Made by a program: the position numbers and the translations under genes
Assembly: GCA_016219005.1 (NCBI GenBank)
Contig: JACRCN010000031.1
Span: forward strand, 1-64,000
DNA length: 64,000 nt
Direction of reading: 5' to 3'
Origin: Deltaproteobacteria bacterium
GTDB lineage: Bacteria > Desulfobacterota > Desulfobacteria > Desulfobacterales > SpSt-501
In this document: one piece after another, positions 1 through 64,000 of the stretch
Layout: the number at the start of each line of letters is the position of its first letter
Numbering within the stretch: the stretch's first letter is position 1
Notes under the pieces: generated by a model
Told to the model about the DNA's origin: nothing
The model's input: only the letters and a program-made list of their open reading frames with translations
Database searches by the model: none

Positions 1-370
1 CGTCTTCCGTGAGCGGCAGCGCGGGCTTCCAGGCAAGTTCCAGGTCGGCCGCAAACCCCGCCCCGCTGGGGCTGTCGGCGTTCTCGCCGTTCAGCTCGTT
101 CACCTGGGAGCCTTGGTAGTAGACCACCGCACCGCCGTGGACCTCCAGGGTGCCGAAGCGCTCCTCCAGCTCCTCGCCGATTTTTTCCTCCATCTTGGAT
201 GCCTGTTGATCTTCGCCGGCCTCGAGCCCCGCTAATTGCTGCTCGAGTTCCTCTATCCGGTTTTTCATGTCACTGAGTTCCTTCAATAGATCGCTGTCGG
301 CGGCAAAAGCAGGCGACTGGGCCATCGAGATCCAAATGAATGCGGTCAAAAGACAAATGGTTTTTTGCAC
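1..370 (-). CDS. outer-membrane porin-like protein, N-terminal part
   Basis: This is the first 123 codons of a gene running off the left edge. The GTG start at 370 has GGAG six bases upstream. The product opens with a signal peptide ending near Ala-Phe-Ala-Ala, then a coiled-coil segment rich in Glu, Leu and Gln (about residues 25-60). The phrase VHGGAVVYYQGSQ that follows looks like the first beta-strand of a porin. A short coiled coil ahead of a barrel is typical of LbtU-like and related Gram-negative porins. That family assignment is inference, because the barrel itself lies outside the window. Confidence 0.6.
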   Translation of the reverse strand, partial: MQKTICLLTAFIWISMAQSPAFAADSDLLKELSDMKNRIEELEQQLAGLEAGEDQQASKMEEKIGEELEERFGTLEVHGGAVVYYQGSQVNELNGENADSPSGAGFAADLELAWKPALPLTED

Positions 371-511
371 GTGCTGCTCCTTATCAGTTAGTGGAATTGG
401 TTTCCTCAAAAAAAGGCGCAACCGACAGGATGTTTGGATCCTCCAGTCACGCCTTCACTTTTTTCGCACCGCGCGGGCGGCCGAAAACCGTAAGGTGTTC
501 CAACCTTAAAT

Positions 512-751
512 TTAGGATAAACTAATTTTGATTGTGTCTGCTAATTCTTCAAGCTGCTGGAATTCATTTATCTTAGCCTCTTGCCGGTCGAGTCTATGCT
601 TCAGCCGCACTTCTTGCTCAAGACTCATGAATGTCGCCGGTTGGAATGCCAAGCGCAGGGGCCGTGGTCTATCGCTGGACAATACTGTCATGCCGTCCCA
701 ACCGTCGGGCGACGCCAGCCGGACAAGTCCCGCTGAGCTAAGCAGCATCAA
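512..751 (-). CDS. small hypothetical protein, 79 aa
   Basis: I do not recognise this protein. Its ATG overlaps the end of the 55-codon gene upstream, which suggests translational coupling. The C-terminal half is charged and helical, with a likely coiled coil around LEQEVRLKHRLDRQEAK, and it has no signal peptide or membrane segment. Codon use is unremarkable, so its reality rests mainly on the overlap with its upstream neighbour. Confidence 0.35.
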   Translation of the reverse strand: MMLLSSAGLVRLASPDGWDGMTVLSSDRPRPLRLAFQPATFMSLEQEVRLKHRLDRQEAKINEFQQLEELADTIKISLS

Positions 752-905
752 TTAATACCTGTGTCAGCCGTTTCCGCAGTGCTTCGATCTGCTTCGACTT
801 GAATGCTTTTCTGCTTTCTTCAAGGATGGCTATGGCTTCGGCGATGGCTCGCCTCAATGCGTCTTCACGACCCAATTGCGGTTTTTCAGTGTCTCGATTG
901 CTCAT
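738..905 (-). CDS. small charged helical protein, 55 aa
   Basis: This 55-residue ORF begins MSNRDTEKPQLGRE and ends with a basic amphipathic helix (SRKAFKSKQIEALRKRL). The composition is protein-like and strongly helical. The end overlaps the start of the next ORF by 14 bases. The basic C-terminal helix could bind nucleic acid or a partner protein, but no function can be assigned. There is no strong Shine-Dalgarno; an AGGC lies upstream. Confidence 0.5.
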   Translation of the reverse strand: MSNRDTEKPQLGREDALRRAIAEAIAILEESRKAFKSKQIEALRKRLTQVLIDAA

Positions 906-963
906 GGTGTCCGTTGCCTGCTCTCTTTGCGTGTTATGAAATCACTAAATCGCAAAAGACCGG

Positions 964-1143
964 TCAAACCTCCGGCGGCTTCCGTCCTTCAGGCGCCGCA
1001 CGGTCGCATGACCCTGGACATCCACCGCCCGAGCACCCGCAACCACCTCCTTCGGACTGGCTGTTTTTGAGTTTGCGATAAAAACTGCGCCCAATATAGG
1101 CGACAGCTGCTGTTACAATCACGAGGATCAACACATTTTCCAT
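964..1143 (-). CDS. FeoB-associated Cys-rich membrane protein
   Basis: The 59-residue product has one N-terminal membrane helix (residues 3-20), a short basic stretch, and a Gly/Cys-rich tail with five cysteines between about residues 35 and 46 (CGCSGGGCPGSC). This architecture is that of the FeoB-associated Cys-rich membrane proteins encoded directly downstream of feoB. It sits 14 bases after feoB and is probably the last gene of the feo operon. The Cys cluster may act in Fe(II) handling or in FeoB assembly; the family's role is not firmly established. The ATG at 1143 was chosen because it directly precedes the helix. Confidence 0.85.
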   Translation of the reverse strand: MENVLILVIVTAAVAYIGRSFYRKLKNSQSEGGGCGCSGGGCPGSCDRAAPEGRKPPEV

Positions 1144-1157
1144 AGTCACACCTCTCA

Positions 1158-3371
1158 TCAGAAACCGAGTGCCGAGCCGAGCTGAAATACGAAGACCGCC
1201 AGCGAAAATGCAAGCAGGGTGTTGAACATCATGGAAAAAGCACCCCACTTCCAGGAACCGGATTCGCGGCAGATGCAGACCACCGATGCGAAGCACGGCG
1301 CGTAGAACATAGTGAAGACGATAAGGCTCAGGGCCGCAAGGGGCCGCCAACCGGGAGTTTCGGCGAGTTTTTCCGAAAGCGGCCCGCTTTCCTCGGGGTC
1401 GACTTCTCCGAGGGAATAGGCGGTCCCCAAGGTGGACACCACCACTTCCTTGGCTGCGAAGCCTGCGACCAACGCGATGTTGGTCCGCCAGTCGAACCCG
1501 GCAAAAGCGCTGATGGGCTCAAGCGCGGCGCCGATGCGCCCGGCGATGGAATGGCGCAAAGCTTCCTCAGCCTGCTCCGCATCAAGGGTGGCGATCTGAT
1601 CTTTAAGCTCACTGGCTTCTGAAGAAATGCCGGTGGGCTCTTCGGAATTCTCAAGCTCCAGAGCAACATGCGCCGGTGCGGCAGCAAGGAGTGCGGCTTT
1701 CTTTTGCGCGAACGTCTCTTTTTCCGCAGCCGGCATCTGCGGGAAGGTCATCATGGCCCACAGCAGGATCGAAATCGACAGGATGATGGTGCCGGCTTTT
1801 TTGATGTACTGAACGGTGCGCTCCCACGTGTGAAGAAATAGGCCCTTGAAGGTGGGCACCCGATATGGCGGCAGTTCCATGACGAAGGGCATGCCGGCGC
1901 CTTTGATCAAGGTGACGCGCAGGAATTTGGCTGCCGATAAGGCGCCGATCCAGGCGAGGACCGTGATCAGGGCCATCATCAATGCCTCGTGTTGGGAGAA
2001 GAAGGCGCCCACCAGCAGCGCATACACCGGCAATTTGGCTCCGCAATTCATAAACGGGACCGTCAACAGGGTTGCCAGACGTTCACGCGGGGATTTGAGA
2101 GTCCGCGTGGCCATGACCCCCGGCACGGCGCAACCCCCGGCGATCCCGCCCGACACGATGAAGGCCATCAACGACCCGCCGTGCAGACCGAAAGCACGAA
2201 ACACGCGGTCGAGCATGAAGGCCATGCGGGCCAGGTACCCCGAGTCATCTAGTAGCGCGATACCGAAGAACATGAACATGACCAAAGGCACAAACCCCAG
2301 CACACTCCCCACGCCGTCGATGATGCCCGAGACAATGAGGGATTTGAGAAAGCCCTCGGAAAGGTGGCTGGCTGTCAAGACGCCGAGCCACTTGAAAAAG
2401 CCTTCCAGCCACTCGACGGGGGTTTTGCTGACGGTAAAGGTCAGGTAATAAAGCCCGTAGATCACAGCGGCCATGATGATCGGGCCGATAAACCGCTGAG
2501 TGACGATTTTGTCGATCTTGTCGGACAAAAAAAGCCGGTCAGGGTCTCCCTGAAAAGACACGACACCCTGTTTCAAGAGAGACTTGATGAAGCCGTAGCG
2601 GTAATCGGCGATGACCAGTTCCGGGTATGTATTGAGGGTTTCCTGCAGGTGTACGCTCAACCGGTCCACCTGCTTTTCGATTTCGGCGGACAGCGTCGGG
2701 TCGGCCTGGCGAGCCTGCTTGAGGACCTGCTCGTCTCGCTCCAGGAATTTCAATGCGGTCCAGCGCGGAGGATAGGAAGCCGTCATCAATCCGGCGGCCT
2801 GGATTTTGGCGGTTAGGGCCTCAAGCACCGGATCGACATCGTTTCCGTACGAGATGATAAAGGGAGGCCGAGGAGGTTGGCGTCGGATCAGGTCGCGGGC
2901 AGACTCCATGAGGGCTTCCTTGCCCTGGCCGTTTCGAGCGACGGTAGCGGTCACCGGGACCCCGAGGAGCTCGGAAAGTTTTCGGACATCGACTCGGATG
3001 CCGCGTTTTTCGGCGACATCCATCATGTTCAAAGCGATGCACACCGGAATGCCGATTTCCATGAACTGGATAGCCAGGTAGAGGTTGCGTTCCAGGTTGG
3101 CGGCGTCCACCACGTCGATGACCAGGCTCGGGCCCGCGTTTATCAGGAAATCCCGCGCAACCAGCTCCTCCAATGAGTAGGCCGTCAAGGAATACGTGCC
3201 GGGCAGGTCCACGATATTGAACCGGCACTCTTTAAAAGTGTGCTGACCGGATTTTTTCTCTACGGTGACACCCGGATAGTTGCCCACATGCTGGCGCGCT
3301 CCGGTCAGGGTGTTGAAAAGAGAGCTTTTGCCGGAATTCGGGTTTCCGGCGATGGCGATGGTTGCCTCCAT
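1158..3371 (-). CDS. feoB: ferrous iron transport protein B
   Basis: This inner-membrane Fe(II) transporter couples a G-protein domain to a membrane channel. The N-terminal GTPase shows G1 (GNPNSGKS, residues 9-16), G3 (DLPGTYSL) and G4 (NMMD) motifs. A helical GDI-like linker follows, then paired Gate regions with many membrane helices (about residues 280-737), including conserved Cys-containing segments GGCAVPG and NCGAKLP. At 737 residues it is close to family length. It starts three bases after the feoA stop with GGAGG upstream, so feoA and feoB are cotranscribed and probably translationally coupled. Confidence 0.97.
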   Translation of the reverse strand: MEATIAIAGNPNSGKSSLFNTLTGARQHVGNYPGVTVEKKSGQHTFKECRFNIVDLPGTYSLTAYSLEELVARDFLINAGPSLVIDVVDAANLERNLYLAIQFMEIGIPVCIALNMMDVAEKRGIRVDVRKLSELLGVPVTATVARNGQGKEALMESARDLIRRQPPRPPFIISYGNDVDPVLEALTAKIQAAGLMTASYPPRWTALKFLERDEQVLKQARQADPTLSAEIEKQVDRLSVHLQETLNTYPELVIADYRYGFIKSLLKQGVVSFQGDPDRLFLSDKIDKIVTQRFIGPIIMAAVIYGLYYLTFTVSKTPVEWLEGFFKWLGVLTASHLSEGFLKSLIVSGIIDGVGSVLGFVPLVMFMFFGIALLDDSGYLARMAFMLDRVFRAFGLHGGSLMAFIVSGGIAGGCAVPGVMATRTLKSPRERLATLLTVPFMNCGAKLPVYALLVGAFFSQHEALMMALITVLAWIGALSAAKFLRVTLIKGAGMPFVMELPPYRVPTFKGLFLHTWERTVQYIKKAGTIILSISILLWAMMTFPQMPAAEKETFAQKKAALLAAAPAHVALELENSEEPTGISSEASELKDQIATLDAEQAEEALRHSIAGRIGAALEPISAFAGFDWRTNIALVAGFAAKEVVVSTLGTAYSLGEVDPEESGPLSEKLAETPGWRPLAALSLIVFTMFYAPCFASVVCICRESGSWKWGAFSMMFNTLLAFSLAVFVFQLGSALGF

Positions 3372-3374
3372 GAG

Positions 3375-3611
3375 CTATTCCTCCACGTCCACGTTTATAA
3401 AGTCAGCCTCGTTGTTTCGCAGCGTCAGGGTGCAGCCCATCACCCGCAAAGCGACCGGGTCTATGAGCGGCGCGCGGCCTCTGATCGTGATTTTTGCACC
3501 CGGGATCAGCCCCATGTCCCGGATGCGGCGGGCCAATTCACCCTGGGCGGTGATGGTCGCAATAGTGCCGGTTTGGTTTTCGTGCATCTTTCGCAGACTT
3601 AGTTTGGACAT
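3375..3611 (-). CDS. feoA: ferrous iron transport protein A
   Basis: A 78-residue cytosolic SH3-like protein with the FeoA pattern: an N-terminal LRKMHENQTGTIATI strand, a central RRIRDMGLIPGAKI segment, and a C-terminal AL RVMGCTLTLRNNEA strand. FeoA assists FeoB. It is the first gene of feoA-feoB-Cys-rich protein, preceded by GGGGAG and a good sigma70-type promoter. Confidence 0.95.
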   Translation of the reverse strand: MSKLSLRKMHENQTGTIATITAQGELARRIRDMGLIPGAKITIRGRAPLIDPVALRVMGCTLTLRNNEADFINVDVEE

Positions 3612-3658
3612 CGGATTAGATCTCCCCTTAAAGTTAATTTGGCTGTAAACGTAAAGTT

Positions 3659-3687
3659 TGTTTAACCTAACTTAGAATGTCTGTCAA
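3659..3687 (-). promoter_or_regulatory. predicted feoA promoter
   Basis: Read on the minus strand, TTGACA (3682-3687) and TAAACA (3659-3664) are separated by 17 bases. The overlapping stretch TAAGTTAGGTTAAAC resembles half of a DtxR/MntR-type operator, which would fit repression by the divergent regulator. The dyad is imperfect, so the operator is an inference. Confidence 0.6.
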
Positions 3688-3700
3688 GTTATTTTTATGA

Positions 3701-3730
3701 TTGACTCATTATGTTGGAATTGTGTATAAA
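3701..3730 (+). promoter_or_regulatory. predicted promoter of the DtxR-type regulator
   Basis: TTGACT (3701-3706) and TATAAA (3725-3730) are spaced by 18 bases on the plus strand, about 35 bases before the regulator's ATG. It lies back to back with the feoA promoter. Confidence 0.55.
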
Positions 3731-3765
3731 TTGATTGAAACGATTGGCGGAAGGAAGAATTCCCG

Positions 3766-4287
3766 ATGGAAATCGATGAGCTTTCCGAGAGCCTGCAGAG
3801 CTATCTTGATGTCATTTTAGAACTCGAGGGGCTGCAAAAAGTGGCCAGAGCCAAGGATATAGCCGACCGCCTCAAGATTCAAAGAGGATCGGTGACAGCG
3901 GCTTTGAAAAGCCTGGAGGAAAAGGGGCTGATCCACTACCAGCCTTATAGTTTCATTACACTGACGGACTCGGGGAAGAAGGTCGCTGAAGAGATCGCCC
4001 ACCGGCATCGGGTGCTCAAGGCTTTTCTCCTCAACGTACTGCAGATCGACGAGCCGACGGCGGAGACCACCGCCTGCCGAATGGAGCACGTCATCGACCG
4101 AACTACGGTGGACCGCTTGGTGTGTTTTATCGAATACATCCATACCTGCCCCCGGGCGGGAGAAGACTGGCTTGAATCCTTTATCCGTTTCTGCAAGTCG
4201 GACCAGAAGCATCGCGGGGAATGCACTGCGTGTATCCGCGGACTTAAGCCCCTCGGCAAGGGACAGAAAACAGGCAAACCTCGATAA
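3766..4287 (+). CDS. DtxR/MntR-family metal-dependent regulator
   Basis: The 173-residue product starts with an N-terminal winged helix-turn-helix (about residues 8-65, including AKDIADRLKIQRGSVTAALKSLEEKGL). The dimerisation and metal-binding domain follows (HRHRVLKAFLLNVLQ and ACRMEHVID are the usual metal-site segments). The C-terminal tail adds several Cys and Lys residues and no SH3 domain. It is transcribed divergently from feoAB, so control of iron uptake, and perhaps its own gene, is likely. Whether it responds to Fe or Mn cannot be read from sequence. Confidence 0.88.
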   Translation: MEIDELSESLQSYLDVILELEGLQKVARAKDIADRLKIQRGSVTAALKSLEEKGLIHYQPYSFITLTDSGKKVAEEIAHRHRVLKAFLLNVLQIDEPTAETTACRMEHVIDRTTVDRLVCFIEYIHTCPRAGEDWLESFIRFCKSDQKHRGECTACIRGLKPLGKGQKTGKPR

Positions 4288-4298
4288 TGGAGAAATTT

Positions 4299-4328
4299 GC
4301 GTTACAGAATGGACGCTCAGTGTAACGC
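4299..4328. terminator. inverted repeat between convergent genes
   Basis: Perfect 8-bp arms GCGTTACA and TGTAACGC flank a 14-base loop between the 3' ends of the DtxR-type gene and the convergent PilZ gene. There is no strong U-tract on either side, so it is only terminator-like. Confidence 0.35.
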
Positions 4329-4373
4329 GGGATGATGAATAGCAGAAGGAGCCGTAGTCCGCAGGCGTTGGTT

Positions 4374-5222
4374 TTATCGCCGATACACCCGATTGACACC
4401 AATTCCGAAGCGCGAATCCGTTTCGTCCTGCGCTTCAAGGTCTCGGCACCATACCACTCTGGTGGTCATTACTTTCGAAATCGAAGAGTGCAGCGGCTTG
4501 TCGAATCGGATTTCGATCAATTCACCCGGACTGATGGCAAAATCGAAACGCAGCATCAGTCCCTCAGCGCTGAAGTTGCTTAACTGCGCGTAGCCAAGTA
4601 TTTCCTCCCCAGGCTTTCCGATCATCACCGTTTCCGAGCGTTGATAGCGCATGGTCTTTCTCAAATCAGATCCCACGTATGGGGCGGCAATCCCATCCGG
4701 CAAGGCTGTGAAGCCGGTATGACGTGACGATGCTGGCCGATCGCCCGCTTTTTGCAGGGTGGAACTTATTTCATGACTGCTGACGCATGGAGTCCGCGGC
4801 ATCATGTCGCTGCAAAATGGGCAGAGTTTCCCTTTGATTCTGGATCGAATGGAAGCTTCCCACTCATGCCCATGCGAACAGATCCACCACACCTTCTCTC
4901 TGTGGTGAGCCAGAACATCGACACCCCTTATGTCCCTGTTGCGGGATGGATGCCATTCCTTCAAGAGTTCAGGCTTTAAATCCACCATCCGCTGATCACC
5001 GTGTTTTTGCACACTCAGACAATAGGAGCACCGCATGCCGCGGGTTCTACAGCGCACTGAAGCCTGCCACCAATGGCCCTTTTCACAAAGCCACCAGACT
5101 TTCATGGATGAGCCAGGTGTCACATCCTTAGGACCCAGGTTGCCATTTTTTGTAGGATGCCACTCCTTGGCAAGGTCCGGTCTTAGCACATATAGATTGT
5201 AGGATTCCGTAAGCTTTGGCAC
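4374..5222 (-). CDS. double zinc-ribbon protein with C-terminal PilZ domain
   Basis: Two tandem probable-zinc-ribbon repeats (DUF4379-like) are followed by a PilZ domain. With the GTG start at 5222, ribbon 1 has C46, H50, C65 and C68; ribbon 2 has C115, H119, C134 and C137. Each is preceded by the typical LAKEWHP or LLKEWHP phrase. The PilZ part (about residues 190-282) keeps RxxxR (RKTMR) and NxSxxG (NFSAEG), so c-di-GMP binding is plausible. The GTG has GAGGAG ten bases upstream; the frame is open to a TTG at 5318. Zinc ribbons of this type are often found in nuclease-like proteins, but no nuclease domain is visible here. Confidence 0.75.
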   Translation of the reverse strand: MPKLTESYNLYVLRPDLAKEWHPTKNGNLGPKDVTPGSSMKVWWLCEKGHWWQASVRCRTRGMRCSYCLSVQKHGDQRMVDLKPELLKEWHPSRNRDIRGVDVLAHHREKVWWICSHGHEWEASIRSRIKGKLCPFCSDMMPRTPCVSSHEISSTLQKAGDRPASSRHTGFTALPDGIAAPYVGSDLRKTMRYQRSETVMIGKPGEEILGYAQLSNFSAEGLMLRFDFAISPGELIEIRFDKPLHSSISKVMTTRVVWCRDLEAQDETDSRFGIGVNRVYRR

Positions 5223-5330
5223 GGGGGTTAAGCTCCTCGAATTGAGAACCCACGTCTTATGAAAAAGTAATCTGTGACAGGCGGTTAACTCTGCATCGAT
5301 ATGCCCGGATAAATACAAGCGCGCGCTTGT

Positions 5331-6119
5331 TCATCCGAGCGTAACATCCAGGTATAGCATTACCAGCGATCCCGACATCAGGCCCATGGTAGCCGCCCTT
5401 TCATGACCTTTTCTGTGGGTTTCGGGGATTATTTCGTCGCTGATGACATAGAGCATCGCTCCCGCGGCGAATCCCATCGCATAAGGCAGAATCGCTTGCA
5501 TGCTGGTGACCGCCCACGCCCCTAATACAGCCAGTGGGATTTCAACCAGGCCGGCTCGGATTCCGACCAAGCTCGCGTAAAACCTCTTTCCAAGCCCGGC
5601 ATTCATCGAGCATATGGAAACGGCAAGCCCCTCCGGTATATTTTGCAGGCCTATCGCGATCATCAAGGTAAACGCATCGTTGAGATCTCCGGAGCCAAAT
5701 CCTACTCCAACTGCCAGTCCTTCGGGCATGTTGTGCAACGTTATGGCGATGATGAACAGCCATACCGCCTTAACGCGGTCTGTTGCCTTGCCTTCTTTTC
5801 CTGAAATGAAATGTGCATGCGGCAGGTATTGGTCAGCCACGTCCAGGAAAACGAAACCGATAACGATGCCGATCATCACCGGCCAAATTCCGCCATACTT
5901 GATGCCCGGCAGGATCAGGCTTGTAAAACTCGCCACCAGCATCACTCCAGCGGAAAAACCGAGCGAGGCATCTAAAAACCTATCGGATACACGTTTTACG
6001 AACATTACAGCCAATGCGCCGAAGGTGTTGAGCAGGGTTATGACGATCCCTCCGATCAGGCCGTGAATCACTGGATTGCTTCCGATATGCCCGATAAACC
6101 ACTCCTTGAAGATTTCCAT
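5331..6119 (-). CDS. ZIP-family metal transporter
   Basis: This inner-membrane protein of about eight helices has the two ZIP metal-site motifs: HNMPEGLAVGVGF in helix 4 and QNIPEGLAVSI in helix 5. A long GufA-like layout and about 262 residues fit the bacterial ZIP branch. The ATG at 6119 was chosen because GGAG lies seven bases upstream; an upstream GTG at 6161 has no ribosome-binding site. It is the last gene of the regulator-ATPase-ZIP cluster. ZIP proteins normally import divalent metal, so pairing with an exporter suggests metal homeostasis rather than simple resistance. Confidence 0.9.
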   Translation of the reverse strand: MEIFKEWFIGHIGSNPVIHGLIGGIVITLLNTFGALAVMFVKRVSDRFLDASLGFSAGVMLVASFTSLILPGIKYGGIWPVMIGIVIGFVFLDVADQYLPHAHFISGKEGKATDRVKAVWLFIIAITLHNMPEGLAVGVGFGSGDLNDAFTLMIAIGLQNIPEGLAVSICSMNAGLGKRFYASLVGIRAGLVEIPLAVLGAWAVTSMQAILPYAMGFAAGAMLYVISDEIIPETHRKGHERAATMGLMSGSLVMLYLDVTLG

Positions 6120-6168
6120 GGGGTTGCTCCGATCGCGATCGCGCTTGTTGGTTATAACCACATATAAT

Positions 6169-8289
6169 TTATGACAGCCACTTTTCCCTTAGCACACGCG
6201 TTGAATTCACAACAGCAGCGAGAGACACCCCCATGTCTGCAAAGACCGCTTCCCACATGGATGCCATCCCCATCGTTCCCAGTGCCACAAAAATGAGCTT
6301 AATCGAAAGCGCCATAAAAATGTTCTGCCAGACGATTCTCCTGGTTTGGCGTGCGATTTTAACGGCCTCGACCATTTTTAACGGAGAATCGGTCATGAGC
6401 ACCACATCGGCTGTCTCGATCGCCGCATCCGAGCCGAGGGCACCCATGGCGACCCCGACATCGGCCAGGGCGATGACCGGGGCATCGTTGATCCCGTCGC
6501 CGACGAAAGCGAGTTTCCCGCCGTGGTTTGATGCAAGCTTGATTTCTTCCAATAAACGCACCTTGTCTTCAGGCAGGAGCTCAGCATGAAACGCGTCCAC
6601 CCCAAGAGCTCCTGCAACGAATTTCGCAGCACACCGGTTGTCGCCCGTGAGCATCTCAATGCGCTCGATTCCGATTTTCCGTAATTGTGAAACGGCTTCC
6701 TTCGCGTCGGCCTTAAGCGTATCTCCAATCAGGATATGTCCGGCATAGACCCCATCGATGACAATGTGAGCGGCGGTGCCTTCGAGTTCGCAGACATCGT
6801 GAGCAATCCGATTGTGATGCAACAGTCCATCGCTTCCTACGAGGACCTCGTGTCCGCCGACAACGGCCCGCACCCCTCTTCCGGGCAGGTCGATATGTTC
6901 CGACACTGTCGTGCTATCCGGTTTCAGCCCCATTTCGGCCAGTTTGCCGACAATCGATTTGGCAATCGGATGACCGGAGTGCATCTCTGCCAATGCGGCC
7001 AATTCCAGGAGCCTCTGCTCCCCGTAGCCGTTCCTGGCGACTACCTTTTGAACCTCGAAGTTGCCCCGGGTCAGGGTACCCGTTTTGTCAAACACAACAG
7101 TCTTGACCGCCGAGAGCGCGTCCAGGAAGTTCGATCCCTTGACCAGTATGCCTCGGCGGGAGGCCAGTCCGATGCCGCCGAAGTACCCCAGCGGTATGCT
7201 GACCACAAGCGCACAGGGGCAAGAGACCACCAGCACCACCAGGGCGCGGTAGATCCAGGTCTTGAAATCGGCTTCGGTCATGAGCAGGGGGGGCAGCACC
7301 GCGACACCGGTCGCGGCAGCCACGACGACCGGGGTGTACCACCGCGCAAAGCTGGTGATAAAGTTTTCCGTCGGAGCCTTTCGTGCAGAGGCGTTTTCAA
7401 CGAGCTCCAGCACCTTGGAAATGGAGGACTCGTTGAAAGGCTTGGTCACGCGCAGCTTCAAGGAGGCGGTTAAGTTGATCATGCCAGCCATCAGGGAATC
7501 GCCCATCCGTGCGCTCAGGGGAACCGACTCGCCGGTCAGGGCCGAGGAATCCAGGCTGGACTGGCCCGATAGGACCTCCCCGTCGAGCGGTACTTTCTCT
7601 CCGGGCCTGACCAGAATGACCTCACCGACCTTGACCTGCTCGGGTGGCACTTGTTGAATACCTGTGCCGGTTTGCAGATTTGCCTTATCGGGTCTGGATG
7701 CAAGGAGGGAACGAATTGACCTGCGCGATCGAGTCACTGCCAAATTTTGCAAAAACTCACCCGCCTTGAAAAATATCATCACCCCGACGGCTTCGGATAG
7801 AGCGTGAATTGCGATCGCTCCGGCGGTGGCGATCACCATCAACACGTTTTCATCGAAAAAATCGCCTTTTCGAATCGTTCTGAAAGCGCTGATATAAACA
7901 TTGATGCCTGCAAGAAAGTAGGCCGCAAGGGCAATTCCATAATCCAGAATCGGCTCCCCGGATTCATGAAACCGGTCCTCAAAAACAGCATGCACTCCAA
8001 ACAAAACCAATGCGGCCGCCAAAATAACAAGCTCGCGTTTCGGTTGAAAAACTTGTTCGTCGCTCGCGGTTCTTTCGGAACCCTGCCTAAGCGGCAGGAT
8101 CTCAACCGTGGGTTCGATTCGCTTGATTTCATCGAATACACCCTCCGGGTCGGCGGCCTCCAGATGGAGGCGCAGGGTTGCGAAATTCACTGCAGCGTAG
8201 GTCACTCCAGGCAGCTTCTTGATAGCATGCTCGATTTTAAGGCCGCAGGACGCGCAATCGAGCCCTTTTATGCTGTATAATGTTGTCAT
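6169..8289 (-). CDS. Zn/Cd/Pb-exporting P1B-type ATPase
   Basis: This 706-residue heavy-metal P-type ATPase has an N-terminal HMA domain with GLDCASC (residues 9-15). It also shows the TGES actuator motif, the CPC motif in VVSCPCALVV, the phosphorylation site DKTGTLT, HP in GHPIAKS, and the GDGINDAP hinge. The last membrane helix has EAVFADMGVSLAAVVNS, whose Asp matches the P1B-2 (Zn/Cd/Pb) signature. It exports the metal to the periplasm. It lies 21 bases after the CadC-like repressor gene and is probably in the same operon. Confidence 0.95.
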   Translation of the reverse strand: MTTLYSIKGLDCASCGLKIEHAIKKLPGVTYAAVNFATLRLHLEAADPEGVFDEIKRIEPTVEILPLRQGSERTASDEQVFQPKRELVILAAALVLFGVHAVFEDRFHESGEPILDYGIALAAYFLAGINVYISAFRTIRKGDFFDENVLMVIATAGAIAIHALSEAVGVMIFFKAGEFLQNLAVTRSRRSIRSLLASRPDKANLQTGTGIQQVPPEQVKVGEVILVRPGEKVPLDGEVLSGQSSLDSSALTGESVPLSARMGDSLMAGMINLTASLKLRVTKPFNESSISKVLELVENASARKAPTENFITSFARWYTPVVVAAATGVAVLPPLLMTEADFKTWIYRALVVLVVSCPCALVVSIPLGYFGGIGLASRRGILVKGSNFLDALSAVKTVVFDKTGTLTRGNFEVQKVVARNGYGEQRLLELAALAEMHSGHPIAKSIVGKLAEMGLKPDSTTVSEHIDLPGRGVRAVVGGHEVLVGSDGLLHHNRIAHDVCELEGTAAHIVIDGVYAGHILIGDTLKADAKEAVSQLRKIGIERIEMLTGDNRCAAKFVAGALGVDAFHAELLPEDKVRLLEEIKLASNHGGKLAFVGDGINDAPVIALADVGVAMGALGSDAAIETADVVLMTDSPLKMVEAVKIARQTRRIVWQNIFMALSIKLIFVALGTMGMASMWEAVFADMGVSLAAVVNSTRVLREKWLS

Positions 8290-8310
8290 GGCAATACCGG
8301 CCGTCCTTCA

Positions 8311-8688
8311 TCACAACTCTTGGATGTGTCGTAGACCGATGTTGAGCACCGTGCGGATGTGCTCGTCATCGAGAGCGTAATAGATCACTTTGCCGTCCCG
8401 CCGGGTTTGGACGATCCGCATTTGACGCAGGCTTTTCAGATGCTGGGATATGGCGGGCTGCTTCATTTTCAGCAGCATGCTCAGGTCGCAGACGCACATT
8501 TCGGAAAGGCTCAACGCCCAAAGGATGCCGACTCGCGTCTTATCGGAAAACAGCTTGAAGAACTCCGAAAGACCGTTCATGGCCGCCTCGGGTGGCATCT
8601 GTTTTATAACCTTCCGCACTGTGATGGGGTGCAGGATATTGCACAGGCGGGATTCATTGGTGGTTTGGGGTTGTGCAGCCGGCCGCAT
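8311..8688 (-). CDS. ArsR/SmtB-family metal-sensing repressor, CadC-like
   Basis: A 125-residue winged helix-turn-helix repressor. The sensing helix carries SEMCVCDLSML, matching the ELCVCD metal site of ArsR and CadC proteins. The N-terminal Cys-x-x-x-His region (CNILHP) may add ligands as in CadC. The recognition helix is QPAISQHLKSLRQ. It heads the ATPase-ZIP operon and has a GAGGGG ribosome-binding site. Metal binding should release it from the dyad at 8720-8743. Confidence 0.93.
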   Translation of the reverse strand: MRPAAQPQTTNESRLCNILHPITVRKVIKQMPPEAAMNGLSEFFKLFSDKTRVGILWALSLSEMCVCDLSMLLKMKQPAISQHLKSLRQMRIVQTRRDGKVIYYALDDEHIRTVLNIGLRHIQEL

Positions 8689-8719
8689 CGATATCGTCCC
8701 CTCTATAAACTCATCATAT

Positions 8720-8743
8720 GCGCAAACAATAATATGTTTGCGC
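8720..8743. promoter_or_regulatory. predicted operator of the metal-sensing repressor
   Basis: A perfect 8-bp inverted repeat GCGCAAAC ... GTTTGCGC with an 8-base AT spacer lies 32 bases upstream of the repressor start. This is the usual form of an ArsR/SmtB operator. Confidence 0.75.
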
Positions 8744-8753
8744 CTTGTGTCAA
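8731..8753 (-). promoter_or_regulatory. predicted promoter of the metal-resistance operon
   Basis: On the minus strand TTGACA (8748-8753) is followed after about 16 bases by TATTGT. The operator overlaps the spacer and the -10 region, so bound repressor would block RNA polymerase. Confidence 0.5.
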
Positions 8754-8942
8754 GCAGATGAAATATGCAGGGTTGGAAAGCTGCAAATACCCTCGGGTTG
8801 GGTCAGTCATACGGCTGATGACATTTTGGTCATCCTGGGATCATCCTGCGGTGAACTGGCTGGATTATCGTTTATCAAGGTTTTCATCACGGCAGGATGC
8901 CGCCCCACAAATTATATCAATGAAAGTGGAAAGGAGTTTGCG

Positions 8943-10871
8943 ATGAACATGCAAAAAATGGCCGCCGGGGTAACGCTGGCCGCATTGCTTGCGCTGTCCG
9001 CGCTTTCCGCGGGTGCGAGCGCACCCTCTGTTCCGCCCCGCCTGGTTCCCCTGACGGATTTTTTCAGAAATCCCGAAACCGCCGGTTATTCACTCTCCCC
9101 CGACGGCGAGCACATCGCCTATATGAAACCGTGGGAGAAGCGACTCAATGTCTATGTCCGGAAAGTCGGCGAGCAGGCCGAGACCCGTTTGACCGACGCC
9201 CGTGAGCGCGACATCGCCGGCAGCGCCTGGGCCAGCAACAACCGCATCGTGTACATCCAGGACACCGGCGGAGACGAGAACTACCGGCTGCACGCGGTCA
9301 ATATCGACGGGTCCGGGTTCAAGGAACTGACTCCCTTCGAGGGCGTGCGGGCCGGCATCGTGGACCCGCTCGAGGACAATGACGATGAAATGCTGATCAG
9401 CCTGAACCGGCGGGACCCCAGGGTGTTCGACGTCTACCGCATCAACGTCAACACGGGAGCGATGGAGTTATCGGCCGAAAACCCGGGCAACGTTGCCGAG
9501 TGGCTGACCGACAACGACGGCCGATTGCGGGCGGCCGTCACCACCGACGGCGTGCGGTCGAGCCTGCTCTACCGCGAGACCGAAAAAGACGCCTTCCACA
9601 CCGTGGTGACCACGGATTTCAAGAACACCCTCGACCCGCTGTTCTTCAGCTTCGACAACCAGCGGCTGTACGTGGCCTCCAACATAGGCCGTGACAAGAC
9701 GGCCGTCTATTTATACGACGTCAAGGGTGCCAAGTTTCTGGATCTCATCTACCAGCACCCCGAGGTGGATGTCTCCGGGCTTTTGCGGTCCAAGGCGCGC
9801 AAGGTCATCACGGGGGTGGCCTTCACCACGGACAAGCCTCAGCACGACTTCTTCGACCCCGCCCGGCGGCAGCTGCAGGAGGTGCTGGAAGCGCGTCTGC
9901 CCGGCCGCCGGGTAGCGGTCACCGGCATGAGCCGCGATGAAAAGCGGGTGATCGTGCGCACGTTCAGCGACAAATCCCGGGGCGCCTGCTACCTGTACGA
10001 CCATGCCGCCGGACGTCTCGAGAAACTGGCGGAACTCAGCCCCTGGCTGAACGAGTCTGATATGGCCGACGTGCAGCCGATTCACTTCACGGCCCGCGAC
10101 GGATTGACCATCCATGGCTATTTAACCCTGCCGAAGGGCGAGATATCCGGCCGCCTGCCCATCGTGGTCAATCCCCACGGCGGCCCCTGGGCCCGGGACG
10201 TCTGGGGCTTCGACCCCGAGACGCAGTTCCTGGCGAACCGGGGGGTGGGAGTCCTGCAGATCAACTTCCGCGGCTCCACCGGTTACGGCAAGGCATTCTG
10301 GGAGGCCGGGTTCAAGCAATGGGGCGGCAAGATGCAGGACGACATCACCGACGGGGTGCAATGGCTCATCCGGGAGGGGATTGCCGACCCGAAGCGCATC
10401 GCCATTTACGGTGCTTCCTACGGCGGGTATGCCGCCCTGGCCGGCCTGACCTTCACTCCGGATCTGTATGCCTGCGGCATCGACTACGTCGGTGTGTCGA
10501 ACATCTTTACTCTTTTGGAAACGCTGCCGCCCTACTGGGAGCTGGGACGCCAGATGATGTACGAGATGGTCGGGGACCCGGTGAAAGACCAGGAACTTCT
10601 GAAGCAGGTGTCGCCGGTCTTTCATGCCGGCCGGATCAAGGCCCCGCTCCTGGTGGCCCAGGGCGCCAACGATCCCCGGGTCAAGAAAGCCGAGTCAGAC
10701 CAGATCGTGCAGGCGCTGCGGCAAAGGGGGGTAGATGTCGAGTACATCGTAAAGGACAACGAGGGGCACGGGTTTCACAACGAGGAGAACCGCTTCGACT
10801 TCTACCGCCGGATGGAGGTTTTCCTGGCGCGGCACCTGGGCAGCCGCGTGGAGAACCCGCCGCCGGCGTGA
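8943..10871 (+). CDS. exported S9-family prolyl oligopeptidase-like peptidase
   Basis: The 642-residue product has a signal peptide (about residues 1-27), a beta-propeller made of WD-like TolB strands (about 50-380), and a C-terminal alpha/beta hydrolase domain. The catalytic triad reads as Ser492 in GASYGGYA, Asp577 in GANDPRV and His609 in EGHGFHN. It resembles acylaminoacyl-peptidase and dipeptidyl-peptidase relatives and would digest peptides in the periplasm. The start at 8943 is preceded by AAAGGAG; the frame is open further upstream, but only this start puts a signal peptide at the N terminus. It appears monocistronic. Confidence 0.92.
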
Positions 10872-10923
10872 GCCCTGATCGAGGGTCTCGATGGAGTGCA
10901 TGCAGGATAACCGGCAGCTTTAG

Positions 10924-10966
10924 CAAGGGTGATGAAAAACAAGCATCGGGCCGTCGCCCGAGGCGA
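10924..10966. repeat. partial copy of long-palindrome repeat
   Basis: This stretch matches about 40 bases of one end of the element at 30414-30556, including AACAAGCATC and GGCCGTC, with several mismatches. It lies 53 bases after the S9 peptidase stop. Confidence 0.55.
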
Positions 10967-11046
10967 CATTGGCTCAAAGCTCAAATAAAAAACCCCATCC
11001 GCTCAGCTTTCAGCTTCGAGCTTCCAAAAGCTGCCGCTGCCCTATC

Positions 11047-12501
11047 TCAAAGCGGATTGTCCAGGATATGGACACTGTCGGATCCGTCGTCGGCGGCCGC
11101 GAGATCCAAGCTTCCATTTCCGTCCCAATCCCCTGCCGCCAAGGCTCTGACTCCGAGCTGGGCGCCAATGGCGCTCAACGACGAAAAACTGCCCACGCTG
11201 TTATTTCTAAGGATGGCTACGGTGTTACTGCTAAAATTGGCCACCGCCACGTCCAGGTTGCCGTCGCTATCCCAGTCCCCTGAAGCCAGCGCCGTGACCC
11301 CCGTCTGACCGTCGATGGTGCTCGACAGCGTGAAGGCGCCCAAACCGTCGTTTTTCAAAATCACTACCGTGCTGGCGCCGAAGTTCCCGACCGCGAGGTC
11401 CAGGTCGCCGTCATTGTCTAAATCGCCTGCGATCAAGGCCCTGGCGCCTACCAGGCCCGACACCGTGCTTTCTGTCAGGAAAATTCCTGTGCCGTCATTT
11501 TCGAGAATGGCCAGCGTGTTGGCCCCAAAATTCGCCGCCGCAAGGTCCAGGTCCCCGTCATTGTCCCAATCCCCGGAAACCACGGCGCTCACCCCTTCGA
11601 GGCCGGACAGGGTTCCGAAAAACGTGAAAACGCCCGCCCCGTCGTTTTTCAGAATAGTGACGCTGTTGGAGCCGAAATTCGCAACGGCCAGATCCAGGTC
11701 GCCGTCGCCGTCCCAGTCTCCTGCAGCCAGTGCCCTTGGACCTGTCTGACCGGTTATCGTGCTCACAACCGTGAAAACGCCGCTGCCGTCGTTTTCCAGG
11801 ATCGCGAGGCTGTTGGAGCCGAAATTGGCCACCGCCAGATCCAGATCGCCGTCGCCATCCCAATCGCCGGCTGCCAGCGCTGTGGCGCCCACCTGGAGGT
11901 CAATCGTGCTGGACACGGAAAAGCTGCCGGCACCGTCATTCATCAGAATATTGACCTGATCGGCGCCGAAATTGGCCACCGCCAGGTCCACATTCCCGTC
12001 GCCATCCCAATCACCGGCCGCCAAGGCAATGGCATCCGTCTGACTGGGGACTGTCTGCACGTCAAGAAATACCCCTGTGCCGCCTCCCGTCTCGACTAAA
12101 AACCGAAAGACGTAGGGCGGATCCAAGCTCGCTCCGCCGGTTGAGGTGAGCGATGGGGTCAAGGTCACCTCGATCTCTTCGCCCGGTTTAAAATTTCCGT
12201 CCGGTTCAAAACTCAGGGACGTGGTACCGCCCCCGGCGTAGGTGCCGGAAAGCTTGCCTGTCTGCGACCCGAACACTGTGAAACTTCCGTCCGAAGCCGA
12301 GTTCATGTTCATGTCGAAGGTGGCGGAAACCACGCTGACGGCGCTGGCCGAGCTTTCGTTGGCCAAAGGAGCGACGCTGACCACCCCGGGCTGGTCCTGG
12401 GCCTGTTGATCCGAGCTTGACGTAGACGAGAATCCTCCGCACGCCCAAACCCCAAACACGCAACAGATAGCCGCCATGCGCATCCACCGGAGCTGCTTCA
12501 A
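11047..12501 (-). CDS. lipoprotein with Ig-like domain and seven VCBS/FG-GAP repeats
   Basis: The 484-residue protein starts with a lipoprotein signal (lipobox ending at Cys21). A Ser-rich linker follows, then an SbsA/Big-like beta-sandwich (about 45-130), then seven repeats of about 46 residues (about 160-480). Each repeat carries a GDWDGDGDLDLAVANFG-like motif with the DxDxDG calcium loop and should form one blade of a beta-propeller. Such surface proteins often bind glycans or mediate adhesion. The ligand is unknown. The repeats are similar at DNA level, which hints at recent duplication. Confidence 0.85.
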   Translation of the reverse strand: MKQLRWMRMAAICCVFGVWACGGFSSTSSSDQQAQDQPGVVSVAPLANESSASAVSVVSATFDMNMNSASDGSFTVFGSQTGKLSGTYAGGGTTSLSFEPDGNFKPGEEIEVTLTPSLTSTGGASLDPPYVFRFLVETGGGTGVFLDVQTVPSQTDAIALAAGDWDGDGNVDLAVANFGADQVNILMNDGAGSFSVSSTIDLQVGATALAAGDWDGDGDLDLAVANFGSNSLAILENDGSGVFTVVSTITGQTGPRALAAGDWDGDGDLDLAVANFGSNSVTILKNDGAGVFTFFGTLSGLEGVSAVVSGDWDNDGDLDLAAANFGANTLAILENDGTGIFLTESTVSGLVGARALIAGDLDNDGDLDLAVGNFGASTVVILKNDGLGAFTLSSTIDGQTGVTALASGDWDSDGNLDVAVANFSSNTVAILRNNSVGSFSSLSAIGAQLGVRALAAGDWDGNGSLDLAAADDGSDSVHILDNPL

Positions 12502-12668
12502 TCGGCACCACCTTTCCTGGTTGTCGGTTGCACGAAGGTCTTCGGAATCGTACGGAAACTATACCACGCACCGTCTCGAATAGTCAGCCTAATTTTATAG
12601 ATGGGCGGATCCATCGTGGGGCTGTATTAACCATTAATTCTCGAAAGGCATGCGTTCAGCCCTGCCCC

Positions 12669-13106
12669 TTATCTCCCCCGTGGGCGAGGTTGCATGATTC
12701 CGCCCTCTCTGATTGGTACATTATCGTCGAGCCGCTCGCCTCTCCTTTCATACCTTCTTAGCGTCTGCCTGTAAGGGCCGCCGGTGTAATCATACACAAT
12801 ATTATCGTCCGCGTCCCCGGATGCGATGCCGGCGCCGGGGCTACTCCCGGCCTGTCCGCCCCCTTGATCCTGGTTTCCCTGCTGCGGATTCAAGCTTTCA
12901 CTTGCAGGCTGTCGAGGGATGGTCGGTTCCGGTTGTGCCGAATAATCCATGATATCGATCGATTTGGCCGTTTGCGGGGGTGGTTCCTGGGTTATATGCG
13001 TCACCCCTTTGGAATCCTTCCAAGTGTAAATACGATCTGCGTATCCCCCTGTTGCGCAACAAACCAGGAGCCCAAAGGTTATCAGTGCCGTTTTGAATAG
13101 TTTCAT
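12669..13106 (-). CDS. exported DUF4124-domain protein
   Basis: The 145-residue product has a signal peptide (about 1-23) followed directly by a DUF4124 module (DRIYTWKDSKGVTHITQEPP), a short beta domain common in delta- and gamma-proteobacterial envelope proteins. The remainder is Pro, Gln, Gly and Asp rich and probably disordered. The ATG at 13106 has AGGAG seven bases upstream and overlaps the stop of the ORF before it (ATGA). The function is unknown. Confidence 0.85.
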   Translation of the reverse strand: MKLFKTALITFGLLVCCATGGYADRIYTWKDSKGVTHITQEPPPQTAKSIDIMDYSAQPEPTIPRQPASESLNPQQGNQDQGGGQAGSSPGAGIASGDADDNIVYDYTGGPYRQTLRRYERRGERLDDNVPIREGGIMQPRPRGR

Positions 13107-13318
13107 GTTGCTGCTCCTAATCCGGGATCCAAGGGCCATTCAGCGAAATTATAGACATCGCTCAGAGATCTGTCATCAGCGGACCACTCTCCGGCAAACG
13201 ACCGCCACTGCCGGACCAGGGTCTCGACGATCCACTCTTTGCCCGTGTAGTCGGCAGCCGCACCCTGCGTCCCGACCGGAAACTGGTCCCGATAATCGGC
13301 ATCAAAGTAGATTTTCAC
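13103..13318 (-). CDS. small hypothetical protein, possibly a fragment of a larger gene
   Basis: The 71-residue ORF has a GTG start, and its stop overlaps the next ATG (ATGA), which supports coupling. The same frame stays open upstream to the stop of the phosphatase gene, and the extra residues (LPSGERLSFNPPL) read like protein. The phrase VGTQGAAADYTGKEW loosely recalls the end of HlyD-type adaptor proteins, so this may be the tail of a lost gene. It is weakly supported. Confidence 0.4.
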   Translation of the reverse strand: MKIYFDADYRDQFPVGTQGAAADYTGKEWIVETLVRQWRSFAGEWSADDRSLSDVYNFAEWPLDPGLGAAT

Positions 13319-13408
13319 CGCGAACCGGTCCTGGGGCGCCTTGAGCGGCGGGTTGAACGAAAGCCGCTCGCCGCTCGGCAGCGGCTGTCTCTGCCGCTTA
13401 CACGATCA

Positions 13409-14437
13409 TCATTGCTCGAAAGCGAAGATGCGCTTCCAATCGTTCTTCATGCTGATGACCGCCCAGCCCTGGTTCTTGGCCAGGTCGTACAGCGCCTGGG
13501 GGAAAGCGCCGACCTTGGTTTCGGGCAGCCCCTGGGCCGGTCCGTAGGCATACTCGCGCTTCGCGTCGTCGTGCAGCACGAGCATCGCAAGCCGCGCACC
13601 GTCGCCGGCCTTGGTGTATTCCAGCATCTGCCGGTCGCCGGTCGAGTTGCCGAAGGCTGCGTACGGCCGGCGGCCGATCATGAGGTGGATGCCCTCGGGC
13701 TTGCCGGCGTTGTTGTCGTTCAGCAGCAGCCTCGGTTCCTTGGTCAGGAACGGCTTGCCGCTTTTGTCGTAGCCGTACTTCGTGCCGCCGGCGGTGCCGA
13801 CCACCTGTTCGGGCGGGATGCCGTAGGTCTGCTCCGAGTACACCCGCACGAAATCCTGGCCGCCGCCGGTGACGATATAGGTCTTGTAGCCGTTTGTGCG
13901 CAGGTATTTCAGCACTTCCTGCATCGGCAGGTAGGTCAACTCGGTGTAGGGCCTTTTCCAGCGGGGGTCCTTGGCCGTTTCGAACCACTTCTTCACTTCG
14001 GCGTTGAACGTCTCGACCGACATTCCGGTGAGGGTGGCCGCGAGGATCTTCTCGAGGTCCTTCATCGGGAGCTTCGCCATCGCCTCGCGGTTGCCGGACA
14101 GCACCGTCTTGAAAGGCTCAACGTTCTTGAGCTCCGGTTTCTCCTTGACCACCGCCGGAACCCGCTCCAGGCAGTACATCACCTGTGAGTACATCGGGTG
14201 CGAGACCCACAGCGTGCCGTCCTGGTCGAAGGTGGCGATGCGTGCCTCGGGCGGCACAAACTTGGGGTTGCCTTGCGTGGTGGTCGCCTGCACGAACTCG
14301 ACAATCGCCTGCTTGGAGGGGCCGTCGTTCCACGAGGGCAAGGGATCGGTCTGGGCATGGGCGCGCGCGCCCACGGCGAGGAGGGCGCCTATAGCAAAGA
14401 TGCGGGCAACGCTGATAAAGAAGGGAATTGGCTTCAT
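13409..14437 (-). CDS. exported HAD-superfamily phosphatase
   Basis: The 342-residue protein has a signal peptide (1-29) and a haloacid-dehalogenase fold. Motif I is FDQDGTLW with nucleophile Asp71 and acid Asp73. Motif II is IVTGG, and motif III/IV is FGNSTGDRQML. The long insert after motif I is a cap domain. Its likely role is a periplasmic phosphomonoesterase. It lies downstream of the first arylsulfatase on the same strand, suggesting scavenging of phosphate and sulfate esters together. Confidence 0.88.
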   Translation of the reverse strand: MKPIPFFISVARIFAIGALLAVGARAHAQTDPLPSWNDGPSKQAIVEFVQATTTQGNPKFVPPEARIATFDQDGTLWVSHPMYSQVMYCLERVPAVVKEKPELKNVEPFKTVLSGNREAMAKLPMKDLEKILAATLTGMSVETFNAEVKKWFETAKDPRWKRPYTELTYLPMQEVLKYLRTNGYKTYIVTGGGQDFVRVYSEQTYGIPPEQVVGTAGGTKYGYDKSGKPFLTKEPRLLLNDNNAGKPEGIHLMIGRRPYAAFGNSTGDRQMLEYTKAGDGARLAMLVLHDDAKREYAYGPAQGLPETKVGAFPQALYDLAKNQGWAVISMKNDWKRIFAFEQ

Positions 14438-14763
14438 GGGTGGTTTCCTCCTGAAATGGTTATAGCGGGTGGCCCCTTCGGCCCGCCCGCATAATCATAT
14501 TACACGCTTCTCGCCGAAATAGTCGCCCTTAGCACTTTTTTTAACATCTCCAGGATCGTGCAGAGGTTGTATGACGCTGGCACTTGCAGCGGCGGGGGCT
14601 TTTTGTGCGACTCGAGCCCTTTCAGCCACAACTGCCGGCAGAGAGAAATCAATTACCAGCCGTATTGTGCAACATGGCTGCCCGACAGGATCCGTCGCAG
14701 TGAGCGGACAGGGTTGAATGGACGGGCGGCGATAGTAAGCCGCCCGCCGTGTTGAATGTTCGA
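14438..14763. other. intergenic stretch without a gene
   Basis: This 326-base gap between the phosphatase start and the sulfatase stop holds a terminator-like hairpin at its right end. I see no convincing coding frame or known repeat in the rest. Confidence 0.5.
14722..14747 (-). terminator. hairpin after the first sulfatase gene
   Basis: A GC-rich stem ACGGGCGGC / GCCGCCCG(C) with an 8-base loop begins 17 bases after the sulfatase stop. No U-tract follows, so it may be a transcript-stabilising hairpin rather than an intrinsic terminator. Confidence 0.5.
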
Positions 14764-16452
14764 TTAGTTGCCTGGCTTGTTCTTGATCGCCGCCTCAATC
14801 TGCTTCTTTACCGCATCCAGGTTGAAGGAGGCCGGGTCCTGCATCGGCGGGTAGTCAATCGCCGTCATGGCGAGCTTCGCGACCTGATGCTGGACAAAGA
14901 CAAACCGCCAGAACTCGCGGGCATAGAAATCGTTCATGTAACCTCCGCCCAGATTGTTGAGGGTCTGCCCGCCGATCGACGGCGTCCGCTCGAACGGATC
15001 TTGACGGATGTTGATCATGGTGGGCATGTCGGTCGTCACCTTCGCGCCGGGCCAGCCCTCCGGCTGCTGGTAGAACTGGTACTTGAAGTTATCAATGCGA
15101 ATAGCGCCCAGGTGTGGCCCGCCGAAGTAAAAGAATTCATGACGCGCGGATGGCGCCTTGCCCTGCAACAGGTCCAGCTGGTTGTAGCCGTCAAGGTGAT
15201 TCTTGTAAGTCCGGTCACCGAGCTTTACCCCTTTCAGAAGTTGGTCGGTGATGTTGGGGTTGCCGGCGGCAGCCACCAGGGTGGGGAACCAATCGAGTGC
15301 GGAGAAGATACCGTTCTCAACCGTGCCCGGCTTGATTTTGCCCGGCCAACGGGCGATGCACGGCGCGCGGAAACCTCCTTCCATTACTGTGCCCTTGGTG
15401 CCCTTAAACGGCGTCATGCCACCGTCCGGCCAGGTGAACACTTCGGCCCCATTGTCGGTGGTGAAGACGACGATGGTGTTATCGGCCTCGCCAATGTCCT
15501 CCAGGTGCTTCATCAGGGCGCCGATGCAGTCGTCCATCTGCGCCATGCCGGCTTCCTCGAGACCGTAGTTGGTCTCACTGTTCATCATCGCCTGGTATTT
15601 TGGCGCTAGGAATGTCCACACGTGCATGCGCGTCGTGTTGTGCCAGACGAAGAAAGGCTTGCCGTCCTTCTTGGCCTTGTCCATGAAGTCGGTGGAAGCC
15701 TTGACGAGCACCTCATCGAACGTTCCCATGTCGTATTTGGCTTTCGGTGAGATGTCATGCATGTTCGGCACGTTGGTCATATTTGCGTAGGGCGCCAACG
15801 GGCCTTCGTCCACGATCTTCTGTTTACCGACCCTGCCCCAGCGCGGCTGCTCGGTGGGGTCGTCCGTGCCCGTAGCCCAGGTATGCAGCAAGTTGCGGGG
15901 GCCGTACTTGTCGCGGTAGGCCTGATCATTCGGGAACGAGTACCAGTAGGGGTCCGACATCGCGTCGAGGTGGTAGAGGTACCCGAAGAACTCATCGAAG
16001 CCATGCAATGTCGGCAGGTACTTGTTCAGATCGCCGAGGTGGTTTTTGCCGAACTGGCCCGTGGCATAGCCCTGCGCTTTCAGCGCCGCGGCGGTCGTTG
16101 CGGCCTTATCCGGCATGCCCACGTCTGCGCCGGCCTGGCCAACGGTCGTCAAACCCGTGCGGAGCGGAATCTCGCCGGTGATGAAACTCGCCCGACCGGC
16201 CGTGCAGCTCGCCTCGGCGTAATAGTCGGTGAAAAGCATGCCCTGCGCGGCAAGCTTGTCGAGATTCGGCGTCTTGCCGGACATGATGCCCCGGTGATAG
16301 GCGCCGATGTTGAACCAGCCGACGTCATCGCCCATTATGACAAGGATGTTGGGTTTCTTCCCTGTTGCCTGTGCATCGGCAGGCCCTGCGGCCATTGCCA
16401 GCACAGCTGCCACGGCAAACAGTACAGTCGATGTTTTCAGGACAGATTTCAT
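14764..16452 (-). CDS. exported arylsulfatase
   Basis: The 562-residue protein has a signal peptide (1-28) and a type I sulfatase fold. The metal site is IMGDDVGW (Asp42-Asp43). The formylglycine motif is C83-T-A-G-R87, an accepted CxAxR-type variant, followed by ASFITGE. Later metal-site residues sit in VVFTTDNGAE. It would hydrolyse sulfate esters in the periplasm after Cys83 is converted to formylglycine; the maturase is not in this window. The ATG at 16452 has AAAGGAG upstream. Confidence 0.93.
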   Translation of the reverse strand: MKSVLKTSTVLFAVAAVLAMAAGPADAQATGKKPNILVIMGDDVGWFNIGAYHRGIMSGKTPNLDKLAAQGMLFTDYYAEASCTAGRASFITGEIPLRTGLTTVGQAGADVGMPDKAATTAAALKAQGYATGQFGKNHLGDLNKYLPTLHGFDEFFGYLYHLDAMSDPYWYSFPNDQAYRDKYGPRNLLHTWATGTDDPTEQPRWGRVGKQKIVDEGPLAPYANMTNVPNMHDISPKAKYDMGTFDEVLVKASTDFMDKAKKDGKPFFVWHNTTRMHVWTFLAPKYQAMMNSETNYGLEEAGMAQMDDCIGALMKHLEDIGEADNTIVVFTTDNGAEVFTWPDGGMTPFKGTKGTVMEGGFRAPCIARWPGKIKPGTVENGIFSALDWFPTLVAAAGNPNITDQLLKGVKLGDRTYKNHLDGYNQLDLLQGKAPSARHEFFYFGGPHLGAIRIDNFKYQFYQQPEGWPGAKVTTDMPTMINIRQDPFERTPSIGGQTLNNLGGGYMNDFYAREFWRFVFVQHQVAKLAMTAIDYPPMQDPASFNLDAVKKQIEAAIKNKPGN

Positions 16453-16683
16453 TTTCTTTCTCCTTTCGTTATTTTCGCCGCATTCAACTTCTCGCGGCCT
16501 TTGATTGACCTCAGCTCTTGAGACATTGCCAAAACCTGCTGAGTTGCTCCTCAATTAAGCTCTTTGTCCATATAGTACTTGGCGGCCGTGAGGCTGACGC
16601 CGACTCTAAGACCCTCTTCATCACCATTGCCGATGCGATCATCAATCAAATTGCCTTATTTGCATTCATGGTAAACTGCTTCC

Positions 16684-17214
16684 CTATTGTTGAGGCGCTA
16701 TAGGGTTCCGGTTTTCATTTTTATGCTTGAGCGCAATAGCGGGCGAGATGTAAGTCCCACCTCTCAGAACCGCCTCCACTGCGGCAAGGAGGTTGGTGGA
16801 TGCCGTTCGCTTGAGCACGAAACCTTTCGCCCCTGCCGCAAAGCACTCATCCACCACCGACGGATCGTCATGCACGCTCAGCATGATGGCCTTGAGTTCA
16901 GGGTTCAATCTCTGAAGCAGCCTGGCAATGTTCTCCCCCGAAGATACCGGGAATGACAGATCTGCAAGGACGAGATCAAGCCGGGTGCCGGAAACGGCTT
17001 CGGTAAGAGAGGGTTCGTCGGCCACCATGAGCAACGCAGCCGCCATTTCCCTGAGGAGAAGACGAACGACTCCCACAAAGGCTGGGTGGGTCTCGGCAAG
17101 AAGTATTCGTTTGGTTGGCAAGGGTCGCCTCGGCCGTTCAGGTGGAGAACCGTTTGAGGAGTTGGTGTCTGCCGGAGGATGATGGGAGGGTACAGCAACG
17201 CGGTGAAAGGTCAA
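16684..17214 (-). CDS. receiver-domain protein lacking an output domain
   Basis: The receiver domain is NarL/FixJ-like. The phosphorylation Asp is in VLADLSFP, the Ser switch in IMLSVHDD and the conserved Lys in FVLKRTAS. The acidic pocket keeps only one Glu (LLAETHP). After the receiver it ends with 20 unrelated residues (KNENRNPIAPQQ) where a LuxR helix-turn-helix should follow. The only upstream start is a TTG at 17214, and about 35 unstructured residues precede the domain. It may be a phosphate sink or a decayed full-length regulator. Confidence 0.65.
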   Translation of the reverse strand: MTFHRVAVPSHHPPADTNSSNGSPPERPRRPLPTKRILLAETHPAFVGVVRLLLREMAAALLMVADEPSLTEAVSGTRLDLVLADLSFPVSSGENIARLLQRLNPELKAIMLSVHDDPSVVDECFAAGAKGFVLKRTASTNLLAAVEAVLRGGTYISPAIALKHKNENRNPIAPQQ

Positions 17215-17231
17215 CTAGGAGAAATCCTAGT
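17214..17231. promoter_or_regulatory. palindrome between two response-regulator genes
   Basis: Perfect 7-bp arms ACTAGGA and TCCTAGT surround GAAA. The right arm runs into TTTTAC. A related TCCTAG-G-TTTTAC stretch occurs at 38574-38586, upstream of the second sulfatase unit. This is a candidate binding site for the NarL-type regulator. Confidence 0.5.
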
Positions 17232-17259
17232 TTTACGGACTATTTTTTCTAGCAAAAAA

Positions 17260-17901
17260 TCAGGGTTCTGTAATGCCTTGTTTCACGGCGTACCGGATCA
17301 GTTCCGCCGCTGATTTGATGCCGAGGTCTTCCATCATCCGGTACTTGTGGTATTCTACTGTCTTTGTGGAGATATTTAGAATGGCGGCAATTTCTTTTAC
17401 GGAATGACTCTCTGCCAGCAACTGCAGCACCTCACGCTGCCGTGAGGAAAGGCAGATGACCGTATCGGCCCCCGATTGGCAGCCGGATTGATAGGAATTC
17501 AGGAGTTTTCCAGCAATCAGAGGCGTTACATAAGTCCTTCCCTTTAGCCCCTCCCGGATGGCTGTGATAAGCTCGTCAGGGGCGGAGTTCTTTAAAACAT
17601 AGCCCGCGGCGCCTTCCTTGAAGGCGCTCACCGCATAGGCCACATCAGGGTGCATTGTGAGAAATACAACCTTGGTCTCGGGATGCACTTTTTTAATCTG
17701 CCGCACGGCTTCTATTCCGTTAAGCATCGGCATGGAAATGTCGGCTACAATGAGATCGGGGCGGAGCTTTTCGGCAGCGGCTACAAGTTCACGACCGTCC
17801 TCGACGACTCCGGCAATGTCAAAGTCCGCGTTGAGCAGCCGCTTCAGCCCTTCGGTGAAAATTTTATGGTCGTCGGCTATCAGCAGCCTTGGCTTGGTCA
17901 T
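17260..17901 (-). CDS. NarL/FixJ-family response regulator
   Basis: The 213-residue protein has an N-terminal receiver (phospho-acceptor Asp in LIVADISMP, Lys in YVLKNSA) and a C-terminal LuxR-type helix-turn-helix (about 145-205, with SSRQREVLQLLA and STKTVEYHKYRMME). It overlaps the 3' end of the histidine kinase gene by 38 bases, so they form a cognate pair. A target may be the palindrome at 17214-17231, but that is inference. Confidence 0.94.
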   Translation of the reverse strand: MTKPRLLIADDHKIFTEGLKRLLNADFDIAGVVEDGRELVAAAEKLRPDLIVADISMPMLNGIEAVRQIKKVHPETKVVFLTMHPDVAYAVSAFKEGAAGYVLKNSAPDELITAIREGLKGRTYVTPLIAGKLLNSYQSGCQSGADTVICLSSRQREVLQLLAESHSVKEIAAILNISTKTVEYHKYRMMEDLGIKSAAELIRYAVKQGITEP

Positions 17902-20101
17902 GGCCTCCCCCCAACGGGATAAAGACCTGAATTTCGGTGCCTTGTCCCGGCTGTGATTTAAAGGATATGGTGCCGTTAAGGAGTCGTATCCGTTCTCGCA
18001 TACTGGACAGACCGATGCCTGCCTTCTTTTTAACCGCTTTGGGGTCGAACCCGATCCCCTTGTCCTGGATCAAGAGGCGGATGCCGTCGGAGAGACCCTG
18101 GAGCTTGATCGAGGCTGCCGTTGCCTGCGAGTGCTTTGCAATGTTCTGAAGGCCTTCCCGGATGACCCGATAGAGGCAAAGGGCCAATTGCTGGGGAAGT
18201 GAGTCCGGAATGGCATCGGGTGTGAAGGATAAAGCAATTCCGGTTTTTTTGGAGAAGGCGGCGCGTTCCGCCTGGACCGCTTGAACCAAACCCAGGTCAT
18301 CGAGGATGGATGGATGCAGCTGGCGTGAGAGGTCATGGACTTCGTCGGCCACCTCGGCCAGATTGGTCCTCAGGTCTTTGAGGTCCTTGACCACCTGCGG
18401 CTGAACGGGGTTTATTTGCTGTTCAATCACCGCCGCATCCAGGGCCAGAGCCGCAAGCCTTTGCGTCAGATCGTCATGGAGCTCGCGGGAAAGCCGCCTG
18501 AGTTCTTCTTCCTGGGCGTAGATAATCCTTCCGGTGAGTTTGCTGAGATCCTTCTCCTGGCGCCGCAAGGTTTCCTCCGTCGTTTTGCGATCGCTTATGT
18601 CTGCGGACACGCCCATCATGCTGCTTGGTTTCCCGGCAGTGGTTTTCTGCAGGCGGCAGCGCGAGGCGATCCAGCGGACAGTCCCGCCGGCACCCAGGAC
18701 CCGAAAATCAATGGCAATATACTCACCCGATTGCGAGGCCTGCTCCAGCGTCCGGTGAACCCGTTCGCGGTCCTCGGGATGGATCCGCCCGAGGAAACTC
18801 TCGAAATGCAATTCTTCGTGTGGGGGAAAATCGAACAACTCGCGGATTTTGTCGGTGACCCAGACTTGCCCGCTATCCACAGAAATACTCCACATGCCTA
18901 AGTTTGCGGATGCCGCTGCCAGGCTCAGGCGCGCTTCGCTCTCGCCCAGAGATTGTTCGGCCAGCCGGCGCCTGCGAAGATTTATCACAAGTCCGAGAAT
19001 GAGGAAGCCTTCAAACATGATCAGGGCGATCGCGCCGATGATGGCTTTCCGGTGTTCCTCCCAAACTGAGGGTGCCCGGTAGCGGATTTCACTGCCGGGG
19101 GGGAGAGTGGATTCGGGGATGTCCCAGCGCTTGAGCTCCCGCCAGTCGAAGGCATCTACGTATGCCTGCTCTCCGCCGAAGGGGATGGATGCCGGTGGCT
19201 CCCCGCCCATGATACGAAGAGCTATTGCGGCTGCTTCTCTGCCTATCTGCTCCCAGCTCACCAGCCGCCCGCCTACAATGCCATAGCCCAGAAACGACTC
19301 ATACAGGCCGAACACCGGCGCATTGGCGGCCCGGGAAATATCAGAGAGTGCATCTCGGGGAACGAAATTTCGGCCTGTTCCATCACTGAATAAACCCGCG
19401 TAGAGGATGATGGCGTCCGGGGGAAGAGATCCCACCCGGCTCAGGATCTCCTCCATCGGCATTTGGGTCAGGTCGATCAACTCGAGCTTTTCCAGGTAGG
19501 GTTCAAGGCCTTTGCGGACCACCTGCTCTGCATGAATATTATCGGGGGCCGTTCCACCCACAAGGGCGACGTGCTTGGTACCGGGCCGCATTTGAAAGGC
19601 GGCATCCAGCACGGCGGCGGCGTTGTCTCCCGTGATGGTACCGGTGATAGGGCGAGGCGGTGGGTATTGATTCAGATTCGCGGCATAGGCTCTGCTCACC
19701 TGATTGGCCACGATGGGCGTGCCGGGGAAAACATTGATCTCCTCCCTCAGAAGAAATTCCGCGGCTGGCGGATAGACCGTAATGATAATGTCGATCTTTA
19801 TGCCGGCGTATTTCCGGCGCAGGTATTCGGCAAATGCATGGGCATTGGCGTGGCCGCTGAATCGGGATACATCCAGGTACTCATCGTATAACTGGACGTC
19901 GAACAGCGCGTTCGAACGGAGCGCCGAGCGGATCCCCCGGTCGGTCAACTCGTGTGCCGGGTGCGCTTTGTCCTGACTGTACAGGACCAGGATCCGGCTC
20001 GTCTCCATTACTTGCCTGGCTGACAGCGGCTGTAATAGCGGGAGCGACATCAGCAGGCCGGCAGCCATGAGCCTAAAGATGAGTGTCATGATGCAGTTCA
20101 T
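17864..20101 (-). CDS. sensor histidine kinase with ABC-type binding sensor domain
   Basis: About 745 residues. An N-terminal signal anchor is followed by a periplasmic ABC-substrate-binding-like domain (about 35-340; ILVLYSQDKAHPAHE, ITGTITGDN). A membrane helix (about 353-375) and a PAS/PAC domain (about 385-510) come next, then a HisKA_3 dimerisation helix with the phospho-acceptor His in RELHDDLTQR and a HATPase domain (DKGIGFDP, GIGLSSMRERI). It probably senses a small solute and phosphorylates the regulator at 17260-17901. The start is uncertain: ATGs at 20101 and 20089 and a TTG at 20125 are all possible, none with a strong ribosome-binding site. Confidence 0.92.
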   Translation of the reverse strand: MNCIMTLIFRLMAAGLLMSLPLLQPLSARQVMETSRILVLYSQDKAHPAHELTDRGIRSALRSNALFDVQLYDEYLDVSRFSGHANAHAFAEYLRRKYAGIKIDIIITVYPPAAEFLLREEINVFPGTPIVANQVSRAYAANLNQYPPPRPITGTITGDNAAAVLDAAFQMRPGTKHVALVGGTAPDNIHAEQVVRKGLEPYLEKLELIDLTQMPMEEILSRVGSLPPDAIILYAGLFSDGTGRNFVPRDALSDISRAANAPVFGLYESFLGYGIVGGRLVSWEQIGREAAAIALRIMGGEPPASIPFGGEQAYVDAFDWRELKRWDIPESTLPPGSEIRYRAPSVWEEHRKAIIGAIALIMFEGFLILGLVINLRRRRLAEQSLGESEARLSLAAASANLGMWSISVDSGQVWVTDKIRELFDFPPHEELHFESFLGRIHPEDRERVHRTLEQASQSGEYIAIDFRVLGAGGTVRWIASRCRLQKTTAGKPSSMMGVSADISDRKTTEETLRRQEKDLSKLTGRIIYAQEEELRRLSRELHDDLTQRLAALALDAAVIEQQINPVQPQVVKDLKDLRTNLAEVADEVHDLSRQLHPSILDDLGLVQAVQAERAAFSKKTGIALSFTPDAIPDSLPQQLALCLYRVIREGLQNIAKHSQATAASIKLQGLSDGIRLLIQDKGIGFDPKAVKKKAGIGLSSMRERIRLLNGTISFKSQPGQGTEIQVFIPLGGGHDQAKAADSRRP

Positions 20102-20212
20102 CCCGATTATGCTTTTTGACGGCAACCTATGCAGCAGATCGCCAATCTTGATGGCGGCCCATAAATACGTGATTATAGACTTTTGTGCAAGATATCAGTT
20201 GGATAGTGTTTC

Positions 20213-20359
20213 AACAGGTTGTTGAAAAACCGCGCCGGAGGCCGGGAACCGGCGTTGTGCGGCTTTTGCAAATGCTTGCATATTATGAATGTGCTGCGCT
20301 TTCCAAAACGCCGCTCGTCCTGGTTGACGGCCGGATGGTTGCTTTTCAACCCCCCGTTA
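20213..20359. repeat. long imperfect-palindrome element, full copy
   Basis: About 147 bases that fold on themselves almost end to end. The terminal arm is AACAGGTTGTTGAAAAAC, and the inner arms include GCGTTGTGCGGCTTTTG and CCAAAACGCCGC. It is about 85% identical by eye to the inverted copy at 30414-30556. It lies between the histidine kinase and the exported-protein gene and carries no convincing coding frame. Confidence 0.75.
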
Positions 20360-20431
20360 AGTGTTATTTTTGCCATTGATCAGTCGAGATTATATGCTAA
20401 ACTCCGCGTGCAAACTTGAATGGAAGCGAGC

Positions 20432-20836
20432 ATGCGCATGCAGACTTTAAAATTGACTGCGTTCTTCCTCGCGATAGAGCTGGCGTGCGTGTTCCTCCTG
20501 GGCCCCCTGGCTTTTGCCCAAGCCCCGCCCGACTTTACAGCCTTGAAAGGCCGATGGGTCAGAACCGATGGCGGGTACGTCATCGAAATCAAGAACGTCG
20601 ATGCCGGCGGCCAAATGCAGGCAGCGTATTACAACCCGAACCCGATCAATGTATCCCGCGCGCAAGCCGCACGGGCAGGCGCCGCGGTCACTGTTTTCAT
20701 TGAGCTGCGCGGTCCCGGCTACCCTGGATCCACCTACACGCTGATCCGCGACCCGAAGAGCGATGAACTCAAGGGGATCTACCACCATGCCGGTCTGCAG
20801 AAAAACTTCGAAGTCGTCTTTGTCAGGGGCAAATGA
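20432..20836 (+). CDS. small exported protein, first gene of the cytochrome operon
   Basis: The 134-residue product has a clear signal peptide (ending near LAFAQ) and about 100 residues of beta-rich sequence with LKGRWVRTDGGYVIEIKNV and a final FEVVFVRGK. The domain looks lipocalin-like or like small extracytoplasmic binding proteins; I do not recognise the family. Its stop overlaps the ATG of the cytochrome b gene (ATGA), so it is translationally coupled to the complex. The ATG at 20432 has GGAAG five bases upstream; an earlier ATG at 20420 is possible. Confidence 0.75.
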   Translation: MRMQTLKLTAFFLAIELACVFLLGPLAFAQAPPDFTALKGRWVRTDGGYVIEIKNVDAGGQMQAAYYNPNPINVSRAQAARAGAAVTVFIELRGPGYPGSTYTLIRDPKSDELKGIYHHAGLQKNFEVVFVRGK

Positions 20837-22155
20837 GGGCAATGACTCCCGCGACGGACCCGCCCCAGCGTCGTTTAAACCCCTTAGGCACGCTGGTTTT
20901 ACATTTTAGGCCCCGCAGGGTTGCCGAAAAAACGCTGCGTTTCACCCTGACCTGGGGACTGGGCGGCATGGCGGCCGTTCTTGTGACTTTCCAGTTGTTC
21001 ACCGGCATCCTGCTGAAGTTCGCCTACGGGCCGGTTCCGACCCAGGCCTACGATTCGCTGGTGCGCCTTCAGGAAGGCTTCCTGTTCGGACAACTGGTCC
21101 GCAACATCCATTTCTGGAGTGCCAACCTTCTCGTCGTCGTAGTCTGCCTGCATGGCCTGCGGGTCTTTTTTTCCGGCGGCTTTCACCCCCCGCGCCGGCT
21201 GAACTGGGTCGTCGGCCTCAGTCTGTTCATCCTCGTGCTGGCATCCAACCTTACCGGATATCTGCTCCCCTGGGACCAGCTGGCTTATTGGGCCACCACC
21301 ATCTGCGTCGGCATGCTGGAATACATCCCCCTCATCGGCAGCCGGCTGCAGCGGATCGTCCTGGGGGGCCCCCAGATCGGGCCGGCCACCCTGCGCAACT
21401 TTTTCGCGATGCACACCGCGGTCTTCCCCGCCCTGATCGTCATGCTGATGGCGTTTCATTTCTGGCGGGTGCGCAAGGCCGGCGGACTGGTGATCCCGCG
21501 CTCCCCGGCCGAGGAGCCGGATGATAAGCCGCCGGCCTTGGTCCCGACCCACCCGGACCTCCTTCTGCGGGAGGCTGCCGTGGCATTGGCGACCATCGCA
21601 GGCGTGCTGCTCCTGTCGCTGCTTTACGATGCACCCATGGGGCAGCCGGCCAACCCGGGCCTCAGCCCCAACCCGACCAAGGCCCCCTGGTACTTTGCAG
21701 GCATTCAGGAATTGCTCATGCATTTCCACCCGAGTTTTGCCTGGCTGATCGCCGCTGCCTTGACGTTCGGCACTTTTTATCTGCCTTATCTTGACTACCG
21801 CGAGGCTCCCGCCGGCGTTTGGTTCGCATCGACCACCGGCCGGCGCACCGCACTCGTTGCCGCGCTCGCCGCCGCCGCGGTCACACCGCTGGCCGTCGTC
21901 CTCGATGAATACGCGGTCGATTTTTCGGCCATGATGCCCGGTTGGCCCCAGGCCTTCAGCCTTGGGGTGGTCCCGATGGCCCTCTTTATTGCGGTCGTCG
22001 TCGGGTTGTACATTCTGATGGCGAGGAAGTTCCGGGCGTCGCGCCTGGAGTCGGTGCAGGCCACTTTTGTTTTTCTGGCCGCGGGGTGGGTGATATTGAC
22101 CATCACCTGCGTGTTATTCAGGGGACAGGACATGAAACTGCGGTGGCCGTTTTGA
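20833..22155 (+). CDS. cytochrome b subunit of a quinol-oxidising bc-type complex
   Basis: The 440-residue membrane protein combines the four-helix heme-binding part and the C-terminal part of cytochrome b in one chain. The heme ligands are H93 and H107 in the second helix, and H194 and H209 in the fourth. Spacings of 14 and 15 resemble cytochrome b6 rather than mitochondrial b. The Qo-region motif is KAPWYF. It transfers electrons from quinol to the Rieske protein encoded next. It overlaps the upstream gene by four bases. Confidence 0.93.
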   Translation: MRAMTPATDPPQRRLNPLGTLVLHFRPRRVAEKTLRFTLTWGLGGMAAVLVTFQLFTGILLKFAYGPVPTQAYDSLVRLQEGFLFGQLVRNIHFWSANLLVVVVCLHGLRVFFSGGFHPPRRLNWVVGLSLFILVLASNLTGYLLPWDQLAYWATTICVGMLEYIPLIGSRLQRIVLGGPQIGPATLRNFFAMHTAVFPALIVMLMAFHFWRVRKAGGLVIPRSPAEEPDDKPPALVPTHPDLLLREAAVALATIAGVLLLSLLYDAPMGQPANPGLSPNPTKAPWYFAGIQELLMHFHPSFAWLIAAALTFGTFYLPYLDYREAPAGVWFASTTGRRTALVAALAAAAVTPLAVVLDEYAVDFSAMMPGWPQAFSLGVVPMALFIAVVVGLYILMARKFRASRLESVQATFVFLAAGWVILTITCVLFRGQDMKLRWPF

Positions 22156-22205
22156 CGACCGCTTTGTAAGAAAATAGTCACGGCGCGTCGTGCCATCCTA
22201 TGTGT

Positions 22206-22287
22206 AAATCCCCCCGGCCCCTTTTTCGAGGGAGGACTGGCGCCGGTATCCTCTTATTCCCCCTTTAGCAAAGGGGATGGGGGATTT
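22206..22287. repeat. C-run/G-run hairpin repeat
   Basis: Outer arms AAATCCCCC and GGGGGATTT enclose an inner hairpin CCCCCTTTAGCAAAGGGG. A shorter relative occurs at 50655-50682. It lies between the cytochrome b and Rieske genes and may attenuate or stabilise the message. Confidence 0.6.
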
Positions 22288-22313
22288 GCGAATCGACTCC
22301 CCCGGAAGTTTAG

Positions 22314-22853
22314 ATGGAACCATCCAAGACAATGAAACCGAAAGGCAAAGAGCCCCACCAGACACCGGCGCAGGTTTCCCGCCGCTGTTTTCTGAACATC
22401 CTGTGGACGGCACTCGGCCTGGGGGCGCTGGCGGAATTCCTGTGGCTGGCCTTTTCCTTTCTGCGGCCGGCCGAACCAGGCGGAGAGAGCCAGGCCAATG
22501 CCATCGTCCCCGTGGGCCCGCTAGCGTCTTTCGAGCCCGGGACGGTGACCGCGTTTCAAAAAGGGGAGTTCTACCTCGTGCGGCTGGATGACGGGGGACT
22601 CATCGCGCTTTCGTGCAGGTGCACCCATCTGGGGTGCACCGTCCCGTGGGTTGAAAAGGAGAAGAAGTTCCTTTGCCCCTGCCACGCCTCGGCCTTCGAC
22701 ATCACCGGCAACGTGATCAACTCGCCGGCCGCCCGCGCGCTGGACACGTTTCCGTTGAGTATCGAGAACAACATCGTCAAGGTGGACACGGGGAGAAGAA
22801 TCAAGCGCAGCGGGTTTAATCCCGAGCAGCTGGTATATCCACCCAAAATATAA
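22314..22853 (+). CDS. Rieske iron-sulfur protein
   Basis: A 179-residue protein with an N-terminal membrane anchor (about 25-50) and a periplasmic Rieske domain. The 2Fe-2S ligands are in CTHLGC and CPCHAS, with both disulfide cysteines present. It receives electrons from quinol at the cytochrome b Qo site. GGAAG lies five bases before the ATG. It sits between cytochrome b and the octaheme cytochrome, its likely electron acceptor. Confidence 0.95.
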   Translation: MEPSKTMKPKGKEPHQTPAQVSRRCFLNILWTALGLGALAEFLWLAFSFLRPAEPGGESQANAIVPVGPLASFEPGTVTAFQKGEFYLVRLDDGGLIALSCRCTHLGCTVPWVEKEKKFLCPCHASAFDITGNVINSPAARALDTFPLSIENNIVKVDTGRRIKRSGFNPEQLVYPPKI

Positions 22854-22877
22854 ATTCGTTTTCGGATTAGACTTTTT

Positions 22878-25181
22878 ATGTTTCGCTGGAAACTCATAGG
22901 GTTCCTCGCCACGGCGCTGATCGTGATCGCGATACCGCTTTCCATCGTGAAGTATCATTACCGCATGGCAGTCCCGCTGGCTCGCAATGCCTCCGTGTTT
23001 GTCGGCAGCGAGAAATGCCGCGCCTGCCACCAGCCCGAATACGAACTGTGGAAAGGGTCCAATCACTACCATGCCATGGAGGTCGCCACCGAGGCGAGCG
23101 TGCGCGGCGATTTCAACAACGCGACCTTTGAACACGCCGGGCTCGTCTCCCGGTTCTTTCGCAAGGACGGCAAATTTTTTGTCCACACCCAGGGACCGGA
23201 AGGCCGGATGGGGGATTTTGAGGTCACTCACACCTTCGGCTGGAACCCCCTCCAGCAGTACCTGATTCCCTTTCCCGGCGGCCGGATGCAGTGCCTGCCC
23301 ATCGCCTGGGATGTGAAAGCCAGGCGCTGGTATCATCTCTACCCGGACCAGGCGATCGACCCGAAGGACTGGCTGTATTGGACCAACGCGGCGCAGAACT
23401 GGAACGGGATGTGCGCCACGTGCCACTCCACCAACCTCAAGAAGAACTTCAACGTCCAGACCGACACGTATCAGACCACCTGGTCGGACATCAACGTCGG
23501 CTGCGAGGCCTGCCACGGCCCCGGATCGAGGCATGTGAAGTGGGCCGAGCTTCCCGACATGGCCCGGCCGACGGTGCAAAACTTCGAGCTTCCGGTACGC
23601 ACCTCCAAGCTGAGGTCCCGCGAGGCCGTGGAACTGTGCGCACCGTGCCATTCCCGCAGGGCGATCCTGGGGGATTACACCCACATCGAGCCCGACCTGC
23701 TGGACACCATGCTGCCGAGCCTGCTCACCCGGGATCTGTATTTCCCCGACGGCCAGATCCTGGAAGAAGTGTATGCGTACGCCTCGTTCACTCAAAGCAA
23801 GATGTACGCGCGCGATGTGCGCTGCAGCGATTGCCACAACGTGCACAGCATCAAGCGCGTGAAGGAAGGCAACAGCCTCTGCCGGCAGTGTCACCGGGGA
23901 AGCGACTACGACACCCGCCAGCATCATTTCCACAAGATGAAGGATGAAAAGGGCGAGCCCATCAAGTCCGCCGACGGCCGGGTGCTGTTCGAAGTCGGGA
24001 CCGGGGCCGAGTGCATCCACTGTCACATGCCCGGCCGCCATTACATGGGGGTTCATTACCGGCTGGATCACAGCATCCGGATCCCCCGGCCCGACCTCAG
24101 CATCAAGCTCGGCGTGCCCGATGCCTGCACCCGGTGCCACTTCGACAAAACCAACCGGTGGTCCGACGAAACCATCACCAAGTGGTATGGGCCCGGACGC
24201 CGCCCCCATTACGGCGAGATCATCCACGCAGGCCGCAACCGGCAGCCGGCTGCCGCCGAGAGCTTGATGCGCCTGGCCGAAGACCCGCTCTACCCGGTGG
24301 TCGTGCGCGCAACGGCAGTGGAATTGCTGGCTGGCTATCCCGACGAGGCCGTCGCCGCGGCCCTTGAACGGGCGCTGATGGACGGCGAAGCCCTGATCCG
24401 CCGCACGGCCGTAAACCATTTGCCGGCCGCCAACCCCCAACGCCACGTCCGCCTGATCGCGCCCCTGCTTTATGACCCGGTCAAGGCGGTGCGCACCGAG
24501 GCCGCCGCCCGATTGGCAGGTCCGCCGAGCCGCTTGCTTACGGACGACCAGCGCCGCGTGTTCGCGCAGACGCTCAAAGAGTATGTCGCCTCCATGGAGT
24601 ATTCCGGGGATTTCGCCTTCGGCCGTTTCAACCTGGGAAACCTATACGTCGCCCTTGGCCAGCCGCAACAGGCCATAGACAACTTCAAGGCGGCCATCAA
24701 AATCGACGACCTGTCTTACCCGGCCAAGGTGAACCTGGCGATGCTCTACAACCAAATGGGCCGGAACGCCGAAGCTGAAACGCTGCTGCGCGAGGTCGTC
24801 AGGGCCTATCCCGAGCTCCATGACGTTCAGTATTCGCTGGGGCTGCTGCTGGCAGAGGAAAAGAAGTATATCGAGGCCGAACGGCACCTGGCGCTCGCAG
24901 CCCGCGGCATCCCCGATGGATCCCGGGTGCACTACAACCTCGGGGTTCTCTACGACTACCTGCGCAAAGACCGGCAGGCCGAAGTGGCTTTGAGCCGGGC
25001 CGTCGAGATAGACCCGGACAACATGGACTATCTTCAGGCACTGGCCCAGCACTACCTGAGACGGGATAATTTCGCAGCTGCCGGAAGGATCGCCGACCAG
25101 ATGATCGCGCGGCATCCCGCCGACCGCAAGGGGCCGGAGCTGAAGGAATTCGTCAGGCGAAGGGTGCCGGGGGCAAATTAA
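22878..25181 (+). CDS. octaheme c-type cytochrome with HEAT and TPR repeats
   Basis: The 767-residue protein starts with a single membrane anchor (about 5-25) and then eight CxxCH heme sites: CRACH, CATCH, CEACH, CAPCH, CSDCH, CRQCH, CIHCH and CTRCH. After residue about 450 come HEAT-like helices (about 470-560), then at least four TPR units (about 575-760). The heme part resembles cytochrome c554/NrfA-related multiheme proteins with extra His residues as distal ligands. It begins 24 bases after the Rieske gene. It could replace cytochrome c1, or carry electrons further to a periplasmic acceptor. Confidence 0.93.
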   Translation: MFRWKLIGFLATALIVIAIPLSIVKYHYRMAVPLARNASVFVGSEKCRACHQPEYELWKGSNHYHAMEVATEASVRGDFNNATFEHAGLVSRFFRKDGKFFVHTQGPEGRMGDFEVTHTFGWNPLQQYLIPFPGGRMQCLPIAWDVKARRWYHLYPDQAIDPKDWLYWTNAAQNWNGMCATCHSTNLKKNFNVQTDTYQTTWSDINVGCEACHGPGSRHVKWAELPDMARPTVQNFELPVRTSKLRSREAVELCAPCHSRRAILGDYTHIEPDLLDTMLPSLLTRDLYFPDGQILEEVYAYASFTQSKMYARDVRCSDCHNVHSIKRVKEGNSLCRQCHRGSDYDTRQHHFHKMKDEKGEPIKSADGRVLFEVGTGAECIHCHMPGRHYMGVHYRLDHSIRIPRPDLSIKLGVPDACTRCHFDKTNRWSDETITKWYGPGRRPHYGEIIHAGRNRQPAAAESLMRLAEDPLYPVVVRATAVELLAGYPDEAVAAALERALMDGEALIRRTAVNHLPAANPQRHVRLIAPLLYDPVKAVRTEAAARLAGPPSRLLTDDQRRVFAQTLKEYVASMEYSGDFAFGRFNLGNLYVALGQPQQAIDNFKAAIKIDDLSYPAKVNLAMLYNQMGRNAEAETLLREVVRAYPELHDVQYSLGLLLAEEKKYIEAERHLALAARGIPDGSRVHYNLGVLYDYLRKDRQAEVALSRAVEIDPDNMDYLQALAQHYLRRDNFAAAGRIADQMIARHPADRKGPELKEFVRRRVPGAN

Positions 25182-25247
25182 CAGGGTGGTGAATATCGGC
25201 GCCTCAAGCCGGGAACCGGCGTTGGGTGGCTCCTGTAAATGCTCACA
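25180..25247. repeat. partial copy of long-palindrome repeat
   Basis: The first half of the element is present, including AACAGGGTG, GGGAACCGGCGTTG and GTAAATGCTCACAT, starting inside the stop codon of the octaheme cytochrome gene. The other half is missing or too diverged to see. Confidence 0.6.
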
Positions 25248-25343
25248 TCCGGAAGGGAATTATGCCGCAACGGCGAGGCCGAACTGTAACTGATTCATAA
25301 AACTTTTAATGCCTGGATGCGGGAAGGCGCATCCGAGTCTTCC

Positions 25344-26125
25344 TCAGGGCAGCAGGCCGGCGTTTGCGAGAGCGGTTCGGGCGGCTTCTGCGCCCATTCG
25401 TTCGACGTGAGGCCTGAGCATCTGGAACACCGTCGGACTGAGAAACCGGATGTCGCCCGCCCAGGGGAAGTCCGGCAGGGGTGTGTTGCTGCAGGGTGCC
25501 CACCCGTAGGTCGCCAGAGCCACCGGCTGGGTCTGGAAAATTGCCACGATGATGTTGGCGTAGGGGGTCGCCTTGTCTTGGCCGACCGGGAGCAGGTTGG
25601 CAAACCCCGACAGCACGCTCGTCCTGGTGTAGAGCCCATAGCCTTTCGTGACCACTGCATTTTTGCCTATCTCAACGCAGGCGTCCTGCTGCCACGTGCG
25701 GGTGTCGTAGCTGCTTAGGAGATGAGCGCATCCAGCCGGTTTTCTTCGGCGGCTTGTCTCAGAAAGGCCTTGAGATCACCCGGCATCCACGCGTTGACGG
25801 CGCTAAGAATGCCGGTTGCCATCGATTGCTTCCAGTCCGCAGGGGCATTGACCGCTAGGGGGATGAACGTAAAGTTGCCGCGGGCTTTCAAGTCATTTTC
25901 TATAGTCCGGGCGATGTAATCCGGAATGTTCCAATCGACAGTGTAAACCTTGGTGAAGCTGTCAAAGCGCAACGACCCCACATCGATGTGGGTCATCTGC
26001 GGCTCCAACACATTCAGAATCCCGATGCGGGCGCCCGGCGGAAGCTGCATGCGAACCGGTTGAGAACCCGCACAACCCAGTGCACTCACCACCATCAGAA
26101 TCAGCGCCAGGCGATACACACGCAT
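25344..26125 (-). pseudogene. lipoprotein gene interrupted by a frameshift
   Basis: Codons from the ATG at 26125 (lipobox ending at Cys18) read a lipoprotein until a TAA at 25715-25717. The next frame continues straight on with protein-like sequence (SSYDTRTWQQDACVEIG, then VTKGYGLYTRTSVL) to a TGA at 25344. Adding one C in the CTCC run near 25718 restores one frame of about 260 residues. The joined protein is a periplasmic lipoprotein with beta-rich sequence; I do not recognise its family. It is either a real frameshift or a single-base sequencing error. Confidence 0.75.
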
Positions 26126-26157
26126 GTTCTTCCTCCCAACCCGGACGGGCCTGGACC

Positions 26158-26195
26158 GAATTTGAAATTCGAAGCACGAAATCCGAAACAAATTC
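26158..26195. repeat. TTCGAA-type short inverted repeat
   Basis: Arms GAATTTG and CAAATTC flank a stretch of GAAGCACGAAATCCG. A related AT-rich block with TTCGAA units is present at 62634-62694. Both are in intergenic DNA. Confidence 0.4.
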
Positions 26196-26249
26196 AAACT
26201 GCCATTTAATATCGGAACTTTAAATTCTTGCCATGCAATGCCGGGGCAT

Positions 26250-26924
26250 TCACTTCGATTTCTTGGACACGTGCATTCCCACCAGCCAGGAGACCAGGAT
26301 CACCAGGTAAAGTTGTCCGACCACGGCTTCCAGGTTCGCAAACGCCCGGGCAACGGGCGTGCTCGGCGTAATGTCGCCATACCCTACCGTGGTGATGGTC
26401 ACGAGGCTGAAGTACCTCAACAGCTCCGGCGTGGTTTGGAGCGTGCCGGTCGGCAAGTTGAATGAGCCGGGCTGAGCGTTCTCCAACACGCCATAAAGCA
26501 GGGACCACATCAAGGCCATGAGAAGATAGGCCACGATGGCGCCGGCAATGAGATCGGTGCTTACGTCTTGCTGCGAGAAGATGTGGTGCAGGATGGCGGC
26601 GATGATGACGGCCATGAACGCCGTGCCGCAAAGCGCGCCGGAAATTTCCACCCACTGGGCGGTAAAGAAGGGTTTAATCCAGAACAATACAATCGCAGGC
26701 ACGGCCAGGCTGACGGCGGCCGCCGCCAACGCCCTGCTGCGGCTGAAGGAGTAAGCGGAATAAATAAAAATCGCCGTAAAAAACAGAGTCTCCATAACGC
26801 GGAGCTTGGAAAATTCCGCAAAGAGAGGGGAAAGCGTCAACAGGCCGAGCAGCAGAACCAAGAGCCGCATGAACCTGCCTTTCGGCATGGTTCCAGGCAG
26901 CCTCAGATGTGATTTTCGGGTCAT
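26250..26924 (-). CDS. two-pore-type potassium channel family protein
   Basis: The 224-residue membrane protein has about five N-terminal helices (residues 20-145) and then a pore loop and final helix. The selectivity filter is TVGYGD at 179-184, preceded by a pore helix (LLRYFSLVTITT). There is no RCK/TrkA domain. The layout suits an Ion_trans_2 (bacterial K+ channel) protein without cytosolic gating. It lies between the frameshifted lipoprotein gene and a set of small exported proteins on the same strand. Confidence 0.9.
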   Translation of the reverse strand: MTRKSHLRLPGTMPKGRFMRLLVLLLGLLTLSPLFAEFSKLRVMETLFFTAIFIYSAYSFSRSRALAAAAVSLAVPAIVLFWIKPFFTAQWVEISGALCGTAFMAVIIAAILHHIFSQQDVSTDLIAGAIVAYLLMALMWSLLYGVLENAQPGSFNLPTGTLQTTPELLRYFSLVTITTVGYGDITPSTPVARAFANLEAVVGQLYLVILVSWLVGMHVSKKSK

Positions 26925-27019
26925 GATCGCCGGCTTTCAATGCTGTGCGGTGTAACGATCCGCTCCGGGATACCGCTTGGGCTTCTTTACTGCCGATGCC
27001 CCCGTTTTGGGATCCAATC

Positions 27020-27304
27020 TTATTCGCCCGATGTCACATTCATGACGCCGTTGTCGATGACAACCGAGTCCTTCGGGTTGACCCTCACCGTCTGGCCGGT
27101 GCTGAGCAAGGTCATCTCGCACCCATTAAAACAGATCTCGACCTTAGCATTTTCGATGACCCTGTATTGGCTGCCGTATGGCCGCCCGGATTCCTTTATT
27201 TGCAATTCATACGCCTGCGAGTCCGTATTCTGCAGCGTGGCTGCAGAGATAGCTAAAGGACCGGCAAGAGTCAGTATCATCAGAATGATGATTGATTGCT
27301 TCAT
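27020..27304 (-). CDS. small exported protein
   Basis: The 94-residue product has a signal peptide (about 1-21). A beta-rich domain with two cysteines follows (ICFNGCEM), which may form a disulfide. GGAGG lies eight bases upstream of the ATG. No family is recognised. It follows the repeat protein on the same strand and may belong to the same transcript. Confidence 0.7.
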   Translation of the reverse strand: MKQSIIILMILTLAGPLAISAATLQNTDSQAYELQIKESGRPYGSQYRVIENAKVEICFNGCEMTLLSTGQTVRVNPKDSVVIDNGVMNVTSGE

Positions 27305-27353
27305 AACCCTTTCCTCCAAATCGATGCATTTCAATGGCTTCAGGAGCGTCGGC

Positions 27354-27887
27354 TCAGAAGCTGGATTTCTCGCCCGGGTCTCCAATGGTGGCTGCTTCGC
27401 CGGGGTCGCCGATTCCTGCCGCTTCGTCGGGGTCTCCGACGCCGGCCTGCTCCCCGGGATCCCCGACGGTCGCCTGTTCTCCGGGATCCCCGATCGTGAC
27501 CCGTTCAGCGGGATCCCCGATGGTGGCCTTCTCGCCGGGATCTCCAATCCGCGCACGCTCGCCGGGATCCCCGATTCCCGCCTTCTCCCCGGGATCCCCA
27601 ATGGTGGCCTGCTCGCCGGGATCCCCGACGGTCGCCTGTTCTCCAGGGTCCCCGATCGTGGCCTGCTCGCCGGGATCTCCGATCGTGGCCTGCTCTCCGG
27701 GGTCTCCGATGGTGGCTTTCTCATCCTTATCCGTATATCCGGCAGCCAGGCAAACCCTGTCAACCGCCAGCGCTGGAAACCCAGGGTATTCAGGGGCCGT
27801 CGGGGGATAAGCACGGAGTCCGGGTGCGATCAAAACGGTCAAACAAAGCAGCACGATGGAGATGAGTATCGAACGGGACGTTGGCAT
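27354..27887 (-). CDS. exported protein with thirteen nine-residue repeats
   Basis: The 177-residue protein has a signal peptide (about 1-27), a short Pro/Tyr/Ala segment, then 13 consecutive nine-residue repeats with consensus KATIGDPGE (residues about 57-173), ending KSSF. GDP is kept in all 13 copies and the following Gly-Glu in most, while the first residue varies (Gln, Lys, Arg, Ala). AAAGGG lies eight bases before the ATG at 27887. The repeat block has no predicted enzyme function; Asp and Glu at regular spacing could bind cations or a surface. It is not collagen, because Gly does not recur every third residue. Confidence 0.85.
   Translation of the reverse strand: MPTSRSILISIVLLCLTVLIAPGLRAYPPTAPEYPGFPALAVDRVCLAAGYTDKDEKATIGDPGEQATIGDPGEQATIGDPGEQATVGDPGEQATIGDPGEKAGIGDPGERARIGDPGEKATIGDPAERVTIGDPGEQATVGDPGEQAGVGDPDEAAGIGDPGEAATIGDPGEKSSF
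27369..27719. repeat. tandem 27-bp repeats inside the gene
   Basis: Thirteen 27-base units encode the nine-residue repeat. The DNA units are similar but not identical (a recurrent core is CGGGATCCCCGAT), so they have diverged since duplication while keeping frame. Confidence 0.85.
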
Positions 27888-27950
27888 GGTTTTCACCCTT
27901 TCAGTCCGTCATGGCGGGGGTGCTTCGGCCCCCTGATTTCTCACACGCAA

Positions 27951-28454
27951 TCAGTTGGAAGAGAAGCGGTTGTAGACTGCCTGGGCGGCCTGGCGAACTC
28001 CCGGGTCCGTTTCGTTTTGCGCGGCGCTCTGCAGCGCCTGAAGGGCCGGCGCCGAGTCGACTCCGACGACGTTCAACCCCTGCACCGCCGCCCGGCGGAC
28101 CTCAGGGCTGCTGTCGGAGTTCAGTGCCTGGATCAAGGCCTGAATGGGGGATGCGGAAGGGAAGGCGGCAGAGCCCAGCGCCAGTGCGGCCGCGCTGCGC
28201 ACGGCGGGGTTCGGGTCGCTCGACAGGACGCCGATCAAGCCTTGGACCGCCGAATCGGAGTCCTGCCCGAACACAGCCAGGTCCCGGGCGGCGTTGATCC
28301 GGTCCTGCGGGCTGTTGGAAGGGTTGGCCAGGATGCCAAGGGCTTTTTGCACATCGCCGGCGGATTGCGGCCGCGCCCCGGTCGCAGATGCCAGTATAAC
28401 TGCCCCCATGAACAGCGCCGAAACAGCCCACTTGCGGAAACCGTTTGTTTTCAT
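27951..28454 (-). CDS. exported HEAT-repeat protein
   Basis: The 167-residue protein has a signal peptide (about 1-30) and four HEAT or PBS-lyase-type helical repeats. The repeats read as DRINAARDLAVFG, NPAVRSAAALALG, SPEVRRAAVQGLN and DPGVRQAAQAVY. Such proteins act as binding scaffolds in the periplasm; the partner is unknown. It is adjacent to three other small exported proteins transcribed in the same direction. Confidence 0.85.
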   Translation of the reverse strand: MKTNGFRKWAVSALFMGAVILASATGARPQSAGDVQKALGILANPSNSPQDRINAARDLAVFGQDSDSAVQGLIGVLSSDPNPAVRSAAALALGSAAFPSASPIQALIQALNSDSSPEVRRAAVQGLNVVGVDSAPALQALQSAAQNETDPGVRQAAQAVYNRFSSN

Positions 28455-28570
28455 GTCTGCAACTCCTTAAACCGATCTCCTCCAGTTCCGAAATGCAGCT
28501 TTACGGGCATTGAGATTTCTGCAATTATTAAACCCGATCGGAGGGGTGCTGCTTCTCCAGAGGGTCTATG

Positions 28571-28891
28571 TCACGGCACGGAAATTACCCTGCCGTTCGA
28601 GCAGTCTACATCATCCCGGCCAAAGGCTTTGTCGGAGGAGGCCTGGCGGTAGTTGACATCGATTTTGCCGCTTCTGCTGTAGACGGGCACCTGCTGACCC
28701 TGGTTTATCCAGCCGCTATAAATTTGTTCCTTTGGATTGCCGTCCATGTCCAGCTCACGAACGAGAACGTGAGTATTTTCCATGCCCGCATAAAGATAGC
28801 AGGGCGCGCTCTGACCCTGAGCGGGGGCGTCGCCCATCAGACCCATCGCCGCCAAAAAGATTAAATTTGGCAGTACCCATGAAGTCTTCAT
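28571..28891 (-). CDS. small exported protein
   Basis: The 106-residue product has a signal peptide (about 1-27). Its domain reads APCYLYAGMENTHVLVRELDMDGN and holds two cysteines. GGAG precedes the ATG at 28891. The family is unrecognised. Short length, secretion and orientation match its neighbours at 27020, 27354 and 27951. Confidence 0.7.
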   Translation of the reverse strand: MKTSWVLPNLIFLAAMGLMGDAPAQGQSAPCYLYAGMENTHVLVRELDMDGNPKEQIYSGWINQGQQVPVYSRSGKIDVNYRQASSDKAFGRDDVDCSNGRVISVP

Positions 28892-29052
28892 TTGTATTTT
28901 TTCTCCTTCCCGTCGGGCAGTTGCATACGTACGCAACCATGATAACCACTTCGTCGCGGGGATCAACTGTGCGATCTGCCTCGGCCGCCACAAATCCGGA
29001 CGACCCATTTGCCGGCTTCACGGTCGGTATCGAGGTCCTGCAAGCTCAGAAT

Positions 29053-30393
29053 TTATCGATTGCCCCATAAAAACAGGGCCGCCACGTAGGCGGCCGACAC
29101 GGCCAACTGGCATACCGTCAACGGGATGCCGTAGCGCATGAACCTTGTAAATGTAACCGATTTTCCATTGGCCGCGCAAATCCCAACGCTGACGATGTTG
29201 GCCGACGCACCGATGAGCGTCGCGTTGCCTCCCAGGGTCCCGGCGAACATCATGGCCACAAACACCGGGAGCGATGACGCCGGCCAGGCAGTGAAGGCCG
29301 GGCCCAGCGCCTCTTCGGGCACCAGTTGGGCCACCACGAAATAGCCCTTGAGCATGAGGATCATCGCGGCAACCAGCGGAATGTTGGCCAGCAGACTCGA
29401 GCCGAAGCCCACCACCATCAGCACCATGAGGGCGACCAGCAGCAGGTTGATGCCGAACCATTTATTGAAGCCGAGGGACAGACTCTGGATCACGCCGGTC
29501 TTGTTGAACGCCTCCACCAGGCAGAACATGCTCAGAAGGAAGATCAGCGTCTTCCAGTCGATGTCCTTCAGCACCTTTTCGATCGGTTCGATTTTGGCGC
29601 CGTAGACCACGAGCAGCGCCAGGCTGGCGCCGATGATGGCCACGGCGGGCGGGACGATATGCGTCGGCAGATCCTCGCCGAAAATGAACAAAATGATCAT
29701 GGCGGCCAGCACCAGCAGGGAAAGGGCGGCCATGAAAGGTCGCACCAGGGGCTTCGGTTTCAGGTTCGCGGGAAGGGTGCGCTGCACATGCCACACGTCC
29801 TTCATGACCACCGGCAGGAGGGGTACCAGCACCAGGATGTTGAGCAGCCCGCCCAGGCTCACCTTCTGCAGGTACTGGCCGAACGTCATGCCGATGGAGC
29901 TTCCGACCAGAAACGTCGCCGGGTCCCCGATCAGTGTGAGCAATCCGGCCGAGTTGCTGATGATGGCGGTCACCACCATCGGGCCCACAAAGTCCACATC
30001 GAGTTCCTTCGTGATGCGGATGATGATGGGAGCGAGCAGGATCACCGTGGTGGCATTCGGAAGAAACGCGCAGAGCACGGACACCAGCGCAACCACCCCC
30101 AGCAGGAAGCGCTTGCCGCTGCCATTCGTCGCGGACAGAAACCGGATGCCGATCTGCTCGAAAATGCCCGTCGGCTCCAGGGTGCGGGCAACCACCATCC
30201 CCCCGAAGAGAAGCGAGAGCGGGCCGCCGGCCGCCTTGACGGCGCTCAGGATGTCATGCTGGGTGAATATCCCGAAGATGATCAACGTGCTCACCCCCAG
30301 CATGGCGGCCACCGTCATATCGATCACGTTGATGGCGATCGCGAGAATGACTCCGGCGAAAACAGCGAGAATGACAATGTGCTGCAGGTCCAT
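29053..30393 (-). CDS. ArsB/NhaD-superfamily permease
   Basis: A 446-residue protein of about eleven membrane helices. The conserved halves of the ion-transporter superfamily are visible: FLPNATTVILLAP and SNSAGLLTLIGDPATFLVGS in the first half, and ANIPLVAAMIL and GNATLIGASANIVSVG in the second. This is typical of NhaD, ArsB and P-protein-like carriers that move anions or Na+/H+. The substrate cannot be told from sequence. The start lies just downstream of the repeat element at 30414. Confidence 0.9.
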   Translation of the reverse strand: MDLQHIVILAVFAGVILAIAINVIDMTVAAMLGVSTLIIFGIFTQHDILSAVKAAGGPLSLLFGGMVVARTLEPTGIFEQIGIRFLSATNGSGKRFLLGVVALVSVLCAFLPNATTVILLAPIIIRITKELDVDFVGPMVVTAIISNSAGLLTLIGDPATFLVGSSIGMTFGQYLQKVSLGGLLNILVLVPLLPVVMKDVWHVQRTLPANLKPKPLVRPFMAALSLLVLAAMIILFIFGEDLPTHIVPPAVAIIGASLALLVVYGAKIEPIEKVLKDIDWKTLIFLLSMFCLVEAFNKTGVIQSLSLGFNKWFGINLLLVALMVLMVVGFGSSLLANIPLVAAMILMLKGYFVVAQLVPEEALGPAFTAWPASSLPVFVAMMFAGTLGGNATLIGASANIVSVGICAANGKSVTFTRFMRYGIPLTVCQLAVSAAYVAALFLWGNR

Positions 30394-30413
30394 AAAAAAT
30401 TCTTCCCGGGTTT

Positions 30414-30556
30414 AACAGGGTGTTGAAGAACAAGCATCAGGCCGTCAGCCAAGGCGTGCGGCGTTTTGGAAAGCGCAGCATATTCATTGTGAGCATTTAC
30501 AAAAGCCGCACAACGCCGGTTCACGGCCTCAGGCGCAGTTTTTCAACGCCCTGTTG
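30414..30556. repeat. long imperfect-palindrome element, full copy
   Basis: About 143 bases bounded by AACAGGGTGTTGAA and TTCAACGCCCTGTT. Inner arms are GCGTGCGGCGTTTTGGAAA and TTTACAAAAGCCGCACAACGC. It is the inverted counterpart of the copy at 20213-20359, with about 85% identity by eye. It sits just upstream of the permease gene and downstream of the binding-protein gene. Confidence 0.8.
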
Positions 30557-30560
30557 AAGA

Positions 30561-31601
30561 TCAGCGGAAGGGCGGCGAATACATCAAGCCCCCCTGGTTC
30601 CAGAGGCGGTTGAGACCGCGCTCGATTTTCAGCGGGCTCCCGCTGCCGAGGTTGCGCTCGAACATTTCACCGTAGTTGCCGGCGGTTTCCACGACCCGCA
30701 CCACCCAGCCGGGGCTGATGCCCAGGGCCTTGGCGTACTCCCCGCCCAGGAAGGCCTGCACCGCGGGGTCGGCCGTTGTCTCCAGGACCTTGCGCACGTT
30801 TTCGCGGGTGATGCCGCGCTCCTCCGCCTCGATGAGCGCCAGCAGGACCCATTTCACGAGGGTGGCCCATTGTTCGTCCCCGCGGTTCACCACCGGGCCC
30901 AGGGGCTCCTTGGAGACGCAGCCCGGCAGGATGCGAAACCCATCCGGCCCTCCCGGCGCCGCAACCCGGATGGATGCCAGCGTCGAGGCGTCGGATGTGT
31001 AGGCCTGGCAGCGGCCTGCGAAAAATTCGTCCCTGGCCTGGTGTACGGACTCTACGATCATGGGCCGGCAATTAAATCCGTGCGCCTTGAAATAGTCGGT
31101 AAGGTGCGCCACGTGCGTGGATTCCTTCAGGACGCATACCGAGGCGCCGTCCAGGTCCCGGGCCTGTTGCACCCGGCTGTCGGCCGGGACAAGGAAAGAC
31201 TGCCCGTCATAGTACAGGATCCCGGCAAAGTGCGTCCCGATGTTGGCCTCGCGGCCCAGCGTCTGGGTGGTGTTGCGGGCGAGAAGATCGATCTGGTTCG
31301 CTTTCAGGGCGGGGAACCGGGCGGAGGCAAAGAGAGGGACGAACGCCACCTTCTCACCATCGCCTAAAGCGGCTGCCGCCACCGCCCGGCAGAAGTCCGC
31401 GTCCAGGCCTGTCCAGCGCCCGCCGCCGTCCTTGATGGAGAAGCCCGCAATCCCCTCGCTGACCCCGCAACGGAGAACACCGGTTGACTGCACGCGTGCC
31501 ATAATATCGCCCCCCCATGCCTGGCCCGGTAGAAGCGCGACGGCACAAGCGATGAAGCCGGCGATAGAAAAACTTCCAATTCGGATGGTTCTTGAACTCA
31601 C
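30561..31601 (-). CDS. amino-acid ABC transporter substrate-binding protein, AapJ-like
   Basis: The 346-residue protein has a signal peptide (about 1-30) and a type II periplasmic binding fold. The opening phrase STGVLRCGVSEGIAGFSIKDGGG and the C-terminal GNYGEMFERNLG are typical of general amino-acid binding proteins (AapJ/BztA). No permease or ATPase is encoded beside it, so the transporter must be elsewhere. The GTG start at 31601 has AGAGG seven bases upstream. Confidence 0.88.
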   Translation of the reverse strand: MSSRTIRIGSFSIAGFIACAVALLPGQAWGGDIMARVQSTGVLRCGVSEGIAGFSIKDGGGRWTGLDADFCRAVAAAALGDGEKVAFVPLFASARFPALKANQIDLLARNTTQTLGREANIGTHFAGILYYDGQSFLVPADSRVQQARDLDGASVCVLKESTHVAHLTDYFKAHGFNCRPMIVESVHQARDEFFAGRCQAYTSDASTLASIRVAAPGGPDGFRILPGCVSKEPLGPVVNRGDEQWATLVKWVLLALIEAEERGITRENVRKVLETTADPAVQAFLGGEYAKALGISPGWVVRVVETAGNYGEMFERNLGSGSPLKIERGLNRLWNQGGLMYSPPFR

Positions 31602-31659
31602 GGGGTTACCTCTATAGTTCTCCTTATACCCCCCAACTATTTTGAACCGTCTTTATGGT

Positions 31660-32928
31660 TCAAAATCGGTAGACAAAGTTCACGTTGACGGCGTGGATAA
31701 AGTTGGTGTCGTACTCGCCTTCGAGGTCGCCCTTGAGCGGCCCTCCGGATCTGTTGACCTTGGCGGAGCCGGCGTCGATCAGGGCGTAGGCCGCGCCCAC
31801 CGAGAGATCCTTGTTCCAGTCGTACTGAACGCCGGCCGAATAGGTGAAGGTTGCGCCCAAGGGCAGCAGCGGCGAGCGCTCGCTGCTGCTGGAGGTCGGC
31901 GAGGTGTCGTAGCCGAACCCCACCATCAGCAGCCAGGGCTCCGCCACGCGGTAATAGGTCCCTATTCCGGCATGATAGGTGTCCTGGTAGTCCAAGTCGG
32001 CCGTGACCGTGTTGCTGTCGGCGACCGCAATCTCGGGCTCGCCGAATTTGCTCCAGTTCTGCCAGTTGACCGTCCCGACCAGGGCCAGCTTGTCGGTCAG
32101 GGCGTGATACGCCCCGACGGACAGCTGGGCCGGGATGTTCAGGTTGATCTTCAGCTGGGCATCCAGCAGCCCGGAGGCGTTCAGGGCGGCCCCCAATATC
32201 GTGCCCTCGAGGTTCTTGAACCGCAATTCGTCCTTGAAATCCATGTTGACCTGGGAGACGTAGGTGACGCCCACGCGGGTCTGCGGGCTCAACTCGAACA
32301 TCACCCCGAGGTTGTAGCCGTAGCCCACGTCCGAGGCATCGTACTTGAGCCGGCCGTCCCCGGGCTCCAGAAGCGTGTTGACCGCCACCCGCTCGCTCAG
32401 ATTGCCCTGGACCACGCTGACGCCGCCGCCGACCGACAGCCACGGCGCGATCCGGTAGCCGATGGTCGGGTTAATTGCCAGGGTCGTGATGCTGGCGTTC
32501 TGGACATAGTATTTCCCGGCCCACTCGTTGGAGTAGTTGAGCCCTAATCCGAAATAAGACCCCACCCCCAGCCCCAGCTTTAAATCCGGGCTCAGGCTGT
32601 GCACGTAATTCAGCGTCGGGACCGCGCTGAGATAGCCGGCGTTACCCCCGCCGTTGTCGCCGAACGAAGAGTTTTTGACATTGAACTGGCTGTCGGGATA
32701 GATGCCCATGATGCCAACTTCCATCTGGGGGCGGTCCAGCCGCGTCATCGCGGCCGGGTTGGCGGTGGCAGTGGAGGCATCGAACCCCGCCGCCTGGCTC
32801 CCGGCGCTGCCCACCCCCATGTCCGGGGTCGGCTGCAGGCTCAACCAAATCCCACCAGCGTGGACTGATGCGACTGTCAAAACCAGGATCACGGCTGATA
32901 ACAACACGCTGCGGCTGAACCTTTTCAT
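31660..32928 (-). CDS. OmpP1/FadL/TodX-family outer-membrane porin
   Basis: The 422-residue protein has a signal peptide and a hatch segment with the FadL pattern (VGSAGSQAAGFDASTATANPAAMTRL). A 14-strand beta-barrel follows and ends with the outer-membrane C-terminal Phe (VNFVYRF). FadL-type porins carry hydrophobic compounds across the outer membrane. It lies between an amino-acid-binding protein and a DUF1254 protein. The neighbouring sulfatases suggest uptake of hydrophobic sulfated or aromatic compounds, which is inference. Confidence 0.92.
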   Translation of the reverse strand: MKRFSRSVLLSAVILVLTVASVHAGGIWLSLQPTPDMGVGSAGSQAAGFDASTATANPAAMTRLDRPQMEVGIMGIYPDSQFNVKNSSFGDNGGGNAGYLSAVPTLNYVHSLSPDLKLGLGVGSYFGLGLNYSNEWAGKYYVQNASITTLAINPTIGYRIAPWLSVGGGVSVVQGNLSERVAVNTLLEPGDGRLKYDASDVGYGYNLGVMFELSPQTRVGVTYVSQVNMDFKDELRFKNLEGTILGAALNASGLLDAQLKINLNIPAQLSVGAYHALTDKLALVGTVNWQNWSKFGEPEIAVADSNTVTADLDYQDTYHAGIGTYYRVAEPWLLMVGFGYDTSPTSSSSERSPLLPLGATFTYSAGVQYDWNKDLSVGAAYALIDAGSAKVNRSGGPLKGDLEGEYDTNFIHAVNVNFVYRF

Positions 32929-33014
32929 AAAGGCCCCCTTTGCATTTATGTCTGCTATCTTCGCTGGTCATTTAAAACCAGTGCTATCTATCCTTGTACC
33001 ATGAGGGTGTAACC

Positions 33015-33045
33015 GCTCGCCGGCATGTGCCGGGAGGCAGCGAGC
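33015..33045 (-). terminator. hairpin after the DUF1254 gene
   Basis: GCTCGC and GCGAGC arms enclose CCGGCATGTGCCGG, directly downstream of the DUF1254 gene stop. No U-tract follows, so termination is uncertain. Confidence 0.4.
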
Positions 33046-33058
33046 GCTTGTCCGTGCT

Positions 33059-34501
33059 TCAGCCCGGCATATGGGGAATGGGTGTTACCACCGGCGGCTT
33101 CCAGGTGCCGTCGAGGATGGCGTCCTTGGGCCAGTAGAACCTCAGCATCAGAATGAATCTGCCGGCCGGCGCCGGCAGCCAGTTCGATTCCTTGCCCTTG
33201 CCCGGCGGGGTGTTGTGGATGAAAAGGTCCACGGAACCGTCCGGGTTGGTCCTGAACTTGTTGCGTGAACTCAGGGTGTACCGGTTCAGCGGGTTTTGTA
33301 CAAAGAAATAATCCGCATCGTACATCGTCAGGGACCAGAAGCCGTTGACCGGAGGCATCTGACCTTTCGGAAAGTGAATTACGTAGCGGTTGGATCCGTC
33401 ATAGGGTTTGCCGGTCACCGCCATCTCGGATGTGGGATAGAGCGCATCCTGCGGCCGGTTGGCGCCAAGACCGATGGCCGCGATCAGGGCCCGCTGCAGG
33501 TAATCGGTGCCGTAAAGGCCGGTCCTGGTCGAGAATATCCAGCCGTTGACGTCACTGCCGGCATTCTTGAAGTGGGCCATGATCCTTTCGAACCCCGCTT
33601 TGGGTACGGTCTGCAGCCCCTGGGCCACGGCCGGGTCGAGCTTGGCGATGTCGAAGTCCTGCCCGGGCACGATCCCGATCTGCGCCATTTTGGCCAACAT
33701 CGGCGCATCGTCCTTGGCGGGTGGGTTGTCCTTCATGAGCTGGGCCAGCAGCTTGAAGTACGCACCGGCTTCCAGGCGGTTCACCTGCTCGCGGACGGGC
33801 GTCTTCATGTCGACGGCTGCGTCCACCTTGCCCGGGGACGGCGTGTAGGGTTTCTTGTAGGCACTCAGCGGGACCAGTGAAAACCTGTCCTGCAACACGT
33901 GCACGGCCTTGTAGTCATCGGGGGTGCCGGTGCAGTAGATCCGGCCGAGGACCCAAACCAGCCCGGTCGGCGACTTGTACTCCCTTACGCCGGAGGGCAG
34001 TTTGCCCTGCCAGTTCGGGCCGGTGATGGCGTAGGTTTTGGCCTTGGTGCCGCTTGTGCGCTTGCCCGGCACCTGGAACACATCGGTCCAGCCGTCTAGC
34101 ATCGGCATCAGGAAATAGCGCTCTTTCATGTCCGGAACGCTGAACACCCAAGGCTCCTTGCTCACGTCGAGCCAGGCGACGGTGTAGAGCGTGTCGGCGT
34201 TGGGCGCGGTGACGTCCCGGTACGCGGCGGTCGGGTATTCCCGCATGCGGACAAACTGCCCCATCGGCGCGCGGGTGCCTTCGGGCTTCTCGACGTTGGT
34301 CATCACCCGCCGCGTCATTTCCATGGTGACCAGCGGGTAGCCGTAGATGTAGGCATCGACCCCGATGGCCATGGCCTCTTCCGGGCTGGCCGCCGCTGCC
34401 GGGCCGGCCGACAGCATGCCGACCAGCAACATTGCCGCCAAGCCGGCCGTGATTGATTTGAAGCCATGCCGGCTCCTAAAGGTTTTCGTTACCATTTGCA
34501 T
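33059..34501 (-). CDS. exported DUF1254-domain protein
   Basis: The 480-residue protein has a signal peptide. The DUF1254 N-terminal domain follows (YIYGYPLVTMEMTRRVMTNV, then NADTLYTVAWLDVSKEP), then the DUF1214 C-terminal domain (PPVNGFWSLTMYDADYFF, YTLSSRN). This pair of domains is usual for the family, whose chemistry is unknown. Starts at 34501 and 34495 are both possible; GAGGAG is four or ten bases upstream. Its neighbours are a FadL porin, amino-acid-binding proteins and a sulfatase. Confidence 0.9.
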   Translation of the reverse strand: MQMVTKTFRSRHGFKSITAGLAAMLLVGMLSAGPAAAASPEEAMAIGVDAYIYGYPLVTMEMTRRVMTNVEKPEGTRAPMGQFVRMREYPTAAYRDVTAPNADTLYTVAWLDVSKEPWVFSVPDMKERYFLMPMLDGWTDVFQVPGKRTSGTKAKTYAITGPNWQGKLPSGVREYKSPTGLVWVLGRIYCTGTPDDYKAVHVLQDRFSLVPLSAYKKPYTPSPGKVDAAVDMKTPVREQVNRLEAGAYFKLLAQLMKDNPPAKDDAPMLAKMAQIGIVPGQDFDIAKLDPAVAQGLQTVPKAGFERIMAHFKNAGSDVNGWIFSTRTGLYGTDYLQRALIAAIGLGANRPQDALYPTSEMAVTGKPYDGSNRYVIHFPKGQMPPVNGFWSLTMYDADYFFVQNPLNRYTLSSRNKFRTNPDGSVDLFIHNTPPGKGKESNWLPAPAGRFILMLRFYWPKDAILDGTWKPPVVTPIPHMPG

Positions 34502-34542
34502 GCATCTCCTCGTTTGTTTGATTGCTTGGGCTGAGGAACGCT

Positions 34543-35373
34543 CTACTTCATTTGCGGCACCCAGGTCGGCTTGTCGAACCACTTCGCCGCCAGGTCCTTC
34601 ATGTACCCGGCCTTCTCCACACTTTTGACAAAATTATCCAGCCAGTTGACGAGCTGGGGATCGCCCTTGGGCACCGCGATCCCGATGGGCTCGTAGGTGA
34701 GGGGGGCCGCCACCGGGACCAGGCCTGAACCCTGGTTGCGGTAGGCCGCCACGACACAGATGGGGAAGTCGGCCAGCATGGCGTCGGCTTTCCCCTCGAT
34801 CACCATCTGCACACCCTCGTTTTCCGTGCCGACGGTCAGCAATCTGGCCTGGGCCGCGCCGGCCCGGGTGACGGCTTCGCTGGTCGAGCCCTTCAGGGCC
34901 ACAAAGGTGAATCTGGGGTTGTTGATATCCGCAAACTTCTTGGCTTGGGTGAGGGTGCTGTTTTTCGTGAGGAGTCCCTTCCCGGAGGTGAAATAGGGCC
35001 CCACGAAGGCCACTTTCAGGTTGCGGTCCGGGGTCATGGTCATGTTCGATATGATCAGGTCGATGCTCCCGGATTCCAGGGCCGGCAGGAGTCCGGCAAA
35101 CGCGATCTTCTGCACGCTGAGCTTGACGCCCATGGCTTCCGCCACCATCGCCGCGAGGTCGGCATCCAGGCCGATGATCTTGTCCTCCTTGTTGAGCATA
35201 TTCAGCGGCGGCATGTCTCCGGACATGCCGACCTTCAGTTCACCTCGCGACAAGATGCGGTCCATGACCGGCGAGGCACTGGGGGCGGGGGAAGGCGCAC
35301 GGTTCATCTCGGCGCATCCTGACAGCAAGCTGACGATCACGGCAACGGCGCAAAGCAAGTGCAGTTTCTTCAT
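34543..35373 (-). CDS. amino-acid ABC transporter substrate-binding lipoprotein
   Basis: The 276-residue lipoprotein (lipobox LLSGC, Cys20) has a type II periplasmic binding fold: RGELKVGMSGDMPPLNML, DLIISNMTMTPDR, and the C-terminal GYMKDLAAKWF. It resembles glutamine- or cystine-type binding proteins. As with the protein at 30561-31601, no permease or ATPase is nearby. Confidence 0.88.
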   Translation of the reverse strand: MKKLHLLCAVAVIVSLLSGCAEMNRAPSPAPSASPVMDRILSRGELKVGMSGDMPPLNMLNKEDKIIGLDADLAAMVAEAMGVKLSVQKIAFAGLLPALESGSIDLIISNMTMTPDRNLKVAFVGPYFTSGKGLLTKNSTLTQAKKFADINNPRFTFVALKGSTSEAVTRAGAAQARLLTVGTENEGVQMVIEGKADAMLADFPICVVAAYRNQGSGLVPVAAPLTYEPIGIAVPKGDPQLVNWLDNFVKSVEKAGYMKDLAAKWFDKPTWVPQMK

Positions 35374-35488
35374 CTCTGGTTTTCCTTTCCGAAGAATTGG
35401 TTGTTTGATCGAGTCGATTGTTTATGATAAAGCGGTTACGGTTGGGCCGCGGCGCGGCAGGCGTTATCTCCTGTTTCCCGTTTCTTTT

Positions 35489-37999
35489 TTACTCGCTCGC
35501 CTTGTTGTTGCGCTGCGCTTCCATGAGCCGCTTTTCATCGGCAGGTGTAAGCTTCGGCCGGTCGATCGTCAGCGTGATCTTGTTGAGCTTGCCGGTGAAG
35601 GCGAAAGGCGGCTGGTAGTCCTTGTCGTCAACTCCCGTCAGCGTGTCCGAACCGATGTCGAGGCTCTCGTCCCACTGCAGGATCAGCGGCAGCGTGCGTT
35701 CCATCTTCTGGGCGGCCACGACCTGGCCGTCCACCTTGAGCGCGCCGGTGCCGCTGCGGCCGATGCCGGAGATATTATTGAACGCCAGCGTGCCTATGCC
35801 GAGGCCGTCGTACTTGAAGTCGAATTCCAGCGTATGCTTTCCGGGTGCGAGCGCCGCGGGGCCCTCCCAACGCACGCGCTTCAGGTCGACCAGGTTCCAT
35901 GTGAACACGGGCCTGCCCTTCAGCACGTAGAAGCCGTACCCGCCGAAGCGCCCGCCCTGGGTGATCAGCATGCCCTCGGCGCCGTCCTGCGGGATCTCCA
36001 CCTCGGCCTTGAAGTTGTACGAGGCGTTGAGAATGCTCGGAGCGTCACCGTTGGGTGTGCCCGTAAGCGGAAGGGTCCACGTGAACACGTTGCGGCCGGC
36101 GGTGATGCTGGGCCGCGGCGTGATGAGCCGTGTCGCTACCGACGAGTCAAGCGGCATGACCTGGTATTTCTTTGCCTCGGCCCAGAAGATCTTCTCCATC
36201 TCCTTGACCTTTTGCGGGTACTTGGCCGCGACGTTCTCGGACTGGGTCCAGTCCTTCGTGAGGTCATAGAGCTCCCACGGATAGCCGGCCGGGTTCTGAC
36301 TCGTCGGCGCAAAGGTGACCCAGGGCGGACGCATCACCTTCGTGCTCGCGATCCAGCCTTCATGGTAGATGGCGTGGTCGCCCATCATCTCGAAGTACTG
36401 GGTCTTGTGCGTCGAGGGCGCGTTCGCGCCCTTCTTGTCGAACGTGTACATCATGCTGACGCCTTCGATCGGGCTCTGCTTGATGCCGTCGACCACCTTG
36501 GGCTGCTTGACCTGGGCCGCTTCGAGGATCGTCGGCACGATGTCGATGACGTGGTGGAACTGGTGACGGACGCCGCCCTTGTCATTGATCACCTTCGGCC
36601 ACATGATCGCCATGCCCTGCTTGATGCCGCCGAAGTGCGAGGCGACCTGCTTGGTCCACGAGAACGGCGTGTCGAACGCCCACGACCAAGGCACGGCCAT
36701 GTGGTTGTAGGTGCGGTCGGAGCCCCAGGCGTCGTAGAAATACTTCAACTGGTCCTCTACCGGCACCTCGACGCCGTTAAACATGGCGACCTCGTTCGGC
36801 GTTCCCACCAGCGTGCCCTCGGCGCTGCCGCCGTTGTCGCCGCTGATGTAGATGACGAGCGTGTTGTCGAGCCTGCCCATGTCCTCGACCGCCTGGATCA
36901 CGCGGCCGATTTCGTGGTCGGTATAGGCAACGTAGGCGGCGAAGACGTCCACCTGGCGGATGAACATCTTCTTCTCGTCGGCCGTGAGCGCGTCCCACTC
37001 CTTCAGCAGGTCCTTGGGCCACGGGGTCAGCTTCGCGTCGGCCGGGATCACGCCGAGCTTCTTCTGATTTTCGAAGATCTGCTCGCGGAGCTGATTCCAG
37101 CCCTTGTCGAACAGGTGCATGTCGCTGATCTTTTTAATCCACTCCGGCGTCGCGTGGTGCGGGGCGTGAACGCCGCCGGGCGCGTACTTGACGAAGAACG
37201 GCTGGTCCGGAGACAGCGCGTGGATGCGGTTCATGTAGGCGATGGCATCGTCGGCCATGGCGGTGGTCAGGTTCCAGCCGGGCTTGTCGACGAACGGGTA
37301 GATCTGGGTGGTGTTGCGGAACAGGTTCGGCTGCCACTGGTTGGCATCGCCGCCGATGAACCCGTAGAAGTACTCGAAGCCCATGCCGATCGGCCACTGG
37401 TCGAAGGGGCCGTCCTGGCTCGCCTGGAAGGCGGGAACGTTGTGGTCCTTGCCGAACCAGGACGTGCGATAGCCGTTGTCCTTGAGGATCCGGCCGATCG
37501 TAGCCTTGTCGCGCTCGATGATGCTGTTGTAGCCCGGGTAGCCCGTCGACTGCTCGGAGATCACGCCGAAGCCGGCCGAGTGGTGGTTGCGCCCGGTGAT
37601 CAGCGCCGCGCGCGTAGGCGAGCAAAGTGCCGTCGAGTGAAAGTTCGTGTAGCGCAGGCCGTTGGCGGCGACCCGGTCGAGCGCCGGCGTCGGGATCACG
37701 CCGCCGAAGGTGCTGGGAGTGCCGTAGCCGGTATCGTCGGTGATGATGAGCAGTACGTTCGGCACGCCCTTGCGCGGCTCGACGCGAGGGGGCCAATACG
37801 GCTTGGACTGGGCGGCGTTGCGCTCGATCTTGCCGCCGAATTTCGTCGGCGGGGCCGGAATCCGGTCGCCGCTAATCGTAGTGACGGCGCTGGGCGATCC
37901 CGGTACCCCGGTGATCTGCTGGGCCATGCCCGGTACGGTTGCCAGCAGGGCAGCAACCATGAACGCTAAGGTGGTTCCAAGACAGCGTTTTGTCTTCAT
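35489..37999 (-). CDS. exported arylsulfatase with C-terminal accessory domain
   Basis: The 836-residue protein has a signal peptide (about 1-27) and a type I sulfatase domain. The metal site is ITDDTGYG, and the formylglycine motif is C126-S-P-T-R130 followed by AALITGR. The later metal site is VIYISGDNGGSAEG. Residues beyond about 560 form an added beta-rich domain seen in large arylsulfatases. The ATG at 37999 has GAGGAG seven bases upstream. It is the second gene of a lipoprotein-sulfatase unit. Confidence 0.95.
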   Translation of the reverse strand: MKTKRCLGTTLAFMVAALLATVPGMAQQITGVPGSPSAVTTISGDRIPAPPTKFGGKIERNAAQSKPYWPPRVEPRKGVPNVLLIITDDTGYGTPSTFGGVIPTPALDRVAANGLRYTNFHSTALCSPTRAALITGRNHHSAGFGVISEQSTGYPGYNSIIERDKATIGRILKDNGYRTSWFGKDHNVPAFQASQDGPFDQWPIGMGFEYFYGFIGGDANQWQPNLFRNTTQIYPFVDKPGWNLTTAMADDAIAYMNRIHALSPDQPFFVKYAPGGVHAPHHATPEWIKKISDMHLFDKGWNQLREQIFENQKKLGVIPADAKLTPWPKDLLKEWDALTADEKKMFIRQVDVFAAYVAYTDHEIGRVIQAVEDMGRLDNTLVIYISGDNGGSAEGTLVGTPNEVAMFNGVEVPVEDQLKYFYDAWGSDRTYNHMAVPWSWAFDTPFSWTKQVASHFGGIKQGMAIMWPKVINDKGGVRHQFHHVIDIVPTILEAAQVKQPKVVDGIKQSPIEGVSMMYTFDKKGANAPSTHKTQYFEMMGDHAIYHEGWIASTKVMRPPWVTFAPTSQNPAGYPWELYDLTKDWTQSENVAAKYPQKVKEMEKIFWAEAKKYQVMPLDSSVATRLITPRPSITAGRNVFTWTLPLTGTPNGDAPSILNASYNFKAEVEIPQDGAEGMLITQGGRFGGYGFYVLKGRPVFTWNLVDLKRVRWEGPAALAPGKHTLEFDFKYDGLGIGTLAFNNISGIGRSGTGALKVDGQVVAAQKMERTLPLILQWDESLDIGSDTLTGVDDKDYQPPFAFTGKLNKITLTIDRPKLTPADEKRLMEAQRNNKASE

Positions 38000-38013
38000 G
38001 TCGATTCTCCTCG

Positions 38014-38415
38014 TCACTTTTTCCTGGCATTCCAGGTGCCGTGATCGAAGGGCCAGTCGGTGAAATTGTAGACCCCGGTCACCAGTCCGCCGTCGCTGGA
38101 CAATTCCCCGGAAATATTGCCGTTGACCACGGTGAACTGCCCCTCGAACCGGGAGCCCTTCAGGGCGCCCTGGAAATTCAGATATGACCCCGGTTCCGCC
38201 TCCTGCTCGATCCAGCCGGACACCTGCCTGAGGAGGCTGCCGGGAGTTTCGTACACTTTGACCTGGATGGTTCCCCAGAAGAATTTTCCCGTGAAGGAGC
38301 CTTCGTAAACTCCCACCAATACCGATCCCTCAGGAACACCCGAAAGGGCGGCACAACCGGACAACGCAATCGCCGTTCCCAGGATAATCACCAATAACCG
38401 GAAGCACTGGTTCAT
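38014..38415 (-). CDS. small lipoprotein upstream of the second sulfatase
   Basis: The 133-residue lipoprotein (lipobox ALSGC, Cys21) has a beta-sandwich-like domain (VGVYEGSFTGKFFWGTIQVKV). It stops 14 bases before the sulfatase start, so the two genes are probably cotranscribed. The family is unrecognised. The last residues (GVYNFTDWPFDHGTW) resemble the end of the ORF at 13103-13318 (DVYNFAEWPLDPG), which also sits beside a sulfatase-region gene. Confidence 0.8.
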   Translation of the reverse strand: MNQCFRLLVIILGTAIALSGCAALSGVPEGSVLVGVYEGSFTGKFFWGTIQVKVYETPGSLLRQVSGWIEQEAEPGSYLNFQGALKGSRFEGQFTVVNGNISGELSSDGGLVTGVYNFTDWPFDHGTWNARKK

Positions 38416-38573
38416 GTGAGGGGACCTCCGCTTTTATGAAGGGGGTTCAAGGGTTCAGGATTGGTCGCCGTAAAATCTTCATCCTTTTTTTTCTGTCAAT
38501 CTTTAAGTGTTTAGAAGATGGAAACCGGCATCTAAATATACGGGGGCGGCAAGGGAAAAGAAACTGGGAAAAC

Positions 38574-38586
38574 TCCTAGGTTTTAC
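38574..38586. promoter_or_regulatory. TCCTAG-G-TTTTAC motif upstream of the lipoprotein-sulfatase unit
   Basis: TCCTAGGTTTTAC here matches TCCTAGTTTTAC at 17225-17236 apart from one extra G. A second CTAGG lies 16 bases further on (38598-38602). It is about 160 bases upstream of the lipoprotein start. A shared regulator site is possible. Confidence 0.4.
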
Positions 38587-38771
38587 ATGGAAACTTTCTA
38601 GGTAGGCTTTGCACGGATGCTATGCCGTGCTTCGCGGCGTATTGCACCGGTCCGGCGCAAATTCCGATGTTGAACTGCTCCATCAGCCGGTCCTTGTGGA
38701 ATTCGGCGCTCTGGGGCGAAATGCCCAAATAGGTAAGGTCTGACACCCCCTCTGCGGCGGCATCGCGAAGA
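38576..38771 (-). pseudogene. 3' fragment of a LuxR-type response regulator gene
   Basis: The minus-strand frame reads AEGVSDLTYLGISPQSAEFHKDRL, then MEQFNIGICAGPVQYAAKHGI, which aligns over about 45 residues with the LuxR helix-turn-helix of the regulator at 17260-17901 (NISTKTVEYHKYRMMEDLGI). No receiver domain or start precedes it; the MscS gene end lies directly upstream. It is a decayed remnant of a second regulator. Confidence 0.7.
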
Positions 38772-38780
38772 ACACCCGGC

Positions 38781-41153
38781 CTATTCCTTTTTCGGCTTTG
38801 CCGCCAGGGCGGCTTTCTTCTTTTCCTCTTCCTGGATTATGGCAAGTGCTGCGGCCGCGCCGGCCTGGAAGACCGGGTCAGCGGCCTCACGGGGCTCTCC
38901 TGTTGCGGAGGCCCTGGGCCGAAACTCCGGCGTCATGGACACCGTGACGTTGCGGCTGGCGAACTCGATGCCGGCCGCATGGAACTCCTCCCGGATCATC
39001 CGGTAGACTTCTTTTTTAAGGAGGAACTGTTCGCCGGGCAAGGTCTTGAATTTAACCCGCACGATCATGGCCGAATCGTCGAATTCCTTGATGCCCATGG
39101 ACTTGAGATCGTCCAGCATGACGCGGTTGATTTCTTCATCCTTGCGCAGGGTCTTGTTGAGCTTCTTGATGATCTTGCGCACCTTTTCAAGGTCGGTGTC
39201 GAAGCCCACTCGGATTTCCAGCTTGGTGATGGTGTAGTCCCGGCTGAAGTTGGTGATCGATTTCAAGTTACCGAAGGGGACGGTGTAAACCATGCCCCGG
39301 GGGTGGCGCAGCTTGATCGACCGCAGCGAGATCTGCTCGACGGTACCCTTGACGCCGGTGGACTCCACGTAGTCCCCGAGTCGGAAGGAGTCGTCGATCA
39401 GGAAGAAGACCCCGGCGATGATGTCCCGCACCAGGGTCTGGGCGCCGAAACCGATGGCGAGACCGACCACCCCGGCCCCGGCGATCAGCGGGCCGATGTT
39501 CACCCCGATCGAGGAGAGCACAATCAGGGAGACGAGGACGAACAACACCGTCAGGATGAATTTACGCAGGAGCAGCAAGAGGGTCCCGGTGCGGGAGCCG
39601 CCCGGGCCGCCCCCTTCCCCATTCGTGTCCGTAACCGGCATTTCCTGCCGCAGCCGGCTGTCGATGCGGGCCTTGGTAAACTCCCACACGATGAACCCCA
39701 GCAGCAGGGTCACGACGATGCTGAGCACGTGCGAGGTGAAGATCCGCCCGACCGCTAGATCCACGCCCCACAGCCCCAACACGATGAAGAACATGAACGC
39801 GACCAGCACCAGTCGCAGCAGCCGCCGGATCAGAGGTACGTAGTGCTTGATGCGGGACTCCCCGCCCGGCGGCGGCACCTCCCGCACGGTCTCGCCGCTC
39901 AGATCGACGATTTCCGTAAACTCCCCCGAGGCCTGCTTGAGCAGACGCTGCCCCCATTTGTCGATGCCGATGAAGACCGGGATCACGAACAGGCTGAGGA
40001 TCAGATTTAATACCCTGGCTTTCCCCCCCAGCAGGACGTCCGCGACCCAGAACAGGCCCATGATCAGCACGTAAGCGCTCGCCAGGTAGTGCCAGTAGCG
40101 GGCGAGGGCGGCGCGCGGCCCGCCGGTCGCAGCCGTTGCGTTTGCCGGCAGGATGACTTCGGCGACCCGCTGCCGGCTCTGCCAGATCATGACCATGAGG
40201 GCGATTACGATGTAAGCTCCGCCCAGGCTGTAGAACAGCAGGTAGAGCGGTTTACCGGCCTCCATTTCGCCGAGAACGGTACTTGCCCCGGTGATCACGG
40301 ACGCACCCGATGTGATATAAAGGATCCACCGGTAAAAAAAGCCGGCGTCGGCATCCTGCATGGGGAACAGGCGCAGAGCGGGTGCATCCGGTGCGAAGAG
40401 GACCTCGGCCGCAAGGACGAAAAGCAGCAGGTAGTAGCTCACGATCAGGTAGATCGAGACAAACTCATACCCCGGGTCACCTTTCTGGAAGAAAAGGACA
40501 AACAGGATGAAGGTGGTGACGGCGAACACGGCGACCCCCAGGGCCTCCAGGACCAGATGCGACACGATCCGCCCGAAAAACTCCAGCCGCCCCAATCTCA
40601 CGGAGGTCAACAGCCGTTCGCGGAGGTCCCGGGTCGCCCGGAAAAAAAACCATCTCTGAAGCAACCCCGCCGCCATGATCGAAAGAAGCGCCAGCAGTGT
40701 CAGCAGGAAGCGGCCGATGCCTTTGCCGCCGGTCAGCTTGCGCCAGGCATCGCCCAGGTGGTCGGACTCGTCCTCCGCGGCGGTGAAGGTCCCGGTGAGC
40801 TTTTTCATCAGCGCCGAGGCGTTGTCCGCCAGCCGGAAGAAAATGGGCCCCAGCCCGCTTTCGCTGCCCTTGATGACCACCCCGTCCTCGTCCGGGGCGG
40901 CCTTGGCCGCCGTCTGACGCTTGAGCACCTGGGCCAGCACCTGCCGCGCCTTCTCGTCGCTCAAAGGGGCGATAAAGGCATCCACCTGCTCCGGAGTCTG
41001 CGGCAGGGCAGGAACGGCCGCCACCTCCGACTTTTGCTCGGCCTTCGGGGGCTTTGCTTTCGGCATCTTTTGGGCCCAGACAGAGGTTGCAGACAGGCCA
41101 AAGGCCAGCAGCAGAATGACAATCCATCCCAAACGGTTGCGTTCGGTGTTCAT
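38781..41153 (-). CDS. MscS-family mechanosensitive channel with extended N-terminus
   Basis: The 790-residue protein has a signal peptide, a periplasmic helical segment (about 30-135), many extra membrane helices, and a C-terminal MscS core. The core shows the pore helix (LIAGAGVVGLAIGFGAQTLV) and beta domain (GDYVESTGVKGTVEQISLRS). The size and layout match MscK-like or YjeP-like large channels. It would open under membrane tension. The ATG at 41153 has GGAGG five bases upstream. The VWA protein gene ends 59 bases before it on the same strand. Confidence 0.93.
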   Translation of the reverse strand: MNTERNRLGWIVILLLAFGLSATSVWAQKMPKAKPPKAEQKSEVAAVPALPQTPEQVDAFIAPLSDEKARQVLAQVLKRQTAAKAAPDEDGVVIKGSESGLGPIFFRLADNASALMKKLTGTFTAAEDESDHLGDAWRKLTGGKGIGRFLLTLLALLSIMAAGLLQRWFFFRATRDLRERLLTSVRLGRLEFFGRIVSHLVLEALGVAVFAVTTFILFVLFFQKGDPGYEFVSIYLIVSYYLLLFVLAAEVLFAPDAPALRLFPMQDADAGFFYRWILYITSGASVITGASTVLGEMEAGKPLYLLFYSLGGAYIVIALMVMIWQSRQRVAEVILPANATAATGGPRAALARYWHYLASAYVLIMGLFWVADVLLGGKARVLNLILSLFVIPVFIGIDKWGQRLLKQASGEFTEIVDLSGETVREVPPPGGESRIKHYVPLIRRLLRLVLVAFMFFIVLGLWGVDLAVGRIFTSHVLSIVVTLLLGFIVWEFTKARIDSRLRQEMPVTDTNGEGGGPGGSRTGTLLLLLRKFILTVLFVLVSLIVLSSIGVNIGPLIAGAGVVGLAIGFGAQTLVRDIIAGVFFLIDDSFRLGDYVESTGVKGTVEQISLRSIKLRHPRGMVYTVPFGNLKSITNFSRDYTITKLEIRVGFDTDLEKVRKIIKKLNKTLRKDEEINRVMLDDLKSMGIKEFDDSAMIVRVKFKTLPGEQFLLKKEVYRMIREEFHAAGIEFASRNVTVSMTPEFRPRASATGEPREAADPVFQAGAAAALAIIQEEEKKKAALAAKPKKE

Positions 41154-41212
41154 GGAGGCCTCCTTCACTACTGCGGGCAAGCCGCTTTCCATTCAAATAA
41201 CGGACGCTGCTT

Positions 41213-44071
41213 CTACTGCCGCTGCTCGTATTCCAGGCTGACCGTCACCGTGCGGTTGAAGGCGCGGCCCTCCGGCAGGCCGTTGTCGAACAGCGGGTCC
41301 GCCGGTCCCCGGCCGTCGTGGCTGATGCCGTCCCGCGCCCGGAGGCCGCTGCCCAGGATCAGGTCGTAGGCCGCCTGGGCGCGCTTCTTGGAGAGGGCCA
41401 CGTTGTAGTCGACCTTGCCGATCGAGTCGGTGTGGCCGACGATAGTGACCACCGCCGCGGGCACCTCGCGCATGCGGGCGCTGATGCGGTCCAGCACGGC
41501 GCGGTTGCGGTCCTTGATCTCGGCCCGGTCGAAGTCGAACAGGATCAGGGCGTACTTCTCGACGACCTTGTAGCCCTCTTTTTGGGCGAGGCGCTCCTCG
41601 CGCCGGATGAGCCGCACGCGGGTGCTGTCCTCGGCCCGGAAGTTCTGGCCCTTCGGGTCCGTGACCTCCACGGCCGCCGTGATCGTATGATAACTGCCGA
41701 TGTTCAAAAGCCCCAGATCCTTCAGCGCCAGCACGTAGTTCGCATCCAGCGCGCCCGTGCCGGTCAGGGCTTCCAGGGGCTTGCCGTCGCCTGTCATCTC
41801 GATGCGCCAGTCTTTCAGGCCGAGGCCGGTTTCGATCTGCGGCGTGATCCGGAACTGGTCGGTGTCGCTCACGGCTTCGATGAAGGTACTCTGGACGGTG
41901 TCGAGAATCGCCGGATCGTCGGAGGTGATTTCGACGCGCTGGTTTTCGGCCCGGCCCTCGGGGATGTTGCCGGCGCTGGCGACCGCGGGCAGGTCGCGCG
42001 CGTCCACGGCCATACGGGCGGACTCGATCCCCCACGCCGCCTGCAGGTAGGTCCGCACGGCCTCGGCACGGCGGCGCGAAAGCTCGCTCTTGCCCTTTTC
42101 CTCGCCCCAGTTGGAGTTGCAGCCGGTGATGCGCAGGCGCGCCCGGGGGCGGTCCGCGGTGCGCCGGCCGATGATGTTGAGCACCTGGTGGTACTTTTCC
42201 AAGGTGCCCTTCAGGGTCCGCTCCTCGAACGTCAGGGTATCCGCCGGGCTGTTGAAGCGGACGTAACGGCTCGGGATGTCGGCGCGGCCGGTGTCGAAGT
42301 AGACATAGTTGAGCAGCGGCGCGCTGTCCACGATGGTGATCTCTTCGACGCTGACGGTGTCCGGCTTAAGGTCGACCGCCCCGGAGGGCGGAAACGCGAT
42401 GTCCTTCATCAGTTCCTTGTCGGAGGTCCGGATGTGACAGAGGTCCGATGCAGCTTCGTGGACCTGGCCCGTGGCGTCAGTCACCCGGATGACGGCTTCG
42501 ATGGCGCTCAGCCGCGCCAGTTGGTCGCGACCCAGCTCATCGAGCGGGATCTGGAAGGCGGGAGGAACGTCGCCGGTGCCGTTTACGGTTTTAAGCGGCC
42601 GGTCCTCACCCTGGATGACGAGCTCCCAGGCCGAGATGTCCGGCAAGGGGAAGAGGTCGAGATTGACGGAGACCTCGTTGCGGTGACGGGTTTCCGCGAT
42701 CAGGCTCCCGACGATCCGGGACCGGGCGGCTGCGGGCTCGACAAGAATCTCCACACGCTGGTTTTCAAGCCGGCCGGCCGGGCTCTCCGGATCCGACGGC
42801 GCACCCGGCAGGTGGCGCGCCTCGATCAGCATGCGGTCGGCCGCGACGCCCCAGATCTTCTGGAGGTAGGCTTTGACGGCCTCGGCCCGGTGCTGGGAAA
42901 GCGCGAGCTGATCCTGCTCGACGCCGGTGCCGGAGTTGCAGCCCACGAGATCGACCTGGGCGGCCGGGTCATGACGCAGGCCGTGGCCGACCATGTTGAG
43001 GATGTTGAGATAGCGGTTCAGGGTGCCGGACAGGCCGGCAGGCTCGAAGGCATCGGCCTGGGCGCTGTCCTTGAAGAGCGCATACCGGTCCGGGATCTCG
43101 CTGCGGCCGGTGGAGAAGAACACCATGTGCGCGGCCGCCGCACCCGCGGTGGTGGCCAGGACCTCGAAATTCAGGGTGTTGGGATCGAGGGCTGCCGGGT
43201 TCAGAAGCTCGTAGGTCAGCACGTAGCGGCGCAGGATGGTGCTCTTGAAGGACTGGAAGATGGGCACGAGCTCGACGGCGGACCGGGCCTTCCAGATCCG
43301 GCCGCCGTGTTTGCCGGCCAGACCGGCGAGAAATTCGTCGGTCTGCTCGCGGGGCATGTAATCGATGCAATAGATACCCAGCTTGGCTATGCGGCCGGCC
43401 TCGGCCGTCACCTCGGGTATGCGGTACTTGCTGTTCAAGTCCTCGCCGTCCGAGAACACCACCATCAGCTTCTGCTCGTTGGCCGGCATCGCTTTCACGA
43501 TGTCGAGGCCGGCCAGGATCGCTTCGTTCAGATAGGTCTTGGTGGTGATGCCGCGGTCGAAAGCGCCGGAGAAGAAGGCCTTCAGCTCGGAAAACGTGTT
43601 GGACCTGAGGGTCCGGACATTGAGCGTGCGGCCTCCGGCGGCCCGGGTTTCGCTGTCGCTGAACACTACGGCGTGGATGTTGTCGATCGGCCGTACGTCC
43701 TTCAACAGTTCGTCGAGGGCGGCGAGCAGGGGCTGGATGGCTTGGCGCTCGTACATGGAGAAGGAATTGTCGATCACCAGCACCAGGTTCACCGGCAGGG
43801 CCTGGGTGCTCGCCATGGGTTCGGCCGACAGGATGCGGGCCTTGCGGATGCCCTGGCCCAGGACAAAGTCCTGCGGCTGGAGGCCCAGGATGGGGTTGCC
43901 CGCCGGGTCGAGCACCGAAACGACGGCCTGATTCGGGTTCACGCCGGGTTCGACGGCGATCTGGGATTTGAAACCCGGCGTTCCCACCCGGACGTCCTCG
44001 GCGGCGTTGCCCTGCAAGGGGGCCGCCAGGACGATCAGAGATAAAAACAAAATCCAACCGTTTTTCCGCAT
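41213..44071 (-). CDS. VWA-domain protein with three OmpA-like domains
   Basis: The 952-residue protein has a signal peptide and a VWFA-like domain (about 90-280) whose metal site is VIDNSFSMYE. It then has three OmpA/MotB-like domains: about 315-445 (VFFSTGRSEI), about 590-720 (VYFDTGRADI) and about 845-950 (ILFDFDRAEI). The third keeps the canonical peptidoglycan-binding pattern (GHTDSIGKVDYNVALSKKRA), while the first two have GCNS in place of GHTD. The ATG at 44071 is five bases after AAGGAG. It precedes the MscS gene and may anchor an assembly to peptidoglycan. Confidence 0.9.
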   Translation of the reverse strand: MRKNGWILFLSLIVLAAPLQGNAAEDVRVGTPGFKSQIAVEPGVNPNQAVVSVLDPAGNPILGLQPQDFVLGQGIRKARILSAEPMASTQALPVNLVLVIDNSFSMYERQAIQPLLAALDELLKDVRPIDNIHAVVFSDSETRAAGGRTLNVRTLRSNTFSELKAFFSGAFDRGITTKTYLNEAILAGLDIVKAMPANEQKLMVVFSDGEDLNSKYRIPEVTAEAGRIAKLGIYCIDYMPREQTDEFLAGLAGKHGGRIWKARSAVELVPIFQSFKSTILRRYVLTYELLNPAALDPNTLNFEVLATTAGAAAAHMVFFSTGRSEIPDRYALFKDSAQADAFEPAGLSGTLNRYLNILNMVGHGLRHDPAAQVDLVGCNSGTGVEQDQLALSQHRAEAVKAYLQKIWGVAADRMLIEARHLPGAPSDPESPAGRLENQRVEILVEPAAARSRIVGSLIAETRHRNEVSVNLDLFPLPDISAWELVIQGEDRPLKTVNGTGDVPPAFQIPLDELGRDQLARLSAIEAVIRVTDATGQVHEAASDLCHIRTSDKELMKDIAFPPSGAVDLKPDTVSVEEITIVDSAPLLNYVYFDTGRADIPSRYVRFNSPADTLTFEERTLKGTLEKYHQVLNIIGRRTADRPRARLRITGCNSNWGEEKGKSELSRRRAEAVRTYLQAAWGIESARMAVDARDLPAVASAGNIPEGRAENQRVEITSDDPAILDTVQSTFIEAVSDTDQFRITPQIETGLGLKDWRIEMTGDGKPLEALTGTGALDANYVLALKDLGLLNIGSYHTITAAVEVTDPKGQNFRAEDSTRVRLIRREERLAQKEGYKVVEKYALILFDFDRAEIKDRNRAVLDRISARMREVPAAVVTIVGHTDSIGKVDYNVALSKKRAQAAYDLILGSGLRARDGISHDGRGPADPLFDNGLPEGRAFNRTVTVSLEYEQRQ

Positions 44072-44098
44072 AAACACTCCTTGGCGTTAGGATGGAAA

Positions 44099-44212
44099 AT
44101 GTTACCCGTTAGCATCCGTTCTGTCAATTTCCTGAAGGGTTGGCAGAGCAAATACATCATGAAGACGGACAAGGAGTACGGGCCGTTTTTCGCCGGCAAG
44201 GGTGTGAAATAA
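44099..44212 (+). pseudogene. C-terminal fragment of a bacteriohemerythrin gene
   Basis: The plus-strand frame reads MLPVSIRSVNFLKGWQ, then SKYIMKTDKEYGPFFAGKGVK, and stops at 44212. This matches the C-terminal helix of bacteriohemerythrin (pattern FL..W...HI..TDKKYGPF...KGV). The iron-ligand His is Tyr here, while the Asp in the TD position is kept. No upstream hemerythrin sequence is present because the divergent VWA gene starts at 44071. It is a remnant. Confidence 0.6.
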
Positions 44213-44288
44213 ACAGTTCGAAGCTGAAAGCTCGAAGCAACAAAGATATTTTTTGACTGCAAGCTATCGACTGTCTGTTTGCTGCGCG

Positions 44289-45551
44289 TCAGCGAACCAG
44301 CGCCAGGCTCAGCCAGGGCCAATAGGTGATCAGGGCGAGGGCGGCGAGCAGAAGGCCGACGAAGGGAAGGCAGGCCGCGTAGAGCTTGAGCACCGGACGC
44401 TCGAAACGCAGGCCGGCGATGAAAAGATTGATGCCCAGCGGCGGGAGTGAGGCCCCGATTTCCAGGTTGGTGAGGAAGATGATTCCGAGGTGGATGGGGT
44501 CGATCGCGTAGGCCTGGGCGATCGGCGCGATAAGGGGGACCACCACCACCAGGGCCGAGAAGATGCCCATGGTGCAGCCGACACCCAGCAGGAACAAATT
44601 GAGCACCAACAGGAAGACCAGGCGGCTGGCGATGTGCGCCTGGAAGAAATCCAGCATCTGCATGGGAATTTCGGCGTCGATGAGGTAGTTGGTGAGGCCC
44701 ATGGCCGCACCCAGAATGATCAGCACCCCTCCCACCAGCACCATGCTCTGCTGGATGAGCTCCGGGAGCGCCCTCCAGCGGATGTCGCGCAGGATCAGCA
44801 CTTCCACCACGAACACGTACATCGCCGTGATGGCGGCTGCCTCGCTCACGGCGAAGTAGCCGGTGTAGATCCCCCCCAGCACCACCAGCGGCAGCGGCAG
44901 CTCCCAGATGCACTCCCGCGCGGCTGCAAACAGCTCGCCGGCCCGGAATGTTTTACGGGGCACTCGAAGCCGGGCGGCGACGAAGATGCTGTAGGCCGAC
45001 AGCAGCGCCACCAGCAGCGCACCCGGAAGGAGAGCTGCCACGAAGAGCTCTCCGATGCCCACCTTGGCGACGATGGCGTAGACGATCAGCGGCAGGCTGG
45101 GTGGGAAGAGTAACCCCAGGGTCCCCGAGGTGGTGAGCAGTCCCAGGGAAAAGCTCTCCGGGTATTTCCCCCGGCTCATGGCCGGCAGCAAAATTCCGCC
45201 CAGGGCAATGATGGTGAGCCCAGTCGCACCGGTGAGCGCCGTGAAAATGGCGCAGGTCCCCAGGGCGATCACGGACAGCCCGCCGGGCAGCCAGCCGAGC
45301 ATGGCGTCGGCCAGCCGAATCAGGCGGCGCGGGGTGCCGCTTTCCGACAGCAAATAGCCGGCAAAGGTGAACAGGGGGATTGCCACGAGCACCGGCGTGG
45401 TCGCCAGGCGGTGTATTTCGATGATGACGGCGGAAAGATCGATCCCGCTCGCGGAAAACAGATACAGCGCCAACCCGCAGATGACGACGAACACGGGGGT
45501 CCCGATGAGCAACAGCAGGAGGGCGGCGGCCGTGATCAGCAGGGTGGTCAT
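44289..45551 (-). CDS. dctM: TRAP transporter large permease
   Basis: The 420-residue protein has about twelve membrane helices and the DctM pattern (LATTPVLVAIPLFTFAGYLLSESG, LPGGLSVIALGTCAIFTALTGATG, GLLFPPSLPLIVYA). It is the Na+-coupled translocating subunit of a TRAP transporter. Its ATG overlaps the stop of the small-subunit gene (ATGA). Confidence 0.95.
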   Translation of the reverse strand: MTTLLITAAALLLLLIGTPVFVVICGLALYLFSASGIDLSAVIIEIHRLATTPVLVAIPLFTFAGYLLSESGTPRRLIRLADAMLGWLPGGLSVIALGTCAIFTALTGATGLTIIALGGILLPAMSRGKYPESFSLGLLTTSGTLGLLFPPSLPLIVYAIVAKVGIGELFVAALLPGALLVALLSAYSIFVAARLRVPRKTFRAGELFAAARECIWELPLPLVVLGGIYTGYFAVSEAAAITAMYVFVVEVLILRDIRWRALPELIQQSMVLVGGVLIILGAAMGLTNYLIDAEIPMQMLDFFQAHIASRLVFLLVLNLFLLGVGCTMGIFSALVVVVPLIAPIAQAYAIDPIHLGIIFLTNLEIGASLPPLGINLFIAGLRFERPVLKLYAACLPFVGLLLAALALITYWPWLSLALVR

Positions 45552-46054
45552 AGCGGCGCCGCTGTCTCCTGCCGTGCAGCGTCCCGGCGCAGCGCCAGGA
45601 GCGCGCGCAGCAGAAAACGCAGGCTCATGATCGCAAAGGTTGCGGGGATGATCGTCTCCAGAACCCAGGTGGGCAGGTCCAGAAACGTGCGGTTGCCGAT
45701 CTGGGCGTCGTCGCGGACAAACTTCACTGCGGCCCAGGTCATCACGGCGCAGACGCCAACGGCGCACAGCTGGGAAAGGGCTGCCAGATAGCATCTGCCG
45801 CTGGCCGGGGGCCGCAGTCTGATGACCTCGATGGTGATGTGCCGGCCTTCCCGGGTGGCCAGGGAGGCCCCGATGAACCCGATCCACAGCACCAGGTAGC
45901 GCACCAGTGATTCGGACCAGGGCAGGCCGACCCCCATAAGGTTGCGCAACGCGATCTGGGCAAAGGCCACCACGATCATCAACCCCAGGAAAAACACCAT
46001 GAAGGCCTTTTCCAGCCTGCCGAGGGTTTCGTCCAACCGTTCCCAGAATCTCAC
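45548..46054 (-). CDS. dctQ: TRAP transporter small permease
   Basis: A 168-residue protein with four membrane helices and the DctQ pattern (ALRNLMGVGLPWSESLVRYLVLWIGF). It bridges the binding protein and the large permease. It overlaps dctM and the binding-protein gene by four bases each. Confidence 0.92.
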   Translation of the reverse strand: MRFWERLDETLGRLEKAFMVFFLGLMIVVAFAQIALRNLMGVGLPWSESLVRYLVLWIGFIGASLATREGRHITIEVIRLRPPASGRCYLAALSQLCAVGVCAVMTWAAVKFVRDDAQIGNRTFLDLPTWVLETIIPATFAIMSLRFLLRALLALRRDAARQETAAPL

Positions 46055-47076
46055 TTCCTGCCCTCCGCGAAGGCTTTCAGCCAGGAAGACGCCTCCTCCT
46101 TGCTTTTAAGCGAATACTTGTGGCCGGTCTGCTTCTGCATGGCCTTTTCCGAAATGGCCTTGTAGTCGGCAATCTGCGCCTCTCCCGGGGTGAGGAGCTT
46201 GACGCCCTGCTTCTGCATGACAGTGATGGCTTCCTGGTTCTCGGCGCGGATGACCTCCTTCAGCCGGGTCATGTGGCGCTGAAAGACCTCTTTGACCACG
46301 GCCTGGTGCTGAGGGGCAATTTTGTCGAAGGCCTCTTTTTTCGCGACCAGCCCGCCCAGCATGTAATTCAGGGGCGCGTCTGTAATGTACTTTATTCGCG
46401 TGAACCACTGCAGGGCGATGGCGACCGAAGGCGGGGCATAGACCACCTCCACCAGCCCGGTCTGGAGGCCGACTAAAACGTCTGTGATGGACAGCGGCAC
46501 CCCGATGACGCCGGCTTCCTCGAAGATGGCTCTGGCCATGGGGGAGTCGTTCCAAATCCAGACCTTGGCCTTCCTGAGCAGCTCGAGGGTGTCCACCGGG
46601 ACGGTCGACATCAGGTAGGTGAACCCGGCCTCCGACCAGCCCAGCGCCACGTAACCGTTTTTCTCGAGGCCGCTCTTGAAGCCGTCTTCCATCCTGCTGA
46701 CAACGAAGTCCGTCTCGGGGTAGCTCTTGAAAAGAAAGGGGATCTGGAGCACGTCGATCTCGGAGAACATGGAAGCCAGCGAGGCCGAGCTCAGCATGGC
46801 GGCATGGAGCTGTCCGATGTGCATCTTGCGGACCATGTCGCGCTCATCGCCCATGACCCCGCCCGGGTAAATCTTGAACTGGACGGCGTTGCCGGTTTTT
46901 TGCTGGGCTTCGTCGGCGGCGGCCTTGAGCACCTGAACCCACGCACTGCCTTCAGGCGCGAGAGTGGCCAACTTGACGATGACGGGGGACTGGCCCTCTG
47001 CGGATCGGGCGGGCAGCAGGGTGCCGAACAGGAAAAGAACAACCAAAACGGTAGACAGGCATGCCGGGCGGCGCAT
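46051..47076 (-). CDS. dctP: TRAP transporter substrate-binding protein, DctP family
   Basis: The 341-residue protein has a signal peptide (about 1-27) and the DctP signature (IKLATLAPEGSAW-like opening, IYPGGVMGDERDMVRKM, YAPPSVAIALQWF). It would capture an organic acid in the periplasm. The TatT lipoprotein gene ends 13 bases upstream, suggesting a TatT-linked P subunit. Confidence 0.93.
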   Translation of the reverse strand: MRRPACLSTVLVVLFLFGTLLPARSAEGQSPVIVKLATLAPEGSAWVQVLKAAADEAQQKTGNAVQFKIYPGGVMGDERDMVRKMHIGQLHAAMLSSASLASMFSEIDVLQIPFLFKSYPETDFVVSRMEDGFKSGLEKNGYVALGWSEAGFTYLMSTVPVDTLELLRKAKVWIWNDSPMARAIFEEAGVIGVPLSITDVLVGLQTGLVEVVYAPPSVAIALQWFTRIKYITDAPLNYMLGGLVAKKEAFDKIAPQHQAVVKEVFQRHMTRLKEVIRAENQEAITVMQKQGVKLLTPGEAQIADYKAISEKAMQKQTGHKYSLKSKEEASSWLKAFAEGRK

Positions 47077-47089
47077 GGGGGAGTCTCCT

Positions 47090-48034
47090 TTAAAAATACT
47101 CGTCCGTCTTGCCGAGCAGTGCTTCGGCCTTGTGCCGGGCGACGGTGTTGAGCAGTGTCAGTTCCGGGACGGTGTCCGCAGGGGTTTCAAGGACCTTGTT
47201 CAGGACGGAAACGTACAGCTCCTGGTAGAACGCCTTGCGGGCGTAATAGTCCGCGTAGTACACATAGGCCATCAGGAACTTTCCTTGGCCGATTTCAATC
47301 GCTTTCAGGAAATGCTGTTTGGAAAGTTCGAGGCTGCCGCCGGCCACCTGGGGTCGGGAGGCGTAAAGAACCCCCATGAAGATGTGCGGCCCACCGTAAT
47401 AGTAGGTCTCATCCAGGGTCAGCGACCGGCGTATGAGGGCTTCCACGCGCGGCAGCTCCGCTACGGCGGCGATGGAATTGGCGTGAGCGGCGATCCAGTT
47501 GCCCCAGCAAGAGGCGGACCAGAACACATAAGGCACGTCGGATCGGGTTGTTTGACCGACCCGCCGCTCGAATTCGGCAAAGGGTGCCGTGAGGGGTGCT
47601 GAAATTCCGCGTTGCACGAGGGCTTGCAGGGCATAGGTCTTGGCCCGCAGCAGCAGCACGTCGCGAAATGCCGTGTCATCGGCGCCGACGAAGGCCGTGG
47701 CATAGGAAGCGTAGGCCTGGGCGGCGGCCAGCAGCAGCCGTTCGTTGTCGGGCCAGCCTTCCACCATGCCGTCCATGAGCATCAGGTAGGCCGGCATGCC
47801 CTCGCGGACCAGCCGCAGGTCGGATTGCTTGTAGGACGCCTTGGCGACGTCCTCCATCAGCGCGGCGGCGCCAACGACGGTCATTTTCTTGTGCACGCCG
47901 CATCCAGCCGGCAGCAACAGCATGACGGTCAGAACACATGCCCGCGCCCAGAAGCCGACCAGGTTGAGCTTGAGAAATTTCTGCCCGCAACCGGTGCCAT
48001 GATAGGGTGGGAGAGAAAGTAGTAATTGCTTCAT
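47090..48034 (-). CDS. TRAP-associated TatT-family lipoprotein
   Basis: The product has a lipobox (LLLPAGC) and an all-helical, TPR-like body, fitting the TatT family (T component; Treponema Tp0956 is the characterised member). Tp0956 trimerises and binds the P subunit Tp0957; its pore may serve hydrophobic ligands. Here the gene is directly upstream of dctPQM, the same order. The start is uncertain: the ATG at 48034 leaves an unusually long stretch before the lipobox and has no clear ribosome-binding site. Confidence 0.8.
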   Translation of the reverse strand: MKQLLLSLPPYHGTGCGQKFLKLNLVGFWARACVLTVMLLLPAGCGVHKKMTVVGAAALMEDVAKASYKQSDLRLVREGMPAYLMLMDGMVEGWPDNERLLLAAAQAYASYATAFVGADDTAFRDVLLLRAKTYALQALVQRGISAPLTAPFAEFERRVGQTTRSDVPYVFWSASCWGNWIAAHANSIAAVAELPRVEALIRRSLTLDETYYYGGPHIFMGVLYASRPQVAGGSLELSKQHFLKAIEIGQGKFLMAYVYYADYYARKAFYQELYVSVLNKVLETPADTVPELTLLNTVARHKAEALLGKTDEYF

Positions 48035-48236
48035 CGAAGGGGCGCTGCCTCGGTCGGTTGGTGTCTTCAAGCCCGGGGTCGTCTTGCCGGCACCGGGATA
48101 GGATGTCCCTGCGCTCAAATTATCAAAGTATAGAAGAGCAACGCCCGCGGGTCAAGCGGAAAGGGCATTCGGGTCGGCGTAAACCGAGTTCTAACTTTAC
48201 AGCCGCAAGGCCGTGGAGCCGCTCGCGAAAAAAAAT

Positions 48237-48259
48237 GGCAGGATGGATTCCATCCTGCC
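48237..48259 (-). terminator. intrinsic terminator of the small lipoprotein gene
   Basis: A perfect 10-bp stem GGCAGGATGG / CCATCCTGCC with an ATT loop is followed, on the minus strand, by ATTTTTTTT. It lies 47 bases after the gene's stop. Confidence 0.9.
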
Positions 48260-48305
48260 GTTTTGCAGCTATCCGGGTTGAACTGAGAGTGACGCGTGGC
48301 CGAGC

Positions 48306-48512
48306 TTATTTAGCCGGGATGTAAGGAATCTCCTTGCCCCACCAGCCCTGCTCGGCGGACTTCTTGGCATCCGTAGGCGAGGTCTTGTCGTAGCCCCACC
48401 AGCTGTAAGCCACATGGTCGTTAGTTTTGAACACAGAATCGTGTTTGTAGAACTCAGAGGTGCAACCAGCAATCAGCATGGCCGCGGCAAGCAGCAGTAA
48501 TAGTTTTTTCAT
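48306..48512 (-). CDS. small lipoprotein
   Basis: The 68-residue lipoprotein (lipobox LIAGC, Cys17) has a mature part of about 52 residues with several Trp and Lys (YSWWGYDKTSPTDAKKS). It has no known family here. The unit is compact: promoter, AAAAGGAGGAA ribosome-binding site and a strong terminator, suggesting high expression and a structural role like Lpp or small envelope lipoproteins. Confidence 0.85.
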   Translation of the reverse strand: MKKLLLLLAAAMLIAGCTSEFYKHDSVFKTNDHVAYSWWGYDKTSPTDAKKSAEQGWWGKEIPYIPAK

Positions 48513-48901
48513 TTTTCAATTCCTCCTTTTGGGGTGTTAAATAGTGCGGATCCTCAATGTCCGGCCGGTCTATTATAATCACCGTTTTGCATTTGTCCAT
48601 AAAAAAAAGAAGAAAAGTAATGAATCGGCGATAGCGGACCCACCTACCGGGCGGCGGCAGTCTGCCGCTTGTTCCTGTCTCAATCCAACCCGCTGAAAAA
48701 TAACATTTTTATTTGCCACCAGCGCCTCCAGGATCCCTCGTCGACAGAAGAACACTTCTTCGAACCTATATCTCCATATGTGGCCTCACCTGGCGGTGTT
48801 CTCTATTCGGGAGGGGCCTCACGCTAGAAACTCAAGTTCCCGGACGATTCGTCCGATACCATAAACCATAGACCCATCTTTAACTTCCACACAGGAACTC
48901 C
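48513..48901. other. intergenic stretch without a gene
   Basis: This 389-base divergent gap contains the small lipoprotein promoter at its left end. No convincing coding frame is visible in the rest, and only a weak promoter for the protease gene could be present. Confidence 0.5.
48572..48599 (-). promoter_or_regulatory. predicted promoter of the small lipoprotein gene
   Basis: On the minus strand TGGACA (48594-48599) and a perfect TATAAT (48572-48577) are spaced by 16 bases, about 55-60 bases upstream of the gene's start. Confidence 0.8.
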
Positions 48902-50083
48902 ATGGCGGGCCCCAACTGCGCCAAAACGATCAAGCGTCCAAAGGCCGTATTCGCGGTTGTGATCGTGCTATGCCTGTGCTGGGGCTGCAGCAGCCCGGGG
49001 GCCACAGTGTCCTCCTCAGGGACGCGTGGTGAACGCATGACGCAGTTGCTGATTTTTGAGACACACCGGGAACAGTCCGCCATCGCCCGGCGCAGCACAG
49101 TTTATCGGGAGCCGCACCTGGAGCAGCATCTTGAGCGGATGCTTGTCCGGCTGATGCCCACCAAGGCGCCGGAAGGGACAATCCCGCGAGTGGTCTTGAT
49201 CAGCGATCACGGTCTCAATGCCTATTCTTTCCCGGACGGGGCAATCTACATTCACACGGGGCTTCTATCTCACCTTGAAAATGAAGCGGAGCTGGCATTG
49301 CTGCTGGCCCACGAATTGGCCCACGTAACCGGCCGGCATGCCTTGCGCGTGCTGGCGGCGATCCCGGCGGATACCGATGTGACCGTTTTTGATCGGGCGC
49401 TGTCGGACTCCATGTCCTGGTTTCATGACATGGTAGCGCCGAAGGAACTTGCCTATCCGTCGGAACGACTGTCGAGTCTTAGGAGGAGCCTGGAACAGGA
49501 GGCCGACCGGGTTGGCCTTGACATGGTGATCAAGGCCATCTATGATCCCTATGAAGCGCTTGAAATCTTTGGGCATTTAAGGGAAGGCGACGGTAAGGGC
49601 ACCGGGGCGGATCGGGCGGCTGCCCTCCTTGAGGCGTTGACCCCGATCGATTCGGCGCCGGGCCGTTTGACGGACCGCCGCAGTTTCGGAAAACATCTCC
49701 AGCAGTTGCTGTTAGACCAAGCCAGACTCGAGCTGCGACAGGGCCGATGGCACGAAGCCTTACGCTGCGCCCGTCGTCTGGTTCGGGACGCGCCGTCCCA
49801 TGCCAGCGGCTATTTCCTGCTGGGGGAAATATTAAGGCAACGCAACGAAGCGGGGGATACTCCGCAGGCCCTCTCCCATTATTTTCAAGCCGTCGTCTTT
49901 GACCCATCCTTGCCGGGACCCCACAAGGCGATCGGTCTCATTTATCTCGAACAGGGTCAGGCCCGTCTGGCCAAAAGCTTTTTCGAAAACGCCCTGGCCC
50001 TGGCTCCACATTCACACGACAACGAATACATCCGCAGCTATTTAACCCAGTGCATCATCAAGATCGAAGGAGAAGACTTATGA
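48902..50083 (+). CDS. M48-family metalloprotease lipoprotein with TPR repeats
   Basis: The 393-residue protein has a lipoprotein signal ending at Cys29. The M48 zinc motif is H137-E-L-A-H141, with the third ligand Glu in LEQEADRVGL. About three TPR-like repeats follow (about 285-390). This matches BepA/LoiP-type periplasmic proteases that degrade or help assemble outer-membrane proteins. AGGA precedes the ATG. It overlaps the next gene by four bases (ATGA). Confidence 0.9.
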   Translation: MAGPNCAKTIKRPKAVFAVVIVLCLCWGCSSPGATVSSSGTRGERMTQLLIFETHREQSAIARRSTVYREPHLEQHLERMLVRLMPTKAPEGTIPRVVLISDHGLNAYSFPDGAIYIHTGLLSHLENEAELALLLAHELAHVTGRHALRVLAAIPADTDVTVFDRALSDSMSWFHDMVAPKELAYPSERLSSLRRSLEQEADRVGLDMVIKAIYDPYEALEIFGHLREGDGKGTGADRAAALLEALTPIDSAPGRLTDRRSFGKHLQQLLLDQARLELRQGRWHEALRCARRLVRDAPSHASGYFLLGEILRQRNEAGDTPQALSHYFQAVVFDPSLPGPHKAIGLIYLEQGQARLAKSFFENALALAPHSHDNEYIRSYLTQCIIKIEGEDL

Positions 50084-50619
50084 AACCTCGTTTTTGGATC
50101 TGCGTCATCCTCTTGGCCCTGCTCGCGTCCTGTGCCCACGGCGGCGGTAAACCCCCGTTGACGTTCAACGCGGCGGTACCGGAGGGTTGGAAACAAATCG
50201 CTACCGATGACACCATGATGTTCATGACCAAGGACGGGGGCTACAAGCAGTTTGTGCTCATCCGGGAGCGCCCTCTGGCCGAGCCGTTTCAGTTCACCAA
50301 TAAGAGGTTGCAGCCAGGCATGCTGCCGGAGGCGGCAGCGCAAATCATCGCCAATGAGATCCTGGCCGACAGCAACATCCACAATTTCAGCGTGACGGAA
50401 AACATACCCGCCCGGATCGCCGGCAACAGCGGCTTCAAGCTGGCCTTCGTTTACACGGATGCCGACGGGTACATCTTCAAAACACTCTATTACGGGTTCA
50501 TCAAAGGCGACACCTTCTACAACATACGCTACGGCGCCTCCGAGGAAGAGTATTTTCAAAAGGACCTGAAGACCTTCGAGGAGGTGTTCAAAAGCTTCAA
50601 TCTCGTCGCGGCGAAGTAG
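50080..50619 (+). CDS. small lipoprotein coupled to the M48 protease
   Basis: The 179-residue product has a lipobox (LLASC, Cys18) and a beta-rich mature domain (FNAAVPEGWKQIATDDTMMFM, then GFKLAFVYTDADGY and ADSNIHNFSV). The domain recalls small periplasmic proteins of PsbP/DUF-like fold, but I cannot name the family. The ATG overlaps the protease stop, so the two are translationally coupled and may act together. Confidence 0.8.
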   Translation: MKPRFWICVILLALLASCAHGGGKPPLTFNAAVPEGWKQIATDDTMMFMTKDGGYKQFVLIRERPLAEPFQFTNKRLQPGMLPEAAAQIIANEILADSNIHNFSVTENIPARIAGNSGFKLAFVYTDADGYIFKTLYYGFIKGDTFYNIRYGASEEEYFQKDLKTFEEVFKSFNLVAAK

Positions 50620-50654
50620 CAGGCCGGGCAAGATCCCCGGCGCGTCATCCTTCG

Positions 50655-50682
50655 CCCCCCTTTGTGCAAAGAGGATGGGGGG
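50655..50682. repeat. C-run/G-run hairpin repeat
   Basis: CCCCCC TTTGTGCAAA GAGGAT GGGGGG forms a short hairpin between two convergent genes. It resembles the inner hairpin of the element at 22206-22287, and here it could end transcripts from either side. Confidence 0.5.
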
Positions 50683-50715
50683 AACCTGATTTAATTGATG
50701 AAGAGCTCAGGCTCC

Positions 50716-52047
50716 TCATTTCTTGGTCGGTTCGAAGAAGTGCGCGATGTGGTTGCGGTACTGCGCGGCGACGTCGCGGTTGTGGACCACGAACATGTCG
50801 CCGTCGAGGGTGGTGACGGGGCGCTCGGTGGCGGTGAACACCTCGAAGGTGCGGTTAATCACCTCGTCGGCCGACATGATCTGGTGATGGTAGCCCAACA
50901 CGTAGTGCAGGTCGACCCGCTGCTTCTGGCGTCCCCACGCCAGGTGCCTCAGGTGGTCCCGGATATCGTCGATTTTCTCGCGCATGATGCGTAGGGGCAG
51001 GCGGTTGAAGCTCTCGTCGAAAGCTGAAAAATAGATGTTGGCCGGAAACACCGGCTGCAGCCCCAGCACCTGCTCGAAGGTCTCCTTGGCATAAGTGTGC
51101 GCGGCGAACTTGATTTTTGTCCCGAGCACATCTCCCTTCAAGGGCCTGGTGTCTATTTTGCGGGGCTCCCCGAACTTGATGGAGAGGCTGACCTTGCGCT
51201 TGTCGGCCAGAAACCGGTGGACGACGTAGCCTATGTCTTTGAGATAGATCTCCTGCGGGTTCACGCCGGCCTCGTGCATCCGGGTCAGTTCCTGGAAATT
51301 TTCGTCTTCCATCACACGCTCGTAAGCGATGTTCACATCCACGATGTAAACGTCGACACCCGTGTCCAGCGAGGCCTCGATGTCCATTTGAAAGGGCAGG
51401 TGGTGGAAGCCGTCGATTTTCCCGGTGTAGGTCCGGCCGGTCTTGACCTCGTCCAACTTCAGCAGGTCCAGCAGGCTGGACCGGACGGTGGAAAACCCGG
51501 GAAACGTGAGGTACATTTCCTTTTCCATGACGAGATGCTGGCGGTAGGCCCGGGTGAGAGAGAGAGTCTCTTTACGGCCGAGTTTGATCTCCTCCCCGTT
51601 GGGCTGGGTTAAGGCCACCGGCTTGCGGAACACCTTGAAGGCCCCGCGTCGGGTGAGGTAGTGCGCAACGCTCAGGGGGCTGGCCGCCTGCGGGTTTTGG
51701 TGGAAAGAAGATCCCAGGAGTTTGGGCAACAGATCCCGGAAGATATCGATGTCGTCCAGAAAAAGGTTGCTGCCGCCCTCGATCAGAACCCGCAGGCCGT
51801 GCTCCCGGAAGAGCACGGCCAGCAGGATGAAATCGGCTTCACTGAGGTGGTTCGGCTTGAAGGTGACGGCACAGCCGGGGTTTTCCCGGCGGAAGCGCTT
51901 GATCGCCTCCAGCCCCACCACCCGCATGTTGAACGAGTTGCCCCGGGCCAGATTATAGATCAGGGTTTCGAGCGGGCCGATTTCCCGATAGTCGTGCGCC
52001 ATCAGGTGGAACATCGACTGCATCTTGTCGTAGAGATTTTTTTTCAT
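50716..52047 (-). CDS. acyltransferase, PlsB/PlsC superfamily
   Basis: The 443-residue protein carries a glycerol-phosphate acyltransferase-type catalytic motif NH67-LSEA-D72 (HxxxxD). The later conserved blocks include LIEGGSNLFLDD and TFPGFSTVRSS. The length and lack of membrane helices resemble PlsB-type or related acyltransferases more than short PlsC. Its probable role is phospholipid or other acyl-ester synthesis at the inner membrane. The exact acceptor is uncertain. Confidence 0.82.
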   Translation of the reverse strand: MKKNLYDKMQSMFHLMAHDYREIGPLETLIYNLARGNSFNMRVVGLEAIKRFRRENPGCAVTFKPNHLSEADFILLAVLFREHGLRVLIEGGSNLFLDDIDIFRDLLPKLLGSSFHQNPQAASPLSVAHYLTRRGAFKVFRKPVALTQPNGEEIKLGRKETLSLTRAYRQHLVMEKEMYLTFPGFSTVRSSLLDLLKLDEVKTGRTYTGKIDGFHHLPFQMDIEASLDTGVDVYIVDVNIAYERVMEDENFQELTRMHEAGVNPQEIYLKDIGYVVHRFLADKRKVSLSIKFGEPRKIDTRPLKGDVLGTKIKFAAHTYAKETFEQVLGLQPVFPANIYFSAFDESFNRLPLRIMREKIDDIRDHLRHLAWGRQKQRVDLHYVLGYHHQIMSADEVINRTFEVFTATERPVTTLDGDMFVVHNRDVAAQYRNHIAHFFEPTKK

Positions 52048-52376
52048 GCCTGCCGCCGGGGTCTATGTTCGGGGGGCGCCGCCGGTATCGAAGCGGCAAA
52101 TCGACGCGAATATAACACCCCTGTGGATTGAAATCAAATCAGAGGGTTCAGCGATAGCACGGGCAGCCCGGGGTGCGATGGATGGGGACCGCTGGCGGTC
52201 GCCTTCCCAGAGGCGATGAAGATGAGATCGGGAACGACATTTTGGCCTCCGGTGAGCCGCCTGATCGCTTCCGTAGCCCGGGTGGCCGCGACGGCGACAG
52301 GGACTGCGGGGAAAACGGGCGAAGAGCCGCTGGCAGAATCGGTCGTATCGGGAGGTCCGGGAAGAGACAGTGACGG
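52048..52376. other. intergenic stretch without a gene
   Basis: This 329-base gap lies between the acyltransferase start and the BKACE stop. I translated both strands and saw only low-complexity Arg/Pro/Ser-rich frames with no start or family resemblance. Confidence 0.5.
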
Positions 52377-53297
52377 TTAGAAATTCACCTGATCAAGCCC
52401 TTTTAAACCCAGGATTCCCCTAGCTTCATCAGGGGTTGCCGGCTCGATCCCCAATTCTCGGGCGATCTTTACTATCTTGGCCACCTGCTCGGCGCTGCTC
52501 TTGGCTAGAACCCCCTTGGCAACGTAAAGACTGTCCTCAAGGCCGACGCGGGCGTGCCCTCCCATGATGAGCGATCCCGTGCACATGGGCATCTGGTGGC
52601 GCCCGGCGGCGCAGACGGAAAACTGGAATTCGCCGATCTGCCTTCGGGCCGTATCGACGAGGAACACGAGGTTTTCAAGGCTGGCTGGAATCCCGCCAAG
52701 GATGCCCATGACGAACTGCAGATAGACCGGCCGTTTGGCGATGCCTTTCTGGAGCAGAAAGGCCAGGTTGTTGATCATTCCCGCGTCGTAGATTTCGAAT
52801 TCCGGCTTCGCGCCGTTGCCGTAGATAATATCCAGGTACTGGCGCATCGTCCTGAAGGTGTTGGGGAAGATGAAGTCCTCCGTCCCTTCGAGGTACGGTT
52901 TTTCCCAGTCGTATTTCCATTGCGAAACCTGACCCGCGATATGAAACAGGGCAAAATTGAGTGATCCGGCGTTCAGGGACGTCAACTCGGGCTTCAGGTT
53001 CGAGGCGACCCGGACCCGGTTTTCCACCGGTTCGCCGAGCTTTCCCCCGGTTGTGAAGCACAGGATGATATTGCAGCGCCGTCTCACCTCCTCGGCGATT
53101 TCCCGGTAGATGGCCTGGTCCGCGTTGGGTAACCCCGTCTTGGGGTCTCTGACGTGGACATGCGCCACGGCACCGCCGGCTTCATGCACCCGGACCGCTT
53201 CCTCAATCAATTGCTGCGGGGTGACCGGCAGGTAGGGTGACATGCTGGGGGTGTGAATGGCGCCGGTTAATGCAGCGGTGAAGATTCGTTTGTTCAT
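52377..53297 (-). CDS. beta-keto acid cleavage enzyme (BKACE, DUF849 family)
   Basis: The 306-residue TIM-barrel protein shows the BKACE pattern: AALTGAIHTPSMSPYLPVTP, the zinc site HVHVRD, and FTTGGK. BKACE enzymes cleave a beta-keto acid with acetyl-CoA to give acetoacetate and an acyl-CoA. It is the last gene of a minus-strand operon with a 3-hydroxyacyl-CoA dehydrogenase and a Liv transporter. The substrate cannot be inferred from sequence alone. Confidence 0.93.
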   Translation of the reverse strand: MNKRIFTAALTGAIHTPSMSPYLPVTPQQLIEEAVRVHEAGGAVAHVHVRDPKTGLPNADQAIYREIAEEVRRRCNIILCFTTGGKLGEPVENRVRVASNLKPELTSLNAGSLNFALFHIAGQVSQWKYDWEKPYLEGTEDFIFPNTFRTMRQYLDIIYGNGAKPEFEIYDAGMINNLAFLLQKGIAKRPVYLQFVMGILGGIPASLENLVFLVDTARRQIGEFQFSVCAAGRHQMPMCTGSLIMGGHARVGLEDSLYVAKGVLAKSSAEQVAKIVKIARELGIEPATPDEARGILGLKGLDQVNF

Positions 53298-53313
53298 GAT
53301 TGTTTCCCGTTTT

Positions 53314-54276
53314 TTATTGGTAGACGTTTCTGTATTTTTCGAATTCGCCGATGAAATCCTCGACCATCTCTTTCAGCGGGTATGCAATCTGCAACCCCCA
53401 CTCGGTCCTGGCGCAATCGTCATTGATCTTAAGCGCTCCCAACTCTCGCAGGAGTTCCACGACTACGGGGTCGGGCTCGAAGGTGAGCCGGGCTCCAGAA
53501 ACTCGATTCCGGATGATTTCAACAAGCTCTCGCGCTGAATAAGCCGGTGTGACTCCGGCGATGTTGTAAATTCTCGTCCGGATCCTGAGCGGATCGGCTG
53601 CCGCAAGGTCAACGAGAGCCCGGGCGGCGTCTTTAAAGTAAAGCACGGGGCAGCGGGTTGCAGGGTCGCATTTTAGAACGTAAGGCTGCCCCTTGATGGC
53701 ATATTCAATGGCCCACGCGTTGTAGATCGACATGTGCGCAGTCTTTGCTCCGGGTCCGACGATCGACGGCAGCCGAAGCCCTCGAAAATCGAGGCCGAAT
53801 TTGCGGTGATAAAAGCGTCCCAGAAGCTCTCCAAAGGTCTTCGAGACACCGTAAAAGCTCGATGGCCGCTGGATGGTGCGGTCGTCGATTTCGTCACCAG
53901 GAATATCCTTGCTGTAGGTGGCGATGGTGCTCCCGTAAATGACTTGAGACATCCTCTTGATCCGCGCCGCCTCGAGCACATTATAGGTACCGATGATGTT
54001 GGCATCGAAGGCGGCCCGGTGGTTGCTCTCCGAGGGCAAGGAGAGCATCCCACCGAGATGGAAGACCCGATCGATAGCGTGCTTCTCAACGCAGTCCATG
54101 AGGACGGGCAGTTGCGCCAGAGAACCCCGCTCGAAATCAAAACGTTCGCCGAGTTCCAGCAAGGGGCCTTGGACAGGGGCGATGTCGAAGATGACCGGTC
54201 GCTCGCCCGCTTCGATTACTAGCCGTGCAACATAGGACCCGATGAAGCCGGCGCCGCCCGTGATGAGAGTGGTCAT
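53314..54276 (-). CDS. NAD-dependent epimerase/dehydratase family protein
   Basis: The 320-residue extended SDR has the NAD-binding GGAGFIG motif (residues 7-13) and the YxxxK active site (YGVSK with STIATY before it). This looks like a UDP-sugar epimerase or a threonine 3-dehydrogenase-type SDR. It is 17 bases upstream of the BKACE gene. Its context suggests oxidation or epimerisation of a hydroxy-acid substrate rather than cell-wall sugar synthesis. Confidence 0.88.
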   Translation of the reverse strand: MTTLITGGAGFIGSYVARLVIEAGERPVIFDIAPVQGPLLELGERFDFERGSLAQLPVLMDCVEKHAIDRVFHLGGMLSLPSESNHRAAFDANIIGTYNVLEAARIKRMSQVIYGSTIATYSKDIPGDEIDDRTIQRPSSFYGVSKTFGELLGRFYHRKFGLDFRGLRLPSIVGPGAKTAHMSIYNAWAIEYAIKGQPYVLKCDPATRCPVLYFKDAARALVDLAAADPLRIRTRIYNIAGVTPAYSARELVEIIRNRVSGARLTFEPDPVVVELLRELGALKINDDCARTEWGLQIAYPLKEMVEDFIGEFEKYRNVYQ

Positions 54277-54364
54277 ATGGTGATTTTCCCCGGACTGTCT
54301 CCGGTTGAGCCCCGGTGAAACCGATGGTCAGCCGGAACGCGTCTTCCGATACTGGGCCTGGCGA

Positions 54365-54399
54365 AAGCCTGCCGGATTACATGGCACCCCGGCAGGCTT
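54365..54399 (-). terminator. hairpin downstream of the binding-protein gene
   Basis: An 11-bp stem AAGCCTGCCGG / CCGGCAGGCTT with a 13-base loop lies between the livK-type gene and the SDR gene. A short TTT follows on the minus strand. It may partly end or stabilise the binding-protein message. Confidence 0.5.
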
Positions 54400-54423
54400 A
54401 CGCCATGGCCCATGGAGGTGGAA

Positions 54424-55635
54424 TTACTTGCCCATCTTGCAGCCTGTTTCGGCGCAGGGCACCTCGACGTCTTTCGCAGGGATCTCCGTCACCGGGCCCT
54501 CGAAAGCGTGCTTGAAGAATTTGTTTTCCTTCACGATCTCGACCGCCCAGTAGGGAACCTGTGCCTGGTGGTCGCAGGCCCGCATCGTCCAGAGTCCGGC
54601 GGGGCCATCGTATGAGAGGCCCTCCCAGGCCCTGATGACAGCAGCAACATCCGTTGTCCCCGCCTTCTTGACGGCAGCGGCCCAGAACATGGTGGCGATG
54701 TAAGATTTGCCGCGCAGCCAGGTCGGATAGTACCCTTTGTCCTTGTGGAATTTTTCGATGAATTCCTTGTTTTTCGCCGTGGGAATGTTCAGCATGTAGA
54801 TCTCGGCGCCCATATCCCCCACTATCAGGCTGTCATCCCCGAGGGAGGAAATCATGACCTCGTCGTTGATGTAGTAGGAAAACACCTTTTGTTTCATTCC
54901 CAGGGGCCGGCCCTGCTTCAGCAGGAGGGTCAGGTCATTGCCCCAGTTGGGCGTGAAGATGACATCGGGCTTGGCAGCGATCAGCTGGCTTGCGTAAGGA
55001 GCGTAGTCTTTGGTCCCCGCCGGATGGAAGATCTCGGCAACGATCTTAGTGGAGGGACTAATCTGGGCGATCTTCTTCTTGAAGGCCGCTACGGCCTCAT
55101 GCCCGAAGGAGTAATCCTGGCCGATGATGCCGACGGCCTTGTACCCTTTCTTGGCGATCATTTGAGCCAGCGCAAACGAACGCCCGTCGGTGCTGCCGCC
55201 CGGCCGGAAGAAGTTCTTGTTGCACTTCTCGCCGGTCATGCTGGCCGCGTCCATGCCGTAGGTGAACATGATCACGTTCTCTTTTTCCGCGAGCTGGGCC
55301 ATGGCCGCCCCGACGGAACTCCCCGTGCCGCCGCAGAAAAACTTAACCTCATCCTTCAGGATCAGCGCCTGGGCCTTGCGGGTGGCCACGTCCGGTTTCA
55401 GCTCCGAGTCGATGGGGACGACCTCGACCTTCTTCCCCAACAGCCCGCCGCTTTCATTGATGACCTTCGCTGCGTACTGCACACCCTCAAGATAGCGCTC
55501 GCCGATGTCCTTGAAAGTTCCCGAAAGGGGCTCGGTTCCGCCGATTTTGATGGTGCCCTGCGCCGCAGCGAAAGCCGGCAGAGCGAACATCAGAGCGGCT
55601 GCCAGAAATCCACAAATGCACTTTTTCGTTTCCAT
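54424..55635 (-). CDS. livK: branched-chain amino-acid-type ABC substrate-binding protein
   Basis: The 403-residue protein has a signal peptide (about 1-25) and a type I periplasmic binding fold (IKIGGTEPLSGTFKDIGERYLEG, VIGQDYSFGHEAV-like segment, VIRAWEGLSYDGPAG). It feeds the LivFGHM permease encoded upstream in this operon. The substrate need not be an amino acid; context suggests a carboxylic compound. GGAGG precedes the ATG. Confidence 0.93.
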   Translation of the reverse strand: METKKCICGFLAAALMFALPAFAAAQGTIKIGGTEPLSGTFKDIGERYLEGVQYAAKVINESGGLLGKKVEVVPIDSELKPDVATRKAQALILKDEVKFFCGGTGSSVGAAMAQLAEKENVIMFTYGMDAASMTGEKCNKNFFRPGGSTDGRSFALAQMIAKKGYKAVGIIGQDYSFGHEAVAAFKKKIAQISPSTKIVAEIFHPAGTKDYAPYASQLIAAKPDVIFTPNWGNDLTLLLKQGRPLGMKQKVFSYYINDEVMISSLGDDSLIVGDMGAEIYMLNIPTAKNKEFIEKFHKDKGYYPTWLRGKSYIATMFWAAAVKKAGTTDVAAVIRAWEGLSYDGPAGLWTMRACDHQAQVPYWAVEIVKENKFFKHAFEGPVTEIPAKDVEVPCAETGCKMGK

Positions 55636-55670
55636 GATTGCCTCCTTTTGTGTTGAGTGAAAAAACGATT

Positions 55671-56381
55671 TCAGACTTCCAGGTAATTCTTCCGCACATC
55701 CTCCGCAGCCAGCAAGGCGGCCATATCCCCTGCGAAGACCATCTGCCCCTTGCCCATAATGTAGAAACGGTCGGCAACTTTAATAGCAGCTTTGAAGTTC
55801 TGCTCCACCATGAGCACCGTCACCCCGGACTTCCGAACGGTGGCGAGCATTTCCAGAACGTCTTTCACAATCAGGGGGGCCAGCCCTTCCGTGGGCTCAT
55901 CGATGAGGATGAGCTTCGGGTTGCCCATGAGAGTCCGTGCCACCGTGAGCATCTGCTGCTCGCCTCCCGAGAGGTGACTGCCTTTGTTGCCGCGACGTTC
56001 CCGCAGGTTGGGAAAGAGTCCGTATATCTTGTCGATCGTCCAAACCCTTTCGGATGCGCCGCCGCGTTTTGTCTTCTGGACTCCCATCATGAGATTTTCG
56101 TGAACCGTAAGACTTTTGAAGATCCGCCGGTCTTCGGGAACATAGCCCACGCCAAGCCGCGCGATCTGATAGGGCTGGCTGCCGACCAGCTCCTTCCCGT
56201 CGAATCGTATGCTGCCCTGGGTGGGGCGCACCATGCCCATGATGCTTTTAAGCGTCGTGGACTTTCCGACCCCGTTCCTGCCGAGGAGGCAGACCAGTTC
56301 TCCCTCCTTCAGTTCAAGGGACACCCCGTGCAGGATGTGGCTTTTCCCATAATGGCTATGAATGTCTTCGACCTCGATCAT
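55671..56381 (-). CDS. livF: branched-chain-type ABC transporter ATP-binding protein
   Basis: The 236-residue ATPase has Walker A GRNGVGKST, signature LSGGEQQ and Walker B LILIDEPTEGL. It matches LivF. It lies two bases after the livG stop. Confidence 0.95.
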   Translation of the reverse strand: MIEVEDIHSHYGKSHILHGVSLELKEGELVCLLGRNGVGKSTTLKSIMGMVRPTQGSIRFDGKELVGSQPYQIARLGVGYVPEDRRIFKSLTVHENLMMGVQKTKRGGASERVWTIDKIYGLFPNLRERRGNKGSHLSGGEQQMLTVARTLMGNPKLILIDEPTEGLAPLIVKDVLEMLATVRKSGVTVLMVEQNFKAAIKVADRFYIMGKGQMVFAGDMAALLAAEDVRKNYLEV

Positions 56382-56383
56382 GG

Positions 56384-57127
56384 CTATTCTTCTCCCAGAT
56401 AAGCGTCTTTAACCCGCTGGTCGTTGCGGATCTTTTCAGGGACGTCGGAAGCCAGTATGCGGCCGTAGTGAAGGACCGATATGGTATCGGCCAGCGAGAA
56501 AACCACATCCATATCGTGTTCAATAATGATGAGCGTGCGCCCGGCCGTGACGCGGTCGATCATGCTGATGGCCTGGGCCGTCTCTTCGCGCGTCATTCCC
56601 GCCGTGGGTTCGTCCAGCAGTATCAGCTCGGGCTCCGTGGAAAGCGTGATGCCGATCTCCAGGGCCCGCTGCTGTCCGTAGGACAAGGCGCTGGCCGGCA
56701 CATGCATGACCCCTTTGAGGCCGACCTCCTCGGCAATGGCCTCGGTGCGCTCGTTGATCCGGCGGTTGTTGTCCGGTTTGCGGAAAAAATTGTACCGCAG
56801 ACCGTTCCGAGACCGAACGCCGGAGCGGATGTTCTCAAAGACGGTCAGCTCCTGGAAGACATTGGTGATTTGAAATGATCGCGCAAGCCCGAGGCGGTTG
56901 CGGACATGGGCGGGCTTGGCAGAAAGATCTTGGCCTTTGAACAGGATCGAGCCCGAGGAGGCCTTGAATCTGCCGCTGATGATATTGAAGAGGGTCGTTT
57001 TCCCGGCCCCGTTGGGTCCGATGACGGCCTGCCGCTGCTTCTCGCTCACCGTAAAATCGACACCGGTGAGCACTTTGAGCCCCGAAAAGTCCTTGTGGAT
57101 TTCCCTGATGCACAGATAATCGGTCAT
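56384..57127 (-). CDS. livG: branched-chain-type ABC transporter ATP-binding protein
   Basis: The 247-residue ATPase has Walker A GPNGAGKTT, a LivG-type signature (LSYGQQRALE) and Walker B ELILLDEPTAGM. It overlaps the upstream permease gene by four bases. Confidence 0.95.
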   Translation of the reverse strand: MTDYLCIREIHKDFSGLKVLTGVDFTVSEKQRQAVIGPNGAGKTTLFNIISGRFKASSGSILFKGQDLSAKPAHVRNRLGLARSFQITNVFQELTVFENIRSGVRSRNGLRYNFFRKPDNNRRINERTEAIAEEVGLKGVMHVPASALSYGQQRALEIGITLSTEPELILLDEPTAGMTREETAQAISMIDRVTAGRTLIIIEHDMDVVFSLADTISVLHYGRILASDVPEKIRNDQRVKDAYLGEE

Positions 57128-58125
57128 GGAGAGGCTTCCTCTGCCGCAACCGGTCTGTCCGTGTTGCGTTTTCCGGGGATCAGACGCCTGATCGATAGAA
57201 TGATCTGTGAGAGCCCCCCGGGGATGACGAGGACCATCACGATGAAGATCAGCCCCATGAACAGCGGCCAGCGGTCCGTGATGTCGCTCAGGTAATTCTG
57301 GAGAATAATGTAGACAAAGGCCCCCAGGATCGGTCCCCAGAAGGTCCCGGTCCCCCCCACAAAGGTCATCAGGAGGACCGTCGTCGTCATGTCGACACTG
57401 ATGGCCGATTGGGAGACAAACTGGAAGTGCAGCGTGTAGAACGCGCCGGCCAGCCCCGCCAGCGCCCCCGTGAAGGTGAACAGGATGAGTCGGCTTATGT
57501 TCGTATTGTACCCTAAAAACTTCATCCGCTCCTCATTTTCACGCATGAGCAGCACCGTCTGCCCCATGGCCGTCTTCGTGAAGTACCAACTGAACACGAT
57601 GGCCACACCGATGACCACGAGGGTCACGTAATAGAAGTTCGTCAGGTCGGCCATTTTGATCGTCGTGAAACCCAGGTTGAGATCGGGGCGCGTGATGCTG
57701 AGGCCGTCGTCGCCGCCTGTGATTTTATGCCATTTGGTCGCTACGGCGTAGAATAGCGAGTTGAAGGCGAGGGTCAGCAATGCGAAATAGGCCCCCTTGT
57801 GCCGGAGCAGAAAGCCTCCTGTAATGAAACCGACGACCGTGGTCATCGCGAGCGCCAGCAGGACGGCGTTCCACATGGAGAGTCCGGGGATATGGATCAG
57901 GGAGACGGCGACCGTGAAAGCCCCCATGCCGAAGAACATGGCGTGGCCAAAGGACAGCAGGCCCGCGTAGCCAAGCAGGAGATTGTAGCTGACAGCATAC
58001 AGGGCAAATACGATGATCTCCGTCAGCATGTTCAGATGGTATCTCTTGATCATGAAGGGCATCAAAACCCCAAGGGCGAAAATGAGGGCGATAAACAGGT
58101 AGGATGCCTTTTTCTGCGAGGTCAT
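57124..58125 (-). CDS. livM: branched-chain-type ABC transporter permease
   Basis: A 333-residue membrane protein with about nine helices and the LivM pattern (YNLLLGYAGLLSFGHAMFFG, FVGGTGTFWGPILGAF). It pairs with LivH to form the channel, and overlaps both neighbouring genes by four bases. Confidence 0.94.
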   Translation of the reverse strand: MTSQKKASYLFIALIFALGVLMPFMIKRYHLNMLTEIIVFALYAVSYNLLLGYAGLLSFGHAMFFGMGAFTVAVSLIHIPGLSMWNAVLLALAMTTVVGFITGGFLLRHKGAYFALLTLAFNSLFYAVATKWHKITGGDDGLSITRPDLNLGFTTIKMADLTNFYYVTLVVIGVAIVFSWYFTKTAMGQTVLLMRENEERMKFLGYNTNISRLILFTFTGALAGLAGAFYTLHFQFVSQSAISVDMTTTVLLMTFVGGTGTFWGPILGAFVYIILQNYLSDITDRWPLFMGLIFIVMVLVIPGGLSQIILSIRRLIPGKRNTDRPVAAEEASP

Positions 58126-58982
58126 TGCTTTTCACCGAAGAGCCCGGAAGGTTTGATGATCAGGACGGCGGCCATGAGCAGGTAAACCAGCGCCAGCGAG
58201 AGCTTCGGGAAGAGAAGCACCCCGAAGGACTGCAGTTCGCCGATGAGCAGCGAGGCCACCACGGCGCCCCCGAGGCTCCCGAAACCGCCGACGACGATGA
58301 CGACGAAGGCGTCGATGAGGATCTCATGGGCCATGCCGGGATAGGTTGTGAGAAGGGGGCCCGCGATGACGCCGGCCAGGCCCGAGAGGGCGGCACCAAA
58401 GGCGAAAACGCCGGTAAAGACGAGCGGCACATCGAAGCCCAGAGCGTTTACCATCTCGCTGTCGTTGACGGCGGCCCGCAGAATGATTCCCAAACGGGTC
58501 TTGTAAAGGATTGCGGCCATCGAAAGCCCGACGATGACGGCGCAACCGAAGATGAAAATCCGGTAGATGGGGTAGATCATCCCGAAGAACTCGACCGTCT
58601 GGCCGAGAAACCCGCCGATATTCACAGCTAGCGGGAAATTGCCCCAGATCAGCTTCACAAGCTCCGTCATGATGTAGGCCAGTCCGAAGGTGAGCAAGAG
58701 CTCGTGCAGGTGTCCGTAGGTGTGGACCCGACGAAGCAGGAACCGCTCTACGAGAGCCCCGATGATGAAGAGAAACAGGGGGCAGACCAACAGGCAGAGC
58801 CAGAACTGGCCGGTCGCACGCAGCAAGGTGAATGAGAAATAGGCCCCCAGCATGTACATGGCCGCATGGGCGAAGTTCAGAACGTTCATCATCCCGAAAA
58901 CGAGGGTCAGGCCTGCGGAAACCAGAAAGAGGAGTCCGGCGTAGGCCAGTCCGTGGAGAAAGAAAACGGGCACCTCACTCAT
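58122..58982 (-). CDS. livH: branched-chain-type ABC transporter permease
   Basis: A 286-residue membrane protein with about eight helices and the LivH pattern (LTLVFGMMNVLNFAHAAMYMLGAY, VVGGFGSLGGAVVASLLIGE). It is the second permease subunit and begins the Liv block. It starts 39 bases after the dehydrogenase stop. Confidence 0.94.
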   Translation of the reverse strand: MSEVPVFFLHGLAYAGLLFLVSAGLTLVFGMMNVLNFAHAAMYMLGAYFSFTLLRATGQFWLCLLVCPLFLFIIGALVERFLLRRVHTYGHLHELLLTFGLAYIMTELVKLIWGNFPLAVNIGGFLGQTVEFFGMIYPIYRIFIFGCAVIVGLSMAAILYKTRLGIILRAAVNDSEMVNALGFDVPLVFTGVFAFGAALSGLAGVIAGPLLTTYPGMAHEILIDAFVVIVVGGFGSLGGAVVASLLIGELQSFGVLLFPKLSLALVYLLMAAVLIIKPSGLFGEKQ

Positions 58983-59021
58983 CTGCTTTTACCCCTTCGT
59001 ATACAGATGACGGAAGCGGGG

Positions 59022-60008
59022 TCATCCGTTTCGGCTGGAATCTATTCGGTCCAGGGTACTCGCCGGCGAAACGATCTCATGGATGATCCGCAGAAGCACT
59101 GCGTCGCGCTGTTCAATGACCTGATGGACCTTTTGCGGCGTCCATTCGTAAAAGCCCCGCCCGGCCCTGACGCCGGTGGCGCCGGCGGAAACTAGATCCT
59201 CTAACGCCGGCGACGGGTTCTGCGAGGACTCGAGATAGGGGAAAAGATATTTATGAATATTACACGTCAGGCCCAAACCGGCCAAGTCCGCAGTTTCGAG
59301 GGGCCCGATGAAAGGCATCCGGGCTCCGAAGCCGTATTTCACGACCTTGTCGATATCTTCGGCGCTGGCGATGTTCTTTTCGCGAAGAGAGATGGCCTCC
59401 CGCCACATGGCATGCTGGAGACGGTTGCCGAGAAACCCCGGAACATCCTTGAGGACCCGGACGGGCACTTTGCCGGCTTTTTCCATGAGGGCGTAGACGG
59501 TTTCGAAGACCCCCTCGTCGGTGAAGGCCCCCTTGATCACCTCTACGCAGGGGAGCACGTGGGGCGGATTCCAGAAATGGGTCCCCAGGAAACGCCCCTT
59601 GATGTCCAGGGCCGCGCTGATCTCGGTAATGCTGATGGCGGAGGTGTTGCTGGAGAAAATGGTTTCGGATGGAGCGAACCGCTCGAGCTCGGCGTAGGTG
59701 TGCTGCTTTATTTTCAAATCCTCCAGGATGGCCTCGATAATGAACTGGGGGCCTTGGCAAAGCGTTTCGATGGATGAGCAGAGGGTGATCCGGTCGAGGC
59801 AGCGCTCAATGTCCTCGGGTTTGGCAAGGTTCAACTCGATGAAGACCTTGAAGTTGCGGGCGACCCGGTCTTTGGCCGTCCGCAGCGTGGCCGGATCCGC
59901 GTCGTAGATGTTGACATCATAGCCCGCCGACGCGAAAACCTGTGCGATGCCGTGGCCCATCAACCCGGCGCCGAGCACGCCGATGTGCTTGATCTCTTTA
60001 AGTCCCAT
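59022..60008 (-). CDS. 3-hydroxyacyl-CoA dehydrogenase family enzyme
   Basis: The 328-residue protein has the NAD-binding GVLGAGLMGHGIAQ (residues 10-23) and the family catalytic region around FLGTHFWNPPHVLPCVEVI and DVPGFLGNRL. The size is that of single-domain 3HCDH or L-carnitine dehydrogenase-like enzymes rather than multifunctional FadB. In this operon it could oxidise a beta-hydroxy acid or acyl-CoA to the keto form that BKACE then cleaves. It overlaps the regulator gene by 11 bases. Confidence 0.9.
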   Translation of the reverse strand: MGLKEIKHIGVLGAGLMGHGIAQVFASAGYDVNIYDADPATLRTAKDRVARNFKVFIELNLAKPEDIERCLDRITLCSSIETLCQGPQFIIEAILEDLKIKQHTYAELERFAPSETIFSSNTSAISITEISAALDIKGRFLGTHFWNPPHVLPCVEVIKGAFTDEGVFETVYALMEKAGKVPVRVLKDVPGFLGNRLQHAMWREAISLREKNIASAEDIDKVVKYGFGARMPFIGPLETADLAGLGLTCNIHKYLFPYLESSQNPSPALEDLVSAGATGVRAGRGFYEWTPQKVHQVIEQRDAVLLRIIHEIVSPASTLDRIDSSRNG

Positions 60009-60615
60009 AGGTCGCCCTTTCGCGGCCGCTGGTGGGGTTGCAGATGACCATGAAGCACCTGGCTTCTTTGCGGCCGATAGACTCGCCGAAATGGGGGATG
60101 CTGGAGTCGAAATAGATACAGTCCCCTTCGTTCACGATATACTCCTCGGCGCCGTGGAGGAACTTCATGGTCCCCTGGATGACAAAGAGGATCTCTTCGC
60201 CTTCATGCTGGTAGATGGTCTTCTTTTTCGGTTTCAAGGGCAGGGTCAGGATGAACGGTTCCATGATCTTGTTGGGGTACTTATAGGCCATGGCTTCGTA
60301 GGAGTACCCAAAGCCCGTCCCATCCCTGGCGATGAGTGGGCCTTCACCCTTGCGAATCAGGCACAGGGAGGTGCGCTGATTTTCTTCACCCAAGAGGGCC
60401 GAGATAGTCGTGTTGAACGCGCGTGCGATGTTTCCGAGTGTGGAGACGGGAGGGGCTTTTTTCGATTTTTCTACTTTGGAAAGATAACCCTTGGTGAACC
60501 CGGTCTGCCGGGCGAGTTGCTCTAAAGTGACACCCTTCTCAGCCCGCAAGGCTTTAATTCTTTTCCCGATCTCCGATTCGACGATCACCGGATTTTGTTT
60601 CATTTTGGGAAACAT
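59998..60615 (-). CDS. XRE-family regulator with cupin domain
   Basis: The 205-residue protein has an N-terminal XRE helix-turn-helix (about 15-75, GVTLEQLARQTGFTKGYLSKVEK) and a C-terminal cupin domain (about 105-190, with H in YQHEGEEILFVIQG and IPHFGES). The cupin pocket would sense a small effector, probably the pathway substrate. It is the first gene of the catabolic operon, and a palindrome upstream is its likely operator. Confidence 0.92.
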   Translation of the reverse strand: MFPKMKQNPVIVESEIGKRIKALRAEKGVTLEQLARQTGFTKGYLSKVEKSKKAPPVSTLGNIARAFNTTISALLGEENQRTSLCLIRKGEGPLIARDGTGFGYSYEAMAYKYPNKIMEPFILTLPLKPKKKTIYQHEGEEILFVIQGTMKFLHGAEEYIVNEGDCIYFDSSIPHFGESIGRKEARCFMVICNPTSGRERATYGT

Positions 60616-60668
60616 GGAAATGAGTTCTTATGTTAGCCTGGTGTTTTAGGAGCCGTCAGTTTGAGTTT

Positions 60669-60691
60669 GATGTTTCCTAATATGAAACATC
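60669..60691. promoter_or_regulatory. predicted operator of the XRE-cupin regulator
   Basis: A perfect inverted repeat GATGTTTC ... GAAACATC with a 7-base spacer lies about 55 bases upstream of the regulator start. It is the strongest dyad in this stretch. Confidence 0.7.
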
Positions 60692-60718
60692 CGTATATGG
60701 TTTGCAAAAGCCTGTCAA
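60692..60718 (-). promoter_or_regulatory. predicted promoter of the catabolic operon
   Basis: On the minus strand TTGACA (60713-60718) is followed after 15 bases by TATACG (60692-60697). The operator lies directly downstream of the -10 element, fitting repression. Confidence 0.45.
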
Positions 60719-61024
60719 GATTTTTGTTAATGGTGAGGGATGGAATCTATGATGAACCGGAGACTCAGCTGTGCATCCATGGTTTGTCGCCGATAGAGAA
60801 GCGCTCCACCCGCGGCATCCGCGCGGGAGCGAGTGTTGGCAAACCTGGCGCGATCCGTTATATTAACAATTTTGATACGAAAACTTCAGCGCCCCTGACC
60901 GGACGCCGGGTATTTTTCCTGAGACGGACCGCCCGGCGAGCGCCGTGGTGAAGTCCGCCGGCAGAAAATGTTGCCGGGTCCACCGTGCCCGGCGGGTCGG
61001 GAAAACGTTGCATCAAGGTCGAAT

Positions 61025-62557
61025 ATGCCGACGCACCCTCCACGTTCCATGCGCCTGCGGGCGCTGGCCACTGAAACGGCACCTGAGGAGTTGATCACCC
61101 TCGACAACGTCACCCTGCGGCTGAGGGATCGTCGCATCCTGGCCGGAACGAGCTGGTCGATCCGGAGGGGCGAACACTGGGCGGTCATCGGGCCGAACGG
61201 CGCCGGCAAGACCACGTTGGTGCGGGCGTTGCGGGGCGAGGTGCCGGCGGTGCAGGGCAAAATTTTTCCGGCGGACCCCCGGCGGCTTCAAGAGCGGGTG
61301 GCCTGCGTGTCGTTTGAAAACCATCGCCGGCTGATCGAGCAGGAAAACCGCCAGGATGAGGCGCGCTGTTTCAGCGGGAATGCGGACGGTGCCACGAGCG
61401 TCCGGCAGCTGCTCGAAGATGCATCGCGGCCGTTGGCGGAAGCCGGGCCGGAACTCATCGAACGTTTCGGAATCGGGCGGCTGCTTGAGCGGGGCATCCG
61501 CACCCTTTCCAACGGGGAGATCCGGCGGGTGCTGATCGCCCGGGTGCTGCTCGCCGGGCCGGAGGTATTGGTGCTGGACGAGCCGTTCGACGGTCTCGAC
61601 CTGCCGGCTCGCGAAAACCTGGCGGCGATGATCGGGGCCTTGATGAACCCCGCCGGCAGCGTAATCCTCGTGACCCACCGTTTGAGCCAGATTCCCGCCC
61701 AGGTTACCCACGTGATGGGGATCCGCGCCGGGCGGGTGTTCTTCCAGGGTCTGCGGGCGGAAACGATCACGCCGGAGAACATCGCGCGGCTTTATGGGGG
61801 ACACCCGTTGGAGCCTGCCCCGGTACCTCTGCCGGCGTCTTGCCCGGCCATCCCGCGCGAGGCTCTGGTCGAGTTCCGGAACGTGACCGTGTCCTACGGC
61901 GGCAAGCCGGTTCTGAAGAATCTGAACTGGTCAATGCGGGCTGGTGAGCACTGGGCGCTTTGCGGGCCCAACGGCTCCGGCAAGACCACCGTGGTCAACC
62001 TGATCGCCGGTGAGAACCCCCAGGTCTATGCCAGCGACATCCGGCTGTTCGGCCGCCGGCGCGGCTCGGGCGACAGCATCTACGACATTCGGCGCCGGCT
62101 GGGGTTCATGTCCTGCGAGTTTCACCTGCGCCACACCCGGCGGCTGACCGCCTTCGAGGTGGTGCTCTCCGGCTTCTTCGATTCGGTGGGACTCTACCGC
62201 ACGGCCGACGCGCGCCAGGCGGAAAGCGGCCGCAGCCTAATGGAGGCGCTTGGCATCGGCGGGCTGGCCGATCGGGTCTTCCCGCACTTGTCCTTCGGCG
62301 AGCAGCGCATGGTGCTGCTCGCCCGCGCCGTGGTCAAGCTGCCGGAGCTGCTCGTTCTGGACGAGCCCTGCCAGGGGCTCGACCGGGTCAACCGCCGCCG
62401 GGTGATTGAAATGGTCGACCGGATCTGCCGCTTGTCGGTCACCCACATCATCTACGTAACCCACCAACCCGACGAAATCCCGGCCTGCATCACGCACCGG
62501 CTGGCGCTCCCGCCGGAAGTGGCGGGTGCCGCCGCTTTCTCCGCGAGCCTTGGCTGA
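61025..62557 (+). CDS. double ABC ATPase, ModF-like
   Basis: The 510-residue soluble protein has two ABC ATPase domains. NBD1 has Walker A GPNGAGKTT (about 56-64), a degenerate signature LSNGEIRR and Walker B VLVLDEPFDGL. NBD2 has Walker A GPNGSGKTT (about 314-322), signature LSFGEQRM and Walker B LLVLDEPCQGL. The C-terminal half ends in THQPDEIPACITHRLAL. This layout matches ModF/PhrA-type proteins whose role in molybdate or related metabolism is only partly known. AAGG lies six bases before the ATG at 61025. Confidence 0.85.
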   Translation: MPTHPPRSMRLRALATETAPEELITLDNVTLRLRDRRILAGTSWSIRRGEHWAVIGPNGAGKTTLVRALRGEVPAVQGKIFPADPRRLQERVACVSFENHRRLIEQENRQDEARCFSGNADGATSVRQLLEDASRPLAEAGPELIERFGIGRLLERGIRTLSNGEIRRVLIARVLLAGPEVLVLDEPFDGLDLPARENLAAMIGALMNPAGSVILVTHRLSQIPAQVTHVMGIRAGRVFFQGLRAETITPENIARLYGGHPLEPAPVPLPASCPAIPREALVEFRNVTVSYGGKPVLKNLNWSMRAGEHWALCGPNGSGKTTVVNLIAGENPQVYASDIRLFGRRRGSGDSIYDIRRRLGFMSCEFHLRHTRRLTAFEVVLSGFFDSVGLYRTADARQAESGRSLMEALGIGGLADRVFPHLSFGEQRMVLLARAVVKLPELLVLDEPCQGLDRVNRRRVIEMVDRICRLSVTHIIYVTHQPDEIPACITHRLALPPEVAGAAAFSASLG

Positions 62558-62633
62558 CGGCCCGATACTTGTTTCTCAGAAGGCCTGAAATCAATCTGAA
62601 TATGCAGATGGCCGGAATCTAAAGCCTGTTTGG

Positions 62634-62694
62634 AACATTCGAAAATTTGAAATTAGGGATTGTATAGAATTTCGAACTTAGCGCTTCGAATGTT
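62634..62694. repeat. TTCGAA-type inverted repeat
   Basis: Perfect 10-bp arms AACATTCGAA and TTCGAATGTT flank an AT-rich interior with further TTCGAA-like units. It lies about 75 bases after the ATPase stop. A similar short block is at 26158-26195. Confidence 0.55.
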
Positions 62695-62837
62695 GTCGGG
62701 TGATGGCCTCGGCAGGCGCTATGCCGGGCGATGCGCAGGTTGCAGCAGGCGCTGGGGTAAGTGCGCGGACAACGGGGGTGGACCCGAAACGCTCGGGGAG
62801 TGCGCGCGGGCGCGGGCGGTGAGAGCCTGGCCGGCGA

Positions 62838-62945
62838 TCAGAACAGTGTCAGCTGGATCAGGTAGCCGAGCCCGCTGAACAGCCCGATGCAGAACACCAT
62901 CGAAAATATTGCCTTGAACCAGCCCTCTACGAATTTCTTGGTCAC
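62838..62945 (-). CDS. 35-residue single-helix membrane protein
   Basis: GTG start, with GGAG eight bases upstream. The product begins VTKKFVEGWFKAIF and continues with one hydrophobic helix (about 12-34) including FCIGLFSGLGYLIQL. There is one Cys and a short basic N-terminal tail, so the N-terminus probably faces the cytoplasm. It is too short to give a confident family. It lies between the ATPase and HD-GYP genes. Confidence 0.6.
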   Translation of the reverse strand: MTKKFVEGWFKAIFSMVFCIGLFSGLGYLIQLTLF

Positions 62946-62979
62946 CGGTCTTGCTCCGCGGGAAATATCCACAACATCC

Positions 62980-63672
62980 CTATACTACCACCAAACGGGC
63001 GGATTGTAAATTCGTTTCAAGCGGTCGTTCCAGCCCGTTCTCCCGAACATCGGCGCTGAACACGCGGGTCAGCTCCGGGCATAGGTTACGGCCCACCAGG
63101 TGCTTCAGCGTCTGCAGGGCGTCCACGGGGCGTTTACCCCTTTGGTAGGGCCTGTCCGTGGTCAAGGCGTCGAAACAGTCGGCTACGCTGATGATTTTTG
63201 CGCCCAGGGGGATCTGGTCGGCCTTGAGGCCGCGCGGATAGCCCGTTCCGTTCAGGCGCTCGTGGTGATAGTACACGCAGTCGATCACCGGTTCTGCCAT
63301 GTTGAGCACCTTCAGAAGCTCCCGGCCGATCTCCGGGTGACGGCGGATTTCGGCCCGCATGGACGCCGACAGCCGCGTCCGGGTGTTGGTCAGCAGCTTC
63401 CGGCTGAAGGTGATCTTGCCGATATCGTGCAGCAGACCGCCGATGCGCAGGGTTTCGATCTCCTCGGCGGAAAGCCCGATGCGTCGCGCGATTCGCTCGG
63501 CATAGGCGGCGACCCGCCGGCCGTGCCCCTGGGTGTAGGCATCCTGGGAGCCCATGACAAGGGTGAGGGCCGCCAGGTTGCAGAAGGCCTCGGCGGAGGC
63601 CTGCTGGAACTCCTGAATACCGGTCACGGCGGCCGGAAAAACGAGTTTGTGGTTCAACGTTGTGGCATCCAT
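62980..63672 (-). CDS. HD-GYP domain protein
   Basis: The 230-residue protein consists of an HD-GYP domain (about 35-220) with the metal-site HDIGK motif, the GYP loop (NGTGYPRGLKADQIPLGAK), and upstream HGRRVAAYAER. HD-GYP proteins hydrolyse cyclic di-GMP. There is no receiver domain, so it is a stand-alone phosphodiesterase. The window also has a PilZ protein that could read the same signal. A clean promoter lies upstream. Confidence 0.92.
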   Translation of the reverse strand: MDATTLNHKLVFPAAVTGIQEFQQASAEAFCNLAALTLVMGSQDAYTQGHGRRVAAYAERIARRIGLSAEEIETLRIGGLLHDIGKITFSRKLLTNTRTRLSASMRAEIRRHPEIGRELLKVLNMAEPVIDCVYYHHERLNGTGYPRGLKADQIPLGAKIISVADCFDALTTDRPYQRGKRPVDALQTLKHLVGRNLCPELTRVFSADVRENGLERPLETNLQSARLVVV

Positions 63673-63736
63673 TCAATTCATATCCGGCCCGATAGCGCCG
63701 GAATGTCGATCGAATTAATAGAGTTCGAAGGGCCGG

Positions 63737-63765
63737 TCTATAGAGGAAACGCCGTTAGGTGTCAA
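63737..63765 (-). promoter_or_regulatory. predicted promoter of the HD-GYP gene
   Basis: On the minus strand TTGACA (63760-63765) and TATAGA (63737-63742) have 17-base spacing, about 65 bases upstream of the HD-GYP start. The -35 lies in one arm of a perfect 11-bp inverted repeat AGGTGTCAAGG / CCTTGACACCT at 63757-63767 and 63885-63895. Confidence 0.75.
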
Positions 63766-63926
63766 GGAAAAACGGGTTCCAGGGGGGCCAGGGATAGCGG
63801 TGCAGGCGACTGAAGAACGTTTGGTTGCTTCTTGATTGGCTTGATTCGTGCTTTGTGAGATGCCCTATAGGCTCCAATCTTCAGCCTTGACACCTGAGCG
63901 GTTGCATCGGTTCCACCCCTTTGGCA

Positions 63927-64000
63927 TCAGTCTCCGCTCAGGCGCTCGATCACCCGGATAAAGGTCAGCGGATTGACGTTGACCGAGTTGACTTTCACCC
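63927..64000 (-). CDS. C-terminal end of an unidentified gene
   Basis: The last 23 codons and stop of a gene entering from the right edge read VKVNSVNVNPLTFIRVI then ERLSGD. The pattern around NPLTF could be the end of a receiver domain, where KPxxF is usual, but the Lys is not present. It is too short to call. Confidence 0.45.
   Translation of the reverse strand, partial: VKVNSVNVNPLTFIRVIERLSGD

What the first reader, a model, noticed from the sequence alone, without database searches (positions are those of the whole stretch)
10924..30556. A family of long imperfect-palindrome elements
Full copies at 20213-20359 and 30414-30556 are inverted relative to each other and about 85% identical by eye. 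Each is about 145 bases, bounded by AACAGGG...TTGAA arms, and folds along almost its whole length. Partial copies are at 10924-10966 and 25180-25247. No coding frame is present. They sit next to gene ends (one starts in a stop codon, one is just before a permease start). This looks like a MITE or REP-like mobile hairpin family.
Basis: partly seen in the sequence, partly recalled or inferred. Interest (0 to 1): 0.7.

Follow-up and report, generated by a model that had tools for sequence, protein, structure and literature searches.

The report
Widespread hairpin MITEs sharing a core
The palindromes are copies of a small parasitic DNA element that has no enzyme of its own; inside it lies a folded hairpin core that recurs in very many bacteria and is carried by more than one kind of transposon end, for a purpose still unknown.

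Summary
In detail: both full and both partial copies are present, with a further fragment at 62541-62578. They belong to a high-copy family of ~145-bp MITEs (family A) with end repeats CAGGSYGTTGAAAAAC and a 4-bp YTAR target duplication, identical on both sides in 57 of 115 distinct elements from public genomes against 16.4 in shuffles. YTAR is the IS5 target. IS5-family elements with similar ends (13-15 of 16 bases) occur in three MITE-bearing genomes and in one genome of the window's order; none was found in the window's genome. REP-like is not supported.

The surprise is the ~72-nt core: stems covary strongly while a skeleton and mismatches stay fixed. In the same genome this core also sits in a second family (B) with ends GAAGCYRTCTCAAAAAT and a 2-bp duplication. 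A core-only model matches 132 of 291 genomes of the class; the core is also in Pseudomonadota. So one structure-conserved hairpin is carried by at least two transposon-end types. Its function is unproven; no strand bias and few G-U pairs favour a DNA-level role. No clean empty site was found.

The parts
30416..30553 (+). Full family-A element (core reads on + strand); end repeats 30416-30431 and 30538-30553
   Evidence: (model R1 63.1 bits)
30449..30516 (+). Hairpin core of that element
   Evidence: model R2 67.2 bits, E 5.6e-14
30412..30415 (.). Left target remnant TTAA; right counterpart TTGA at 30554-30557 (3 of 4 identical)
   Evidence: sequence
20215..20356 (-). Full family-A element (core reads on - strand)
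   Evidence: (47.8 bits)
20252..20323 (-). Hairpin core of that element
   Evidence: model R2 61.9 bits, E 1.2e-12
20211..20214 (.). Left target remnant TCAA; right counterpart TTAA at 20357-20360 (3 of 4 identical)
   Evidence: sequence
25178..25248 (-). Half of a family-A element, overlapping the stop codon of ORF 22878-25181
   Evidence: 86% to consensus positions 80-150, E 4e-19
10926..10965 (+). Fragment of a family-A element
   Evidence: 88% to consensus positions 6-45, E 8e-9
62541..62578 (-). Further fragment, not in the finding
   Evidence: 87% to consensus positions 13-50, E 9e-8; also pair I4

Best explanation
The repeats are non-autonomous transposons (MITEs, family A) moved in trans by IS5-family DDE transposases of the NF033581 kind, which act on the ~16-bp end repeats CAGGSYGTTGAAAAAC and insert at YTAR, duplicating 4 bp. 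The element has no gene. Its interior is an asymmetric hairpin core whose stems keep pairing while their sequence changes, and the same core rides on at least one other, differently cutting end type (family B, 2-bp duplication). Shown: the family, its ends, the two duplication lengths, IS5-family elements with similar ends elsewhere, the covariation, the shared core. Inferred: that an IS5-type enzyme did the moving in this genome (lost, unassembled or not recognised), and that the core acts as folded DNA bound by some widespread factor that helps its carrier persist or amplify.
For: Ends and copy number. 4-bp duplication: 57 of 115 against 16.4 shuffled (maximum 27 of 500), no other length from 1 to 8 stands out; same trend in G018, 11 of 34 against 4.2, maximum 10. 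YTAR is the IS5 motif (PMC10359306, passages). IS5-family elements: L223 complete, 1324 bp, 16/16 matching ends CAGCCTGTTGAAATTC, CTAG on both sides; L205, L206, L251 one end each, 15, 14 and 15 of 16 bases like the MITE end; the L205, L206 and L223 proteins exceed the NF033581 cut-off, as does the L251 hit. Covariation: A3 score 0.229 against 0.082 shuffled and at most 0.061 slid; A4 0.583 against 0.207 and at most 0.172. Same core with other ends and 2-bp duplication in the own genome and with other ends on Halomonas and P. cerasi plasmids.
Against: No transposase of the four families tried (PF13358, PF01609, PF05598, NF033581) was found in the own genome. In the own genome the duplication alone is not beyond the shuffles (4 of 23 against 1.5, maximum 5). 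56 of the 60 IS loci examined did not fit, and the only complete element that fits has 13 of 16 end bases. No clean empty site: 210 joined-flank queries gave 1 hit with a 22-base gap, and two plasmid copies gave none. In A4 two of five measures (number of pairs with double changes, number of pair types) are not clearly beyond shuffles (48 and 408 of 500).
Confidence: 0.78

Rival explanations
1. The core is a transcribed RNA element, as proposed for ERIC and NEMIS: read-through transcripts fold and change mRNA stability or termination, and selection on the RNA keeps the stems.
For: Strong covariation with unpaired conserved blocks looks like a structured RNA. Related claims exist for ERIC and Correia elements (PMC2229807, PMC10969869, passages).
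Against: Between tandem genes the core points either way, 11 same and 12 opposite, with a crude gene caller. G-U pairs are scarce, 20 of 707 cells leaving out the fixed G-T pair (summed). No Rfam family at gathering level in 5 sources and none at the core in 6 others at E up to 1.
Confidence: 0.2
2. The stems stay paired because replication slippage copies one arm onto the other (quasi-palindrome correction), without any function of the hairpin.
For: The element is an imperfect palindrome, and such correction changes both arms at once, which looks like covariation (recalled mechanism, not tested).
Against: Position 57/87 of A3 is unpaired in all 45 sequences (43 A-A, 1 A-G, 1 G-A) and the GSA/GA loop persists; simple copying should erase such mismatches. 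Part of the motif conservation is by selection of sequences, see the full report.
Confidence: 0.25
3. Families A and B share the core only because one arose from the other recently in the same genome by nesting and end exchange; the core itself is neutral baggage.
For: A and B copies lie in or beside each other in the genome (L319, L314, L338).
Against: A and B cores of this genome differ in most stem positions and share the skeleton, so the split is not recent. The core with still other ends occurs on Halomonas and P. cerasi plasmids (81.1 and 49.9 bits).
Confidence: 0.2
4. A REP/RAYT family mobilised by a Y1 transposase.
For: Four Y1_Tnp hits in the genome; hairpin-forming intergenic repeats.
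Against: Terminal inverted repeats with a 4-bp duplication family-wide; 145 bp and not a 20-40-bp unit.
Confidence: 0.03

Closest known systems
IS5 family (NF033581; DUF772 + DDE_Tnp_1)
   Same: YTAR 4-bp duplication and end repeats 13-15 of 16 bases like the MITE ends
   Different: The MITE encodes nothing; no complete element with exactly these ends was found; own genome has no hit
Bacterial MITEs such as Correia/NEMIS, RUP, and Chunjie of Geobacter uraniireducens
   Same: 100-250 bp, inverted ends, duplication, intergenic, foldable (passages of PMC2229807 and PMC10969869)
   Different: Here one covarying core is shared by families with different ends and duplication lengths. The Chunjie paper was not held, so its ends were not compared
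ERIC (E. coli)
   Same: Similar central hairpin (GGAG-CTTAC-loop-GTAAG-TGA); 16 of 2000 shuffled hairpins align as well
   Different: No hit of either model with default filters; unfiltered only 7 bits (E 0.12) and 9.5 bits over 23 positions (E 0.054) on 688 bases
Integron attC sites
   Same: Works-like comparison only: structure kept over sequence, fixed mismatches marking one strand (recalled)
   Different: No integrase link tested or seen; different boxes
Pseudomonas fluorescens intergenic repeats R0-R200
   Same: Abundant intergenic, some MITE-like; R178 has an internal inverted repeat (PMC2718517, passages)

Membership tests
MITE | Terminal inverted repeats | tested here: met
   CAGGSYGTTGAAAAAC at both ends
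MITE | Target-site duplication | tested here: met
   4 bp, 57 of 115 against 16.4; in the own genome alone only 4 of 23, within shuffles; window copies 3 of 4 bases
MITE | Short, non-autonomous, many copies | tested here: met
   ~145 bp; 40 of 40 scored candidates; 147 of 150 core candidates
MITE | Mostly intergenic | tested here: met
   Of 42 distinct loci, 23 between tandem, 8 convergent and 7 divergent genes, 3 at edges, 1 inside an ORF; crude gene caller
MITE | Mobilised by an identified transposase in trans | tested here: inconclusive
   Similar ends on IS5-family elements elsewhere; none in the own genome
IS5-mobilised element | 4-bp YTAR duplication | tested here: met
   motif from PMC10359306
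IS5-mobilised element | Ends identical to a resident IS5-family element | tested here: not met
   No resident element in the own genome; nearest elsewhere 15 of 16 (one end seen) or 13 of 16 (both ends)
REP/RAYT | No target duplication; ~20-40-bp unit with GTAG | tested here: not met
   4-bp duplication and 145-bp unit; the GTAG motif was not looked for
ERIC | Homology to E. coli ERIC | tested here: not met

The most novel reading that the evidence does not exclude
The ~72-nt core is an independent, structure-conserved DNA module, recognised as a folded strand (fixed mismatches and unpaired blocks, freely covarying stems, as in attC sites) by a factor shared by at least Pseudomonadota and Desulfobacterota. 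It has been taken up by at least two transposon systems that cut differently (4-bp YTAR and 2-bp duplication) because it helps whatever carries it to spread or persist.
Probability: 0.33. Interest if true: 0.85.

Novelty: new variant of a known kind. Interest (0 to 1): 0.6.

Why it matters
Bacterial MITEs are usually read as decayed IS ends around filler. Here the interior covaries like a structured RNA or an attC site, is found by a core-only model in 132 of 291 genomes sampled from one class and in Pseudomonadota, and sits inside two families of one genome with different ends and different target duplications. That makes the old question of what, if anything, small palindromic repeats are selected for directly testable, and it names a candidate enzyme family for family A.

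Tried and rejected
REP/RAYT: not supported, given the 4-bp duplication. IS630 as mobiliser of A: of G000 and G018 only G018 has a DDE_3 gene, without the ends. DDE_Tnp_1 genes of G018 (4 hits): ends do not match. A first impression of a TA duplication for A gave way to 4-bp YTAR once lengths 1-8 were tested. ERIC homology: not supported by the models. Phages: two 21-base matches at E 0.4 only; E. coli: no match. Solo ends as signs of long elements: 5 of 387 end hits were solo and no long element was recognised; their ORFs were not run against families. Family-B ends near the transposase loci held: the best (L256, 1 mismatch) faces away from the transposase; no boundary recognised. Empty sites: 210 queries, 1 gapped hit; two plasmid copies; only the record itself or short partial matches. 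Literature: the six literal end sequences occur in 6 held papers, none relevant by title (listing only); searches listed nothing that describes this core, but most subscription papers are not held, so absence from print is not claimed. The Chunjie paper is not held. One search classified ends from loosely placed cores and is superseded. One search was a script error, redone.

Dropped before counts, and selection: the 96 of 120 elements 'with core' rest on a loose pattern (L147 looks spurious). A3 takes 45 of 54 dereplicated elements out of 95 that passed a motif score on GCGSAG and TGAGCATT (8 of the UBA2245/SV3 type and L079 left out; elements over 146 bp left out earlier), so conservation of those two motifs in A3 is partly by selection. 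A4 takes 34 of 40 extracted cores from 41 candidates (L006, L016, L174, L195, L197, L292 left out, L030 not extractable), cut at CAAGGC and AACGC by pattern, so conservation of those outer motifs in A4 is partly by construction. The pairing statistics do not depend on these motifs. One search drops 2 of 45 elements cut by contig ends.
Full report
OBSERVATION. The 30412 copy folds far better than shuffles (z -7.7), the 20211 copy less so (z -2.9). A DNA search of the own genome (5.24 Mb, 106 contigs) scored 40 of 150 first-look candidates, and 40 places match at E below 1e-36. The end-repeat pattern with up to 2 mismatches has 119 + 120 hits against 4 + 4 for the reversed pattern. Places unite to 68; 44 of the 100 ends that one search listed lie outside those, and of 40 regions fetched around them 34 show a family-A match among their two best, 1 a family-B match and 5 none. 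A core-only model matches in 147 of 150 scored candidates at E 0.01 or better, a lower bound. Among 58 searched genomes (the own one included), 13 match the family-A consensus.

ANATOMY AND TARGET. Elements are about 145 bp, bounded by CAGGSYGTTGAAAAAC. The last three carry these ends around unrelated interiors. Comparing left and right flanks for lengths 1-8, only length 4 shows duplication: 57 of 115 against 16.4 in shuffles (maximum 27 of 500), consensus YTAR. In the window's genome it is 4 of 23 against 1.5 (maximum 5), not beyond the shuffles, so decay is assumed there. The window copies have TTAA/TTGA and TCAA/TTAA.

WHO MOVES IT. YTAR is the highly conserved duplication motif of IS5 (PMC10359306, passages read). 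I searched 34 genomes for the IS5-type domain DUF772 and examined 30 loci, then 291 genomes of the class for NF033581 and examined 30 loci. Four of the 60 fit. P. mendocina EF27 (L223) has a complete 1324-bp element with 16/16 matching ends CAGCCTGTTGAAATTC (13 of 16 like the MITE end) and CTAG on both sides. Tepidimonas aquatica (L205), Thiohalobacter (L206) and G135, a genome of the window's order (L251), show one end each beside the transposase, near a contig edge, with 15, 14 and 15 of 16 bases like the MITE end. Several other DUF772 elements have looser versions of such ends, for instance CAGAGTGTGTAAAAAC with 3 mismatches. The L205, L206 and L223 proteins are about 48-56% identical and score over the NF033581 cut-off. 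The own genome has none of the four transposase families tried. Family A is therefore assigned to IS5-type mobilisation on good but indirect evidence; its partner here is lost, unassembled or unrecognised.

THE CORE. In an alignment of 45 dereplicated elements from Pseudomonadota and Desulfobacterota, made without any structure (A3), the inner stems change on both sides while staying paired: 91.8% of cells paired, covariation score 0.229 against 0.082 in shuffles (0 of 500) and at most 0.061 when slid. One inner position is unpaired in all 45 (43 A-A, 1 A-G, 1 G-A). Restricting to the ~72-nt core and adding copies with other ends (A4, 34 sequences) gives 0.583 against 0.207 (0 of 500) and at most 0.172 slid. 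There the counts of pair types and of pairs with double changes do not clearly exceed shuffles (408 and 48 of 500 reach them), while doubly changed cells do (181 against 65, 0 of 500). What stays fixed is a skeleton, CAAGGC, GAAAAAGCGSAG, TGAGCATT, AACGC, with a G-T pair in 31 of 34 and a GSA/GA internal loop; parts of this skeleton were used to pick or cut the sequences, so its conservation is partly by selection, unlike the pairing. G-U pairs are scarce (20 of 707 cells), and cores between tandem genes point either way (11 same, 12 opposite, crude gene caller). Both favour DNA over RNA without proving it.

THE SAME CORE WITH OTHER ENDS. Model R1, built only from CAGG-ended elements, also found elements in the window's genome with quite different ends. 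Twenty-three such family-B elements have ends close to GAAGCYRTCTCAAAAAT and a 2-bp duplication: 13 of 23 against 6.6 (maximum 11 of 500); lengths 3 and 4 gave 0. Among further copies it is 21 of 43 against 7.5 (maximum 16 of 1000), and 13 of the 21 are non-palindromic, so this is not a mere TA preference (by coordinates at least two elements are in both sets). Classifying 73 more core hits of this genome by their ends gave B 45 with both ends and 2 with one, A 13 and 4, a third type C 5 and 1, unclassified 3. A Halomonas megaplasmid and a P. cerasi plasmid carry the core with other ends, in Halomonas GCTTTGTACGAAAA (81.1 and 49.9 bits). Conversely, four CAGG-ended elements with unrelated interiors (L076, L088, L095, L105) score 30-35 bits with R1, about the same on either strand, and have no hit with the core model at E up to 10. 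Ends and cores are therefore separable in both directions. The enzyme of family B was not identified.

SPREAD. The core model matches 132 of 291 genomes of the class at E 0.001 per genome, 59 of 123 genera, with at most 17 candidates scored per genome. Of 30 loci looked at, one per genome, many show B-like ends and two (L372, L387) have A ends with identical YTAR on both sides.

WHAT IT IS AND IS NOT. It is a MITE family by its ends, duplication, size, copy number and position, and not a REP family. ERIC, tested with both models, does not belong on this evidence, although its central hairpin is similar. Rfam did not report it in the sources searched.

MECHANISM, STEPS MARKED. Transposase from an IS5-type element in trans (inferred); action on the 16-bp ends (inferred from end similarity); insertion with 4-bp YTAR duplication (shown for the family); decay in place (shown: diverged copies and fragments); retention of the folded core by selection (inferred from covariation with fixed mismatches; rivals are RNA-level selection and quasi-palindrome copying). 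Recent movement was not shown: no clean empty site turned up.

Noticed in passing
L088, L107, L161 (Planctomycetota); L076, L143 (Desulfobaccales); L105 (Thermodesulfovibrionia); L095 (Ignavibacteriae): The CAGG end repeats enclose unrelated interiors, some resembling other known intergenic repeats (CATTCTGAGCGAAGCGAAGAATC, CCCGCGAAGGCGGG).
   Followed up: partly
L078, L093, L097, L100, L123, L126, L140, L163 (Pseudomonas); L197 (Halomonas): Copies with ~15-base extra stretches (such as TCGTGCGCGAGTCCGA or AATACCGATGGCGGCCCC) at a few recurrent places of the hairpin.
   Followed up: no
L055:8295-8394, L058:1812-1911 compared with L065:1719-1865: G018 copies lacking the central hairpin; L058 and L065 share both flanks, one short, one full: slippage, strain mixture or assembly artefact.
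   Followed up: no
L271:109-232: An E. coli ERIC copy matches Rfam V_AS5 (RF02818) at 46 bits, below its gathering score of 96.
   Followed up: no
L319, L314, L338 (own genome): Family-B elements lie within or beside family-A pieces.
   Followed up: no
L055:4813, L055:10160, L062:1485 (G018): Three copies share the same left flank CAAGTTCTTTAA, next to CACGAAGGACACGAAG-type repeats: insertion into another repeat family.
   Followed up: no
L036, L037, L038 (G038): Longer elements with ends GAGGCTGTGGATAAAC, close to the CAGG ends, with other interiors.
   Followed up: no
L032 (own genome C16): A Y1 transposase ORF (418 aa) with a diverged family-A copy about 0.9 kb away; probably chance.
   Followed up: partly
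window 27330-27734: Array of 27-bp tandem repeats inside ORF 26940-28652.
   Followed up: no
window 11087-12044: 147-bp spaced repeats inside ORF 11047-12501(-), explained by FG-GAP repeats.
   Followed up: yes
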